A stretch of DNA of 44,001 nt. It comes from Bacillota bacterium. GTDB lineage: Bacteria; Bacillota; Dehalobacteriia; UBA4068; UBA4997. This document shows positions 1 to 44,001 of the stretch, piece after piece. Where the stretch lies: contig JAFQHN010000023.1 of assembly GCA_017397935.1 (NCBI GenBank), positions 1-44,001 of the forward strand. Direction: 5' to 3'. A model generated the notes under the pieces. It ran no database searches. It was not told where the DNA came from and saw only the letters and a list, made by a program, of their open reading frames with translations. A program made the position numbers and the translations under genes. The first letter of the stretch is position 1. Every line of letters begins with the position of its first letter.

Positions 1-83
1 CAATCGAGGAAGGTCTGCGTTTCGCTATCCGTGAAGGCGGCCGTACCGTTGGTTCCGGTGTAGTAACCAGCATCAACGAGTAA
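1..83 (+). CDS. tuf: Elongation factor Tu, C-terminal fragment (window edge)
   Basis: Only the last 26 codons are in the window, read in the frame beginning at base 3 and ending in TAA at 81-83. The peptide contains GLRFAIREGGRTVGSGVV and ends SINE, which is the conserved C-terminus of EF-Tu domain 3, the GTPase that delivers aminoacyl-tRNA to the ribosome. The gene continues upstream of the window. A second tuf begins at 43875 in the same orientation, so the genome has two copies about 43.8 kb apart. This copy sits immediately upstream of rpmG-secE-nusG, like E. coli tufB, but no tRNA gene lies between them here. Confidence 0.95.
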   Translation, partial: IEEGLRFAIREGGRTVGSGVVTSINE

Positions 84-141
84 TTTACTGCTCGTTAAAT
101 ATTAGTTTAGTCTTATAAAAACTTATCGGAGGAATTTGGCC

Positions 142-189
142 GTGCCGAGGCCGAGTTTCTATTGGACAGCCGGTAGAGTTTTTAAGTGA
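142..189 (+). CDS. Possible 15-residue leader peptide
   Basis: A GTG at 142 follows a CGGAGGA ribosome binding site (128-134) at 7 bases and reads MPRPSFYWTAGRVFK before TGA at 187-189. The hairpin and T-run at 205-267 begin 16 bases after its stop, the arrangement of a translated leader before an attenuator. The peptide has no run of one amino acid that would explain classical attenuation, and the frame is short enough to occur by chance. It would be transcribed by read-through from tuf. Confidence 0.2.
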   Translation: MPRPSFYWTAGRVFK

Positions 190-204
190 TTTAAGCTGTT
201 TATC

Positions 205-267
205 AAGAGAGAAGTTATGTTTCACACTTCCCGAGGGTGCTGAGGCAGGCTTCTCTCTTTTTATTTT
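205..267 (+). terminator. Rho-independent terminator after tuf
   Basis: A perfect 10-bp stem, AAGAGAGAAG (205-214) with CTTCTCTCTT (250-259), is followed by TTTATTTT. The 35-base loop is unusually long for a simple terminator and contains its own GC-rich segment, so this may be a larger attenuator-like fold. It separates tuf from the rpmG promoter. Confidence 0.65.
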
Positions 268-362
268 AAGCGGCGGGGGTGGGGATTGTGAGATTTTCGG
301 TAAAGTGGGGTAAATGCAGAAAAATTTTGTGTAAAATTTAGCAGATTTTTCACCCAAAAGAC

Positions 363-391
363 TTGTCAAAGGTAATCATTTGTGCTACTAT
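363..391 (+). promoter_or_regulatory. SigA-type promoter of the rpmG-secE-nusG operon
   Basis: TTGTCA (363-368), a 17-base spacer and TACTAT (386-391), with an extended -10 TG at 383-384. Transcription would begin near 398, about 50 bases before rpmG. No other promoter this good is seen before rplK, so it may also feed the ribosomal protein genes downstream. Confidence 0.75.
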
Positions 392-449
392 ATGTAAGTA
401 TCACATTGTATACTTGGGTAGAATGTGTAGCTTTTAGGAGGTGGCACTG

Positions 450-599
450 ATGCGAGTAGCTATTACTCTGGCTTGTGGTGAATGCAAGAATCGTAACTAC
501 ATTACGACTAAGAACAAGAAAACCACGCCTGACAGACTGGAAATCAAGAAGTATTGCCCTCATTGCAAGACTCATACTAGTCATAAAGAAACCAAATAA
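450..599 (+). CDS. rpmG: Ribosomal protein bL33
   Basis: This 49-residue basic protein of the large ribosomal subunit is bL33 of the zinc-binding (C+) type. It starts [17 protein letters not shown] and carries two CxxC pairs, Cys9/Cys12 and Cys36/Cys39 (CPHC), which bind one zinc. The ATG at 450 follows AGGAGGTGG at a normal distance. It is first gene of the run rpmG-secE-nusG, the usual bacterial order. The C+ form implies growth without needing the zinc-free paralogue; any C- paralogue is outside the window. Confidence 0.95.
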
Positions 600-633
600 T
601 TATTGTTGAGTAAAAATTTAAGGATGTGAGCAA

Positions 634-906
634 ATGGCTGACGTTGATGCTAAGGTTGTAAAAGGCAAAGACGATAAAAAGACCGAGGCAAAGAAAACTG
701 CGGACAAAAATGCCAAAAAGCCTGCTCCCAAAGCCACCGGCTTTACCAAAAGCGTCGTTAACGAGCTGAAAAAGGTACATTGGCCGGACAAGGAAAAGGT
801 GGTAAAATACACCGGCGTTGTGTTTAGCGTGGTTATTGTACTGGGCGCTGTTATCTGGCTGCTGGATGCCGGCTTCTCTGCCGCTGTAAGCCTGATTGTG
901 GGCTGA
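634..906 (+). CDS. secE: Preprotein translocase subunit SecE
   Basis: SecE clamps the SecY channel in the cytoplasmic membrane as part of SecYEG. The 90-residue product has a lysine/alanine-rich cytoplasmic N-terminus (residues 1-45), the conserved amphipathic segment VVNELKKVHWPDKEKVVKYT and a single membrane helix (about residues 62-85), as in the single-TM SecE of Firmicutes. The stop TGA (904-906) overlaps the ATG of nusG, indicating translational coupling. Start ATG 634 lies behind AAGGATGTGAG, a fair ribosome binding site. Confidence 0.95.
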   Translation: MADVDAKVVKGKDDKKTEAKKTADKNAKKPAPKATGFTKSVVNELKKVHWPDKEKVVKYTGVVFSVVIVLGAVIWLLDAGFSAAVSLIVG

Positions 907-1457
907 TGGTGAAAGATATGGCTGATATGAAAAAACAGTGGTTTGTCGTCCACACCTATTCCGGCTATGAAAATAAGGTTAAGATGAATCTGGAACGACG
1001 CACCGAAACCATGAACATGGAGGATTATATCTTTCGGGTTATCGTCCCCATGGAGGATGAGGTGCAGATTCGTGACGGCCAGCGCAAGGTTATCAAGCGC
1101 AAGGTGTATCCCGGTTATGTAATGGTGGAGATGATCCTCACCGATGACTCGTGGTATGTGGTACGCAACACTTCCGGTGTAACCGGTTTTGTGGGCACGG
1201 GCAGCAAGCCGGTACCGTTGGCTGATGACGAAGTGCAGATGATTTTGCGGCAGATGGGTTATGAGGAAGCGATCGTTCGTCTGGATTATGAGGTGGGCGA
1301 GCAGGTACGCGTTATTGATGGCTCTTTTGCGGGGGTTATCGGCACCGTTCTGGAAATCAATCCGGAGAAAAACCGTATCAAGGTGCAGGTGGATATGCTG
1401 GGCAGTGTGGCCAGCGTGGATTTGGATTATTTGCAGCTGGAAAAGGTTGAATTCTGA
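906..1457 (+). CDS. nusG: Transcription termination/antitermination factor NusG
   Basis: NusG binds the RNA polymerase clamp and modulates pausing and termination. The product of up to 183 residues has the NGN domain (WFVVHTYSGYENKVKMNLE onward, to about residue 115) and a C-terminal KOW domain (GEQVRVIDGSFAGVIGTV), ending with the typical DLDYLQLEKVEF. The ATG at 906 overlaps the secE stop; two further in-frame ATGs (921 and 927) are equally possible, and 927 gives the N-terminus MKKQWFVV common in the family. Gene order secE-nusG-rplK is conserved. Confidence 0.95.
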   Translation: MVKDMADMKKQWFVVHTYSGYENKVKMNLERRTETMNMEDYIFRVIVPMEDEVQIRDGQRKVIKRKVYPGYVMVEMILTDDSWYVVRNTSGVTGFVGTGSKPVPLADDEVQMILRQMGYEEAIVRLDYEVGEQVRVIDGSFAGVIGTVLEINPEKNRIKVQVDMLGSVASVDLDYLQLEKVEF

Positions 1458-1596
1458 ACCTGTGCGGATTTGATAACCGGTTCAAAAGTTTTTGTAAAAC
1501 ACTTTGCCGCATAAAGCGGCGATGCGCATATATTTTTATTATTTATTATTTTGGGGTTTTCTTGGGTGGTTTTTATGATGAAGGCTGCCTGAGTTA

Positions 1597-1637
1597 GTGG
1601 GAGAATTCTGCCATCGGGGCAGGGTTCGCCATACCAC
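1597..1637 (+). promoter_or_regulatory. Putative ribosomal protein L1-binding site upstream of rplK
   Basis: GTGG (1597-1600) followed by GAG pairs with CCAC (1634-1637), enclosing a small hairpin, CTGCC (1608-1612) with GGCAG (1618-1622). The GTGGGAG...ACCAC frame resembles the L1-binding element known from L1-operon mRNAs and from 23S rRNA. It lies just upstream of the rplK ribosome binding site, as expected for autogenous repression of the L11-L1 genes by L1. A near copy lies before rplA at 2138-2172. The rest of the nusG-rplK gap (1458-1596) holds only a GCCGC/GCGGC hairpin and T-rich sequence. Confidence 0.55.
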
Positions 1638-1661
1638 ATTTTTATCGAGGAGGTGTCCAAA

Positions 1662-2087
1662 TTGGCTAAGAATGTTGTAGCAATTGTTAAATTGCAGATT
1701 CCGGCCGGTAAAGCAAACCCGGCGCCGCCCGTTGGTCCTGCTTTGGGTCAGCACGGCGTTAACATCATGGGCTTTTGTAAGGAGTTTAACGAAAGAACCA
1801 AGAACGATGCAGGTATGATCATCCCTGCTGAGATTTCTATTTACGAAGACCGTTCTTTCACTTTCGTATTGAAGACTCCGCCTGCTGCTGTTCTGTTGAA
1901 GAAGGCTGCTGGCATTAACAGCGGTTCCGGTGTACCGAATAAAACCAAAGTAGGTACTGTAACCAAAGCTCAGGTGCAGGCTATTGCTGAGCAGAAAATG
2001 CCCGACCTGAACGCTGCTTCTGTTGAAGCTGCAATCTCCATGGTTGAGGGTACTGCCCGCAGCATGGGTATCGTGGTGGCTGAATAA
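1662..2087 (+). CDS. rplK: Ribosomal protein uL11
   Basis: uL11 forms the base of the ribosomal stalk and the GTPase-associated centre with 23S rRNA; it is also the thiopeptide target. From TTG 1662 the product is 141 residues, the standard length, beginning [16 protein letters not shown] and containing [20 protein letters not shown] with the conserved proline-rich linker region. I prefer TTG 1662 to the GTG at 1653 because that GTG lies inside the CGAGGAGGTG ribosome binding site, whereas 1662 is 8 bases downstream of it and gives the family-standard N-terminus. It is followed by rplA. Confidence 0.95.
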
Positions 2088-2137
2088 TCCCCGCGCAATT
2101 TTTGATGAATTTTACGCGGCGATAAGCCGCCAGATAA

Positions 2138-2172
2138 GTGGGAGGAGGCCTAAACGGTCGCCGTTATACCAC
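2138..2172 (+). promoter_or_regulatory. Putative second L1-binding site, upstream of rplA
   Basis: GTGGGAG (2138-2144) pairs through GTGG with CCAC (2169-2172) and encloses GGCC (2147-2150) with GGTC (2156-2159). It shares the GTGGGAG, CGCC and TACCAC blocks with the element at 1597-1637 and ends one base before the rplA AAGGAGG. A GCGGC/GCCGC hairpin (2116-2130) precedes it. The position fits L1 blocking its own translation. Confidence 0.6.
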
Positions 2173-2188
2173 GAAGGAGGTTAAAGAT

Positions 2189-2887
2189 ATGCCTAAACAC
2201 GGCAAGAAGTATACCGACATCGCTAAATCTTATGATTTGACCAAGGTATATGAGGTTGAAGAGGCTCTGAACATTGTTAAGAACAATGCCAAAGCCAAAT
2301 TTGATGAAACTGTTGAAGTTGCTATTCGTTTGAACCTGGACCCCCGCCAGTCTGATCAGCAGATCCGTGGCGCAGTTGTACTGCCCAACGGTACCGGCGT
2401 GGAGCGCAAGGTTTTGGTTTTCGCCAAGGGCGAGAAGGCTAAGGAAGCAGAAGCTGCCGGTGCTGAATTTGTAGGTGCTGAGGAATTGGTTACCAAAATT
2501 CAGGGTGGTTGGTTTGATTTCGATGTTGCCATCGCTACCCCCGATATGATGGGTGTTGTTGGTAAGATCGGTCGTCTGCTGGGCCCCAAGGGCTTGATGC
2601 CGAACCCCAAGACCGGCACCGTAACCATGGATGTAACCAAGGCTATCGCTGAGGTTAAAGCCGGTAAGATTGAATACCGTTTGGATAAAGCTGCTAACGT
2701 ACATGCTCGTATCGGTAAGGCGTCCTTCACCACCGAGCAGTTGATGGGCAACTATGCTGCATTGGTAGAAACCATCATCAAGGTTAAGCCCGCAGCAGCA
2801 AAGGGTACCTATATCAAGAATATTGCTGTATCCTCTACCATGAGCCCCGGTGTTAAGATCAACACCCTGAAACCCCTGGGCAAATAA
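2189..2887 (+). CDS. rplA: Ribosomal protein uL1
   Basis: uL1 builds the mobile L1 stalk at the E site and represses its own operon by binding mRNA. The 232-residue product beginning [17 protein letters not shown] has normal length and carries the family signature around residues 120-150 ([18 protein letters not shown]). An upstream in-frame extension to 2138 exists, but it would run through the L1-site hairpin and the AAGGAGG (2174-2180) in front of ATG 2189, so 2189 is the start. It follows rplK by about 100 bases and precedes the L10 leader. Confidence 0.96.
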
Positions 2888-2940
2888 TTCCGGCGGAGAT
2901 ATCCGCACCTTAAAAAACGCTTAAAATTCGATAATCTCTT

Positions 2941-3061
2941 TGCCCAAGACAGTTGGTGCTTATGCGTAACGGTTTGGCTCTGCCAAATCACCCACCGAGG
3001 CGGAGGCTTTTGATAAATTACTTGTGTAATTACAAAGCTCTCTGTTTCGGCAGAGAGCTTT
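2941..3061 (+). promoter_or_regulatory. Ribosomal protein L10 leader with attenuator hairpin
   Basis: CCAAGACAGTTGGTGC and CACCCACCGAGG bracket a hairpin, GGTTTGGC (2971-2978) with GCCAAATC (2982-2989), which matches the known L10 leader recognised by the L10(L12)4 complex. An 11-bp stem follows, AAAGCTCTCTG (3034-3044) with CAGAGAGCTTT (3051-3061), then a poor T-tail, so it may be a weak attenuator or processing site between rplA and rplJ. The element sits between rplA and rplJ, its normal place. Confidence 0.75.
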
Positions 3062-3069
3062 ATTGACTT

Positions 3070-3108
3070 TTGAGATATAATCAAACACGGCTTGTCCGTG
3101 TATCTCAA
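3070..3108 (+). promoter_or_regulatory. Hairpin abutting the rplJ ribosome binding site
   Basis: TTGAGATA (3070-3077) is complementary to TATCTCAA (3101-3108), and ACACGG (3085-3090) to CCGTGT (3096-3101) inside it. The 3' arm ends in the first bases of AAGGAGGTG, and G-U pairs could extend the stem into it, so folding would hinder initiation at rplJ. A TATAAT at 3076-3081 has no -35 partner and is probably just part of the stem. Confidence 0.45.
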
Positions 3109-3121
3109 GGAGGTGTATGTT

Positions 3122-3670
3122 TTGAATAAGAAACCGCAGATGATTCAAAAAGAAGAACAGGTTGCTCAGTTGCAGGCCTGGATGCAGGAAAGTGCAGCTA
3201 TCGTGCTGGCTGACTACCGTGGCCTGACCGTTGCTGAGGATACTGCTCTGCGTGCTGAACTGCGCAAGAACGAAGTTGGTTACAAGGTTGCCAAGAACAC
3301 TCTGATCAAGCGTGCTGCCAACAACATGGATATTACCGAGCTGGACAGCTATCTGGAAGGCCCCACCGTTATGGCTTACTCCGCTGACCCGATTGCTGTT
3401 TGCAAGATTTTGTCCAAGTTTGCTGAAACCCACAAGGCTCTGGAAATCAAAGCCGGTATGGTTGATGGCAAGGCTGTAACCCGCGAGGAAATCAACGCAC
3501 TGGCCAATATGCCCAGCCGCGAGGTTCTGTTGGGCAGATTCCTGGGCTCCTTGCAGTCCTCTTTGTACGGCTTTGCTCGTGCTATTGACGCTGTTAGAGA
3601 GAAGAAGGAAAGCGGCGAGCCGATGCCCGTGGCTGAGGCTGCTGTGGCAGAAGAAGCTGCTGCCGAATAA
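3122..3670 (+). CDS. rplJ: Ribosomal protein uL10
   Basis: uL10 anchors the L7/L12 dimers to the ribosome and, as the L10-L12 complex, represses its own mRNA. From TTG 3122 the product is 182 residues, beginning MNKKPQMIQKEEQVAQLQ, with the conserved core AIVLADYRGLTVAEDTALR and KVAKNTLIKRA and an alanine/glutamate-rich C-terminal helix that binds L12 dimers. The TTG is chosen because AAGGAGGTG lies at 3107-3115; the upstream GTG-type extension would run through that site. rplL follows 76 bases downstream. Confidence 0.95.
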   Translation: MNKKPQMIQKEEQVAQLQAWMQESAAIVLADYRGLTVAEDTALRAELRKNEVGYKVAKNTLIKRAANNMDITELDSYLEGPTVMAYSADPIAVCKILSKFAETHKALEIKAGMVDGKAVTREEINALANMPSREVLLGRFLGSLQSSLYGFARAIDAVREKKESGEPMPVAEAAVAEEAAAE

Positions 3671-3746
3671 GTTTGATTTAGCTTAAAATAAATCACAAAA
3701 AACACTATAAATTAAAATTTTACAGAAAGATAAGAGGTGCAAACCC

Positions 3747-4118
3747 ATGACTAAGATTGAAGAAATTATTGCAGCCATTGAAGAGATGACTATTCTCGAG
3801 CTGAACGACCTGGTTAAAGCTGTTGAAGAAAAATTCGGCGTAAGCGCTGCTCCCGTTGCTGTTGCAGGTGCTGCTCCCGCTGCCGCTGCTGCTGCTGTTG
3901 AAGAACAGACCGAGTTCGACGTAATCCTGGCTTCTGCCGGCGACAAGAAGGTTAACGTAATTAAGGTTGTTCGTGAGATCACCGGCCTGGGCCTGAAAGA
4001 GTCCAAGGAACTGGTTGACAACGCTCCGAAGCCCTTGAAGGAAAAGGTTTCCAAGGAAGACGCAGAAGCTATCAAGGCTAAGCTGGAAGAAGCTGGCGCT
4101 ACCGTAGAAGTAAAATAA
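3747..4118 (+). CDS. rplL: Ribosomal protein bL12 (L7/L12)
   Basis: bL12 forms the flexible stalk that recruits translational GTPases. The 123-residue product has the N-terminal dimerisation domain (residues 1-35), an alanine-rich hinge ([18 protein letters not shown]) and the globular C-terminal domain with [23 protein letters not shown] 3747 follows AGAGGTG. It is the last gene of this operon: a strong terminator follows, and rpoB, its usual neighbour, is 26.6 kb away. Confidence 0.97.
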
Positions 4119-4165
4119 TTGAGCTTAACAGCTTAACTTTTCACTTCGGAATTTTAATTAAAATG

Positions 4166-4199
4166 AAATCCCCCTTGACTTATGCCAGGGGGGATTTTT
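4166..4199 (+). terminator. Terminator after rplL, probably bidirectional
   Basis: AAATCCCCC (4166-4174) pairs with GGGGGATTT (4189-4197), followed by TT on the plus strand; on the minus strand the tail is also AT-rich. It separates the convergent rplL and pgeF genes and would end both transcripts. Confidence 0.85.
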
Positions 4200-4205
4200 G
4201 TATGC

Positions 4206-5054
4206 TTACCGCAGCATGATTACGGCAGCCTGACCGCCGCGTTTGCCCTTGGTGTAACGGTGAGACCAGTATTTTTGTGGCAGGCAGCAGGTACATTCCG
4301 GTGATATGGCGATATTTTGGGGTTTAAGGCCGGCCGTTTGCAGGCGCAGCGCATTTACCTGTTTAATATCCACCAGAAATTTGCCGTGATAAGCGGCGTC
4401 GGGGGTAATACAGCAGTCAATCTGGCTGCCGAAGGCTTGACGCAGCGCATCTGGCACATCATCGTGGGTGGAGAAGCAGCAGGCAGAAATGCCGGGACCG
4501 ATGGCAGCCTTGATGTAGGCAGGGTCGGCGTGATAAACGGCGCTTAATTTGGCCACGCATTTGGCGGCAATATCAGCGACGGTGCCGCGCCAACCGGCGT
4601 GAATGGCCGCAATCGCCCCGACATCCTGCGCCCAGAGCAGAATCGGTATGCAATCGGCGGAGTAGGCAATCAGCGGACGGCCCTTTACATTGGTGATAAG
4701 CGCGTCGCACTCATAAGGGGTGGGGCCCAGAAGATGCAGCCCCTCATCCCCGTCTTGGGCGATGCGGATAATGTCGCTGTGTATCTGGTGGGTGGACACC
4801 ATGCGCCGCGAATCATAACCGAGCGCTGCGGCCAGAATCAGGTGATTTTGGCGGACATTTTCGTTGGTGTCCTGCTTATGGTCAAGGTTAAGGCCGGCCT
4901 GGTGACCGGTGCTGATGCCGCCGTGGCGGGTGGTAAAGCCGTGCAGCAGACGGTCATCTGACAGCAGACGGCAGGTTTCCCAGATGACCTGGCCCTTTTG
5001 GTTGGTGCAGAAGCCGCCGGTGGGCAGCAGAGAATATTCAGGCATTTCAGGCAT
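4206..5054 (-). CDS. pgeF: PgeF-like purine nucleoside phosphorylase / peptidoglycan editing factor (YfiH/LACC1 family)
   Basis: The 282-residue product belongs to the former DUF152 / multicopper polyphenol oxidase family. Members have purine nucleoside phosphorylase or adenosine deaminase activity in vitro and, in E. coli, keep wrong amino acids out of peptidoglycan precursors. Hallmarks are visible in order: THQIHSD, ADCIPILL, AAIHAGWRGTV, AAIGPGISACCF and a late Cys cluster (CTCC), which give the His/Cys metal and active-site residues. The minus-strand start has GGAGGCGCACC before ATG; a second in-frame ATG is three codons on. It is convergent with rplL and divergent from mreB. Confidence 0.88.
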   Translation of the reverse strand: MPEMPEYSLLPTGGFCTNQKGQVIWETCRLLSDDRLLHGFTTRHGGISTGHQAGLNLDHKQDTNENVRQNHLILAAALGYDSRRMVSTHQIHSDIIRIAQDGDEGLHLLGPTPYECDALITNVKGRPLIAYSADCIPILLWAQDVGAIAAIHAGWRGTVADIAAKCVAKLSAVYHADPAYIKAAIGPGISACCFSTHDDVPDALRQAFGSQIDCCITPDAAYHGKFLVDIKQVNALRLQTAGLKPQNIAISPECTCCLPQKYWSHRYTKGKRGGQAAVIMLR

Positions 5055-5184
5055 GGTGCGCCTCCTTAATTAAGAGATTGGTATATATTCTACACGGGCG
5101 ACGGTAAAATCCTGCTGTTTGCCTTAGATTATGGCGGCAAATATTTGGCCGAAAACTGTTTGATGACAGGGGCGCGGCAGGAAT

Positions 5185-5213
5185 TTGCGGCAGGATAAAG
5201 AATATTATATAAG
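5185..5213 (+). promoter_or_regulatory. Possible mreB promoter
   Basis: TTGCGG (5185-5190), 17 bases, TATAAG (5208-5213). The hexamers are moderate matches, but the spacing is ideal and the site lies 55 bases before the mreB start. Confidence 0.45.
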
Positions 5214-5268
5214 TTAATTAGTTGGATTCTGCATATTTGGCTGAAAGTGATAGAGCGAGGCAGAAACT

Positions 5269-6321
5269 ATGGGATTTTTTCAGAGATTATTTTTTGATTT
5301 CGGCACCAATATCGGCGTGGATTTGGGCACCGCCAGCATTTTAATTTATGTTAAGAATAAAGGCATTGTGCTGAATGAGCCTTCGGTGGTGGCACTTAAT
5401 GAGCAGACACGGGAGGTTATTGCTATCGGCTCGGCGGCCAAGAAGATGCTGGGGAGAACTCCGGCCGGCATTGTGGCGGTTCGGCCGCTGCGTGAGGGTG
5501 TGATTGCCGATTATGATGTGACCGAGCAGATGCTGCGCTATTTTATCGAGCAGGCCTGTGGAAAGAACTGGATCTTGAAGCCGCGGATTATGGTCTGCAT
5601 ACCGTCGGGCGTGACGGAGGTTGAGGAGCGCGCTGTTAAGCAGGCGGCCCAGCACGCCGGTGCACGCGAGGCTTTTCTGATTGAGGAGCCGATGGCTGCG
5701 GCGATTGGCGCCGGTATGGATGTGTACTCGGCGGCGGGTAATCTGGTGTGTGATATTGGCGGCGGCACCACCGATGTTGCGGTGATTTCGCTGGGGGGCA
5801 TTGTGTCCAAAACCTCTCTGCGGGTGGGCGGTGATAAGCTTGATGAGGCCATTGTGCGCTATGTGCGGCGTGAGCACGGCCTGCTGATTGGTGAGCCCTG
5901 TGCCGAGGAGATAAAAAAGAGCATCGGCACGGCCTACCTGAATGAGTTTAACCGTGAGAATTTTGCCACGGTGCGGGGGCGTGATTTGTTGACCGGCCTG
6001 CCGCGCAGCATTAAATTCTCGGCGGTGGAATGTCATGCGGCGATGATGGAGCCGTTGGAGATGATCGTGGCGGCGGTACACCGCGTTTTGGAGGAAACTC
6101 CGCCGGAGCTGGCGGGCGATATTGTGGACAGGGGTATGGTGCTTACCGGCGGCGGCTCGATGATTGACGGCCTGCCGCGGCTGATTGCCGAGAATACCGG
6201 CCTGCACGTTTATCTGGCCGAGGACCCGGTGGCCTGCGTGGCTATCGGCACGGGTAAATCGCTTTCGGTGCTGGATAAATATGTGGAGGGTGCGGCCATG
6301 CCTGCCCGCCGTGCGCTGTGA
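5269..6321 (+). CDS. mreB: Rod-shape-determining actin homologue MreB/Mbl
   Basis: MreB polymerises under the cytoplasmic membrane and guides lateral wall synthesis. The 350-residue product has the actin-fold phosphate loops: IGVDLGTASILIYV (residues 14-27), IPSGVTEVEERAV, LVCDIGGGTTDVAVISLGG and GMVLTGGGSMIDGLP. The N-terminal FFQRLFFDFG is amphipathic, as for membrane binding. No mreC or mreD follows, so this is a free-standing copy, closer in context to Mbl-type paralogues. The ribosome binding site is weak (GCGAGG). The next gene, a secreted stalk-domain protein, starts 58 bases on and may be co-transcribed. Confidence 0.93.
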   Translation: MGFFQRLFFDFGTNIGVDLGTASILIYVKNKGIVLNEPSVVALNEQTREVIAIGSAAKKMLGRTPAGIVAVRPLREGVIADYDVTEQMLRYFIEQACGKNWILKPRIMVCIPSGVTEVEERAVKQAAQHAGAREAFLIEEPMAAAIGAGMDVYSAAGNLVCDIGGGTTDVAVISLGGIVSKTSLRVGGDKLDEAIVRYVRREHGLLIGEPCAEEIKKSIGTAYLNEFNRENFATVRGRDLLTGLPRSIKFSAVECHAAMMEPLEMIVAAVHRVLEETPPELAGDIVDRGMVLTGGGSMIDGLPRLIAENTGLHVYLAEDPVACVAIGTGKSLSVLDKYVEGAAMPARRAL

Positions 6322-6379
6322 TATGTACTGTGGCGCATATTGTGATAGAGGTTTGGATGATTGATTATGAGAGAGGCCG

Positions 6380-6943
6380 GTGAGCAGGTTGCGTTTTAAG
6401 TGGAGAAAACTCTGGTTGTGCTTATTGCTGCCGTTGCTGCTGTTATCGGGCGCGGCTGCCGGAAGCAAAGCTGACCCGCTGGTGACGCAGGGTTGGGTTG
6501 ACCAATATGTGGCCAAACAGGTGGCCGATGTGGACAAACGCCTGGACGCCCTGGCTGACCGGTTGGATAATTTTTTGACGGTGCGGCTGTGGCTGGGGCG
6601 AGATTATATGGAGCAGAACGGCCGGCAAAAGCAGCTTGACGCACCGCCTTATGCTGCATCCGGGCGGACTTATGTGCCGCTGCGGGCGCTGGGCGAGGCT
6701 ATCGGCGCCGATTTTGCCTGGGAGGGCAGCACCAAGAAGGTGACCTGCACACGCGGCAGCCAGACGATTATTTTGCAGGTGGGCAGCACGAAGATGACGG
6801 TGGACGGTGCGGCGCAGCAGATCGATGTACCGCCGCAGGTGTTGAACGGCCGTGTTTGCGTGCCGCTTAGGGTTATCAGCGAGAACCTGGGGTTTGCGGT
6901 GGTTTGGCATAGTGCGGATAAGATGATTGAGCTGACCCATTAA
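6380..6943 (+). CDS. Secreted stalk-domain (copper amine oxidase N-terminal-like) protein
   Basis: The 187-residue product starts at GTG 6380, has a basic then hydrophobic signal peptide (LWLCLLLPLLLLSGAAAG), a short helical segment (about residues 40-70, VAKQVADVDKRLDALADRLD) and a C-terminal stalk domain with the repeated signature RTYVPLRALGEAIGADFAWE and RVCVPLRVISENLGFAVVWH. These domains are common in surface proteins of Firmicutes and have no enzyme activity of their own; a role in binding the wall is inference. It lies between mreB and an LCP ligase, in keeping with an envelope role. Confidence 0.8.
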   Translation: MSRLRFKWRKLWLCLLLPLLLLSGAAAGSKADPLVTQGWVDQYVAKQVADVDKRLDALADRLDNFLTVRLWLGRDYMEQNGRQKQLDAPPYAASGRTYVPLRALGEAIGADFAWEGSTKKVTCTRGSQTIILQVGSTKMTVDGAAQQIDVPPQVLNGRVCVPLRVISENLGFAVVWHSADKMIELTH

Positions 6944-6980
6944 AGTTTATACATATTAAAATGCTGTGTTAAAAATGCGG

Positions 6981-7010
6981 TTGGCATTGTATTTATCGGC
7001 AAATTATGCT
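6981..7010 (+). promoter_or_regulatory. Possible promoter of the LCP-tagA pair
   Basis: TTGGCA (6981-6986), 18 bases, TATGCT (7005-7010), about 65 bases before the LCP gene. No terminator is seen after the preceding gene. Confidence 0.45.
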
Positions 7011-7076
7011 ATGATAAAAAATACAGTTTGCGTTGTGATGTGGTTGTGATGATGTAATAAGGGCGTGAATGTGTGT

Positions 7077-8246
7077 ATGACAGAAAATAAACAGGAAAAT
7101 TTGACCGGCCAATTACTGGAAAACACGGTTGACGATATGGCACGAAAAGCCGAGAGCGAGAAAATCTGGGGGGAAGCGGATATTAAGCTGCCCAACACGC
7201 ATAATGCGGTTGCTCCTGCCGCCAGGATGAGCTGGTGGGGGCGGCACTTTGGTTTTATGTCAGCCGAGGCCAGGGTTTGGTTTTGGGCGGTGCTGCTGCT
7301 GATGATTTGCGGCGGCTTTTATCTGGGTTTTTGGTATGCCTGCCAGCAGGAGGAGCCGATTGATGTGCCTTATGTAACCGCCACCAATTTCTATGCCGAT
7401 AAGGCGGCGGCCGAGGCGGCCATGAAGGGCTATCTGGGCGAGGACGAGCTGCTGACCATATTGATGCTGGGGTGCGATATGCGTGAGGGAGAGAACTCCG
7501 GCCGTGCCGATACCATTATGCTGGCTTTTGTGAACATTGAGGACGGCGCTGTAAATTTGCTGTCCATTCCCCGTGACACCCGTGTGGAGCTGGCTGATGG
7601 CAAGGGTACCACCAAAATCAACCATGCTTATGCTTATGGCGGCGTGGCGCTTACCCGCAAAACGATTTCTAATTTTTTGGATGTGGAGATCGACCGCTAT
7701 GTGCAGGTGGATTTTGAAGGCTTTGCCGGTATCATTGATGCGCTGGGCGGTGTGGAATATAATGTGGAACAGCGGATGTATAAGCCGGAGGAAAATATTG
7801 ATTTGCAGCCCGGCCTGCAAAAGCTGAACGGCAAACAGGCATTGGCTTATGTGCGTTGGCGCGGTACGCCCACGGCAGACATCGGCCGCATTGAACGCCA
7901 GCAGAAATTCCTGAACACGGTGCTGGACCAGGTGATGAGCAGCGGCACGATTTTCAAGCTGCCCAAGCTGATGGGTGAGATCAATCAGTCGGTTACCACC
8001 GATTTTGAGCTGAGCGAATTGAAGCATCTGGTGGATAAGTACAAGGAATTCCCCTCGGTAAGCTTTGCCTCGGATAAATTGCCCGGCGAGGATACTCGCA
8101 TTGAGGGTATCAGCTACTGGAAGTATTTTCCCAACCAGACGGCCGCTTTGGTGCAGCAGATGAAGAATTTTACGCTGCCCGATAATGATGCGCCGACACC
8201 GGATGCAAACGGCGGCACAGCAGAAAATCAGAATACAGGGGTGTGA
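7077..8246 (+). CDS. LytR-CpsA-Psr (LCP) family glycopolymer ligase
   Basis: LCP enzymes transfer polyprenyl-linked glycopolymers to peptidoglycan on the outer face of the cytoplasmic membrane. The product (389 residues from ATG 7077) has a cytoplasmic head of about 65 residues, one membrane helix (VWFWAVLLLMICGGFYLGFW) and the LCP domain with GCDMREGENSGRADTIML, LLSIPRDTRVEL, KINHAYAYGG, VDFEGFAGIIDALGGV and the arginine-rich IGRIERQQKFL. GTG codons at 7065 and 7071 are alternative starts; a weak AAGGG sits at 7059-7063. A Pro/Asn/Gly-rich tail ends the protein. The stop is 3 bases before tagA, so the two are coupled. Confidence 0.9.
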   Translation: MTENKQENLTGQLLENTVDDMARKAESEKIWGEADIKLPNTHNAVAPAARMSWWGRHFGFMSAEARVWFWAVLLLMICGGFYLGFWYACQQEEPIDVPYVTATNFYADKAAAEAAMKGYLGEDELLTILMLGCDMREGENSGRADTIMLAFVNIEDGAVNLLSIPRDTRVELADGKGTTKINHAYAYGGVALTRKTISNFLDVEIDRYVQVDFEGFAGIIDALGGVEYNVEQRMYKPEENIDLQPGLQKLNGKQALAYVRWRGTPTADIGRIERQQKFLNTVLDQVMSSGTIFKLPKLMGEINQSVTTDFELSELKHLVDKYKEFPSVSFASDKLPGEDTRIEGISYWKYFPNQTAALVQQMKNFTLPDNDAPTPDANGGTAENQNTGV

Positions 8247-8249
8247 GTG

Positions 8250-9068
8250 ATGGCTGAAATGGAAATTTTGGGCGCCAGAATAAGTGACCTGGATATGGTG
8301 GAAACTGTTTGCGCACTGGCTGCATATATTGATGTGGGGCGCCAGCAGAATACCGCCGATGCCATGATGCACCATATTGTGACGCTGAATGCCGAAATTT
8401 TATATAAAGCGCAGACCGATGAACGCCTGATGAAGATTATTAACAATGCGGCGCTGGTTACGGCTGATGGTTCCGGTATTGTGTTGGCGGCCAGAGAGCT
8501 GTGCGGTAAGGAGATTGAACGGGTTACCGGCATTGATTTGATGCAGGAGCTGTGCCGGCAGAGTGCGGCCTGCGGTTGGAGCATTTATCTGCTGGGGGCG
8601 GCGCCCGGTGTGGCCGAGGCCGCAGCCAAAAACTTGCAGGAGCAATACGGCACCATAATCTGCGGCTGGCATGACGGTTATTTCTCCGAGACCGAGCAGG
8701 CATGGGTTATCGGCGAGATCAACGAGAAAAAACCGGATATTTTGCTGGTGGCGCTGGGGGCACCGCGGCAGGAGTTTTGGATCGAGGATAATCAGGACCG
8801 CCTGCGTGTGCCGTTGGTTATCGGTGTGGGCGGCTGCTTTGATGTGATCTCCGGCAATATCAAGCGGGCACCGCTGGCTTTTCAGCGGATGGGGCTGGAA
8901 TGGCTGTGGCGGCTGATAAAGGAGCCGTGGCGTTACAAGCGGATGTTGGCCCTGCCGAAATTTGTGCTGCTGGTGAAGCGTGAGGCCCGCCGCAAGCACG
9001 CGCAGATGGCCGAGAGTGTGCGGCGTAATGTGCGGCGCAAAAATGCCGATGACAACAAAAAAAGATAA
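8250..9068 (+). CDS. WecG/TagA/CpsF family glycosyltransferase
   Basis: The family adds N-acetylmannosamine (or a related sugar) to undecaprenyl-PP-GlcNAc, the second step in teichoic-acid-like linkage units and in enterobacterial common antigen. The 272-residue product has the GT26 signatures HHIVTLNAEILYKA, ALVTADGSGIVLAAR, RVTGIDLMQEL, IYLLGAAPGVAEAAAKNL, DILLVALGAPRQEFWI and GVGGCFDVISGNIKRAP, and a basic C-terminal tail that probably contacts the membrane. It follows the LCP gene directly, and the partner WecA/TagO enzyme is at 22999, so both early steps of one glycan are encoded in this block. Confidence 0.92.
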   Translation: MAEMEILGARISDLDMVETVCALAAYIDVGRQQNTADAMMHHIVTLNAEILYKAQTDERLMKIINNAALVTADGSGIVLAARELCGKEIERVTGIDLMQELCRQSAACGWSIYLLGAAPGVAEAAAKNLQEQYGTIICGWHDGYFSETEQAWVIGEINEKKPDILLVALGAPRQEFWIEDNQDRLRVPLVIGVGGCFDVISGNIKRAPLAFQRMGLEWLWRLIKEPWRYKRMLALPKFVLLVKREARRKHAQMAESVRRNVRRKNADDNKKR

Positions 9069-9105
9069 GAAAATTTTGCAAGATTATAAATTTGTTAAAG
9101 TTTTA

Positions 9106-9134
9106 TTTACATTTTGCTGTAATAATAGTAGATA
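9106..9134 (+). promoter_or_regulatory. Probable promoter of the SLH protein gene
   Basis: TTTACA (9106-9111), 17 bases, TAGATA (9129-9134), in an AT-rich gap 45 bases before the start. The sequence GTAGATAGT occurs twice in tandem around the -10, so the exact element is uncertain. Confidence 0.5.
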
Positions 9135-9178
9135 GTAAAGTAGATAGTTGCGATTTTTCTGAGAAGGAGTGTTTGATA

Positions 9179-10642
9179 ATGAAGAAATTTACGTTTTTGC
9201 TTCTGACTTTGGTGCTGACTTTTGCCATGGCAGGGCAGGCGTTGGCTTTTGATGATGTGGCGGCGGCGGATAAGGCTGCGGTGGATAAGGTGGCGGCGGC
9301 CGGTATAATGCAGGGTTACCCTGACGGCACTTTTAAGCCGAACAATACCATTACCCGTGCCGAGTTTGCCAAGGTGGCCACCCTGGCGCGTGACCTTGAT
9401 AACCCCCATGCGGCTTATACCCAGATGTTGTTCCATTTCAGCGACCTGAAAGAGGGCGCGTGGTACAATCAGTACATTCAGAATGCGGCCAATGCGGGCC
9501 TGATGCAGGGTGACGCCGAGGGCACCTTCCGCCCGAACGATACCGTCAGCCTGGCCGAGGTTTACACCGTTATGCTGCGTATGATCGGTTATAATATGGA
9601 TGGCGAGGGCAACTGGCCGCACAACTATATGTCTAAGGCGGCTGTACTGGGCGCACCTGTAAGCGGGGTTACCACTGCGGCCTGCAACCGCGGCGATGTG
9701 GCTAAAATCGTGGTTTGGGCGCTGGATTTGAACAAGGAATCCGATAAGGCTGACGGCAACGGCCAGCTGGCGGTGGCAACCGATGTTTCGGCCAAGGAAC
9801 TGACGGTTTATCTGCCGGAGAGTGATACCACCCGCAATTTGGCTTACGGAGCCGATTGTGACTGGCAGATCACCCAGAACGAGGTTGAGGGCCTGCTGAT
9901 TTATATTGAAACCGATGCTGACGGCAAGCTGGTAAGCGTAAGCAAGGCAGGCATCAAAACCAACAGCCTGCATGAAGCACTTATTACCGATGAGCAGATT
10001 AAGCTGAACGGCAAAAATTATGCGGTGGCCGATGATGCCGAGATTATGGTTATCAACAGCGCCGGCGGCGTGAATGACGTGCCGGTGGATAAGCTGCTGG
10101 AAAGCTCTTATGTGGCCAGCCTGCGTTCCAACAATTATTATGCCCCCATTCAGTATGTTTTGGAGGACGGCAAGGTGTCTGTCCTGCTGATCGGCAGCTA
10201 TGCCGGCCGCACCGAGCTGCACTTTGGCTTTATTGAAAGCTATGGCGAGGGCGCAGATGGCACAATGGTGCAGTTCTTCGGTGATGATACCAACTACCTG
10301 TGGGAAGGCGATGAAGATCCGCAGGAAAATAAGCTGTACGCTTATGAATTTACCTCCGGCGGCGTTGACGGCTATGTGGTTGATGTGACCAAAGAGGAAA
10401 TTAAAGATTATACTGCGGCAACCACGGTAGCTGATATTTGCGTGGCCGGCGGAACCAAGTTTATCATTACGGATGACACCGTGATTATGGAAGTGGAATA
10501 TAATGCAGACGGCACGGTAGATTCGGTGGAATATGTGGACGAAATCGACGAGGACGACATGGTGCGCGTGCGCTATGAGTTGAAGAACAACGATACCGGT
10601 ATCGAGGCTGTATATATTCTGGTGGATGTTACCGACAGATAA
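9179..10642 (+). CDS. S-layer-homology domain surface protein (N-terminal SLH)
   Basis: The 487-residue exported protein starts MKKFTFLLLTLVLTFAMAGQALA, a clear signal peptide ending AxA at about residue 23. Two good SLH repeats follow: IMQGYPDGTFKPNNTITRAE (first) and LMQGDAEGTFRPNDTVSLAE (second). A third, degenerate one is near VLGAPVSGVTTAACNRGDVA. SLH domains bind wall polymers. The C-terminal 300 residues are acidic, Gly/Val/Asp-rich and beta-like, without the terminal aromatic residue of an outer-membrane barrel, so this looks like an S-layer-type protein rather than OmpM. ATG 9179 follows AAGGAG; the longer upstream frame has no ribosome binding site. Confidence 0.88.
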   Translation: MKKFTFLLLTLVLTFAMAGQALAFDDVAAADKAAVDKVAAAGIMQGYPDGTFKPNNTITRAEFAKVATLARDLDNPHAAYTQMLFHFSDLKEGAWYNQYIQNAANAGLMQGDAEGTFRPNDTVSLAEVYTVMLRMIGYNMDGEGNWPHNYMSKAAVLGAPVSGVTTAACNRGDVAKIVVWALDLNKESDKADGNGQLAVATDVSAKELTVYLPESDTTRNLAYGADCDWQITQNEVEGLLIYIETDADGKLVSVSKAGIKTNSLHEALITDEQIKLNGKNYAVADDAEIMVINSAGGVNDVPVDKLLESSYVASLRSNNYYAPIQYVLEDGKVSVLLIGSYAGRTELHFGFIESYGEGADGTMVQFFGDDTNYLWEGDEDPQENKLYAYEFTSGGVDGYVVDVTKEEIKDYTAATTVADICVAGGTKFIITDDTVIMEVEYNADGTVDSVEYVDEIDEDDMVRVRYELKNNDTGIEAVYILVDVTDR

Positions 10643-10652
10643 TTGCAGAGTA

Positions 10653-10746
10653 TTACCGGATAATTATCGGATAATTACCAATGAAGGTGATAAGCAGGAG
10701 AGGGGATGTCCCCTCTCTTTGCTGTATGACGAAAATTACCGGTAAT
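10653..10746. repeat. ATTACC-type short repeats downstream of the SLH gene
   Basis: Two and a half copies of an 11-bp unit, TTAccGGATAA and TTAtcGGATAA followed by TTACCA, run from 10653 to 10680. About 55 bases further on is the 12-bp palindrome ATTACCGGTAAT (10735-10746). The 11-bp period places each copy on the same DNA face, as for a regulator operator. The terminator hairpin lies between them. Function unknown. Confidence 0.5.
10698..10721 (+). terminator. Terminator after the SLH protein gene
   Basis: GAGAGGGG (10698-10705) pairs with CCCCTCTC (10710-10717) across a 4-base loop and is followed by TTTGC. The stem is strong but the T-run is short. Confidence 0.6.
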
Positions 10747-10770
10747 ATTGCAGGGTAATTAACAGTAAAG

Positions 10771-10802
10771 TTAACATTAGGTTAATAATGTGGCACTATA
10801 AT
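10771..10802 (+). promoter_or_regulatory. Possible promoter of the RND efflux operon
   Basis: A perfect TATAAT (10797-10802) lies 80 bases before the adaptor gene. The nearest -35-like hexamer, TTAACA (10771-10776), is 20 bases away, which is too far for strong unassisted activity. TTAAC occurs several times here, so activator-dependent transcription is possible. Confidence 0.35.
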
Positions 10803-10881
10803 GCTACCGACTATCATAATTGGCAGTACTATCTGCCGATGATTTATAAAAATGCTAAGGATTAAGGAAGGTCTGGGAGAA

Positions 10882-12183
10882 ATGAGAAAACTTTTGAAGA
10901 ATCATGGATTGCTGGCTATGCTGCTGCTGGCGGCGCTGGCTTTGTGCGGCTGCGGCGGCGAGCAGGTGGTGGAGGAAGACCGCGGTACGGCCGTGGAAAC
11001 TGCCAAGGTTGCTTACGGTACCATTACCGATGCTACTGTTTTGCGCGGTAATGTGGTGGCTGCCGAGGATGTCTATGTTATCCCCAAGGCGCAGGGCGTG
11101 GTGCACAGCGTAAATGTTGCCGTGGGTGACGTTATTGCCGAGGGCCAGAGCATTTGCCAGATTGATACCGTTGATTTGCAGACTGCGTTGGCGTTGGTAC
11201 AGTCTCAGTACAACACCGTAAACAGCGCATACCAGACGGCGGTTAAGAACCGTGACCGTTATGCAGCGCTGTATGCCGAGGGTGCAATCTCTCTTTCTCA
11301 GCTGGAACAGGCTGAATCTGCCGTTACCGGTATTGGTATCGACAGCGTGCGTTTGCAGGTGCAGCAGGTGCAGGATCAGATCAATAACTGTAATGTAAAA
11401 TCCACCGTCAGCGGCATTGTGGCCGAGCTGAATGTTGACCCCGGTGATATGGCCGGCGGCTCTTATGTGGCCCGTGTGGTAAACATTGACAAAGTAAAGC
11501 TGAAAGCCAATGTGACCGAGAACCTGATTGCCTGCATTGAGATGGGTATGGAGCTGCCCGTACATATTGCATCCGTATCTGATGAGCCTTTTGTGGGCGT
11601 AGTAACCTCTTTGCCGGTGGCTGCCAACCAGACCATGACTTATCCTGTGGAAATTACCATTGATAACCCCGACCATAAGATTATGGGCGGTATGTTTGCC
11701 GAGGTTGATGTAGTGCGCAGCGAGGCTGTAAATTCTCTGATCGTGCCCAAGAGCGCGGTAGACAGCAACAGCACCGTTTATGTGGTGGAGGGTGAAACTG
11801 CCCGTGCCGTACAGGTGGAAACCGGTATGTCTGATGATAACAATATTGAAATTATCTCCGGTTTGCAGGCCGGTGATGAGGTGGTTACTGCCGGTGCTTA
11901 TTTGCTTAGCGACGGTGATAAGGTGCGCGTTGTAAGCACCGCTGAGGTTGTGGGTGCCGACAATACCCCCGAAGCTGTTGATGATACTGTAACTGACGCA
12001 CCTGCCGATGCAACCGATGCAGAAACCGCCGGTGATGCTGCCGATGTGGCTGATAATGCCGATAAGGCCGAAACCGACGGCGCTGAGGCAGAGGAGAAGG
12101 ATGATTCTGTTGAAGGTGACACCGAAGTTGAAGGCGGCACCGAAGGCGAAGCTGAAACCGAAAATAAAACTGAGGCTGAATAA
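10882..12183 (+). CDS. RND efflux periplasmic adaptor lipoprotein (HlyD/AcrA type)
   Basis: This is the membrane-fusion subunit joining an RND pump to an outer-membrane channel. The 433-residue product begins MRKLLKNHGLLAML and has a lipoprotein-type signal ending ALCGC, so it is probably lipid-anchored. A barrel/lipoyl half-motif (VIPKAQGVVHSVNVAVGDVI), an alpha-hairpin (residues 95-170), the second lipoyl half (IVAELNVDPGDMAGG) and a membrane-proximal domain follow. The last 75 residues are an extreme acidic Ala/Asp/Glu/Thr tail, unusual for the family. The start at ATG 10882 follows GGGAGA; ATG 10852 lacks a ribosome binding site. First gene of a three-gene efflux operon. Confidence 0.92.
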   Translation: MRKLLKNHGLLAMLLLAALALCGCGGEQVVEEDRGTAVETAKVAYGTITDATVLRGNVVAAEDVYVIPKAQGVVHSVNVAVGDVIAEGQSICQIDTVDLQTALALVQSQYNTVNSAYQTAVKNRDRYAALYAEGAISLSQLEQAESAVTGIGIDSVRLQVQQVQDQINNCNVKSTVSGIVAELNVDPGDMAGGSYVARVVNIDKVKLKANVTENLIACIEMGMELPVHIASVSDEPFVGVVTSLPVAANQTMTYPVEITIDNPDHKIMGGMFAEVDVVRSEAVNSLIVPKSAVDSNSTVYVVEGETARAVQVETGMSDDNNIEIISGLQAGDEVVTAGAYLLSDGDKVRVVSTAEVVGADNTPEAVDDTVTDAPADATDAETAGDAADVADNADKAETDGAEAEEKDDSVEGDTEVEGGTEGEAETENKTEAE

Positions 12184-12211
12184 CTGAATTTTGCGGAGGA
12201 GAGCTGAATAA

Positions 12212-15200
12212 ATGGATATTATTAAAACAGCCGTAAAACGCAGAGTAACAGTTATTATGGTATTTCTGTGTCTTACGGTGTTGGGCCTGGTGTCATTTGG
12301 CAGCCTGGGCATGGATTTGATGCCGGATATGGATTTGCCGGTGGCGGTGGTTATGACCACTTACAGCGGCGCCGGCAGCGAAGAAGTTGAAAGCATGGTT
12401 ACCGAAACTATCGAATCAGCGGTGGCGTCGGTAGAAGGTTTGGATGCAATCATATCAATGTCATCAACGGGTTCATCAATGGTGGCGGTGCAATATAACT
12501 GGTCAACCGATATTGACAATGCCACGCAGGAGCTGCGTGAGAAAGTCGATTTGATTGAGGGCTATCTGCCTGACGGTGTGGACACCCCGATGGTCATGAA
12601 GATGAACATGAACTCGATGCCGATTATGGTGCTGGCGGTAAGCGGCGGCAACGGCCTGGCTGACCTTAAACAGACCATTGACAACGATATTGTGCCCACA
12701 TTAGAGCGTCAGAGCGGTGTGGCTTCGGTATCGGTGGGCGGCGGTTTTGAGGAAACCATCGACATTGTGGTTAACCCCCAGACTCTGGAAAACTATAACC
12801 TGTCTTTGAACAGCATTGTGGCGGCGGTTGCGGCCAATAATATGAATATGGCGGCCGGCGAGATTGTGGACGGCGGCAAAAATATGACTGTGCGTCTGCT
12901 GGGCAAGTTTGAGGCACTCTCTGATGTGCAGAATGTAGACATTAACCTGCCCACCGGCGGTGTGGTTAAGTTGAAGGATATTGCCAGCGTAAATCTGGTG
13001 CAGACCAATGACTCGGCCGATGTATATCAGAACGGTGATGAGGCGGTTTATGTATCCATCACCAAGCAGAGTGACGCCAACACGGTGCAGACTGCGGCTG
13101 CGGTGCAGAAAGCCGTTGCCGAGATGCAGACTACTCTGCCGGATAACATTCATTTTGCCGAGGCGATGAACCAGGCGGATATGATCAACGATACCCTGGA
13201 TAACCTGGTGAGCAGCCTGTTGCAGGGCGTTGTGCTCTCGGTTGTGGTATTGTTCCTGTTCCTGCGCAGCGTACGAAGCACTCTGGTAATCTCGATTTCG
13301 ATTCCGGTATCGTTGATTTCCACCTTCATGCTGATGAACATGGCTGACATGACCTTTAATATGCTGACTCTGGGCGGTATGGCTCTGGGTGCCACCATGA
13401 TGGTCGACAGCTCGGTCGTTATTTTGGAGAATATTCAGCGTCTGCGAACCGACGGTATGTCCGGGTTTGACGCGGCGGTTTACGGTACCCGTCAGATGGT
13501 GCTGGCAGTAGCTTCTTCCACTCTGACCACGGTTGCGGTATTCCTGCCCATCGCCTTTACCGACGGTCTGGCATCAATTTTGTTTACCGATATGGCGTTG
13601 GTAATCAGCTTTGCGCTGCTGGCCAGCTTGCTTACCGCGGTTATTCTGGTGCCGATGATGTGCTCCACCTTGCTTAAACCCGAGGCCAGTTACAGCACCG
13701 AGGGCGGCGGCTTTAAGGCTTTTGTCGGCAAGGGACAGAACGCTTTTGCCGAGGGCTTTGATAAGGTACGCGATATTTACTACAAGATGTTGAAGTACTG
13801 CATGAGTCATCGTAAGCGTACGGTGATTGTGGTTACTGTTTTGTTTGTGGCATCCCTGGGTCTGGTCGGTATTATCGGTATGGAATTTATGCCTTCTCAG
13901 TCCAGCGGTTCTCTTACTGTCACCCTGACTATGGAGGACGGTGTGGCCAAGGAGGAAACTGCGGTAATGTCCGCCAGGGCCGAGGATATTATTGTTGATA
14001 CCTGCGGCGAGGACCTGGAAAATATCCTGTCTATTGTGGGCGGCAGTATGGGCAGCATGAGTCTCAGCGGCGGTTCGTCCGAGAATGTCGCTACCATGAT
14101 GCTGACGCTGGTATCCGAGAAAGAGCGCGAGTGGGAAGTTAATGACCTTGCCGATACTCTGCGTGATAAAATTTCTGATATTCCCGGTGTGCAGGTAAGT
14201 GTTGCTGTCGGTGATTCCATGAGCATGATGTCAACCGGCGGCGGTGCCAGCATCAAGGTTTACGGTGAGGATTTGGATACTCTGCGTGAGATTTCCAATG
14301 ATATTGTGGCTATTATGGAGAGTATGCCGGCTACCCGTGAGGTTACCAGCACGATGGACGATGCTTTGCCGGTTATCGAGCTGAAAATTAACGGCAACAA
14401 GGCGGCTGCCCTGGGTATGACTGTTCCGCAGGTGGCAAACAGCGTAAGCTCTTATGTAAACGGCGTTACTGCTTCCCGCTTTACGCAGGATAACGGTAAC
14501 GAGATTGATATTCGGGTGATGGTGCCGGAGGTTTATCAGCAGAATTTGGATATGGTGCTGAACCAGAAGATGATGTCGCCTACCGGTGCGGTTTATCGGT
14601 TGGGTGATGTGGTGACAGCCGAGCAGGGTTACGGCCCCGTTACCATTAACCGCCAGGACCAGGAGCGTTATGCCAGCGTAAGCTGTGATTTGGTGGGCCA
14701 GGACCTGAATGCCTTTACCGAGGAATTGGAAGCCAGAATTGCGGCAGAATTGGTGCTGCCGGAGGGCTACCGTGTAAACAGCGACGGTACTTATGAGCAG
14801 ATGGTTGAATCTTTCAGCGGTCTGATATCTGCTATTGCGCTGGGTTTGGTGCTGATTTATATGATCATGGCCTCGCTGTATGAATCGTTCAGCCAGCCGT
14901 TTATCATCTTCTTTACTCTGCCCACCGCGTTTATCGGCGCTATGTTTGGTTTGTTTATTACCGGCAGACCGCTGGATATTACCAGTATGATCGGTATGCT
15001 GGTGCTGTTCGGTATCGTAGTAAACAACGGTATCGTATTGGTTGACTCTATCAATGAACACCGTCGCAGCCAGGGCCTGGGCCTGCGTGAGGCTATTATG
15101 AAGGCCGCACCGCTTCGTCTGCGTCCGGTATTGATGACTTCTGTTTCGACCATTCTGGCGATGATCCCGATGGCGTTCTTCGGCAGCGACGGCGGCCAGA

Positions 15201-15373
15201 TGATGGCCGGTTTGGCGGTGGTGGTAATGTTCGGTATGCTGACCTCTACCTTTATTACCCTGCTGTTTGTGCCGGTGGTATACAGCCTGTTTGATGATTT
15301 TGCTGCCAAGGTGGGACGCCGCAAGGAAACGTCTAAAAACGGCCTGCACAAAACTGCGGATATTGAGCTTTAA
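12212..15373 (+). CDS. RND family multidrug/solute efflux pump (HAE1-like)
   Basis: The 1053-residue inner-membrane proton antiporter has the normal RND length and two-fold layout: TM1 (VTVIMVFLCLTVLGLVSFGS), a large periplasmic loop, TM2-TM6 around residues 335-490, a second loop and TM8-TM12 to the end. The TM4 relay reads MMVDSSVVILENI: Asp399 is present, but the second acidic residue (Asp408 in AcrB) is Ser, and the TM10 lysine site is Asn938/Asn939 (VVNNGIVLVDS), a pattern seen in Gram-positive-type RND pumps such as SwrC relatives. Substrate is not predictable. It starts 28 bases after the adaptor gene and precedes the TolC-like gene. Confidence 0.94.
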   Translation: MDIIKTAVKRRVTVIMVFLCLTVLGLVSFGSLGMDLMPDMDLPVAVVMTTYSGAGSEEVESMVTETIESAVASVEGLDAIISMSSTGSSMVAVQYNWSTDIDNATQELREKVDLIEGYLPDGVDTPMVMKMNMNSMPIMVLAVSGGNGLADLKQTIDNDIVPTLERQSGVASVSVGGGFEETIDIVVNPQTLENYNLSLNSIVAAVAANNMNMAAGEIVDGGKNMTVRLLGKFEALSDVQNVDINLPTGGVVKLKDIASVNLVQTNDSADVYQNGDEAVYVSITKQSDANTVQTAAAVQKAVAEMQTTLPDNIHFAEAMNQADMINDTLDNLVSSLLQGVVLSVVVLFLFLRSVRSTLVISISIPVSLISTFMLMNMADMTFNMLTLGGMALGATMMVDSSVVILENIQRLRTDGMSGFDAAVYGTRQMVLAVASSTLTTVAVFLPIAFTDGLASILFTDMALVISFALLASLLTAVILVPMMCSTLLKPEASYSTEGGGFKAFVGKGQNAFAEGFDKVRDIYYKMLKYCMSHRKRTVIVVTVLFVASLGLVGIIGMEFMPSQSSGSLTVTLTMEDGVAKEETAVMSARAEDIIVDTCGEDLENILSIVGGSMGSMSLSGGSSENVATMMLTLVSEKEREWEVNDLADTLRDKISDIPGVQVSVAVGDSMSMMSTGGGASIKVYGEDLDTLREISNDIVAIMESMPATREVTSTMDDALPVIELKINGNKAAALGMTVPQVANSVSSYVNGVTASRFTQDNGNEIDIRVMVPEVYQQNLDMVLNQKMMSPTGAVYRLGDVVTAEQGYGPVTINRQDQERYASVSCDLVGQDLNAFTEELEARIAAELVLPEGYRVNSDGTYEQMVESFSGLISAIALGLVLIYMIMASLYESFSQPFIIFFTLPTAFIGAMFGLFITGRPLDITSMIGMLVLFGIVVNNGIVLVDSINEHRRSQGLGLREAIMKAAPLRLRPVLMTSVSTILAMIPMAFFGSDGGQMMAGLAVVVMFGMLTSTFITLLFVPVVYSLFDDFAAKVGRRKETSKNGLHKTADIEL

Positions 15374-15410
15374 CGGTGTTGGTTGACAGTAAATATTGGA
15401 GGAATATCCT

Positions 15411-16646
15411 ATGAAGAAAATTAAATTGCCGGCCGCCTTTTTGGGTTTGGCAGTGATGGCGGGGTTGACGCTGGGTGTTTTTGCCCAGCCGTATACCGCC
15501 GAGGCTAAAATTTTATCCGAACTGCCCAAGCAAGAGGTGGTGGATGAGGTTACCGGTGAGGTGGTAAAGCCGTCTGATGAGGTGGTGAAGCCTGAACTGA
15601 CCGGCGAGGTTAAGCAAATCAGCCTGAACGAGGCCATGGAGCTGGCCCTGGCCAACAGCGCGGCCGTTTTGCAGGCTGCCAATACCTTGGAGGATGCCAA
15701 AATTGATTATGAGCAGGCCGCCGAGGCCGGTAAAAGCCTGAATAAAATGCTGGGCCGTCCCGATAAAGGTCGTTTGAACCAGCAGCAATATCAGGTGGTG
15801 GTTATGCTGCCTGAGGTAATGGAAAAGACAATGGAAATCCAGTCTTACGCTTACGATACCCAGGTTGCCGCTGCGAAAATTCAGGTAATTCAGTCTTATT
15901 ACACGGCACTTTGTAATGAGAAGGCCGAGCAGGCCGCCGAATACAGCTATACCAAGGCGCTGAACCAGCAGAAAACGGTAAAGCTGCGCTATGAGCAGGG
16001 CATGGCTACCAAATTGGAGGTTTTGCAGGCTGAAATTCAGGTGAACAGCGCCAAAGCTGCCCTGGATGCTGCCAAAACCACCACTGTTCAGGGCAAGCGC
16101 AATTTCAGTATTCTGATTGGACAGGACGCCGAAACTAACTGGACGCCTACCAGCGATCTGACTTTTGAGCCGCTGATGATCAGTAATGTTGATGCCAAGG
16201 CCAAGGAAATGATGGAAACTTCTCCCACGGTTGGTATCTCTAAGGCAACCTTTGAGATTGCGGAGCTGACCTATGACTTTAATAACAAGTTCAGCGCGGA
16301 TTTCACCTATGCCGGCCAGATTGCGGAGCTTACTTATGATTCGGCCAAAATCTCGTATGAGAACACCCAGCGGCAGACTTATTCTGCGGCCAAGGCGATG
16401 TTGGAGAACCTGAATTTGGTGCGTTCTCAGTATGAGATTTATGAGGACAGCCAGGAGCTGTTGGAGGAGGTTTACCGCCTCTCTGAGCTGCAATATGCCA
16501 ACGGCTTGAACACCCAGAATGATGTGCAGGCGGCTGCCGGTGATATTATCAGCAACGATGCCAAGCGTTTGCAGGCGCTGCTGAATTACAACATTTTGAA
16601 AACTACCATTGAGCAGGGCATTATCGGTACCGGCGAAAATAAATAA
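15411..16646 (+). CDS. TolC-family outer-membrane efflux channel
   Basis: The 411-residue product starts at ATG 15411 behind GGAGGA and has a signal peptide (KLPAAFLGLAVMAGLTLGVFA). The rest is mostly long amphipathic helices with two outer-membrane-efflux-protein (OEP) repeats, roughly residues 60-225 and 255-405, typified by YYTALCNEKAEQAAEYSYTK and LRYEQGMATKLEVLQAEIQ in the first repeat and LSELQYANGLNTQNDVQAA in the second. Such proteins form trimeric ducts through an outer membrane, so the gene is direct evidence for a diderm cell. Third gene of the efflux operon; a terminator follows. Confidence 0.88.
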   Translation: MKKIKLPAAFLGLAVMAGLTLGVFAQPYTAEAKILSELPKQEVVDEVTGEVVKPSDEVVKPELTGEVKQISLNEAMELALANSAAVLQAANTLEDAKIDYEQAAEAGKSLNKMLGRPDKGRLNQQQYQVVVMLPEVMEKTMEIQSYAYDTQVAAAKIQVIQSYYTALCNEKAEQAAEYSYTKALNQQKTVKLRYEQGMATKLEVLQAEIQVNSAKAALDAAKTTTVQGKRNFSILIGQDAETNWTPTSDLTFEPLMISNVDAKAKEMMETSPTVGISKATFEIAELTYDFNNKFSADFTYAGQIAELTYDSAKISYENTQRQTYSAAKAMLENLNLVRSQYEIYEDSQELLEEVYRLSELQYANGLNTQNDVQAAAGDIISNDAKRLQALLNYNILKTTIEQGIIGTGENK

Positions 16647-16665
16647 TTGTATAATATCGAAATTC

Positions 16666-16698
16666 AAGGTGGGGGTCGGCGGCTCCCACCTTATTTTT
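16666..16698 (+). terminator. Terminator of the RND efflux operon
   Basis: AAGGTGGG (16666-16673) pairs with CCCACCTT (16685-16692), then ATTTTT. Strong stem and T-run. Confidence 0.85.
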
Positions 16699-16749
16699 GT
16701 GTTTTGCGCAATATTGGTTAAACATTTGCTGATTATTTTACAAAAACGG

Positions 16750-16778
16750 TTGAGGAATGGCGGCAAAAATATTATAAT
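16750..16778 (+). promoter_or_regulatory. Promoter of the C-terminal SLH protein gene
   Basis: TTGAGG (16750-16755), exactly 17 bases, TATAAT (16773-16778). The transcript would start near 16785, leaving a leader of about 95 bases before ATG 16878. Confidence 0.75.
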
Positions 16779-16877
16779 AAGTTAGATAGGTATGAGCTGC
16801 CGAAGGGTGCGGCATAGCTAATCATAATTAAGGCAAAATTTTAGCAAATGTTTTTATTGATTGAAGGAGGAATTGGC

Positions 16878-18218
16878 ATGAGTTTTGGTTTTGGCGGCAA
16901 GCGCGGCTTGCTTTGTTTGCTGGCGGCAGTAATGCTGTTTACGGTGGCAGTACCGGCTATGGCGGCCACTGTGGTTAAGGATGACAGTATTTTGGTGAAT
17001 AAAACACAGGTGGAGAGCGGCAAAATCGACATCTCTGATATTAAGATGACCGGCAGCGACAGCGAAAAATTTGTGATGATTGAAAAGGGCGCTATGCAGT
17101 ATGCCGCCCAAAAAGGCCTGAATGTGGGTGTTACCACCAACAACACGCATATCAGCTTACCGGCTGCGGCCATTGTAAACTCCGATGAGTGGACCAAGGC
17201 GGCCAATGCCAGCACCACTTACAACTTTGTAATTGAGCTGGATGATGATTTTGGCCTTAACCTGTCGCAGGATTTGTCGCAGGCGGCACAGGCCAAGCTG
17301 GGCTGCACCAAGGTTTCTCCCGACGGTGTCGGCATTAAAATGTACCTGCGGGGCGGCAATAACAGCTACACCTACATTTATTCCATCGACCAGGATATGA
17401 CCGTTATTTATGATTACATTATAGGGTATCGCAACGCCAACAGCCGTGCACCCCAGAAGTCTATGGCGCTGGCCTGGGCCGATGTGGAGAGAGATTTTGA
17501 CTCTACCAAGGTTACCAATGTCCTGCTGGACAGCAAGGTGGATTTGCAGGCCCAAACGGTGGAGGTTCGCACTCCTTACACCTGCGGCGCTTATGTGCTG
17601 GTAAGCAAGAACAACGCTGATAATACCAAGACTGTTTTCGGCAGCACCCCTGCGGCGCCCGGTCTCTCGGGTGAGGCCAATACCAAAGGTGTGGCGGCCT
17701 GGGCGGCAGCCAATGTGGCTATGATGCAGGAGGCCGCAGTTGTTCCCAGTGATTTATCCGGCAAAAACCTGAATGCGCCGATTACCCGTGCTGAATTTGC
17801 GGCCTACATCGTGCGTCTGGTTAAGGTCAGCGGCGATAACACCGTGGCCAACCCCTTTACCGATGTGAAGAAGGACAACCCGTATTATGCGGAGATTCTG
17901 GCAGCAGCCAACGCCGGCTTGGTGGCCGGCCGTACTGCCGATACCTTTGCCCCCAACGCCAGCATTACCCGCCAGGAGATGGCGGTGATGTTTGCCCGTG
18001 CGCTGGCGCACTCCAATGTGGTATGCTCGATGGATATGGGGCAGCTTAACACCATGCCCGATGCCGCCAAGGTGGCTGATTGGGCCAAGGGCAGCGCTGC
18101 CATTTGCGTTAACGCCGGTTTGATTGCCGGCCGTGACGGTGGTGCTTTTGCACCGCTGGCCACCACCACCTGGACCGAGGCTGTGGTTATGTTAAGCCGT
18201 CTGAGCACTATGATTTGA
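16878..18218 (+). CDS. S-layer-homology domain protein (C-terminal triple SLH)
   Basis: The 446-residue exported protein starts MSFGFGGKRGLLCLL with a signal peptide ending VPAMAA. A unique domain of about 240 residues (16-260; not recognised) precedes three C-terminal SLH repeats, with cores LNAPITRAEFAAYIVRLV, LVAGRTADTFAPNASITRQE and LIAGRDGGAFAPLATTTWTE. The SLH repeats are at the opposite end from those of the protein at 9179, as in secreted enzymes and accessory surface proteins. Start ATG 16878 is behind AAGGAGG; the longer frame to 16848 would include that site. Own promoter and terminator, just before DUF5693-csaB. Confidence 0.88.
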   Translation: MSFGFGGKRGLLCLLAAVMLFTVAVPAMAATVVKDDSILVNKTQVESGKIDISDIKMTGSDSEKFVMIEKGAMQYAAQKGLNVGVTTNNTHISLPAAAIVNSDEWTKAANASTTYNFVIELDDDFGLNLSQDLSQAAQAKLGCTKVSPDGVGIKMYLRGGNNSYTYIYSIDQDMTVIYDYIIGYRNANSRAPQKSMALAWADVERDFDSTKVTNVLLDSKVDLQAQTVEVRTPYTCGAYVLVSKNNADNTKTVFGSTPAAPGLSGEANTKGVAAWAAANVAMMQEAAVVPSDLSGKNLNAPITRAEFAAYIVRLVKVSGDNTVANPFTDVKKDNPYYAEILAAANAGLVAGRTADTFAPNASITRQEMAVMFARALAHSNVVCSMDMGQLNTMPDAAKVADWAKGSAAICVNAGLIAGRDGGAFAPLATTTWTEAVVMLSRLSTMI

Positions 18219-18227
18219 TTGAATTTT

Positions 18228-18286
18228 AAGACAGCATCCGGCAACCGCCCCCCCAAGGGCAGGGGGCCGGAATGTTGTTGTCTTTT
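18228..18286 (+). terminator. Large terminator hairpin after the SLH gene
   Basis: Nested pairs AAGACA/TGTCTT, CCGGC/GCCGG and CCCCC/GGGGG form one long, bulged stem between 18228 and 18283, with T residues after it. The C7 and G5 runs make it conspicuous. Confidence 0.6.
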
Positions 18287-18336
18287 GGTGTATGGTTGGT
18301 ATGATGTGATTTTATGATGTTGGGGAGGAAATTTTG

Positions 18337-20340
18337 GTGACCGATATTTGGCAGAAAAAATCCCGCTGGCTGCTGTATGCGGTGGTGGCCGTGGGCGTGC
18401 TGGCATCCTTGCTGGTTTGCGCGCAGCGTATGGCGTTGGAGGCCGAAAACCGTGCCACCTTGCTCTCGTTGGAGTGGGGGCAGTTGAAGGATGTGGCGGC
18501 CCGCAACGGTTATACGGCCGAGGAGGCGCTGGAATATTTTGCGGCGGCCGATGATGATGACTTGTTCTCCGGCGTGGTTTATAAAGAGCCCACGCTGGCT
18601 GATTGGCAGAACAGCGGTTATTTGCAGCTTGCCACCGGTACCGCGCTGCTTAATGATATGCGTATGGGCGGCTGGCAGGCCGAGGATAACTGGCTGCCGG
18701 ATAATCAGCGGAATTTTATTGTGCTGTACGATGCGGATATGCAGCAGCGTGTTTTTGAGCATTTGCAGAACAAAACCTCGGCACAGAATATTTTGCATAA
18801 GCTGACCTCGGCGGAGGATGAAATTTTTGTGGTGGAAACCACCTATCCTTATACTGACCTTACTGCGTTTGGCATTGGCTTTAATGAGGACGAGCTGGCG
18901 CTGCTGCAAAAGCACGGCCTGGACCTGGTGGTGCAGGTGCGCAGCTTCCCCAAGGTGGATGAGCAGTCGCTGGACTTTGTTTTCGGCAGCATGAGTGAGC
19001 TTGGCACGCTGGCGGTGCTGTTTAATGATACCGAGCTGCCGGGTGTTACGCAGAATAACTGGGCGGAAATTTCCAAATATATGGCCGGCGTTTTGCAGGC
19101 GCAGAACCTGCCCACCGGTTATGTTGAGTTTTATAAACAGACCGGGCTTCAAACTTTTACCCGTGATATGGATTATCAGATGGTGCGTCTGCACCCGGTA
19201 TCGGAGGCTGAGTTGTTGAAGCTGACCGACACCCGCGTTGAAGAGCGGTTTGCTCTGGCGGCCGGCGAGCGCAGTATGGGCGTGATGATGCTGCGGCTGC
19301 GTCCCAGCCAGAGTCTGGATGATGCGGTACAGTATATCGGCGCGGTGCGTGATGCGATACAGCAAAAGGGCGTGGAGACCGATCGCCTGACGGTGGTGCC
19401 GGATATGCAGGTGCCCAAGTGGTCTTTGGCGGCGGCGCTGGCGGCAGTTTGGGCCGGCGGTGTGCTGCTGCTGCGGCGTTTTGATTTGGTAAAGGCGGCG
19501 TGGCTGCTGCCGACGGCCGGTTTGCTGGCCGGCGTTGGCCTGTTGGTTATCGGGCAGGAGTATTGGCTGCAAAAGCTGGTGGCGCTCTCGGCGGCGGTTA
19601 TCTTCCCGTTTTTGGGTGTGGCGGCGGTGGCCCGGGAGGACGGCCGCAGTTTGCCCAAAGCGGTGCTGGCATTCGGCCGCATGACGCTGATCTCTCTGGT
19701 TGGTGCGGTGCTGATTATCGGTACGCTGTCCGAGAAATCCTATATGTCAACGATGAACACGTTCAGCGGCGTAAAGGTGGGGCAGCTGTTGCCGCTGCTG
19801 CTGTTGATGATTTATCTGCTGTACCGTTTGGCCAGCGACCACGGCGGCCTCAGTTATCTGCTGGTTAGCTGCTGGCGCGTAATGAAGATGAAGGTGACGG
19901 TGGGCATGGTGCTGCTGGCCGGTATTGCGGCCGGTATGCTGCTGTTTTATATGCTGCGCACCGGCAACAGCGGCGTGGGTATCTCGGAGGCAGAGCGGGC
20001 CTTCCGGGCCTTCCTGGATAATGTGCTGATGGTTCGCCCCCGCACCAAGGAGTTTATGATCGCCCACCCGATCATGCTGGCGGTGCTGTATTTTGGGTAT
20101 CGCCGCAATTTGTGGCCGCTGGCGCTGCTGGGTGCCATTGGCCAGGTAAGTCTGGTCAACACCTTTGAGCATTTGCATACGCCGGTGCTGGTGTCGCTTA
20201 TCCGCACGGTAAACGGCTGGTGGCTGGGCGTGCTGATTGGTTTGGTTTTGGTATTGCTGCTTAAATATGTTGGCGGCTGGCTGCTGCAAAAGGTGCAGAG
20301 TGTGGCCCGGCTGGCAGAGGATGAGGCTTATGGCAGTTAA
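18337..20340 (+). CDS. DUF5693 family polytopic membrane protein
   Basis: The 667-residue protein has one N-terminal membrane helix (WLLYAVVAVGVLASLLVCAQ), a roughly 330-residue extracytoplasmic region (to about residue 365), then about nine membrane helices. The whole matches the DUF5693 family, found next to csaB in many Firmicutes. Its function is not established; the csaB link suggests a role in making, pyruvylating or exporting the wall glycan (inference). Start GTG 18337 is 8 bases after GGGGAGG; TTG 18334 is possible. Its stop overlaps the csaB start by 11 bases, so the two are translated together. Confidence 0.78.
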   Translation: MTDIWQKKSRWLLYAVVAVGVLASLLVCAQRMALEAENRATLLSLEWGQLKDVAARNGYTAEEALEYFAAADDDDLFSGVVYKEPTLADWQNSGYLQLATGTALLNDMRMGGWQAEDNWLPDNQRNFIVLYDADMQQRVFEHLQNKTSAQNILHKLTSAEDEIFVVETTYPYTDLTAFGIGFNEDELALLQKHGLDLVVQVRSFPKVDEQSLDFVFGSMSELGTLAVLFNDTELPGVTQNNWAEISKYMAGVLQAQNLPTGYVEFYKQTGLQTFTRDMDYQMVRLHPVSEAELLKLTDTRVEERFALAAGERSMGVMMLRLRPSQSLDDAVQYIGAVRDAIQQKGVETDRLTVVPDMQVPKWSLAAALAAVWAGGVLLLRRFDLVKAAWLLPTAGLLAGVGLLVIGQEYWLQKLVALSAAVIFPFLGVAAVAREDGRSLPKAVLAFGRMTLISLVGAVLIIGTLSEKSYMSTMNTFSGVKVGQLLPLLLLMIYLLYRLASDHGGLSYLLVSCWRVMKMKVTVGMVLLAGIAAGMLLFYMLRTGNSGVGISEAERAFRAFLDNVLMVRPRTKEFMIAHPIMLAVLYFGYRRNLWPLALLGAIGQVSLVNTFEHLHTPVLVSLIRTVNGWWLGVLIGLVLVLLLKYVGGWLLQKVQSVARLAEDEAYGS

Positions 20341-21418
20341 GAAGATTTTACTTTCCGGCTATTATGGGTTTGGTAATGCCGGGGATGAGGCGGTGCTGGC
20401 GGCGCTGGTGCAGCTGCTGGGGGATAACCTGGCGGATGTGGGCGATTTGGAGATCGTGGCGCTTTCTGCCAAACCGGAGCAAACGGCGGCTGAGCTGGGC
20501 ATCAGGGCCATTAACCGCTGGGATAAGAAAACTTTGCGGAAGGAACTGGCCGATGCGGCGCTGTTTTGCAGCGGCGGCGGCAGTTTGCTGCAAGATGTGA
20601 CCAGCGTGCGTTCGGTCTATTATTACACATCTCTGCTGAGGATGGCGCAGCGGCAGGGCGTGCCCACCATGGTGCTGGCGCAGGGCCTTGGCCCGCTGAA
20701 AACGCCGCTGGGGCGGATGCTGACGGTTAAAACCTTAAAGCATTGTAAGCTGCTAACCTGGCGCGATGCGGATTCTGTGAAGCTGGCCGGGGAACTGGGT
20801 CTGGCCGATGTGCCGACATATCAGGTGTGCGATCCTGTGCTGCTTTGGCGGCCGCAAAACGGGGATTCTGACGGCCCCACGGCCCGAATCCACCCCAAAC
20901 GGGTGGCGTTGGCGCTGCGTCCATGGAGCGATTTGAAGATCGAGGAGGCTGTCCGTCTGGTGCATTTGCTGCGAGAGGCCGGCAAAGAGGTGGTTTTGCT
21001 GCCGTTTTATTGCGGCGAGGGCGGCCACGGCGAGGATGAACGGCTGGCCGAGGAAATCAACCGGCGGCTGGGGCGTAATGTGCCCAAGGTGGAGATTTGC
21101 CGCTGTAAAACTCCGGCCGATGCCATGCGTGAGATCAGCAGCGTTGGCTTTTTGGTGGGTATGCGGCTGCATTCGCTGATTATGGCGGCGGCGCAGCAGG
21201 TGCCGGCTCTGGCGATAAGCTACGACCCGAAGGTGACCTCCTTTGCCCAAATGCTGAATATTCCGCTGGTTCAGGGCGGCTCGGCGTTTGCGGCTGATTC
21301 GGTGGCGGCGCAGATCATGGCTTACGGCAAGGAGCGTCCTGCTGACCATAGCGAGGAGTTTGCCGAGCTGTGGCGGCCGGTGCTGCCGCAGATAAAACAG
21401 CTGCTGGCCGCAAAATAA
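20330..21418 (+). CDS. csaB: Polysaccharide pyruvyl transferase CsaB
   Basis: CsaB adds a pyruvate ketal from phosphoenolpyruvate to a sugar of the secondary wall polysaccharide; pyruvylated polymer is the ligand of SLH domains in Bacillus and Thermus. The 362-residue product has the N-terminal motif LLSGYYGFGNAGDEAVLAAL, LFCSGGGSLLQDVTS, MVLAQGLGPLKTPLGR and the C-terminal donor-site motif GMRLHSLIMAAAQQVPALAI of this glycosyltransferase-B-fold family. ATG 20330 overlaps the end of DUF5693. Two SLH proteins lie upstream in the same window, so enzyme and clients are clustered. Its presence in a cell with an outer membrane is notable. Confidence 0.92.
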   Translation: MAVKKILLSGYYGFGNAGDEAVLAALVQLLGDNLADVGDLEIVALSAKPEQTAAELGIRAINRWDKKTLRKELADAALFCSGGGSLLQDVTSVRSVYYYTSLLRMAQRQGVPTMVLAQGLGPLKTPLGRMLTVKTLKHCKLLTWRDADSVKLAGELGLADVPTYQVCDPVLLWRPQNGDSDGPTARIHPKRVALALRPWSDLKIEEAVRLVHLLREAGKEVVLLPFYCGEGGHGEDERLAEEINRRLGRNVPKVEICRCKTPADAMREISSVGFLVGMRLHSLIMAAAQQVPALAISYDPKVTSFAQMLNIPLVQGGSAFAADSVAAQIMAYGKERPADHSEEFAELWRPVLPQIKQLLAAK

Positions 21419-21468
21419 TTGCGGATAATACTAAAACATTGTGAAAATATTGTTATAGAGAGAAATTT

Positions 21469-22995
21469 ATGGCAAAAAATATCTTAAAGGCAACCGGAGT
21501 TGTCCTGATTATGAATTTGGTGGTGAAGGTGCTGGGTTTCCTGCGCGAGACCAGTCTGGCCAACGCCTTTGGTGCATCTGACCTTTCCGACGCTTATCTT
21601 TCGGCCTACACCATACCGTATTTTTTGCAGGCAATTCTGGGTTATGCGCTGGTGACGGCGGTGGTGCCGATTCTGACAAAATATTTGGTGGCCGGTGACC
21701 GCAGGCAGGCTGATTATGTGGCCAGCGCCATCATCAACCTGACGGCGGTGCTGCTGACTTTGGTTACGCTGCTGGGTATGCTGGTGTGCGATTGGCTGGT
21801 GAAGCTGCTGGCCCCCGGTTACGGTGCCGATCAGGCGGCGCTTACGGCCGATTTGGCGCGTATCATGTTCCCGTCGGTCATCTTTATGGGCGTGAGCATG
21901 GTGATTACCGGCATTTGCAACGCCCATTACCGCTTTGCGGCGTCAGCGTTTGCGCCCGGTGTTTCCAATATCATTATCATTGTGGCGCTGCTGTTTTTCA
22001 GCGCGGCTTATGGTATTTGGGGCGCTGCCTGGGGCACGCTGCTGTCCTTTGTTGGTTTTATGGTGATCCAGCTGCCCGTGCTGTGGCAGATTCGCTTCAA
22101 GTACACGCCGGTGGTGGATTTGAAACACCCGGCGGTGCGTCAGCTGCTGACGGAGATTTGTCCGATTATCCTGGGCGTGGCGGTAAACCAGATTTACTTC
22201 GCGGTGAACCGAATTTTTGCTTCCTGGCTGGTAGAGGGCACGATTTCCAACATCAATTATGCCAATAAGCTGATGATGCTGCCGATGGGTATTTTTGTGG
22301 CGGCGGTGGCCAATGCCATTTACCCTGCGCTGGCGGAGTTCTCGCTGAAAAAAGACCGCGCAGGCTTGGCCGGCACCATGAAAACCGGTTTGGTATCGGT
22401 GCTGTTGGTGGCGACCCCTGCGGCAGTTGGCCTGGCGGTGCTGGCTGAGCCTATCATCGAGGTGCTGTTTGAACACGGCGAGTTTACTCACGATGATACG
22501 CTGGCCACGGCCTTTGCGCTGATTTGCTTTACGGTGGGTCTGGTGCCCATGGCGGCCAATATGATTATCACCCGCGTATTTTATGCGCTGGAAGATGTGA
22601 AAACCCCGGTACGCATCGGCGGAATTTCTATTCTGCTGGATGTCGTGCTGTCGCTGGCGCTGTTTAAGGTGCTGGCTTACGGCGGCGGCGGTTTGGCGCT
22701 GGCCAACTCTCTGGCCGCGCTGCTGGGCTGCCTGTTGATGTATTATTATTTGAAGAAAAAGGCCCTGCCGGAGCTGGCACAGGCTACCATGCTGCCCTCG
22801 CTGCTGAAAATTGCGGCGGCCTCGGTGGGCATGGGTGCGGCGGTTTGGCTGGTGGCCAAGGTGCTCTCGGCCGGCGCTGTGCTGACGGTGGCTGTCGGCG
22901 TTTTGGCCGGCGTTGTGGTTTATGCTGTGCTGGTTTTGGCGCTGAAAGTGCCGGAGACCGATTTGTTTGTAAAGAAGTTGCTGCGGCGGAGGTAA
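21469..22995 (+). CDS. murJ: MurJ/MviN family lipid flippase
   Basis: MurJ proteins of the MOP superfamily flip lipid II or related polyprenyl intermediates across the cytoplasmic membrane. The 508-residue product has about 14 membrane helices and the N-terminal signature GFLRETSLANAFGASDLSDAY, and later NYANKLMMLPMGIFVAAVANAIYP and LFEHGEFTHDDT. Ribosome binding site AGAGAGAA is weak. It follows csaB by 50 bases and precedes the WecA/TagO gene by 3, so its natural cargo here may be the glycan precursor rather than lipid II; other MurJ copies may exist elsewhere in the genome. Confidence 0.92.
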   Translation: MAKNILKATGVVLIMNLVVKVLGFLRETSLANAFGASDLSDAYLSAYTIPYFLQAILGYALVTAVVPILTKYLVAGDRRQADYVASAIINLTAVLLTLVTLLGMLVCDWLVKLLAPGYGADQAALTADLARIMFPSVIFMGVSMVITGICNAHYRFAASAFAPGVSNIIIIVALLFFSAAYGIWGAAWGTLLSFVGFMVIQLPVLWQIRFKYTPVVDLKHPAVRQLLTEICPIILGVAVNQIYFAVNRIFASWLVEGTISNINYANKLMMLPMGIFVAAVANAIYPALAEFSLKKDRAGLAGTMKTGLVSVLLVATPAAVGLAVLAEPIIEVLFEHGEFTHDDTLATAFALICFTVGLVPMAANMIITRVFYALEDVKTPVRIGGISILLDVVLSLALFKVLAYGGGGLALANSLAALLGCLLMYYYLKKKALPELAQATMLPSLLKIAAASVGMGAAVWLVAKVLSAGAVLTVAVGVLAGVVVYAVLVLALKVPETDLFVKKLLRRR

Positions 22996-22998
22996 GTT

Positions 22999-24057
22999 GT
23001 GATTAGATTGTTTTGCGCCTGTCTGTTGGCGCTGGTTGTAGGCTTGCTGATGACCAGAGTGGCCAAAATTGTGGCGCTTAAACTGGGTGTGGTGGATAAG
23101 CCGGACGCCCGCAAGGTGCATAAGGGATTGATGCCGCGCATGGGCGGCTTGGGCATTTACAGCGGTTTTATGGCCGGTGCGGTGTTCTATGTCTGCTCTC
23201 ATCCCAACCTCCTTTTTACAGGAGATGTGTTGGGCCTGCTGCTGGCCACCACCATCGTGTTTGTCACCGGTGTGGTGGATGACATCAGGAGCATCCGCCC
23301 GACCACCAAGCTGTTGGGGCAGCTGGTGGCGGCGCTGGTTTTTGTCGGCTGCGGCGGCTATGTTAAGTTTCTCAGCAACCCGTTTGGCGGCGACATTATC
23401 TTCCTGGATTACATGGGTATTCCTGTTACTGTCATCTGGCTGGTGGGTATCAGCAACGCGGTCAATCTGATTGACGGTCTGGACGGTCTGGCGGCCGGTG
23501 TCAGCATAATTTCGGCCTGCACCATGGCGGTGGTTTCGCTGTCGCACGGCTATTATATGCCGGCGGCGCTGCTGTTTGTGCTGGCGGCGTCAACATTGGG
23601 CTTCCTGCGTTATAATTTCAGCCCGGCCTCCATTTTTATGGGCGATTCCGGCTCCCTTACGCTGGGTTTTGTGCTGGGCGCTATCGCAATCATGGGGTTT
23701 GCCAAGGGTGCAACCATTGTGGCGCTGGTGATTCCGGTGCTGATTTTGGCCATCCCGATTTTCGACACCTTTTTTGCCATTGTCCGCCGCCTGATTGAGC
23801 ATAAACCGGTTTTTCAGCCGGATAAGGGGCATTTGCATCATCGCCTGCTGGCCATGGGGCTTTCTCATAAGCAAACGGTGCTGATCATCTACGCCATTAC
23901 CATGTTCATGGGCTGTATTGCCATTTTAACGGCCCTGCTGCCGCCGTGGATGACCGTGCTGCTGGTGGCGGCGGCGCTGCTGATTTTGTTTGCGGGGGCA
24001 CATCATCTGGGTATCCTGCGTATTGGCGGTGCGGATAAAACTGCCGAAAATAAATAA
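22999..24057 (+). CDS. Undecaprenyl-phosphate GlcNAc-1-phosphate transferase (WecA/TagO type)
   Basis: The enzyme transfers HexNAc-1-P from UDP-HexNAc to undecaprenyl phosphate, the first step in wall-glycan or O-antigen synthesis. The 352-residue protein has about 11 membrane helices and all MraY/WecA loop motifs: TGVVDDIRSI with the Asp pair, NAVNLIDGLDGLAAG, FMGDSGSLTLGF and the UDP-GlcNAc-type HLHHRLLAMG, which separates WecA/TagO from MraY. It starts at GTG 22999, 3 bases after murJ. It supplies the acceptor for the TagA-like enzyme at 8250. No terminator is obvious in the AT-rich 24058-24120. Confidence 0.93.
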   Translation: MIRLFCACLLALVVGLLMTRVAKIVALKLGVVDKPDARKVHKGLMPRMGGLGIYSGFMAGAVFYVCSHPNLLFTGDVLGLLLATTIVFVTGVVDDIRSIRPTTKLLGQLVAALVFVGCGGYVKFLSNPFGGDIIFLDYMGIPVTVIWLVGISNAVNLIDGLDGLAAGVSIISACTMAVVSLSHGYYMPAALLFVLAASTLGFLRYNFSPASIFMGDSGSLTLGFVLGAIAIMGFAKGATIVALVIPVLILAIPIFDTFFAIVRRLIEHKPVFQPDKGHLHHRLLAMGLSHKQTVLIIYAITMFMGCIAILTALLPPWMTVLLVAAALLILFAGAHHLGILRIGGADKTAENK

Positions 24058-24126
24058 TCAAAATAAATAATGAAGATAAATAGTTAAAAATAATACCAAA
24101 ATATCGACAATACTCCCAAAAGAATA

Positions 24127-24155
24127 TTGAAAAAACCTGTGGGTTAAGCTATAAT
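24127..24155 (+). promoter_or_regulatory. Promoter of the SH3 protein gene
   Basis: TTGAAA (24127-24132), 17 bases, TATAAT (24150-24155): a near-consensus sigma-70 promoter about 68 bases before the start codon. Confidence 0.75.
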
Positions 24156-24222
24156 ATTATAGATAAAAGCAATTGTGAGAGTGTGATAATTGCTGTGTTT
24201 TTGATTAAAGGAGGACTTGACT

Positions 24223-24726
24223 GTGCCGAGACCGAACGCGAAAGGTAAAGCCGCATTGTTAATTATTGCGGCATTGATTTTTATTGTGGTTGGCTTTGTT
24301 TTTGGGCAAATTGCCAAGGCGCTGAACACGCTGCCCGGTGATGCCGATGACCCGGTGGCCACGCAAAGCTATGTTGAATCTACCGTGGGCGAGCGTATTG
24401 CGACGCTGACCACCCGTATTGAGGAGTTGGAGGCTGAGCTGGCTGCGCTGAAAGGCAGCGGCGTAACTGCGCCTGCCAATCCTTCTACCCCCACTGTGAC
24501 CAATCCCACCAATCCTACCAATCCTTCCACTACCACTAACCAGACCGGCACACTGACGATTACCGGCAATTCGGTAAATGTGCGTTCCGGCCCGGGCACC
24601 AATTATGATATTGTGGCCTCGGTGGTTAAGGGTGATACTGTGACCAAGCTGGGTGTTGAAGGTGAATGGTATCGCATTAAAACCGGCAATATTACCGGTT
24701 ATATTGCCAACTATCTGGCCCAGTAA
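24223..24726 (+). CDS. Membrane-anchored bacterial SH3-domain protein
   Basis: The 167-residue product starts MPRPNAKGKAALLI, has one N-terminal membrane helix (AALLIIAALIFIVVGFVFG), a coiled-coil-like stretch (ERIATLTTRIEELEAELAAL), a Pro/Asn/Thr-rich linker (about residues 90-112, with NPTNPTNPS) and a C-terminal SH3_3 domain with the sequence SVNVRSGPGTNYDIVASVVK. Such SH3 domains bind peptidoglycan stems, so a wall-binding periplasmic anchor is likely. GTG 24223 is 8 bases after AAGGAGG; TTG 24217 is too close to it. The gene after it may be co-transcribed. Confidence 0.85.
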   Translation: MPRPNAKGKAALLIIAALIFIVVGFVFGQIAKALNTLPGDADDPVATQSYVESTVGERIATLTTRIEELEAELAALKGSGVTAPANPSTPTVTNPTNPTNPSTTTNQTGTLTITGNSVNVRSGPGTNYDIVASVVKGDTVTKLGVEGEWYRIKTGNITGYIANYLAQ

Positions 24727-24753
24727 TCGGCCGGTTTAACTGGGAGATTGATG

Positions 24754-25485
24754 ATGGCTGAGGATTTATCCCTTAAAGCTTTTGCCTGTTTACAGCAGTT
24801 GGAGAGAAGCGTGCTGGTGGAGAAACGATCCGCCGACGCTTCCTCGCTGCTGTCTTTTTTATCTGACGCTGATTACGCCGAAAGCTGGTTGGTGCGTGCC
24901 AAAGCGTTGGTGGTGCTGGGGCGGCTGGCTGATTCTACCGTGGCCGGCGAGCTGCTGAGCGGTGCGCTGGGTATGCGGCCGGAGCCCTGGAATCAACCGC
25001 TGTGCTGGCGTCTGCAATTTTTGGATGCGTGGTGGCAGCTGCCCTTGCCCGATGAGGAGCGTTTGCAGGGCTTGCGGCGGATTTTGGCGGACAGGCGGCA
25101 AAGCCCGGTGCTGTGGCGTGCGGCAATCTGGTGCCTGGGGCGGGTGCAGGATAACAAAGGCTCGCTGCGGCTGCTGGCTGATTTCATCGGGCGGCCGGAA
25201 AGCGGTGTGATTTTGGATGATTTGCTGGCCGACAACTGGTATCGGCAGGCGGCGCAGGTGGATGAAGCTTTTTTGCAGAAGCTTACGGTGCAAAACCCGT
25301 GGCTGAACAGCTGGCTTAGCTGCCGCTATGCCTGGGAGCCGTTGGAGTTTGGCTTTTATCCCGGCAGCGATTATTTATGGCAGCAGGCCGCCGAGCAGGG
25401 CGTGGAGCGCCGGCAGTTCAAGCAGATTTATTTTTACCCGCGCAATAAAAAAACGGCCAAGGAGCCGGGAAAAGGGGGAGCATGA
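24754..25485 (+). CDS. Uncharacterised soluble helical protein
   Basis: I do not recognise this 243-residue protein. It has no signal peptide or membrane helix, is rich in Leu, Trp, Ala and Arg and mostly helical by eye, with segments such as WLVRAKALVVLGRLADSTV and VLWRAAIWCLGRVQDNKGS that resemble HEAT-type repeats. The C-terminus is basic (RNKKTAKEPGKG). Two ATGs (24751 and 24754) follow GGGAG; the latter has the better distance. Its stop TGA (25483-25485) overlaps the ArsR start, suggesting a linked transcript. Confidence 0.65.
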   Translation: MAEDLSLKAFACLQQLERSVLVEKRSADASSLLSFLSDADYAESWLVRAKALVVLGRLADSTVAGELLSGALGMRPEPWNQPLCWRLQFLDAWWQLPLPDEERLQGLRRILADRRQSPVLWRAAIWCLGRVQDNKGSLRLLADFIGRPESGVILDDLLADNWYRQAAQVDEAFLQKLTVQNPWLNSWLSCRYAWEPLEFGFYPGSDYLWQQAAEQGVERRQFKQIYFYPRNKKTAKEPGKGGA

Positions 25486-25844
25486 TGGCCGAAAATATGA
25501 CCGAAAATTTGGTGCAGCAGCCTTGCTGCCCCGTGGAGCAGGTACGCCGGCAGCTTTTGGGCGAGGCGGAAATTGGGCACATGGCGGTAATGTTTAAGAT
25601 GTTATCTGACCCTACGCGCTTAAAAATCATCAACGCGCTGATGGCGTCGGAGCTGTGCGTGTGCGATTTGGCAGCGGTGATGGGGATGTCGCAGTCGGCG
25701 GTATCACACCAGCTGGCGGCCCTGCGTACCAACCGTTTGATCAAATCACGGCGGGAGGGCAAGCAGATTTATTACTCGCTGGACGATGCCCACATCGGCC
25801 TGCTTTTTGACCAATGCCTGACCCATGCACGGGAGGCGGAATAG
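25485..25844 (+). CDS. ArsR/SmtB family metal-sensing repressor
   Basis: The 119-residue winged-helix protein contains the recognition helix SQSAVSHQLAALRTNRLI and the beta wing RREGKQIYYSLDD. Two metal-site signatures are complete: the alpha-3 site ELCVCDL (Cys58, Cys60) with an N-terminal CysCys (14-15), as in CadC, and the alpha-5 zinc site Asp101-x-His103, His114, Glu117, with SmtB spacing. It should therefore release DNA on binding Zn/Cd/Pb-type ions. No metal transporter is adjacent. The start overlaps the stop of the preceding gene by one base (TGATG) and follows AAGGGGGAG. Confidence 0.9.
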   Translation: MAENMTENLVQQPCCPVEQVRRQLLGEAEIGHMAVMFKMLSDPTRLKIINALMASELCVCDLAAVMGMSQSAVSHQLAALRTNRLIKSRREGKQIYYSLDDAHIGLLFDQCLTHAREAE

Positions 25845-25933
25845 GCCCAAAAACCGAAAATGTTTACGCGAGTATAGCCTTTTGGTTGACAATTAACCGC
25901 GCCATTTTGGCTTATTATAACGCAAAATTCCAT

Positions 25934-25972
25934 AAAAAAACCTCACCGTTGTACGCGGTGAGGTTTTTTATT
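25934..25972. terminator. Bidirectional terminator between arsR and the flavodoxin gene
   Basis: AAAAAAACCTCACCG (25934-25948) pairs with CGGTGAGGTTTTTT (25956-25969) across a 7-base loop. A-run on one side and T-run on the other serve both convergent genes. Confidence 0.9.
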
Positions 25973-25983
25973 TTATGCAGATG

Positions 25984-26412
25984 TTAAAATTGGGCCAGCG
26001 CCGCACCAAACTCCTCGCAGGCGGTCATGGCATCGGCATCGGGGCGTTCCAGCGCAATCAAACCCTCTCGGAAGAGGTTGGCACCGGCATCCTGCGCCTG
26101 CTGTTCCCAGTTGCGCATCCATTCTCCTCCGCCCCAGCCGTAAGAGCCGAACAGCGCCAGCTTATGTCCTGCCAAATGTGGCAGCAGCTGCTCGAAGAAG
26201 GGTTCAAACTCGGCCGATTCCAACTCCTCGGCACCCATAGCAGGGCAGCCCAACGCCAAAATATCGGCTTTAAGCGCCTCCTCGGCGGTGATTTCTCCCA
26301 CGCGGCAAACGGCAACCTCAGCGCCTGCCTGTTTGGCGGCGTCGGCAATAAAATCAGCCATAATCTGCGTGTTGCCCGTCATCGTCCAGAAAACAATTTG
26401 TAATTTACTCAT
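25984..26412 (-). CDS. Short-chain flavodoxin
   Basis: The 142-residue FMN protein carries low-potential electrons between redox enzymes. The phosphate-binding loop FWTMTGNTQIMAD is near the N-terminus; LALGCPAMGAEELE and LALFGSYGWGGGEWMRNWE correspond to the two later flavin loops (the second holding Tyr/Trp stackers). Length fits short-chain flavodoxins of anaerobes. The start is the ATG at 26412, 8 bases after a GGAGG within an alternative ATG-initiated five-codon extension. It has its own upstream region with an inverted repeat (26467-26482). Confidence 0.9.
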   Translation of the reverse strand: MSKLQIVFWTMTGNTQIMADFIADAAKQAGAEVAVCRVGEITAEEALKADILALGCPAMGAEELESAEFEPFFEQLLPHLAGHKLALFGSYGWGGGEWMRNWEQQAQDAGANLFREGLIALERPDADAMTACEEFGAALAQF

Positions 26413-26466
26413 CAATAAAACCTCCATTCATATAAACACAGGTTGTAAAATTTAACGTTCAAGCTT

Positions 26467-26482
26467 GTTAGTCATTTCTAAC
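26467..26482. promoter_or_regulatory. Inverted repeat upstream of the flavodoxin gene
   Basis: GTTAG (26467-26471) and CTAAC (26478-26482) are separated by 6 bases, about 55 bases before the flavodoxin start on the minus strand. This could be an operator for a metal or redox regulator, but no factor is recognised. Confidence 0.35.
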
Positions 26483-26514
26483 TACAATTATTTTAGCACA
26501 TCGGGCCGCATTTG

Positions 26515-27408
26515 TCAATGATTTTGGGCGGCGGGGGTTGGTGTTTTGGGTTGGTTATCGTGCAGGAACATAACCACCGAAATGCCGATGATGATAGCAT
26601 ACCCCAGCAGACTCCAAATATCCGGCAGCTGGTCAAACAGGAGGAAGCCCCAAATGCCTGCGAAGATGACAATGGTGTAATCGAACAGCGAAATCTCCCG
26701 TGCGGGGGCCTTGGCATAAGCGTAAGTAATGCTGAACTGCCCACCGGCGGCGGCAAGGCCGGCCAGCAGCAGAATGGCCACTTGCCCGACGGTCATCGGC
26801 TGAAAATTTAGCAGGGTGGACGGCAGCATAACCAGCGTGGAGAATGTGGAGAAAAACAGCACGATAAACGGCTTATCCACACCGTGCTGGGTGAGCCAGC
26901 GCACCGTGGTGTAAGCCGCACCTGCGCCAAAACCGCCCAGCATGGCAATCAGCGCAGGGAAGGAGGTGAGGGCGCCCACACCCGGCCGTATAATGCACAG
27001 CGCCCCGATGAATGCCACCAGAATGGACACGGCCTGCATTTTGTTCAAGCGCTCTTTCAGGAAAATCCAGCAAAGCAGGGTGGTGACGAAGGGGGACAGG
27101 CGGTTTAAGATGGAGGCATCGGCCAGCAGCATATTGTCCACGGCGTAATAATTGCAGAGAATGCCCAGCGTGCCGAAGCAGGAGCGCATAATCAGCGCGG
27201 GGTAAAATTTCAGCGGGGTGGGCGGGCGTTTGGCGGCCTGCATGATCACGGCCAGCGCAAACAGCATGGATACCATATTGCGGAACACGCACTTCTGCAC
27301 GGTGGGCAAATCACCGGCCAGCCGCACTAATACATTCATCAAAGCGAAACAAAAAGCGGAGGCAACGGCCAGCAATATTGCCTGTGATTTGGGGGATAAT
27401 TTACTCAT
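26515..27408 (-). CDS. EamA/RhaT-type drug/metabolite transporter
   Basis: The 297-residue inner-membrane protein has ten predicted helices in two EamA halves (about residues 10-140 and 150-290), with the family sequence VDNMLLADASILNRLSPFVTTLL in pieces and LLLAGLAAAGGQFSITYAYA in the second half. Members export amino acids, purines or other metabolites; substrate unknown. The minus-strand start follows AAGGAGG at a good distance. It is separated from the flavodoxin gene by about 100 bases and is divergent from the DUF3870 operon. Confidence 0.9.
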   Translation of the reverse strand: MSKLSPKSQAILLAVASAFCFALMNVLVRLAGDLPTVQKCVFRNMVSMLFALAVIMQAAKRPPTPLKFYPALIMRSCFGTLGILCNYYAVDNMLLADASILNRLSPFVTTLLCWIFLKERLNKMQAVSILVAFIGALCIIRPGVGALTSFPALIAMLGGFGAGAAYTTVRWLTQHGVDKPFIVLFFSTFSTLVMLPSTLLNFQPMTVGQVAILLLAGLAAAGGQFSITYAYAKAPAREISLFDYTIVIFAGIWGFLLFDQLPDIWSLLGYAIIIGISVVMFLHDNQPKTPTPAAQNH

Positions 27409-27441
27409 GGCGACCTCCTTTGCGTTTTATAAATAAAACAT

Positions 27442-27483
27442 ATTATAACACTGCGCGCCGTTTTTTACCATATTTTGTGGTAA
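27442..27483 (-). promoter_or_regulatory. Promoter of the DMT gene with overlapping operator-like repeat
   Basis: On the minus strand TATAAT (27447-27442), preceded by an extended TG, is 17 bases from TGGTAA (27470-27465). The same TTACCA/TGGTAA pair forms an inverted repeat with a second arm at 27478-27483 (7-base gap), so a repressor bound there would cover the -35. Confidence 0.55.
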
Positions 27484-27508
27484 TTTTGCAGGATTTTGGG
27501 GGGATTTA

Positions 27509-27537
27509 TTGACTTTGGCGCGGCAAGTGTATATAAT
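27509..27537 (+). promoter_or_regulatory. Promoter of the DUF3870-symporter operon
   Basis: TTGACT (27509-27514), 17 bases, TATAAT (27532-27537), almost consensus. Transcription should start near 27544, giving a leader of about 174 bases before the first gene. Confidence 0.85.
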
Positions 27538-27543
27538 ATTTGG

Positions 27544-27717
27544 TAAAGAAAGCGGATTTGCTGATAGTTTGGTGGGTCCGCCGCAGAATTGCTGATTATC
27601 CGGCTGCTGCCCATGCCCTGGGCGGACAAAGCCTGATGCAAGCCGGCAAAAAAGTCGATTCATAAGGAGTTGGCTGGTTTTGCACGGCTTTTTTGTGTTT
27701 TATAAGGAGGTTTGGCT
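27544..27717 (+). promoter_or_regulatory. Structured 5' leader with terminator: candidate riboswitch/attenuator
   Basis: The leader ends in an intrinsic terminator: AAGCCG (27640-27645) with CAAAA (27647-27651) pairs with TTTTG (27678-27682) and CGGCTT (27685-27690), then TTTTGTGTTTT, ending about 10 bases before the ribosome binding site. AGCCGG (27641-27646) can instead pair with CCGGCT (27600-27605). GTCCGCC (27576-27582) can pair with either GCGGA (27552-27556) or GGCGGAC (27621-27627). Mutually exclusive helices before a terminator are the pattern of a transcriptional switch. No known riboswitch or T-box core is recognised; two tiny ATG frames overlap the region. Confidence 0.55.
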
Positions 27718-28095
27718 GTGAACAGACCGATGAATATGTTGGAAATGCCTGCCGGGCAAGCTGACGGCTGGCGGGAAGCGCATAACGGGAAGGTTTTGCT
27801 GGCGGCTTATGCCAAGCTGCCCGGCGGCACCACCGCCCAAATGATGTATGACACGCTGGTGCTGGTGGTGATATTTGACCGCCTAAGCGGCCGGGTGGTG
27901 CAGGCCGAGGCCTCTTTTGTGACGGGGCTGGCGCGGGACTTTCTGGCCGAGCTGCTGGTGGGTTATGACCTGAACCGTGGCCCCGATGAGCTGCTGGCCC
28001 TGTTGCAGGAGGTTTATTTTGCGCCGCTGAAAAAAGCATTGGTTTCGGCGGTGAAGATGATTTTTACCCAGTATGAGGAGTATAAAAACCGATAA
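27718..28095 (+). CDS. DUF3870 domain protein
   Basis: The 125-residue soluble protein matches DUF3870 over its whole length. Its N-terminus begins MNRPMNMLEMPAG and the core has the family pattern AKLPGGTTAQMMYDTLVLVV, then VTGLARDFLAELLVGYDL, and ends in a helix FAPLKKALVSAVKMIFTQYE. No function is known for the family, and no catalytic residues are evident. GTG 27718 is 7 bases from AAGGAGG (27704-27710); TTG 27712 is too close. It is followed 41 bases later by a sodium:solute symporter, so a role linked to an imported solute is likely but unproven. Confidence 0.85.
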   Translation: MNRPMNMLEMPAGQADGWREAHNGKVLLAAYAKLPGGTTAQMMYDTLVLVVIFDRLSGRVVQAEASFVTGLARDFLAELLVGYDLNRGPDELLALLQEVYFAPLKKALVSAVKMIFTQYEEYKNR

Positions 28096-28136
28096 AGGGT
28101 TTGATAAACGGTGATGGGTGATAAGGGGGCGAGAAT

Positions 28137-29522
28137 ATGTCATTGGGTATCTGGCATATTGTCAGTATTGTGGTTACGCTGGCGGCGATTATGGCGATGG
28201 GCGTGTTATCCGGCCGGCGGGTAAAGAATGCGGCGGATTTTAACACCGGCGGCAAAAGTGCGGGCGCTCTGCTGGTGGCCGGCACCATTACCGGCACGCT
28301 GATCGGCGGCAGTTCTACCATCGGTACGGCTGAGCTGGCCTTTAACCATGGGTTCTCGGCCTGGTGCTTTACGCTGGGTTCGGCGCTGGGCTGCCTGATA
28401 CTGGCGTTTGTCTATGCCAGGCCGGTGCGCCAAAGCGATTGCATGACTATTCAGGAGATCATCAGCGCGGAATATGGGCAAACCGCCCGTCTGGTCACCT
28501 CGATATTGACGAGTACCGGTATCGTGCTGAATGTGGTGGCGCAGATTTTATCGGTCAATGCGCTGTTGGGCTCGATGTTTGGTTTGGGGTCGCTGGCCTG
28601 TCTGGTCATCAGTGTGGTGATTATGGCCTGCTACGGCTTGTTTGGCGGCATAAAGGGCAGCGGTATGCTGGGGTTGGTCAAGCTGGTGCTGATTTATCTT
28701 TCGGCGTTGATTTGCGGTGGCCTGGCGTTGATGATGCAGGGCGGCATGGGGGCGTTTTATGCTGTTTTGCCGCACGATGAGTTTTTTAATGTGTTTTCCC
28801 GCGGGTTTGGTGTGGATTTTGGCGTCTGCCTTAATGTGGCGCTGGGCGTAATCTCCACCCAGACTTATGTGCAGGCCGTGATGGTGGGGCGCAGTAACCG
28901 TCAGGCGGTGCGCGGCTGTTTGCTGGCGGCGGCTTTGTGTCCGCCGGTGGGGTTTTTCAGTATGCTGGTGGGTATGTATATGCGGGCAAATTTTCCGCAT
29001 ATTGCGGCGGCCGAGGCGTTTCCGGCCTTTATTCTGGAATTTCTGCCGGCCCCGCTGGCCGGTGTGGCGCTGGCCACCCTGCTGATCGCGGTGGTGGGCA
29101 CGGGTGCCGGTATGGCGCTGGGTTTTGGCACCATCATCAGCAACGACATTTACAAGCAGTTTATCAACAAAGAGGCTGACGGCAAGCACATGCTGCTGGT
29201 TTCTCGCCTGATTATTCTGGCATCGCTGGTTTTTTCGGCGCTGTTTACGGTGGGCAACGCCGGTGCGGCCATTTTAAGCTGGGGAGCCATGGGTCTGGGG
29301 CTTCGGGCGGCAGTTTTGCTGGCCCCCATGACGACGGCGCTGTTTTGGCCGGGGCGTATCAGCAGGCAGGCGGCGATATTATCCAGCGTTTTGGGCGTGG
29401 CCATGATGCTGGCAACCAAGCTGTTATCGCTGCCGTTTGACACACTGTTTGCCGGAATGCTGGCGGCGGTGCTGGTGCTGGCGGTGGATGTGCTGCTGCA
29501 CAGGCCGCAGAAGCAGAATTAA
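28137..29522 (+). CDS. Sodium:solute symporter (SSS family)
   Basis: The 461-residue inner-membrane protein has 12-13 helices in the LeuT-type fold of the SSS family. Features: ADFNTGGKSAGALLVAGTIT and IGGSSTIGTAELAFNHGFSA near the N-terminus (first unwound helix and sodium site), VISTQTYVQAVMVGRSNRQA mid-protein and TLLIAVVGTGAGMALGFGTI (TM9 sodium-site region). The closest subgroups take up organic acids, amino acids or pantothenate, but the substrate cannot be read here. It is the second and last gene of the leader-controlled operon. Confidence 0.9.
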   Translation: MSLGIWHIVSIVVTLAAIMAMGVLSGRRVKNAADFNTGGKSAGALLVAGTITGTLIGGSSTIGTAELAFNHGFSAWCFTLGSALGCLILAFVYARPVRQSDCMTIQEIISAEYGQTARLVTSILTSTGIVLNVVAQILSVNALLGSMFGLGSLACLVISVVIMACYGLFGGIKGSGMLGLVKLVLIYLSALICGGLALMMQGGMGAFYAVLPHDEFFNVFSRGFGVDFGVCLNVALGVISTQTYVQAVMVGRSNRQAVRGCLLAAALCPPVGFFSMLVGMYMRANFPHIAAAEAFPAFILEFLPAPLAGVALATLLIAVVGTGAGMALGFGTIISNDIYKQFINKEADGKHMLLVSRLIILASLVFSALFTVGNAGAAILSWGAMGLGLRAAVLLAPMTTALFWPGRISRQAAILSSVLGVAMMLATKLLSLPFDTLFAGMLAAVLVLAVDVLLHRPQKQN

Positions 29523-29539
29523 ATTGGTATATAAAAATA

Positions 29540-29567
29540 GCGCAGGCAAAGTTGCTTGCGCTTGTTT
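29540..29567. terminator. Terminator between symporter and glycosylase genes
   Basis: GCGCAGGC (29540-29547) pairs with GCTTGCGC (29554-29561), one G-U pair, followed by TTGTTTT; on the minus strand the downstream sequence is also T-rich, serving both convergent genes. Confidence 0.75.
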
Positions 29568-30086
29568 TTATGGGTTGATGAGGCTGTCCCGTGTGGTTTT
29601 AACAGCCTGCCAGGCGGCTAAAAGCTCGGCATCTTTGATACGGCGGTTGGCAGGGCTGGTGGAGGGCAGGCAGACCGCAGGCAGGCCGCAGGTGGGCAGG
29701 CACAGTTTTTGGTATAGCTGCCACGCTTTTTGGCCGGTGCAGAACACCGCCCGGATTTGTGTTTTATCCAGCAGGGCGGCGATGTCATTGGCTTGGGGGT
29801 TGCGGATTGAGCTGTCGGCCGCGCCGGAAATCTCACAGCAGGCCAGAACATCCCACAGCGCCAGACGGTTTTGCAGTATTAAATTGCGTTTGGCGGTGAT
29901 GTCATCATGGGCGGGGGCGGGGGTGCCGAAAACCTGCGCCAGCAGCGGCCAGAAGCGGTTTTGCGGGTGGCCGTAATAAAAATTCCGGCGGCGGCTTTGC
30001 GGCGAGGGCATGGTACCCAGCAGCAGCACCAGCGAATCGGCGGCGAAGATGGGCGAAATTGTATGAGTGATAAATTGCGGCTGCAT
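29568..30086 (-). CDS. DNA-deoxyinosine (hypoxanthine) glycosylase, UDG superfamily
   Basis: The 172-residue enzyme removes deaminated bases, chiefly hypoxanthine, from DNA. The motif 1 region reads LVLLLGTMPSPQSRRRNFYY, followed by GHPQNRFWPLLAQVFG, characteristic of the family-6/MUG-like branch; the second motif is CLPSTSPANRR (Ser/Thr-Pro-Ala-Asn). ATG 30086 on the minus strand follows AAGGAG; the open frame continues upstream but without a ribosome binding site, so 30086 is the start. A palindrome overlaps its promoter. Confidence 0.88.
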   Translation of the reverse strand: MQPQFITHTISPIFAADSLVLLLGTMPSPQSRRRNFYYGHPQNRFWPLLAQVFGTPAPAHDDITAKRNLILQNRLALWDVLACCEISGAADSSIRNPQANDIAALLDKTQIRAVFCTGQKAWQLYQKLCLPTCGLPAVCLPSTSPANRRIKDAELLAAWQAVKTTRDSLINP

Positions 30087-30141
30087 TGACCTGTACTCCT
30101 TATGATAATTGGCATGATAAATAGACGGTAAATTTATGTTT

Positions 30142-30184
30142 ATTTTACGGCGGTGCGTGGCAAATTGCAACCGAAAATCGGTTG
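30142..30184 (-). promoter_or_regulatory. Glycosylase promoter with overlapping 17-bp palindrome
   Basis: On the minus strand TTGCAA (30170-30165), 17 bases, TAAAAT (30147-30142), about 55 bases before the gene. CAACCGA (30168-30174) and TCGGTTG (30178-30184) form a perfect 7-3-7 inverted repeat that covers the -35, a likely repressor site. Confidence 0.6.
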
Positions 30185-30263
30185 ACATGATAATTTTAAG
30201 CGCAAAAACACAAAAATAATGCAAAAAAACATTAAAAACAGCAGAAAAATTGTGTGGAAGATA

Positions 30264-30292
30264 TTGACTGTGTAAAAAAATCATGTTATGAT
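30264..30292 (+). promoter_or_regulatory. Promoter of rpoB-rpoC
   Basis: TTGACT (30264-30269), 17 bases, TATGAT (30287-30292) with an extended -10 TG (30284-30285). It is strong, and gives a leader of about 440 bases before rpoB. A second, weaker candidate is TTGAAG (30567-30572), 18 bases, TATTAA. Confidence 0.8.
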
Positions 30293-30298
30293 ATATTG

Positions 30299-30742
30299 AT
30301 GATAAAATTGCTTGGATTATCCCCCTCTGTTGGAGATGCCTTGATTTTTTAAGGTGTTTGGGGCGGCAGAATTGAGGAAAACCGCGGGTAAGCGACGGGT
30401 TTTGTGTAAAAAATCCGGCTTTGGGTGCGGTTGTTTTCAAGCGGTTGCCGGCAGCGTTGGCAAAAAGGCGGCAGCCTCTGTGTGGCCCGTTGATTAAGGG
30501 TTTCCTGCGGAAGATAACAGGGCAGTTTTGGTAGTTGGCACATGATAAGCGCATGAGGTGTCTTATTTGAAGCAGGTTTATAATTTGCAGTATTAAAATT
30601 TCAGTTTTTGGCAAGTTGGTGGGCGGATAATCGTTACACCATTTTTGGCTTGTCTGTACGCAAATCTGCCGAGGATAAACAAACGGGGCTTGTTATGGGC
30701 AAATTCTCGTTGTTTGCAAAGTTTTTTTGAGGGGTGACAATT
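30299..30742 (+). promoter_or_regulatory. Long untranslated rpoB leader with terminal attenuator-like hairpin
   Basis: No gene is supported in these bases. The first part can fold into a small junction: CCCC (30321-30324 region) with GGGG (30360-30363), enclosing CTC/GAG and CCTT/AAGG hairpins. The middle is GC-rich and hairpin-forming (CCTG/CAGG). The end has AAAC-A-AACG (30677-30685 region) complementary to CGTTGTTT (30708-30715), then TTTTTTT (30722-30728) immediately before the rpoB ribosome binding site, an attenuator-like arrangement. Normally rpoB has no such leader because it follows rplL. Confidence 0.5.
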
Positions 30743-33700
30743 TTGGTAAAAGCCGCAACCAGTACCATTCGTGAGCGTAGAAGCTATGCCCGCAATAAGC
30801 AGATTATGGAAATGCCTAATCTGATTGATGTGCAGCGTAATTCGTACAAGTGGTTTTTGGACACCGGCCTGCATGAGATCTTTGAGGATGTATTCCCGAT
30901 TCAGGATTTCACCGGCAGTCTGGTATTGGAATATGTAGGATATTCTTTGGGAAAGCCGAAATATGAGTTGGATGAGTGCGAGGAGCGCGATGTAAGCTAT
31001 GCCGCACCGCTGAAAGTGGGCGTTCGTCTGATCAATAAGGAAACCGGTGAGTTGAAGGAGCAGGAAGTGTTCATGGGCGATTTTCCGCTGATGACCGCCA
31101 ACGGCACCTTTATTATCAACGGCGCCAAGCGCGTGGTGGTAAGCCAGCTGGTGCGTTCTCCCGGTGCTTATTTCAGCGCTGAGATGGACGTAAACGGTGT
31201 CAAGCTGTTTGGCTCCACTTTGATTCCCAACCGTGGCGCATGGTTGGAGTTTGAGAGTGATTCCAACGGCTATGTTTATGTGCGTATTGACCGTATGCGT
31301 AAGATCCCGGCTACCATCCTGATCAGAGCCTTGGGTTATGATACCAATGAGGAAATTCTGGCGCTGTTTGGCGGCCATGAGGCCATCAACAAGACGCTGG
31401 AAAAGGACGTGACTGAGAATTCCAGCCAGGCTTTGCTGGAAATTTACCGCCGTCTGCGTCCCGGTGAGCCTCCGACGATTGATTCCGCCCGCTCTCTGCT
31501 GCACGGCTTCTTCTTTGACCCCAAGCGTTATGATTTGGGTAATGTGGGCCGTTACAAGGTGCACAAAAAGCTGCAAAACGGCATTGAAAAGTTTGCCCGT
31601 GAGGACGGTACCGTTTGGAGTGATGAATTCCAGGCTTATATTGAGGGTGAGCTGCCCGCTGACCGCTCCGGCAGCCGTTTTATCCGCCATTTGACGCAGA
31701 TCGACATTGTCAGCTTCCTGACTTACTTCCTGGAAGTTATGGACGGCAAGCATGAGCCTGATGACATTGACCATCTGGGCAACCGCCGTCTGCGCTCGGT
31801 TGGTGAGCTGCTGCAAAACCAGTTCCGCATCGGTCTGGCCCGTATGGAGCGTGTGGTTAAGGAGCGCATGACTATTCAGGATACTGAGGTTATTACCCCC
31901 CAGATGTTGGTTAATATCCGCCCTGTGCAGGCTGCTATTAAAGAATTCTTCGGTTCTTCTCAGCTTTCGCAGTTTATGGACCAGCACAACCCGCTGTCTG
32001 AGCTGACACATAAACGCCGTTTGTCGGCACTGGGCCCCGGCGGTTTGTCCCGTGAGCGTGCCGGCTTTGAGGTGCGTGACGTACACCACAGCCATTACGG
32101 CCGTATGTGTCCGATTGAGACCCCCGAAGGTCCGAACATCGGTCTGATCGGCTCGCTGGCCACTTATGCCCGTATCAATGAGTACGGTTTTATCGAAACC
32201 CCCTACCGCCGCGTGGAAAACTGCCATGTACTGGATGATATTGATTATCTGGTGGCGGATGAAGAGGATAAATACGTTATTGCCCAGGCCAATGAGCCTG
32301 TTGATGAAAACGGCCGCATTATTGCTGCCCGTGTAAGCGCCCGCCACGCCGATGATATTTATGTGGCTGCGGCCGAGGATGTAAATTATATGGACGTCAG
32401 CGCCCAGCAGCTTATCTCGGTGGCTACTGCGCTGATCCCCTTCCTGGAACACGACGACGCCAACCGTGCCCTGATGGGTGCCAATATGCAGCGTCAGGCT
32501 GTGCCGCTGCTGGTGACCGAGGCTCCGTTTGTGGGCACCGGTATGGAAATCAAGGCCGGCTTAGACTCCGGTGTTTGTGAGATTGCCGGCGGCGACGGTG
32601 TTATCAGCCGTGTTTGCGGTGATGAGATTGTGGTTAAGCGTGATGACGGCCAGATGGAAGTGCATAAGCTGGCCAAGTTCAAGCGCTCTAACCAGGGCAC
32701 CTGCGTAAATCAGAAGCCTATTGTGCACCTGGGCCAGCGTGTATATAAGGGTGACCCGATTGCCGACGGCCCCTCCACCGACCACGGTGAGCTTTCTCTG
32801 GGCCGCAACGCTTTGGTTGCGTTTATGACCTGGGAAGGCTACAACTACGAGGACGCAGTTTTGCTTTCCGAGAAGTTGGTTAAGGAGGACATTTACACCT
32901 CCATTCACATTGAAGAATATGAATGTGATGCCCGCGATACCAAGCTGGGGCCGGAAGAAATTACCCGTGAAATCCCCAACGTGGGTGACGATATTTTGAA
33001 GGACCTGGACGAAAACGGTATCATCCGTATCGGTGCCGAAGTTCGCCCCGGCGATATTCTGGTGGGCAAGGTAACCCCCAAGGGTGAAACCGAGCTGACC
33101 GCCGAAGAACGCCTGCTGAGAGCCATCTTTGGCGAGAAGGCCAGAGAAGTGCGTGACACCTCTTTGCGTGTTCCCCACGGCGAGGCCGGCAAAATTGTTG
33201 ATGTTAAGCTGTTTGACGCCTCTAAGGGTGACGAACTGCCGCCCGGTGTTCATCATCTGGTACGCATTTATATTGCCCAGAAGCGTAAAATCTCGGTGGG
33301 TGACAAGATGGCAGGCCGCCACGGCAACAAGGGTGTAGTTTCCCGCGTATTGCCCGAGGAGGATATGCCGTTCCTGCCGGACGGTACTCCGGTGCATATC
33401 GTGCTGAACCCGTTGGGCGTACCTTCCCGTATGAACATCGGTCAGATTCTGGAAACGCACCTGGGTATGGCTGCCAGCCGTTTGGGTGTTCGTCTGGCCA
33501 CCCCCGTTTTCGACGGCGCCAATGATGATGACATCGCCGCAACCCTGGCTGAGGCCGGTATGCGTGAGGATGCCAAAACTATTCTGTACGACGGCCGCAC
33601 CGGCGAGCCTTTTGACAGCCCGGTAACCGTTGGTTATATGTACTATTTGAAGCTGCACCACCTGGTTGACGATAAAATCCATGCCCGTTCCACCGGTCCT

Positions 33701-34303
33701 TACTCGTTGGTTACCCAGCAGCCTTTGGGTGGTAAAGCTCAGTTCGGCGGCCAGCGTTTTGGTGAGATGGAAGTTTGGGCGCTGGAAGCTTACGGCGCCG
33801 CCTACACCTTGCAGGAGATTCTGACGGTTAAGTCTGACGATATTACCGGCCGTGTCCGCACTTATGAGGCCATTGTTAAGGGCGAGAACGTGCCCGAACC
33901 CGGTATCCCCGAATCCTTTAAGGTTTTGATGCGCGAGTTGCAGAGCTTGTGTCTGGATGTAAATATTCTGGACAAAAACAATGAAATCGTTGACATCATT
34001 GATGACGACGATATGGGCGAGAACGTGCTGGAAACCGCCAGAGAGCTGGATTTGGAGCTGGGTCTGCCTTCTGATAAAGAGGCTGCACCGGCTGATATGG
34101 ATGTTGATTTCGAGGCCGAAGCCGATGACGACGATTACGGTGATGAGGTTGATTTTGACAGCCTGAACCCCACCGAGCTGGACCAGTTGGAGAAAGAGCT
34201 TGGCCGTTATAAGGTGGATGCCGAAAATCTGGAAAGTCTGGAAGGTTTGGCCGAAACCGACAGCCTGCGTGATTATGACTTGGAGCTGGATGACGAAGAA
34301 TAA
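30743..34303 (+). CDS. rpoB: RNA polymerase subunit beta
   Basis: RpoB forms the upper jaw and half of the RNA polymerase active centre. From TTG 30743 the product is 1186 residues. The rifampicin cluster reads [20 protein letters not shown] then [12 protein letters not shown]: the Asp, His and Ser equivalents of E. coli 516, 526 and 531 are unchanged. [20 protein letters not shown] and [20 protein letters not shown] are present. The last 90 residues are strongly acidic ([20 protein letters not shown]). The GTG at 30734 lies within the GAGGGGTG ribosome binding site, so TTG is preferred. Operon with rpoC. Confidence 0.96.
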
Positions 34304-34360
34304 CCCCGTCCGGTGTGATTATCAGAGGTATATGTGTTAAATATGAGAGGGGGAGAACCC

Positions 34361-37300
34361 TTGGTTGAAGATAGAAATTTGGCTCCGGCACCGCATGGCC
34401 TGGATGCCAACCGTTTTGACCGTATGCAGATTAAGATGGCTTCTCCGGAGCAGATGTTGGAGTGGTCTTACGGCGAGGTAAAAAAGCCGGAAACCATCAA
34501 CTACCGTACCTTGAAGCCCGAGCGTGACGGCTTGTTCTGTGAGAGAATTTTTGGCCCCACCCGCGATTGGGAGTGTCATTGCGGCAAATATAAGAGAATC
34601 CGTTATAAGGGCGTTGTCTGCGACCGCTGCGGCGTTGAGGTTACCCGTGCCAAGGTACGCCGCGAGCGTATGGGCCACATTCAGTTGGCCGCGCCCGTCA
34701 GCCACATCTGGTATTTCAAAGGTATTCCCAGCCGAATGGGTCTGCTGCTGAATATCTCGCCCAGAGTGCTGGAAAAAGTTTTGTATTTTGTGTCTTACAT
34801 CGTGCTGGACCCCGGTGATACCGATTTGGAAGCTCATCAGATTTTGTCCGAGCAGGAATACCGTGAGGCCCGTGATAAATACGGTGACCGTTTCGATGCC
34901 GGCATGGGCGCCGAGAGCATCAAGAAAATTTTGCAGGCGGTGGATTTGGAGGCTTTGAATGCCGAGCTGCGTGCCGAGCTGAAAGAAGTAAGCGGCCAGC
35001 GCAAGGTTAAGGCTATTCGCCGTCTGGAAGTGGTGGAGGCCTTCTTGCAGAGCGGCAACCGCCCCGAATGGATGATTTTGGATGTGGTTCCGGTTATCCC
35101 GCCGGAGCTGCGCCCCATGGTACAGCTGGATGGCGGCCGTTTTGCCACCAGTGATTTGAATGATTTGTACCGCCGTGTTATCAACCGCAACAACCGTTTG
35201 CGCCGCCTGTTGGATCTGGGTGCGCCGGACATCATTGTGCGTAATGAGAAGCGTATGCTGCAAGAGGCAGTTGACGCATTGATCGACAACGGCCGCCGCG
35301 GCCGCCCGGTGGTGGGCCCCGGCAATCGCCCGCTGAAATCTTTGTCTGATTTGTTGAAGGGCAAACAGGGCCGCTTCCGCCAGAACCTGCTGGGTAAGCG
35401 TGTTGACTATTCCGGCCGTTCGGTAATCGTTGTTGGGCCGGAGTTGAAGATGCACCAGTGCGGCCTGCCCAAGGAGATGGCGCTGGAACTCTTTAAGCCC
35501 TTTGTGATGAAGCGTCTGGTGCATGACGGCATGGCGCAGAACATTAAAAACGCCAAGCGCATGGTAGAGCGTGTTCGCCCCGAGGTTTGGGACGTTTTAG
35601 AGGATGTTATCAAGGAGCATCCCGTACTGCTGAACCGCGCCCCCACCCTGCACCGTCTGGGTATTCAGGCATTTGAGCCGATTCTGGTTGAGGGCCGTGC
35701 GCTGAAACTGCATCCCCTGGTATGTACCGCCTACAACGCCGACTTTGACGGTGACCAGATGGCCGTACACGTTCCGCTTTCTGCCGAGGCACAGGCTGAG
35801 GCCCGTCTGCTGATGCTGGCTTCCAACAACATCCTTAACCCGAAGGACGGCCGCCCGGTTGCTTCCCCCACGCAGGACATGGTTTTGGGCGCTTATTACC
35901 TTACTATTATTCGTGATACCAACAAGTATAATCCCGAAACCGTCCACGTATACGGCAGCTACAATGAAGCTTACCGTGCTTATGTCAACGGCGATCTGGA
36001 TATGCACGATTGGATCGAGATTCCCAAGCCGGAGGAATGGGATACCATCTGGATCAACAAGGATACCGAGATTCCCTTCCCCAAGGATGAGCATGGCCGT
36101 TATAAACGCCTGTGCACCAGCCTGGGCCGCCTGATTTTTAACTATGAAATTCCCATGTCCCGCAAGATGGGCTTCTATAACATTGAATGCGGCAAGAAGG
36201 TGCTGGGTATTCTGGTTGACCGCTGCTACCGCCGCGAGGGTATCAGCAAGACCGCTGAGTTCCTGGACGGCATTAAGGCGCTGGGTTATAAATTCTCTAC
36301 CCGTGCCGGCATTACCGTCGGCGTTGGCGATATTTTGATCCCGCCGGAAAAGGCCGAGATCATGTCTTCTGCCGAGAACGAGGTTTTGGTTATCGAAGAA
36401 CAGTTTGAAATGGGTTTGATTACCGAGGAAGAGCGTTATCGCAGCGTTATTAAGATTTGGGAAAACGCTACCGAGGATGTTACCAGTCACCTGATGGACA
36501 GTCTGGACCCCTTCAACCCCATCTTTATGATGGCAAACTCCGGTGCGCGCGGTAACGTACAGCAGATTCGTCAGCTGGCCGGCCTGCGTGGTTTGATGGC
36601 CGACCCGACCGGCCGCATCATCGACTTGCCGATTAAGGCAAACTTCCGTGAGGGTCTGAGCGTACTGGAATTCTTTATCTCGGCGCACGGTGCGCGCAAA
36701 GGCTTGGCCGATACCGCGCTGCGTACTGCCGACTCCGGTTACCTTACCCGCCGTCTGGTAGACGTTGCTCAGGATGTTATCGTACGCGAGGATGATTGCG
36801 GCGACACCGAGGGCACCTGGGTTAAGGAAATCAAGGGTATTGAGAAGCTGGCCGAGCGTATTGAGGGCCGTTATCTTAACCGCGATATTGTTAATGAAGA
36901 AACCGGTGAGCTGATTGCCCCTGCCGGCGTGTTGGTGGACGAAAACCTGGCCGAGACCATCGTGGCTTATCTGAACACCAAGCCCGAAGCAGAACGCAAA
37001 GTAAACATCCGCTCGGTACTCACCTGCCATACCCGCCACGGCGTGTGCAGCAAGTGCTATGGCCGCAACCTGGCCACCGGCGGTCATGTGGATATTGGTG
37101 AGGCTGTCGGCACCATCGCTGCTCAGTCCATCGGCGAACCCGGCACCCAGCTGACCATGCGTACCTTCCATACCGGCGGTATTGCCGGCGGCGATATTAC
37201 CCAAGGTCTGCCCCGTGTAGAGGAAATCTTTGAGGCTCGCCGTCCCAAGGGCCAGTGTTTGATCACCAAGGTGGACGGACGTGTGGAAACCTTTACCACC

Positions 37301-38029
37301 GATGATAACAAGCGCGGTGTTCGCATCATCAACACCAGCACCAATGAACCCGAAGCAGAATATATGATCCCGTACAGCGCCAAGATGTGCGTGGCAGACG
37401 GCGATTTGCTGACTGCCGGCGATGAGATCACCGAAGGCTCCATCTACCCGAACGAGCTGTTGGAGGCCCGCGGCGCACAGGGCGTGCAGATGTACCTGTT
37501 GCAGGAGGTTCAGAAGGTTTACCGTATGCAGGGTGTAGATATCAACGACAAGCATATCGAGGTTATGGTACGCCAGATGTTGAAGAAGGTTAAGGTTGAG
37601 GATGCCGGTGATACCAACCTGCTGCCCGGTGTATATGTAGATAAGTTCGAATTTGCCGCTGCCAACGCTGCTGCCGAGGCCGAAGGCAAGGAACCTGCTA
37701 CCTGCTCCGATGTGCTGCTGGGTATTACCAAGGCTTCGCTGGCCACCGATTCCTTCCTGTCGGCTGCTTCCTTCCAGGAGACCACCCGCGTGCTGACCGA
37801 TGCTGCCATTAAGGGTAAGCAGGACCCGCTGCTGGGCTTGAAGGAGAATGTTATCATCGGTAAGCTGATTCCTGCCGGTACCGGTGTGGCTGCCGGCCAG
37901 ACCTTCCGTCTGCACAATGCCGATGAGGAAGAATTTGTCGATGATTTTGAGGCTGACTTTAACGCTGAACAGGTTGAGGAGCCGGCTGAAATCGTTGCCG
38001 AAGCTGCCGAAGAATTGATTTTGGACTGA
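34361..38029 (+). CDS. rpoC: RNA polymerase subunit beta-prime
   Basis: RpoC carries the catalytic magnesium. The 1222-residue product has the N-terminal zinc ribbon ([20 protein letters not shown]), the active-site [16 protein letters not shown], the trigger-loop region ([19 protein letters not shown]) and the second zinc site ([20 protein letters not shown]). Like other Firmicutes it has no large beta-prime lineage insertions. It starts at TTG 34361 behind AGGGGGAG; the upstream frame begins before that site. The C-terminus is acidic. A terminator follows, so rpsL is not in this operon. Confidence 0.96.
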
Positions 38030-38087
38030 TTGGTTCCGGTTGGCATATATTGCTGATTTGACAAGCTGATTCGGCAAATAATAAATG

Positions 38088-38116
38088 GGGGCGGCTGCGA
38101 AGCTGCCCCTTGTTTA
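38088..38116 (+). terminator. Terminator after rpoC
   Basis: GGGGCGGCT (38088-38096) pairs with AGCTGCCCC (38101-38109) across GCGA, with one G-U pair, followed by TTGTTTA. The tail doubles as the -35 of the next promoter. Confidence 0.85.
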
Positions 38117-38139
38117 TTGCCGGCAGGTTGTGTTATAAT
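38110..38139 (+). promoter_or_regulatory. Promoter of the lipoprotein gene
   Basis: TTGTTT (38110-38115), 18 bases, TATAAT (38134-38139) with an extended -10 TG (38131-38132). The -35 is inside the rpoC terminator tail. Confidence 0.65.
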
Positions 38140-38202
38140 ATACAGTAATCTGCCGGGCGGCAGAAATTTGCAGAAAAGCTGCACAAAACGGAGGGAATTG
38201 TA

Positions 38203-38931
38203 ATGCGGCATAAGCATTTGTGGCTGGCAGCGGCATTGATGATGATGCTGATGCTGATGGCCGGTTGTAATAATGAATATAAGGCGGAGGTTGAGCAAAT
38301 CAACTCCGGCATTGAGGCATTGAGTACGGTGAAAAGCGGGCATATTACCGTAACCACCAATGTGTACGCTGAAAATGACGCATTTGACGCCTATGACAGT
38401 GCCAATGTTTCGGATTACCGTTATCAGATCGACATTAAAACCTTTAACTTTGTGGCCGAAACCCGTGATTTGGCCACCGGTCAGGTGATAGTTGAACCTT
38501 ATAAGGTTATTGACGCCGAAAAGTTTGATTTGGCCACCGGCGTGCAGGATACTGAGTATGAGGGCAAAATCGGCGATTTACCGGATTTGCTGCCGTTCTA
38601 TTTCAGTTCCGGTTTGAAGAATAAATTTGTGGGCAGGATTGAGGTGCTGACGGACGAAAACCACCCGGATTGGCAGGGCTGGCGCGTATATAAGAGTGAT
38701 AAATACATTGAACGCACCAACAAAACCCGCAGCAAGGAAGGCGTAGACGGCACCATGCTGGAACATTATGTGGATTACTGGCTGGATGCCGACGGCGTAT
38801 TGGTGCGGATGAATTATGTAAGCCGTGATGAGATGATATACGAGGAAAAGCAGGATATTGTTAACCAGACTTATCTGTTTGAGATGCTGGATTATAATAA
38901 CCCTGAAATCTTTGCGGCTTATGCCGAATAA
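38203..38931 (+). CDS. Putative lipoprotein, function unknown
   Basis: The 242-residue product has a lipoprotein signal, MRHKHLWLAAALMMMLMLMAGC, with lipobox LMAG-Cys22, so it is predicted to be exported and lipid-anchored. The mature part is acidic, beta-rich by eye and ends in a Tyr/Asp/Glu-rich tail. I do not recognise a family, though the pattern of repeated beta strands around KSGHITVTTNVY and DYWLDADGVLVRM resembles LolA/LppX-like lipoproteins only loosely. ATG 38203 follows GGAGGG. The terminator repeat follows. Confidence 0.75.
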   Translation: MRHKHLWLAAALMMMLMLMAGCNNEYKAEVEQINSGIEALSTVKSGHITVTTNVYAENDAFDAYDSANVSDYRYQIDIKTFNFVAETRDLATGQVIVEPYKVIDAEKFDLATGVQDTEYEGKIGDLPDLLPFYFSSGLKNKFVGRIEVLTDENHPDWQGWRVYKSDKYIERTNKTRSKEGVDGTMLEHYVDYWLDADGVLVRMNYVSRDEMIYEEKQDIVNQTYLFEMLDYNNPEIFAAYAE

Positions 38932-38945
38932 TTAAACAGAATATA

Positions 38946-38979
38946 AGAATGTGGCCGTCAATATGGGCGGCTGCATTTT
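38946..38979 (+). repeat. 34-bp direct repeat, copy 1 (terminator hairpin)
   Basis: Identical over 34 bases to 40217-40250. AATGTGGCCG pairs with CGGCTGCATT (two wobbles) around a 10-base loop, followed by TTTT, so each copy can act as an intrinsic terminator. The flanks of the two copies differ. Together they bracket the AT-rich cassette. Confidence 0.85.
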
Positions 38980-38991
38980 CTTATGGTATTA

Positions 38992-39021
38992 TTGACGCTA
39001 TTTTCTTGTTTATGATATAAT
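38992..39021 (+). promoter_or_regulatory. Promoter of the AT-rich secreted-protein gene
   Basis: TTGACG (38992-38997), 18 bases, TATAAT (39016-39021) with an extended -10 TG (39013-39014). AAAGGAGGG follows at 39065-39073 but no in-frame start is near it. Confidence 0.65.
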
Positions 39022-39156
39022 GTAGCCAAGGAAAAATAGAGTTGTAGTTCTGTTGATTTTATACAAAAGGAGGGATATATACTTATAGGTGTGATATGAT
39101 TTAGAGTATTAGGATGTGAATTAAACAATTTTGGTTTATGGATTCTTGTTTCTTGT

Positions 39157-39825
39157 ATGATGGTAATGCCGGCATTTGCTTATGCTGATGTTGTCTCCGA
39201 CAATGGCTTGGCTGTGACGAAAGCATTTATAGCTGAGGCTGAATATTTTTTGACAACAAGTGATAATGCCCAGCCTATGATTACTCTTTCGAATACAGAA
39301 AGAAATGGAAATGAATATCTTGCTACTACAGCTGTTATTCTGCCGGATGATATGTCGGAAGCATATGTGATACTTGATAGCATTAAGGCTATTAAAGAAA
39401 ATAATTATGTGAGTCCTTGTGGTTCTGGTACTATTACAGAGGATGGATGGTTCTATGGTTCATCTGTGTATTTGACAACTACTCTTAGTTATACTACAGT
39501 AACTGAAAATGGTATTACATATGGGGAAATTACTAGAGCAACAATTAGTGCAAATACAAACAGTGGAACTACCATTTCTTCTATGTCTCTTCGGTTGGGG
39601 CAAAATGGTTTTACGCAAGGATATGGATATACTAATGAACAGGTTGTAGAATATGATGCTACTACACAGCGGACATTTGTGCCGCCTTCTAATTGGTCTG
39701 CGGTGATATGGGGAGATGACGAGGGTAGTATTGTTGGTTCGGAATTAAGCGTTGTTGCTACGCGTTCCAATGGTGCAACGTCGACATTTGCCTTATATAA
39801 TACAATAATTGGTGATGCCGGCTAA
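39157..39825 (+). CDS. AT-rich secreted protein of unknown function, start possibly damaged
   Basis: A 222-residue frame from ATG 39157. The reading frame stays open upstream to 39100 and encodes the rest of a signal peptide (LNNFGLWILVSCMMVMPAFA then YA), but there is no ATG, GTG or TTG in that stretch, so the annotated start leaves a signal that is too short. One base removed near 39117 would create ATG-GAA in the correct frame. The mature part is Thr/Ser/Gly-rich and beta-like, with no family recognised. Base 39301-39360 has 23 G+C of 60, far below neighbours, suggesting recent acquisition. Promoter and ribosome binding site are intact. Decayed start versus sequencing error cannot be decided here. 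Confidence 0.55.
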   Translation: MMVMPAFAYADVVSDNGLAVTKAFIAEAEYFLTTSDNAQPMITLSNTERNGNEYLATTAVILPDDMSEAYVILDSIKAIKENNYVSPCGSGTITEDGWFYGSSVYLTTTLSYTTVTENGITYGEITRATISANTNSGTTISSMSLRLGQNGFTQGYGYTNEQVVEYDATTQRTFVPPSNWSAVIWGDDEGSIVGSELSVVATRSNGATSTFALYNTIIGDAG

Positions 39826-39837
39826 GGGTGTGGTTTT

Positions 39838-40212
39838 ATGAAAAGTGTAAAATCCTGTTATCTTGTGCTGACGGTAGCACTATTGTTGGCTGCTGTTTTG
39901 GGTTTGCTGGTGCAGAGGAAATTGAACATACTGGCTGGACAGACCTTTGATTTCGCACCTGCCATGGTGTTGCGGCTGTTGCTGCCGGTGCTGCTGTTGG
40001 CCTTGTTTGGCGGCCGCCTACTGTGCCAGCAAAAGGTGGCGGTGCGTTTCAGTTTGGCGGTAAATGCGGCGGTGCTGGTCTGCCTGTTTGCACCTATGTG
40101 TCTGGGCAACGCCTATGTTGTGCCGTTCATCAAACACCTGCTGACGGTGACAGCGGCTTTCATCTGCGCCTTGGGTTATGATGTGCTGCGGGCGATAAAA
40201 TCAAGTAAATAA
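39838..40212 (+). CDS. Small polytopic membrane protein
   Basis: A 124-residue hydrophobic protein with four likely membrane helices (CYLVLTVALLLAAVLGLLV, MVLRLLLPVLLLALFGG, FSLAVNAAVLVCLFAPMC and HLLTVTAAFICALGYDVL) and basic cytoplasmic ends. No family recognised. It starts 12 bases after the AT-rich gene, with AAGGGTG over that gene's stop, but its composition matches the GC-richer host. It lies inside the bracket of the two 34-bp repeats. Confidence 0.7.
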   Translation: MKSVKSCYLVLTVALLLAAVLGLLVQRKLNILAGQTFDFAPAMVLRLLLPVLLLALFGGRLLCQQKVAVRFSLAVNAAVLVCLFAPMCLGNAYVVPFIKHLLTVTAAFICALGYDVLRAIKSSK

Positions 40213-40216
40213 TATC

Positions 40217-40250
40217 AGAATGTGGCCGTCAATATGGGCGGCTGCATTTT
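40217..40250 (+). repeat. 34-bp direct repeat, copy 2 (terminator hairpin)
   Basis: Perfect copy of 38946-38979, followed here by a longer T-run (seven T in total). It ends the cassette transcript before the str-operon promoter. Confidence 0.85.
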
Positions 40251-40319
40251 TTTGCGGCAATTTTGCATACAAAACACAAAAATTTTTGGCAAAATGGCAC
40301 AAAAAGCATATAAAGTGTG

Positions 40320-40348
40320 TTGACAATGGGGATTTGCATTGGTAAAAT
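40320..40348 (+). promoter_or_regulatory. Promoter of the str operon
   Basis: Consensus TTGACA (40320-40325), 17 bases, TAAAAT (40343-40348). Drives the L7Ae-like gene, rpsL, rpsG, fusA and tuf. Confidence 0.85.
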
Positions 40349-40383
40349 AATAAAGTACGCTATTCTGGGAGGTTAATGCCGAA

Positions 40384-40629
40384 ATGGATTTGGAGGGCTT
40401 GCGGTCTGCTGCAAAACGCGTAGGCGTAAAGCAGACAATTAAGGCTTTGGAGTCTGATTCAGCAGCGTTGGTTTTTATTGCCGGAGATGCTGACCGGCAA
40501 GTTACTGCCGAGGTGATCGCTCTGTGTCTGGTAAAGGATGTGGAGATTTGTCCGGTTGCTTCGCGCGCCGAGCTTGGCAACGCTTGTGGTATTGATGTAG
40601 GCGCCGCTGTGGTCGCCGTATTGAAATAG
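40384..40629 (+). CDS. L7Ae/L30e/S12e-family ribosomal protein (YbxF-like)
   Basis: The 81-residue protein is a small L7Ae-fold RNA-binding protein, expected to recognise kink-turns. It has the core [20 protein letters not shown] and [17 protein letters not shown] at the C-terminus. Firmicutes carry such a gene (ybxF/rplGB) just upstream of rpsL; its ribosomal role is not essential in Bacillus. ATG 40384 follows GGGAGG at about 11 bases, a long gap; an ATG at 40376 is out of frame. First gene of the str operon. Confidence 0.88.
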
Positions 40630-40646
40630 CGCACGAAAAAAATGTT

Positions 40647-40677
40647 GGCCTTTTGATCAGGAACGGATCAGTTGGCC
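40647..40677 (+). promoter_or_regulatory. Hairpin in the L7Ae-rpsL gap
   Basis: TGATC (40654-40658) pairs with GATCA (40666-40670), extended through an internal loop by GGCC (40647-40650) with GGCC (40674-40677). There is no T-run, so it is not a terminator; it may be a processing or control site upstream of rpsL. The rest of 40630-40786 shows nothing. Confidence 0.35.
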
Positions 40678-40786
40678 GCGGGTTGCTTTATTTTATCTTA
40701 TTTCATTATCCGTTGGATGGGCTTGTGTGCGCATAGCCAAAGCTTGCCAACACAAGTTTATTTATTCGGGGAAGGAGGTGGCGGTT

Positions 40787-41173
40787 TTGCCTACAATTAG
40801 TCAGTTAGTTAGAAAAGGTCGCCAGAGCTTAGACAAGAAGTCTACTGCACCTGCATTGAAGGAGTGCCCTCAGAAGAGAGGCGTTTGCACGAGAGTATAT
40901 ACTACTACTCCCAAGAAGCCGAACTCTGCATTGAGAAAGGTGGCCCGTGTCCGTTTGACCAACAATATCGAAGTTACCGCATATATTCCCGGCATTGGTC
41001 ACAACTTGCAGGAGCACAGCGTGGTATTGGTTCGTGGCGGTCGTGTAAAGGACTTGCCCGGCGTACGTTATCATGTAGTACGCGGCGCGCTGGATGCGGC
41101 TGGTGTAAACGGCCGTATGCAGGCTCGCTCTAAGTATGGCGCTAAGCGTCCTAAGGGCGGCGCCAAGAAGTAA
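40787..41173 (+). CDS. rpsL: Ribosomal protein uS12
   Basis: uS12 lines the decoding centre and controls accuracy. From TTG 40787 the product is 128 residues, beginning [13 protein letters not shown], with [17 protein letters not shown] and [19 protein letters not shown]; the lysines changed in streptomycin-resistant mutants (positions 43 and 88 in E. coli) are wild type. The TTG start follows AAGGAGGTG (40772-40780); the upstream frame has no other good site. Confidence 0.96.
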
Positions 41174-41202
41174 TTCCGGATTACCGGGGAGATAATATTT
41201 GA

Positions 41203-41685
<483 letters not shown>

Positions 41686-41718
41686 AAGCCTGGCGTTTAC
41701 TGTTTGGAGGAAACAACA

Positions 41719-43797
41719 ATGCCAAGACAAAATACTTTGGAAAATACCAGAAATATTGGTATTATGGCTCATATCGACGCCGGCAAAACGACGACCACCG
41801 AGCGTATTTTGTTCTATACCAACAAAGTACACAAAATCGGTGAAACTCATGATGGCGGCGCAACCATGGACTGGATGGTGCAGGAGCAGGAGAGAGGTAT
41901 TACCATTACCTCTGCAACCACCACCTGTTTTTGGAAGGGCAACCGTATCAACATTATTGATACGCCCGGCCACGTAGACTTTACCGTAGAGGTAGAGCGT
42001 TCTCTGCGTGTACTGGACGGTGCTGTTGCTGTATTTTGTTCGGTAGGCGGCGTGGAACCGCAGTCCGAGACTGTTTGGCGTCAGGCCGACCGTTACGGTG
42101 TTCCCCGTATCGCATATATCAACAAGATGGACCGCACCGGCGCTGACTTTATGCGTGGTGTAAACATGATTAAGGAACGCTTGGGCGCCAACCCTGTTCC
42201 GATTCAGCTGCCTATCGGTGCTGAGGATCAGTTTGTTGGCATCATCGACCTTATCACCATGAAAGCCGAAATCTACAAAGACGATATCGGCAAAGTAATT
42301 GAAGAAACCGATGTTCCTGCCGATATGCTGGATCTGGCTATGGAATACCGTGAGAAGATGGTTGAAGCCGCTGCCGAAAGCGACGAGGAACTGATGATGA
42401 AGTACCTGGAAGGCGAAGAGCTGACCGAGGACGAAATCAGAATGGGCCTGCGCAAAGGCACCATCGCAGTTCAGATGACTCCTGTACTGTGCGGTTCTTC
42501 CTTTAAGAACAAGGGTGTTCAGATGCTGCTGGACGCTGTTGTTGATTATCTGCCCGCACCGGTAGATGTTCCGGACATTAAGGGTATCAACCCTGACACC
42601 GGCGAGGAAGATTCCCGTCCCAGCTCCGACGATGCTCCGTTCTCTGCCTTGGCTTTCAAGGTTATGACTGACCCCTTCGTTGGTAAGCTGACTTACTTCC
42701 GTGTATATTCCGGTGTTTTGAAAGCCGGTTCTTATGTATACAACACCACCAAAGGCAAGAAGGAACGCGTAGGCCGTCTGTTGCAGATGCACGCTAACTC
42801 CCGCGAGGAGGTTACCGAGGTTTACGCCGGTGACATCGTAGCCGGTATTGGTTTCAAAGACACCACCACCGGTGACTCTCTGTGTGAAGACGGTCACGAG
42901 ATCATTCTGGAATCCATGGAATTCCCGGATCCGGTTATCGACGTAGCCATCGAGCCCAAGACTCTTGCCGACCAGGAAAAAATGGGTATTGCTTTGGCCA
43001 AGCTAGCTGAGGAAGACCCGACCTTCCGTGTGCACACCGATGCCGAAACCGGTCAGACCATTATCGCCGGTATGGGTGAGCTGCACCTGGAAATCATCGT
43101 TGACCGTCTGCTGCGCGAGTTCAAAATCGAAGCAAACGTTGGTCAGCCTCAGGTATCTTACAAAGAGACCATTCGCAGCAAAGTTACCGGTGTTGGTAAG
43201 CACGTTAAACAGTCCGGCGGTCACGGCCAGTACGGTCATGCCGTTGTTGAGTTCGAGCCTTCCGAACCCGGTCAGGGCTTTGTATTTGAAAACAAAATCG
43301 TCGGCGGCGTAGTTCCCAAGGAATTCATTGGGCCTATCGAAGCCGGTATCAAGGAAGCTATGCTCTCCGGTTTGCTGGCCGGCTATGAGGTTGTAGACGT
43401 TAAGGCTACCCTGGTTGACGGCTCTTACCATGATGTTGACTCCTCGGAAGTTGCCTTTAAGATTGCCGGCTCTCTGGCATTCAAGGATGGCTGCATGAAG
43501 GCCAACCCTGTACTGCTCGAGCCTGTGTTCAAGGTAGAGGTTGTAGTTCCTGAGGATTATATGGGCGAGGTTATGGGCAACGTAAGCTCTCGCCGCGGCC
43601 GCATCGAGGGCATGGAAGGCCACAACGGTTTGCAGACCGTTAAGGCTGTTGTTCCGCTGGCTGAGATGTTCGGCTACGCTACTGACCTGCGTTCCCGCAC
43701 TCAGGGCCGTGGCACTTACAGCATGCAGTTCTCTCACTTCGAGGAAGTTCCGAAGAACGTTGCAGAGGCCGTTATTGAAAAACGCAAGGGTTACTAA
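41719..43797 (+). CDS. fusA: Elongation factor G
   Basis: EF-G drives translocation after peptide bond formation. The 692-residue product has the GTPase motifs [18 protein letters not shown] (G1), [10 protein letters not shown] (G2), [17 protein letters not shown] (G3) and NKMDRTGAD (G4), then domains II-V, with the domain IV region [19 protein letters not shown] 41719 follows TTTGGAGG; an upstream TTG in frame overlaps that site. Full length and intact, 77 bases before tuf. Confidence 0.97.
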
Positions 43798-43874
43798 TTA
43801 ACAGATTGTTGATTTTTCTAAATACAAAAATATGATGGCTGCCGAACAGGCAGACCGAAGATGGAGGAAGAAAA

Positions 43875-44001
43875 ATGGCAAAACAGAAATTTGAACGCAC
43901 AAAGCCGCATGTAAACATCGGCACCATTGGTCACGTTGACCATGGCAAGACCACTCTGACTGCGGCAATCACCCGTTGTCTGGCAGCAGCCGGCGGCGCT
44001 G
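43875..44001 (+). CDS. tuf: Elongation factor Tu, N-terminal part (window edge)
   Basis: The first 42 codons are present and run off the window end. The sequence [20 protein letters not shown] and [20 protein letters not shown] contain the P-loop GHVDHGKT of EF-Tu. It follows fusA by 77 bases with GGAGGAAG before ATG 43875, the usual str-operon order. This is the second tuf copy; the first ends at base 83. Confidence 0.95.

Follow-up and report, generated by a model that had tools for sequence, protein, structure and literature searches.

The window (the whole 44,001-nucleotide stretch of DNA analysed here, one entire contig of a draft genome of 1.59 Mb and 99.4% completeness) very probably carries the locus for a pyruvylated wall glycan (SCWP) and for SLH anchoring in a monoderm member of the Peptococcaceae, whose RND pump would discharge through the wall or S-layer zone. 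We directly observed the identities of the genes, the absence of BamA and LpxC, the loss of the β-barrel from the predicted structure of the TolC-like protein, and a conserved synteny. The tie between the pump and the SCWP and SLH genes is the interesting and less expected part, and any functional link between them is putative.

Gene content and order of the locus

Scrutiny of open reading frames and of Pfam and NCBIfam matches revealed every gene that the first-pass annotation had listed, within positions 7065 to 24057 (Table 1). All named genes lie on the + strand, and the Pfam E-values of the cluster genes range from 1e-13 to 1e-244. The start of the csaB gene overlaps the end of the DUF5693 gene. 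The mreB gene and ribosomal protein genes are located upstream of the cluster, and rpoB and rpoC downstream. The set goes far beyond what chance would bring together, since other genera of the same order have these genes in the identical arrangement. In contrast to the SCWP loci of Paenibacillus alvei and Bacillus anthracis, tagA/LCP and csaB/tagO here flank the RND-TolC pump from opposite sides.

Table 1. Positions in the window, strand and supporting evidence for the features of the locus.
Feature	Position	Strand	Evidence
LCP (LytR-CpsA-Psr) glycopolymer transferase, predicted glycan-to-peptidoglycan ligase	7065..8246	+	PF03816 E 7e-50; TIGR00350 over cut-off
WecG/TagA-family glycosyltransferase, predicted ManNAc transferase	8247..9068	+	PF03808 E 7e-65; TIGR00696 over cut-off
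SLH protein 1 (SLH1)	9179..10642	+	PF00395 E 1e-26; TRAE motif in first SLH
RND-pump membrane-fusion protein (MFP)	10852..12183	+	PF16576/PF13437
RND transporter	12212..15373	+	PF00873 E 4e-244
OEP/TolC-like duct without β-barrel	15396..16646	+	PF02321; AF2 model all-helical; TolC fold
Terminator-like hairpin, strong, 3' of pump genes	16666..16692	+	12-bp stem and T-rich tail
Promoter-like site 5' of SLH2	16750..16778	+	10/12, 17-nt spacer; pattern match only
SLH protein 2 (SLH2)	16848..18218	+	PF00395; orthologues sharing the N-domain in other genera; SLH motifs
DUF5693 membrane protein	18334..20340	+	PF18949 E 1e-136; AF2 model; TIM-barrel-like matches
CsaB ketal-pyruvyltransferase	20321..21418 (start approximate)	+	TIGR03609, 275.9 bits against the curated equivalog cut-off of 213.1
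MurJ-type lipid-linked oligosaccharide flippase	21469..22995	+	PF03023 E 6e-91; TIGR01695 over cut-off
WecA/TagO-type polyprenyl-phosphate HexNAc-1-P transferase	22999..24057	+	PF00953 E 9e-42
Conserved neighbour on the downstream side, a membrane or secreted protein with an SH3 domain	24217..24726	+	PF08239; synteny

CsaB and the predicted pyruvylation of a wall glycan

The CsaB of P. alvei uses PEP as the pyruvate donor and a lipid-linked ManNAc-GlcNAc unit as the acceptor, for which TagA extends a GlcNAc-PP precursor; the study reconstituted both enzymes in vitro, assigned the upstream step to TagO, and called polymerisation and ligation of the SCWP open questions (PMC6030368). The CsaB of the window keeps the SGYYGF motif (Y13/Y14/F16) and the equivalents of S88, T94, R148, R207, R306/H308 and K328, as mapped through Paenibacillus orthologues and not on the P. 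alvei sequence itself. Mutagenesis of P. alvei CsaB covered Y14, F16, R148, R207, H308 and K328 (PMC10435577), and all of these positions are conserved. TagA gave a match at the superfamily level only, below the TarA equivalog cut-off. A single gene for MnaA, which supplies UDP-ManNAc, lies elsewhere in the genome. The initiation enzymes of the TagO/TagA type and MnaA are thus present, along with a predicted LCP ligase and a predicted flippase.

Two SLH proteins are encoded within the locus. SLH1 has a signal peptide, an N-terminal SLH region (two detected domains and a degenerate third) and a large C-terminal region; its first repeat contains TRAE, and the TRxE arginine is missing from the second and third. 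SLH2 consists of a conserved N-terminal domain followed by three C-terminal SLH domains with the motifs TRAE, TRQE and TWTE. The TRxE arginine therefore occurs in one repeat of SLH1 and two of SLH2, the remaining repeats being degenerate. In SpaA, according to work cited in PMC10628300, the arginine of TRAE forms a salt bridge with the pyruvate ketal. The SLH profile PF00395 matched the genome at 34 places, across well over ten SLH protein genes.

The prediction of a pyruvylated HexNAc wall polymer with SLH client proteins, made in the first-pass annotation, fits all of this sequence evidence, from the CsaB equivalog and its tested residues to TagO, TagA, LCP, the flippase and MnaA. The CsaB residues, MnaA and the SLH arginines support the pathway as far as sequence allows, and its biochemical steps are predictions, as are the binding of the SLH domains and the location of the pump. 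TagO and TagA would assemble the lipid-linked ManNAc-GlcNAc unit, on which CsaB would place the pyruvate ketal, and the MurJ-type protein would flip the pyruvylated unit. On the outer face, DUF5693 may act in assembly or polymerisation, after which the LCP protein would couple the polymer to peptidoglycan. The arginine-containing grooves of their SLH domains would then let SLH1, SLH2 and at least ten further SLH proteins of the genome attach to the pyruvylated polymer. The locus resembles the biochemically established CsaB/TagO/TagA system of P. alvei and B. anthracis in its CsaB with the tested residues, its TagA/TagO-type enzymes, LCP protein, flippase and SLH clients. It differs in having an RND-TolC pump inside the locus and in that no Wzy_C-type polymerase (PF04932) was found in the genome.

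Members of the PF04230 family act on diverse glycans, which counts for a different role of CsaB: it could pyruvylate another glycan, such as a capsule or a lipid-linked sugar, and the SLH ligand would then need no pyruvate. SLH binding to non-pyruvylated ligands has indeed been published for Negativicutes (PMC10628300). We consider this alternative quite improbable, since CsaB scores at the equivalog level and is the sole PF04230 protein in the genome, its gene is linked to those of TagO, TagA, LCP and SLH proteins, and the SLH motifs carry the arginine.

DUF5693 as a candidate for SCWP assembly

We examined 75 CsaB loci from many phyla, each with 1.5 kb or more of sequence upstream, and found DUF5693 adjoining CsaB in 52 of them. 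The gene order in Paenibacillus is DUF5693-csaB-tagA-tagO. In the P. alvei locus, orf1 is listed directly 5' of csaB (PMC6030368), and judged by position alone it is probably DUF5693. The AF2 model of the window's protein (pLDDT 88, pTM 0.83) consists of one N-terminal membrane helix, an extracytoplasmic (β/α)-barrel-like domain (40–345) and about 10 further membrane helices. Fold searches gave generic TIM-barrel matches only, all on the extracytoplasmic domain, the best being BH1492/DUF610 (Z 11.4, 201 aligned residues, rmsd 3.9 Å), and we claim no specific enzyme class from them. A search for DUF5693 in the literature library that was available found no paper. Since polymerisation was left open in PMC6030368 and the genome has no Wzy_C protein, DUF5693 can be regarded as a candidate, and no more than that, for the missing step of SCWP assembly or polymerisation.

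Absence of outer-membrane markers

On the basis of the RND-TolC genes, the first-pass annotation had placed the locus in a diderm cell. Neither Omp85/BamA nor LpxC, a marker of LPS, was found in any of the 35 genomes of the order, the window's own genome included, and the control genomes known to have BamA were matched. The nearest named relatives are Peptococcaceae, not Negativicutes. The tyrosine of TRYE is reported to be more conserved in the OmpM of Negativicutes (PMC10628300), and an alignment of 41 SLH segments from the window's genome contained no TRYE motif of this type. Thus nothing points to an outer membrane, and the bacterium, of a gut type, is almost certainly a monoderm with a single membrane.

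The diderm reading would make the organism a Negativicutes-like Firmicute, in which a periplasmic pyruvylated glycan tethers S-layer-like or outer-membrane proteins. The RND-MFP-OEP set speaks for it, as does the occurrence of CsaB with DUF5693 in true Negativicutes. It is nevertheless extremely improbable given the affiliation with Peptococcaceae, the lack of TRYE-type motifs among the SLH domains examined and an OEP predicted to have no barrel, and we rejected it on the absence of BamA and LpxC from all 35 genomes. This takes away a false example of a diderm with pyruvylated anchoring.

A TolC-like protein predicted to lack the β-barrel

We inspected the TolC-like protein encoded next to the RND and MFP genes. 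Its match to PF02321 begins only at about profile position 85 in both repeats. The AF2 model, built from an alignment of 17 relatives, is all-helical, with no strands at the positions of the TolC barrel. A helix at 84–114 is joined by a 9-residue loop to a helix at 124–195, and a helix at 272–294 by a 5-residue loop to one at 300–363, with pLDDT mostly 84–97 around both loops. Comparison with solved structures nonetheless returned the TolC fold (Z 23–26, 325 residues aligned, rmsd 3.5–4.3 Å). The helical barrel of TolC is therefore present in the model, and the outer-membrane β-barrel, with its two hairpins per monomer, is absent from it. What had been annotated as an RND-TolC outer-membrane system thus retains its RND, MFP and OEP genes, whereas the outer membrane is contradicted by the barrel-less model and the lack of BamA and LpxC. 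The tripartite pump would end in a helical TolC-like tube and would most likely discharge through the wall or S-layer zone.

From monoderms, 12 TolC-like proteins were described by Stubenrauch et al. (2022; PMC8809574), who pointed to the S-layers of these bacteria and proposed that the duct resides in the S-layer. The window's operon is like theirs in combining RND, MFP and TolC-like genes without BamA. A homology model of the C. difficile protein showed partial omission of the barrel (PMC8809574), whereas the hairpins are wholly gone from the model obtained here. We also covered 143 BamA-less genomes with an OEP, as compared with 12 proteins, and the pump is here genetically tied to SLH genes and csaB.

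We surveyed 299 genomes of the phylum, of which 218 had an OEP and 77 had BamA. The OEP gene was present in 143 of the 222 BamA-less genomes. Strong OEP matches (E ≤ 1e-20) were confined to 53 genomes, 52 of them BamA-positive; 142 of the 143 BamA-less OEP genomes gave weak matches only, mostly truncated. Among the matches listed for 56 BamA-less OEP genomes, almost all begin at profile position 62–122. The exceptions were a full-length match in one genome of 450 contigs, one copy starting at position 1–10 in each of three genomes, and one copy starting at 28 in another. The extent of the match serves here as a proxy for barrel loss, the modelled protein being that of the window alone.

How monoderm TolC-like proteins assemble without BAM is a published question (PMC8809574), to which an answer can be offered: in the one protein modelled, there is no barrel that would need assembly, and the matches to the family from other BamA-less genomes lead in this direction too. 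The presence of an OEP/TolC gene does not indicate an outer membrane in this phylum, which explains how the diderm reading came about. Taken together, the lack of BamA and LpxC, the barrel-less TolC-like protein and the survey of 299 genomes indicate that the predicted gene kit is the known SCWP-SLH system of the Bacillus/Paenibacillus type in a monoderm.

Linkage of the pump to SLH and csaB genes

The order OEP-SLH2-DUF5693-CsaB(-MurJ-TagO) is found in six genera from five families of the order. There are departures from it: one genus has its pump about 26 kb away from CsaB, with an SLH gene retained just upstream of the pump, and in another the OEP adjoins DUF5693 and SLH2 is missing. Beyond the order, OEP-SLH-DUF5693-CsaB was seen in three further families of the phylum, and another locus reads SLH-OEP-TagA-CsaB-LCP. 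SLH genes were present in 14 of 40 BamA-less OEP regions, compared with 1 of 20 control regions (Fisher p 0.012), and in a matched-genome subset in 7 of 20 compared with 1 of 20 (p 0.044), in a test whose regions were of unequal length and which ignored kinship. This tie of RND-TolC genes to SLH and DUF5693-CsaB genes supports the published proposal that such ducts exit through the S-layer.

The terminator-like hairpin and the promoter-like site both fall between the pump genes and SLH2, so that the evidence is one of neighbourhood and not of co-transcription, and the pump and anchoring genes probably form separate transcripts. This arrangement favours another explanation, in which chance has placed an ordinary multidrug or lipid exporter beside the SCWP and SLH genes, its OEP without a barrel being left over from a diderm ancestor and unlinked to the S-layer. 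The separation of about 26 kb in one genus points the same way, as do 26 of the 40 BamA-less OEP loci outside the order, in which no SLH gene was detected within the fetched stretch. However, that same genus keeps an SLH gene beside its pump, SLH genes are enriched near OEP genes over the controls, and an OEP found in 143 of 222 BamA-less genomes is too frequent for a decaying relic. We give the chance-neighbour explanation an even chance of being right.

A closer functional tie is conceivable, although we consider it rather unlikely: in S-layer-bearing monoderms the RND pump would expel its substrate through the all-helical tube, the tip of which would be docked in the wall polymer or S-layer by SLH proteins such as SLH2, bound to the CsaB-pyruvylated glycan, and DUF5693 would be the missing SCWP polymerase or assembly enzyme. 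If this were true, the S-layer would stand in for the outer membrane as far as the pump is concerned. Two concrete targets for genetics can be named, DUF5693 for SCWP assembly and SLH2 as a candidate pump partner.

Comparison with the Negativicutes

Tethering in Negativicutes has been described as relying on polyaminated peptidoglycan rather than on a pyruvylated SCWP (PMC10628300). Because the window belongs to a monoderm setting, that model is not in conflict with it. SLH domains for wall binding are common to the OmpM tether (PMC10628300) and to the proteins described here. In contrast to OmpM, which has a single SLH domain on a porin, SLH trimers are found here on secreted proteins, with no OmpM-type motif and no outer membrane.

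The question of pyruvylation raised by the first-pass annotation can instead be asked in true Negativicutes, since CsaB equivalogs adjoin DUF5693 there. We found CsaB beside DUF5693 in Veillonella (four genomes), in Negativicoccus and in one Sporomusaceae MAG; four of these CsaB proteins scored 291–305 bits, and three of the DUF5693 proteins 565–608 bits. Of the ten best-ranked among 25 papers that contain both CsaB and Veillonella, none other than PMC10628300 deals, judged by its title, with cell-wall pyruvylation, and in PMC10628300 CsaB appears once, in the title of a reference. The csaB gene of Veillonella would make it possible to test directly if a pyruvylated polymer is used in Negativicutes in addition to polyamine-peptidoglycan.

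A possible invertible S-layer switch in the source genome

A 17.3-kb contig (C21, L305) of the draft genome to which the window belongs carries a perfect 141-bp inverted repeat at its two termini. The repeat constitutes the 5′ coding portion of two different large SLH genes, which are oriented inward. Two further contigs of this genome, C7 (L304, L010) and C17 (L303, L011), each terminate in a sequence with a 106-bp overlap to C21, at either of its ends. C7 provides a ribosome-binding site, start codon and signal peptide, whereas C17 provides no such elements. A gene for a tyrosine recombinase (PF00589) of 464 amino acids is located near the repeat on C17. Judged from this sequence arrangement, the three contigs may constitute an invertible S-layer switch.

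CsaB and TolC-like genes in other genomes

The DUF5693-CsaB pair was also found in Veillonella, Negativicoccus and Sporomusaceae genomes (L083, L096, L108, L125, L129, L124), with CsaB equivalog status confirmed for L083, L096, L129 and L124. In Negativicutes, polyamine-modified peptidoglycan has been described as the anchor instead (PMC10628300).

Other genera of the source's order encode a second CsaB-like type of about 730 amino acids (L178, L179, L180, L181), in which a glycosyltransferase and a PF04230 domain form one fusion protein, according to Pfam for L178. Its gene is adjoined in two cases by that of a 1000-residue SLH protein, which in L180 is phosphodiester glycosidase-like. The TolC-like gene is mostly missing from these genera.

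One BamA-less draft of 450 contigs (G112) encodes one full-length and one truncated OEP; probably the draft is contaminated or its BamA was missed.

In other families, PF07833-like genes often lie near genes for barrel-less TolC proteins (L244, L246, L250, L251, L256, L257, L259, L266), and possibly represent a wall or surface module.

PF07833-like gene of the window
Feature	Position
Copper-amine-oxidase N-terminal domain gene	6380-6943
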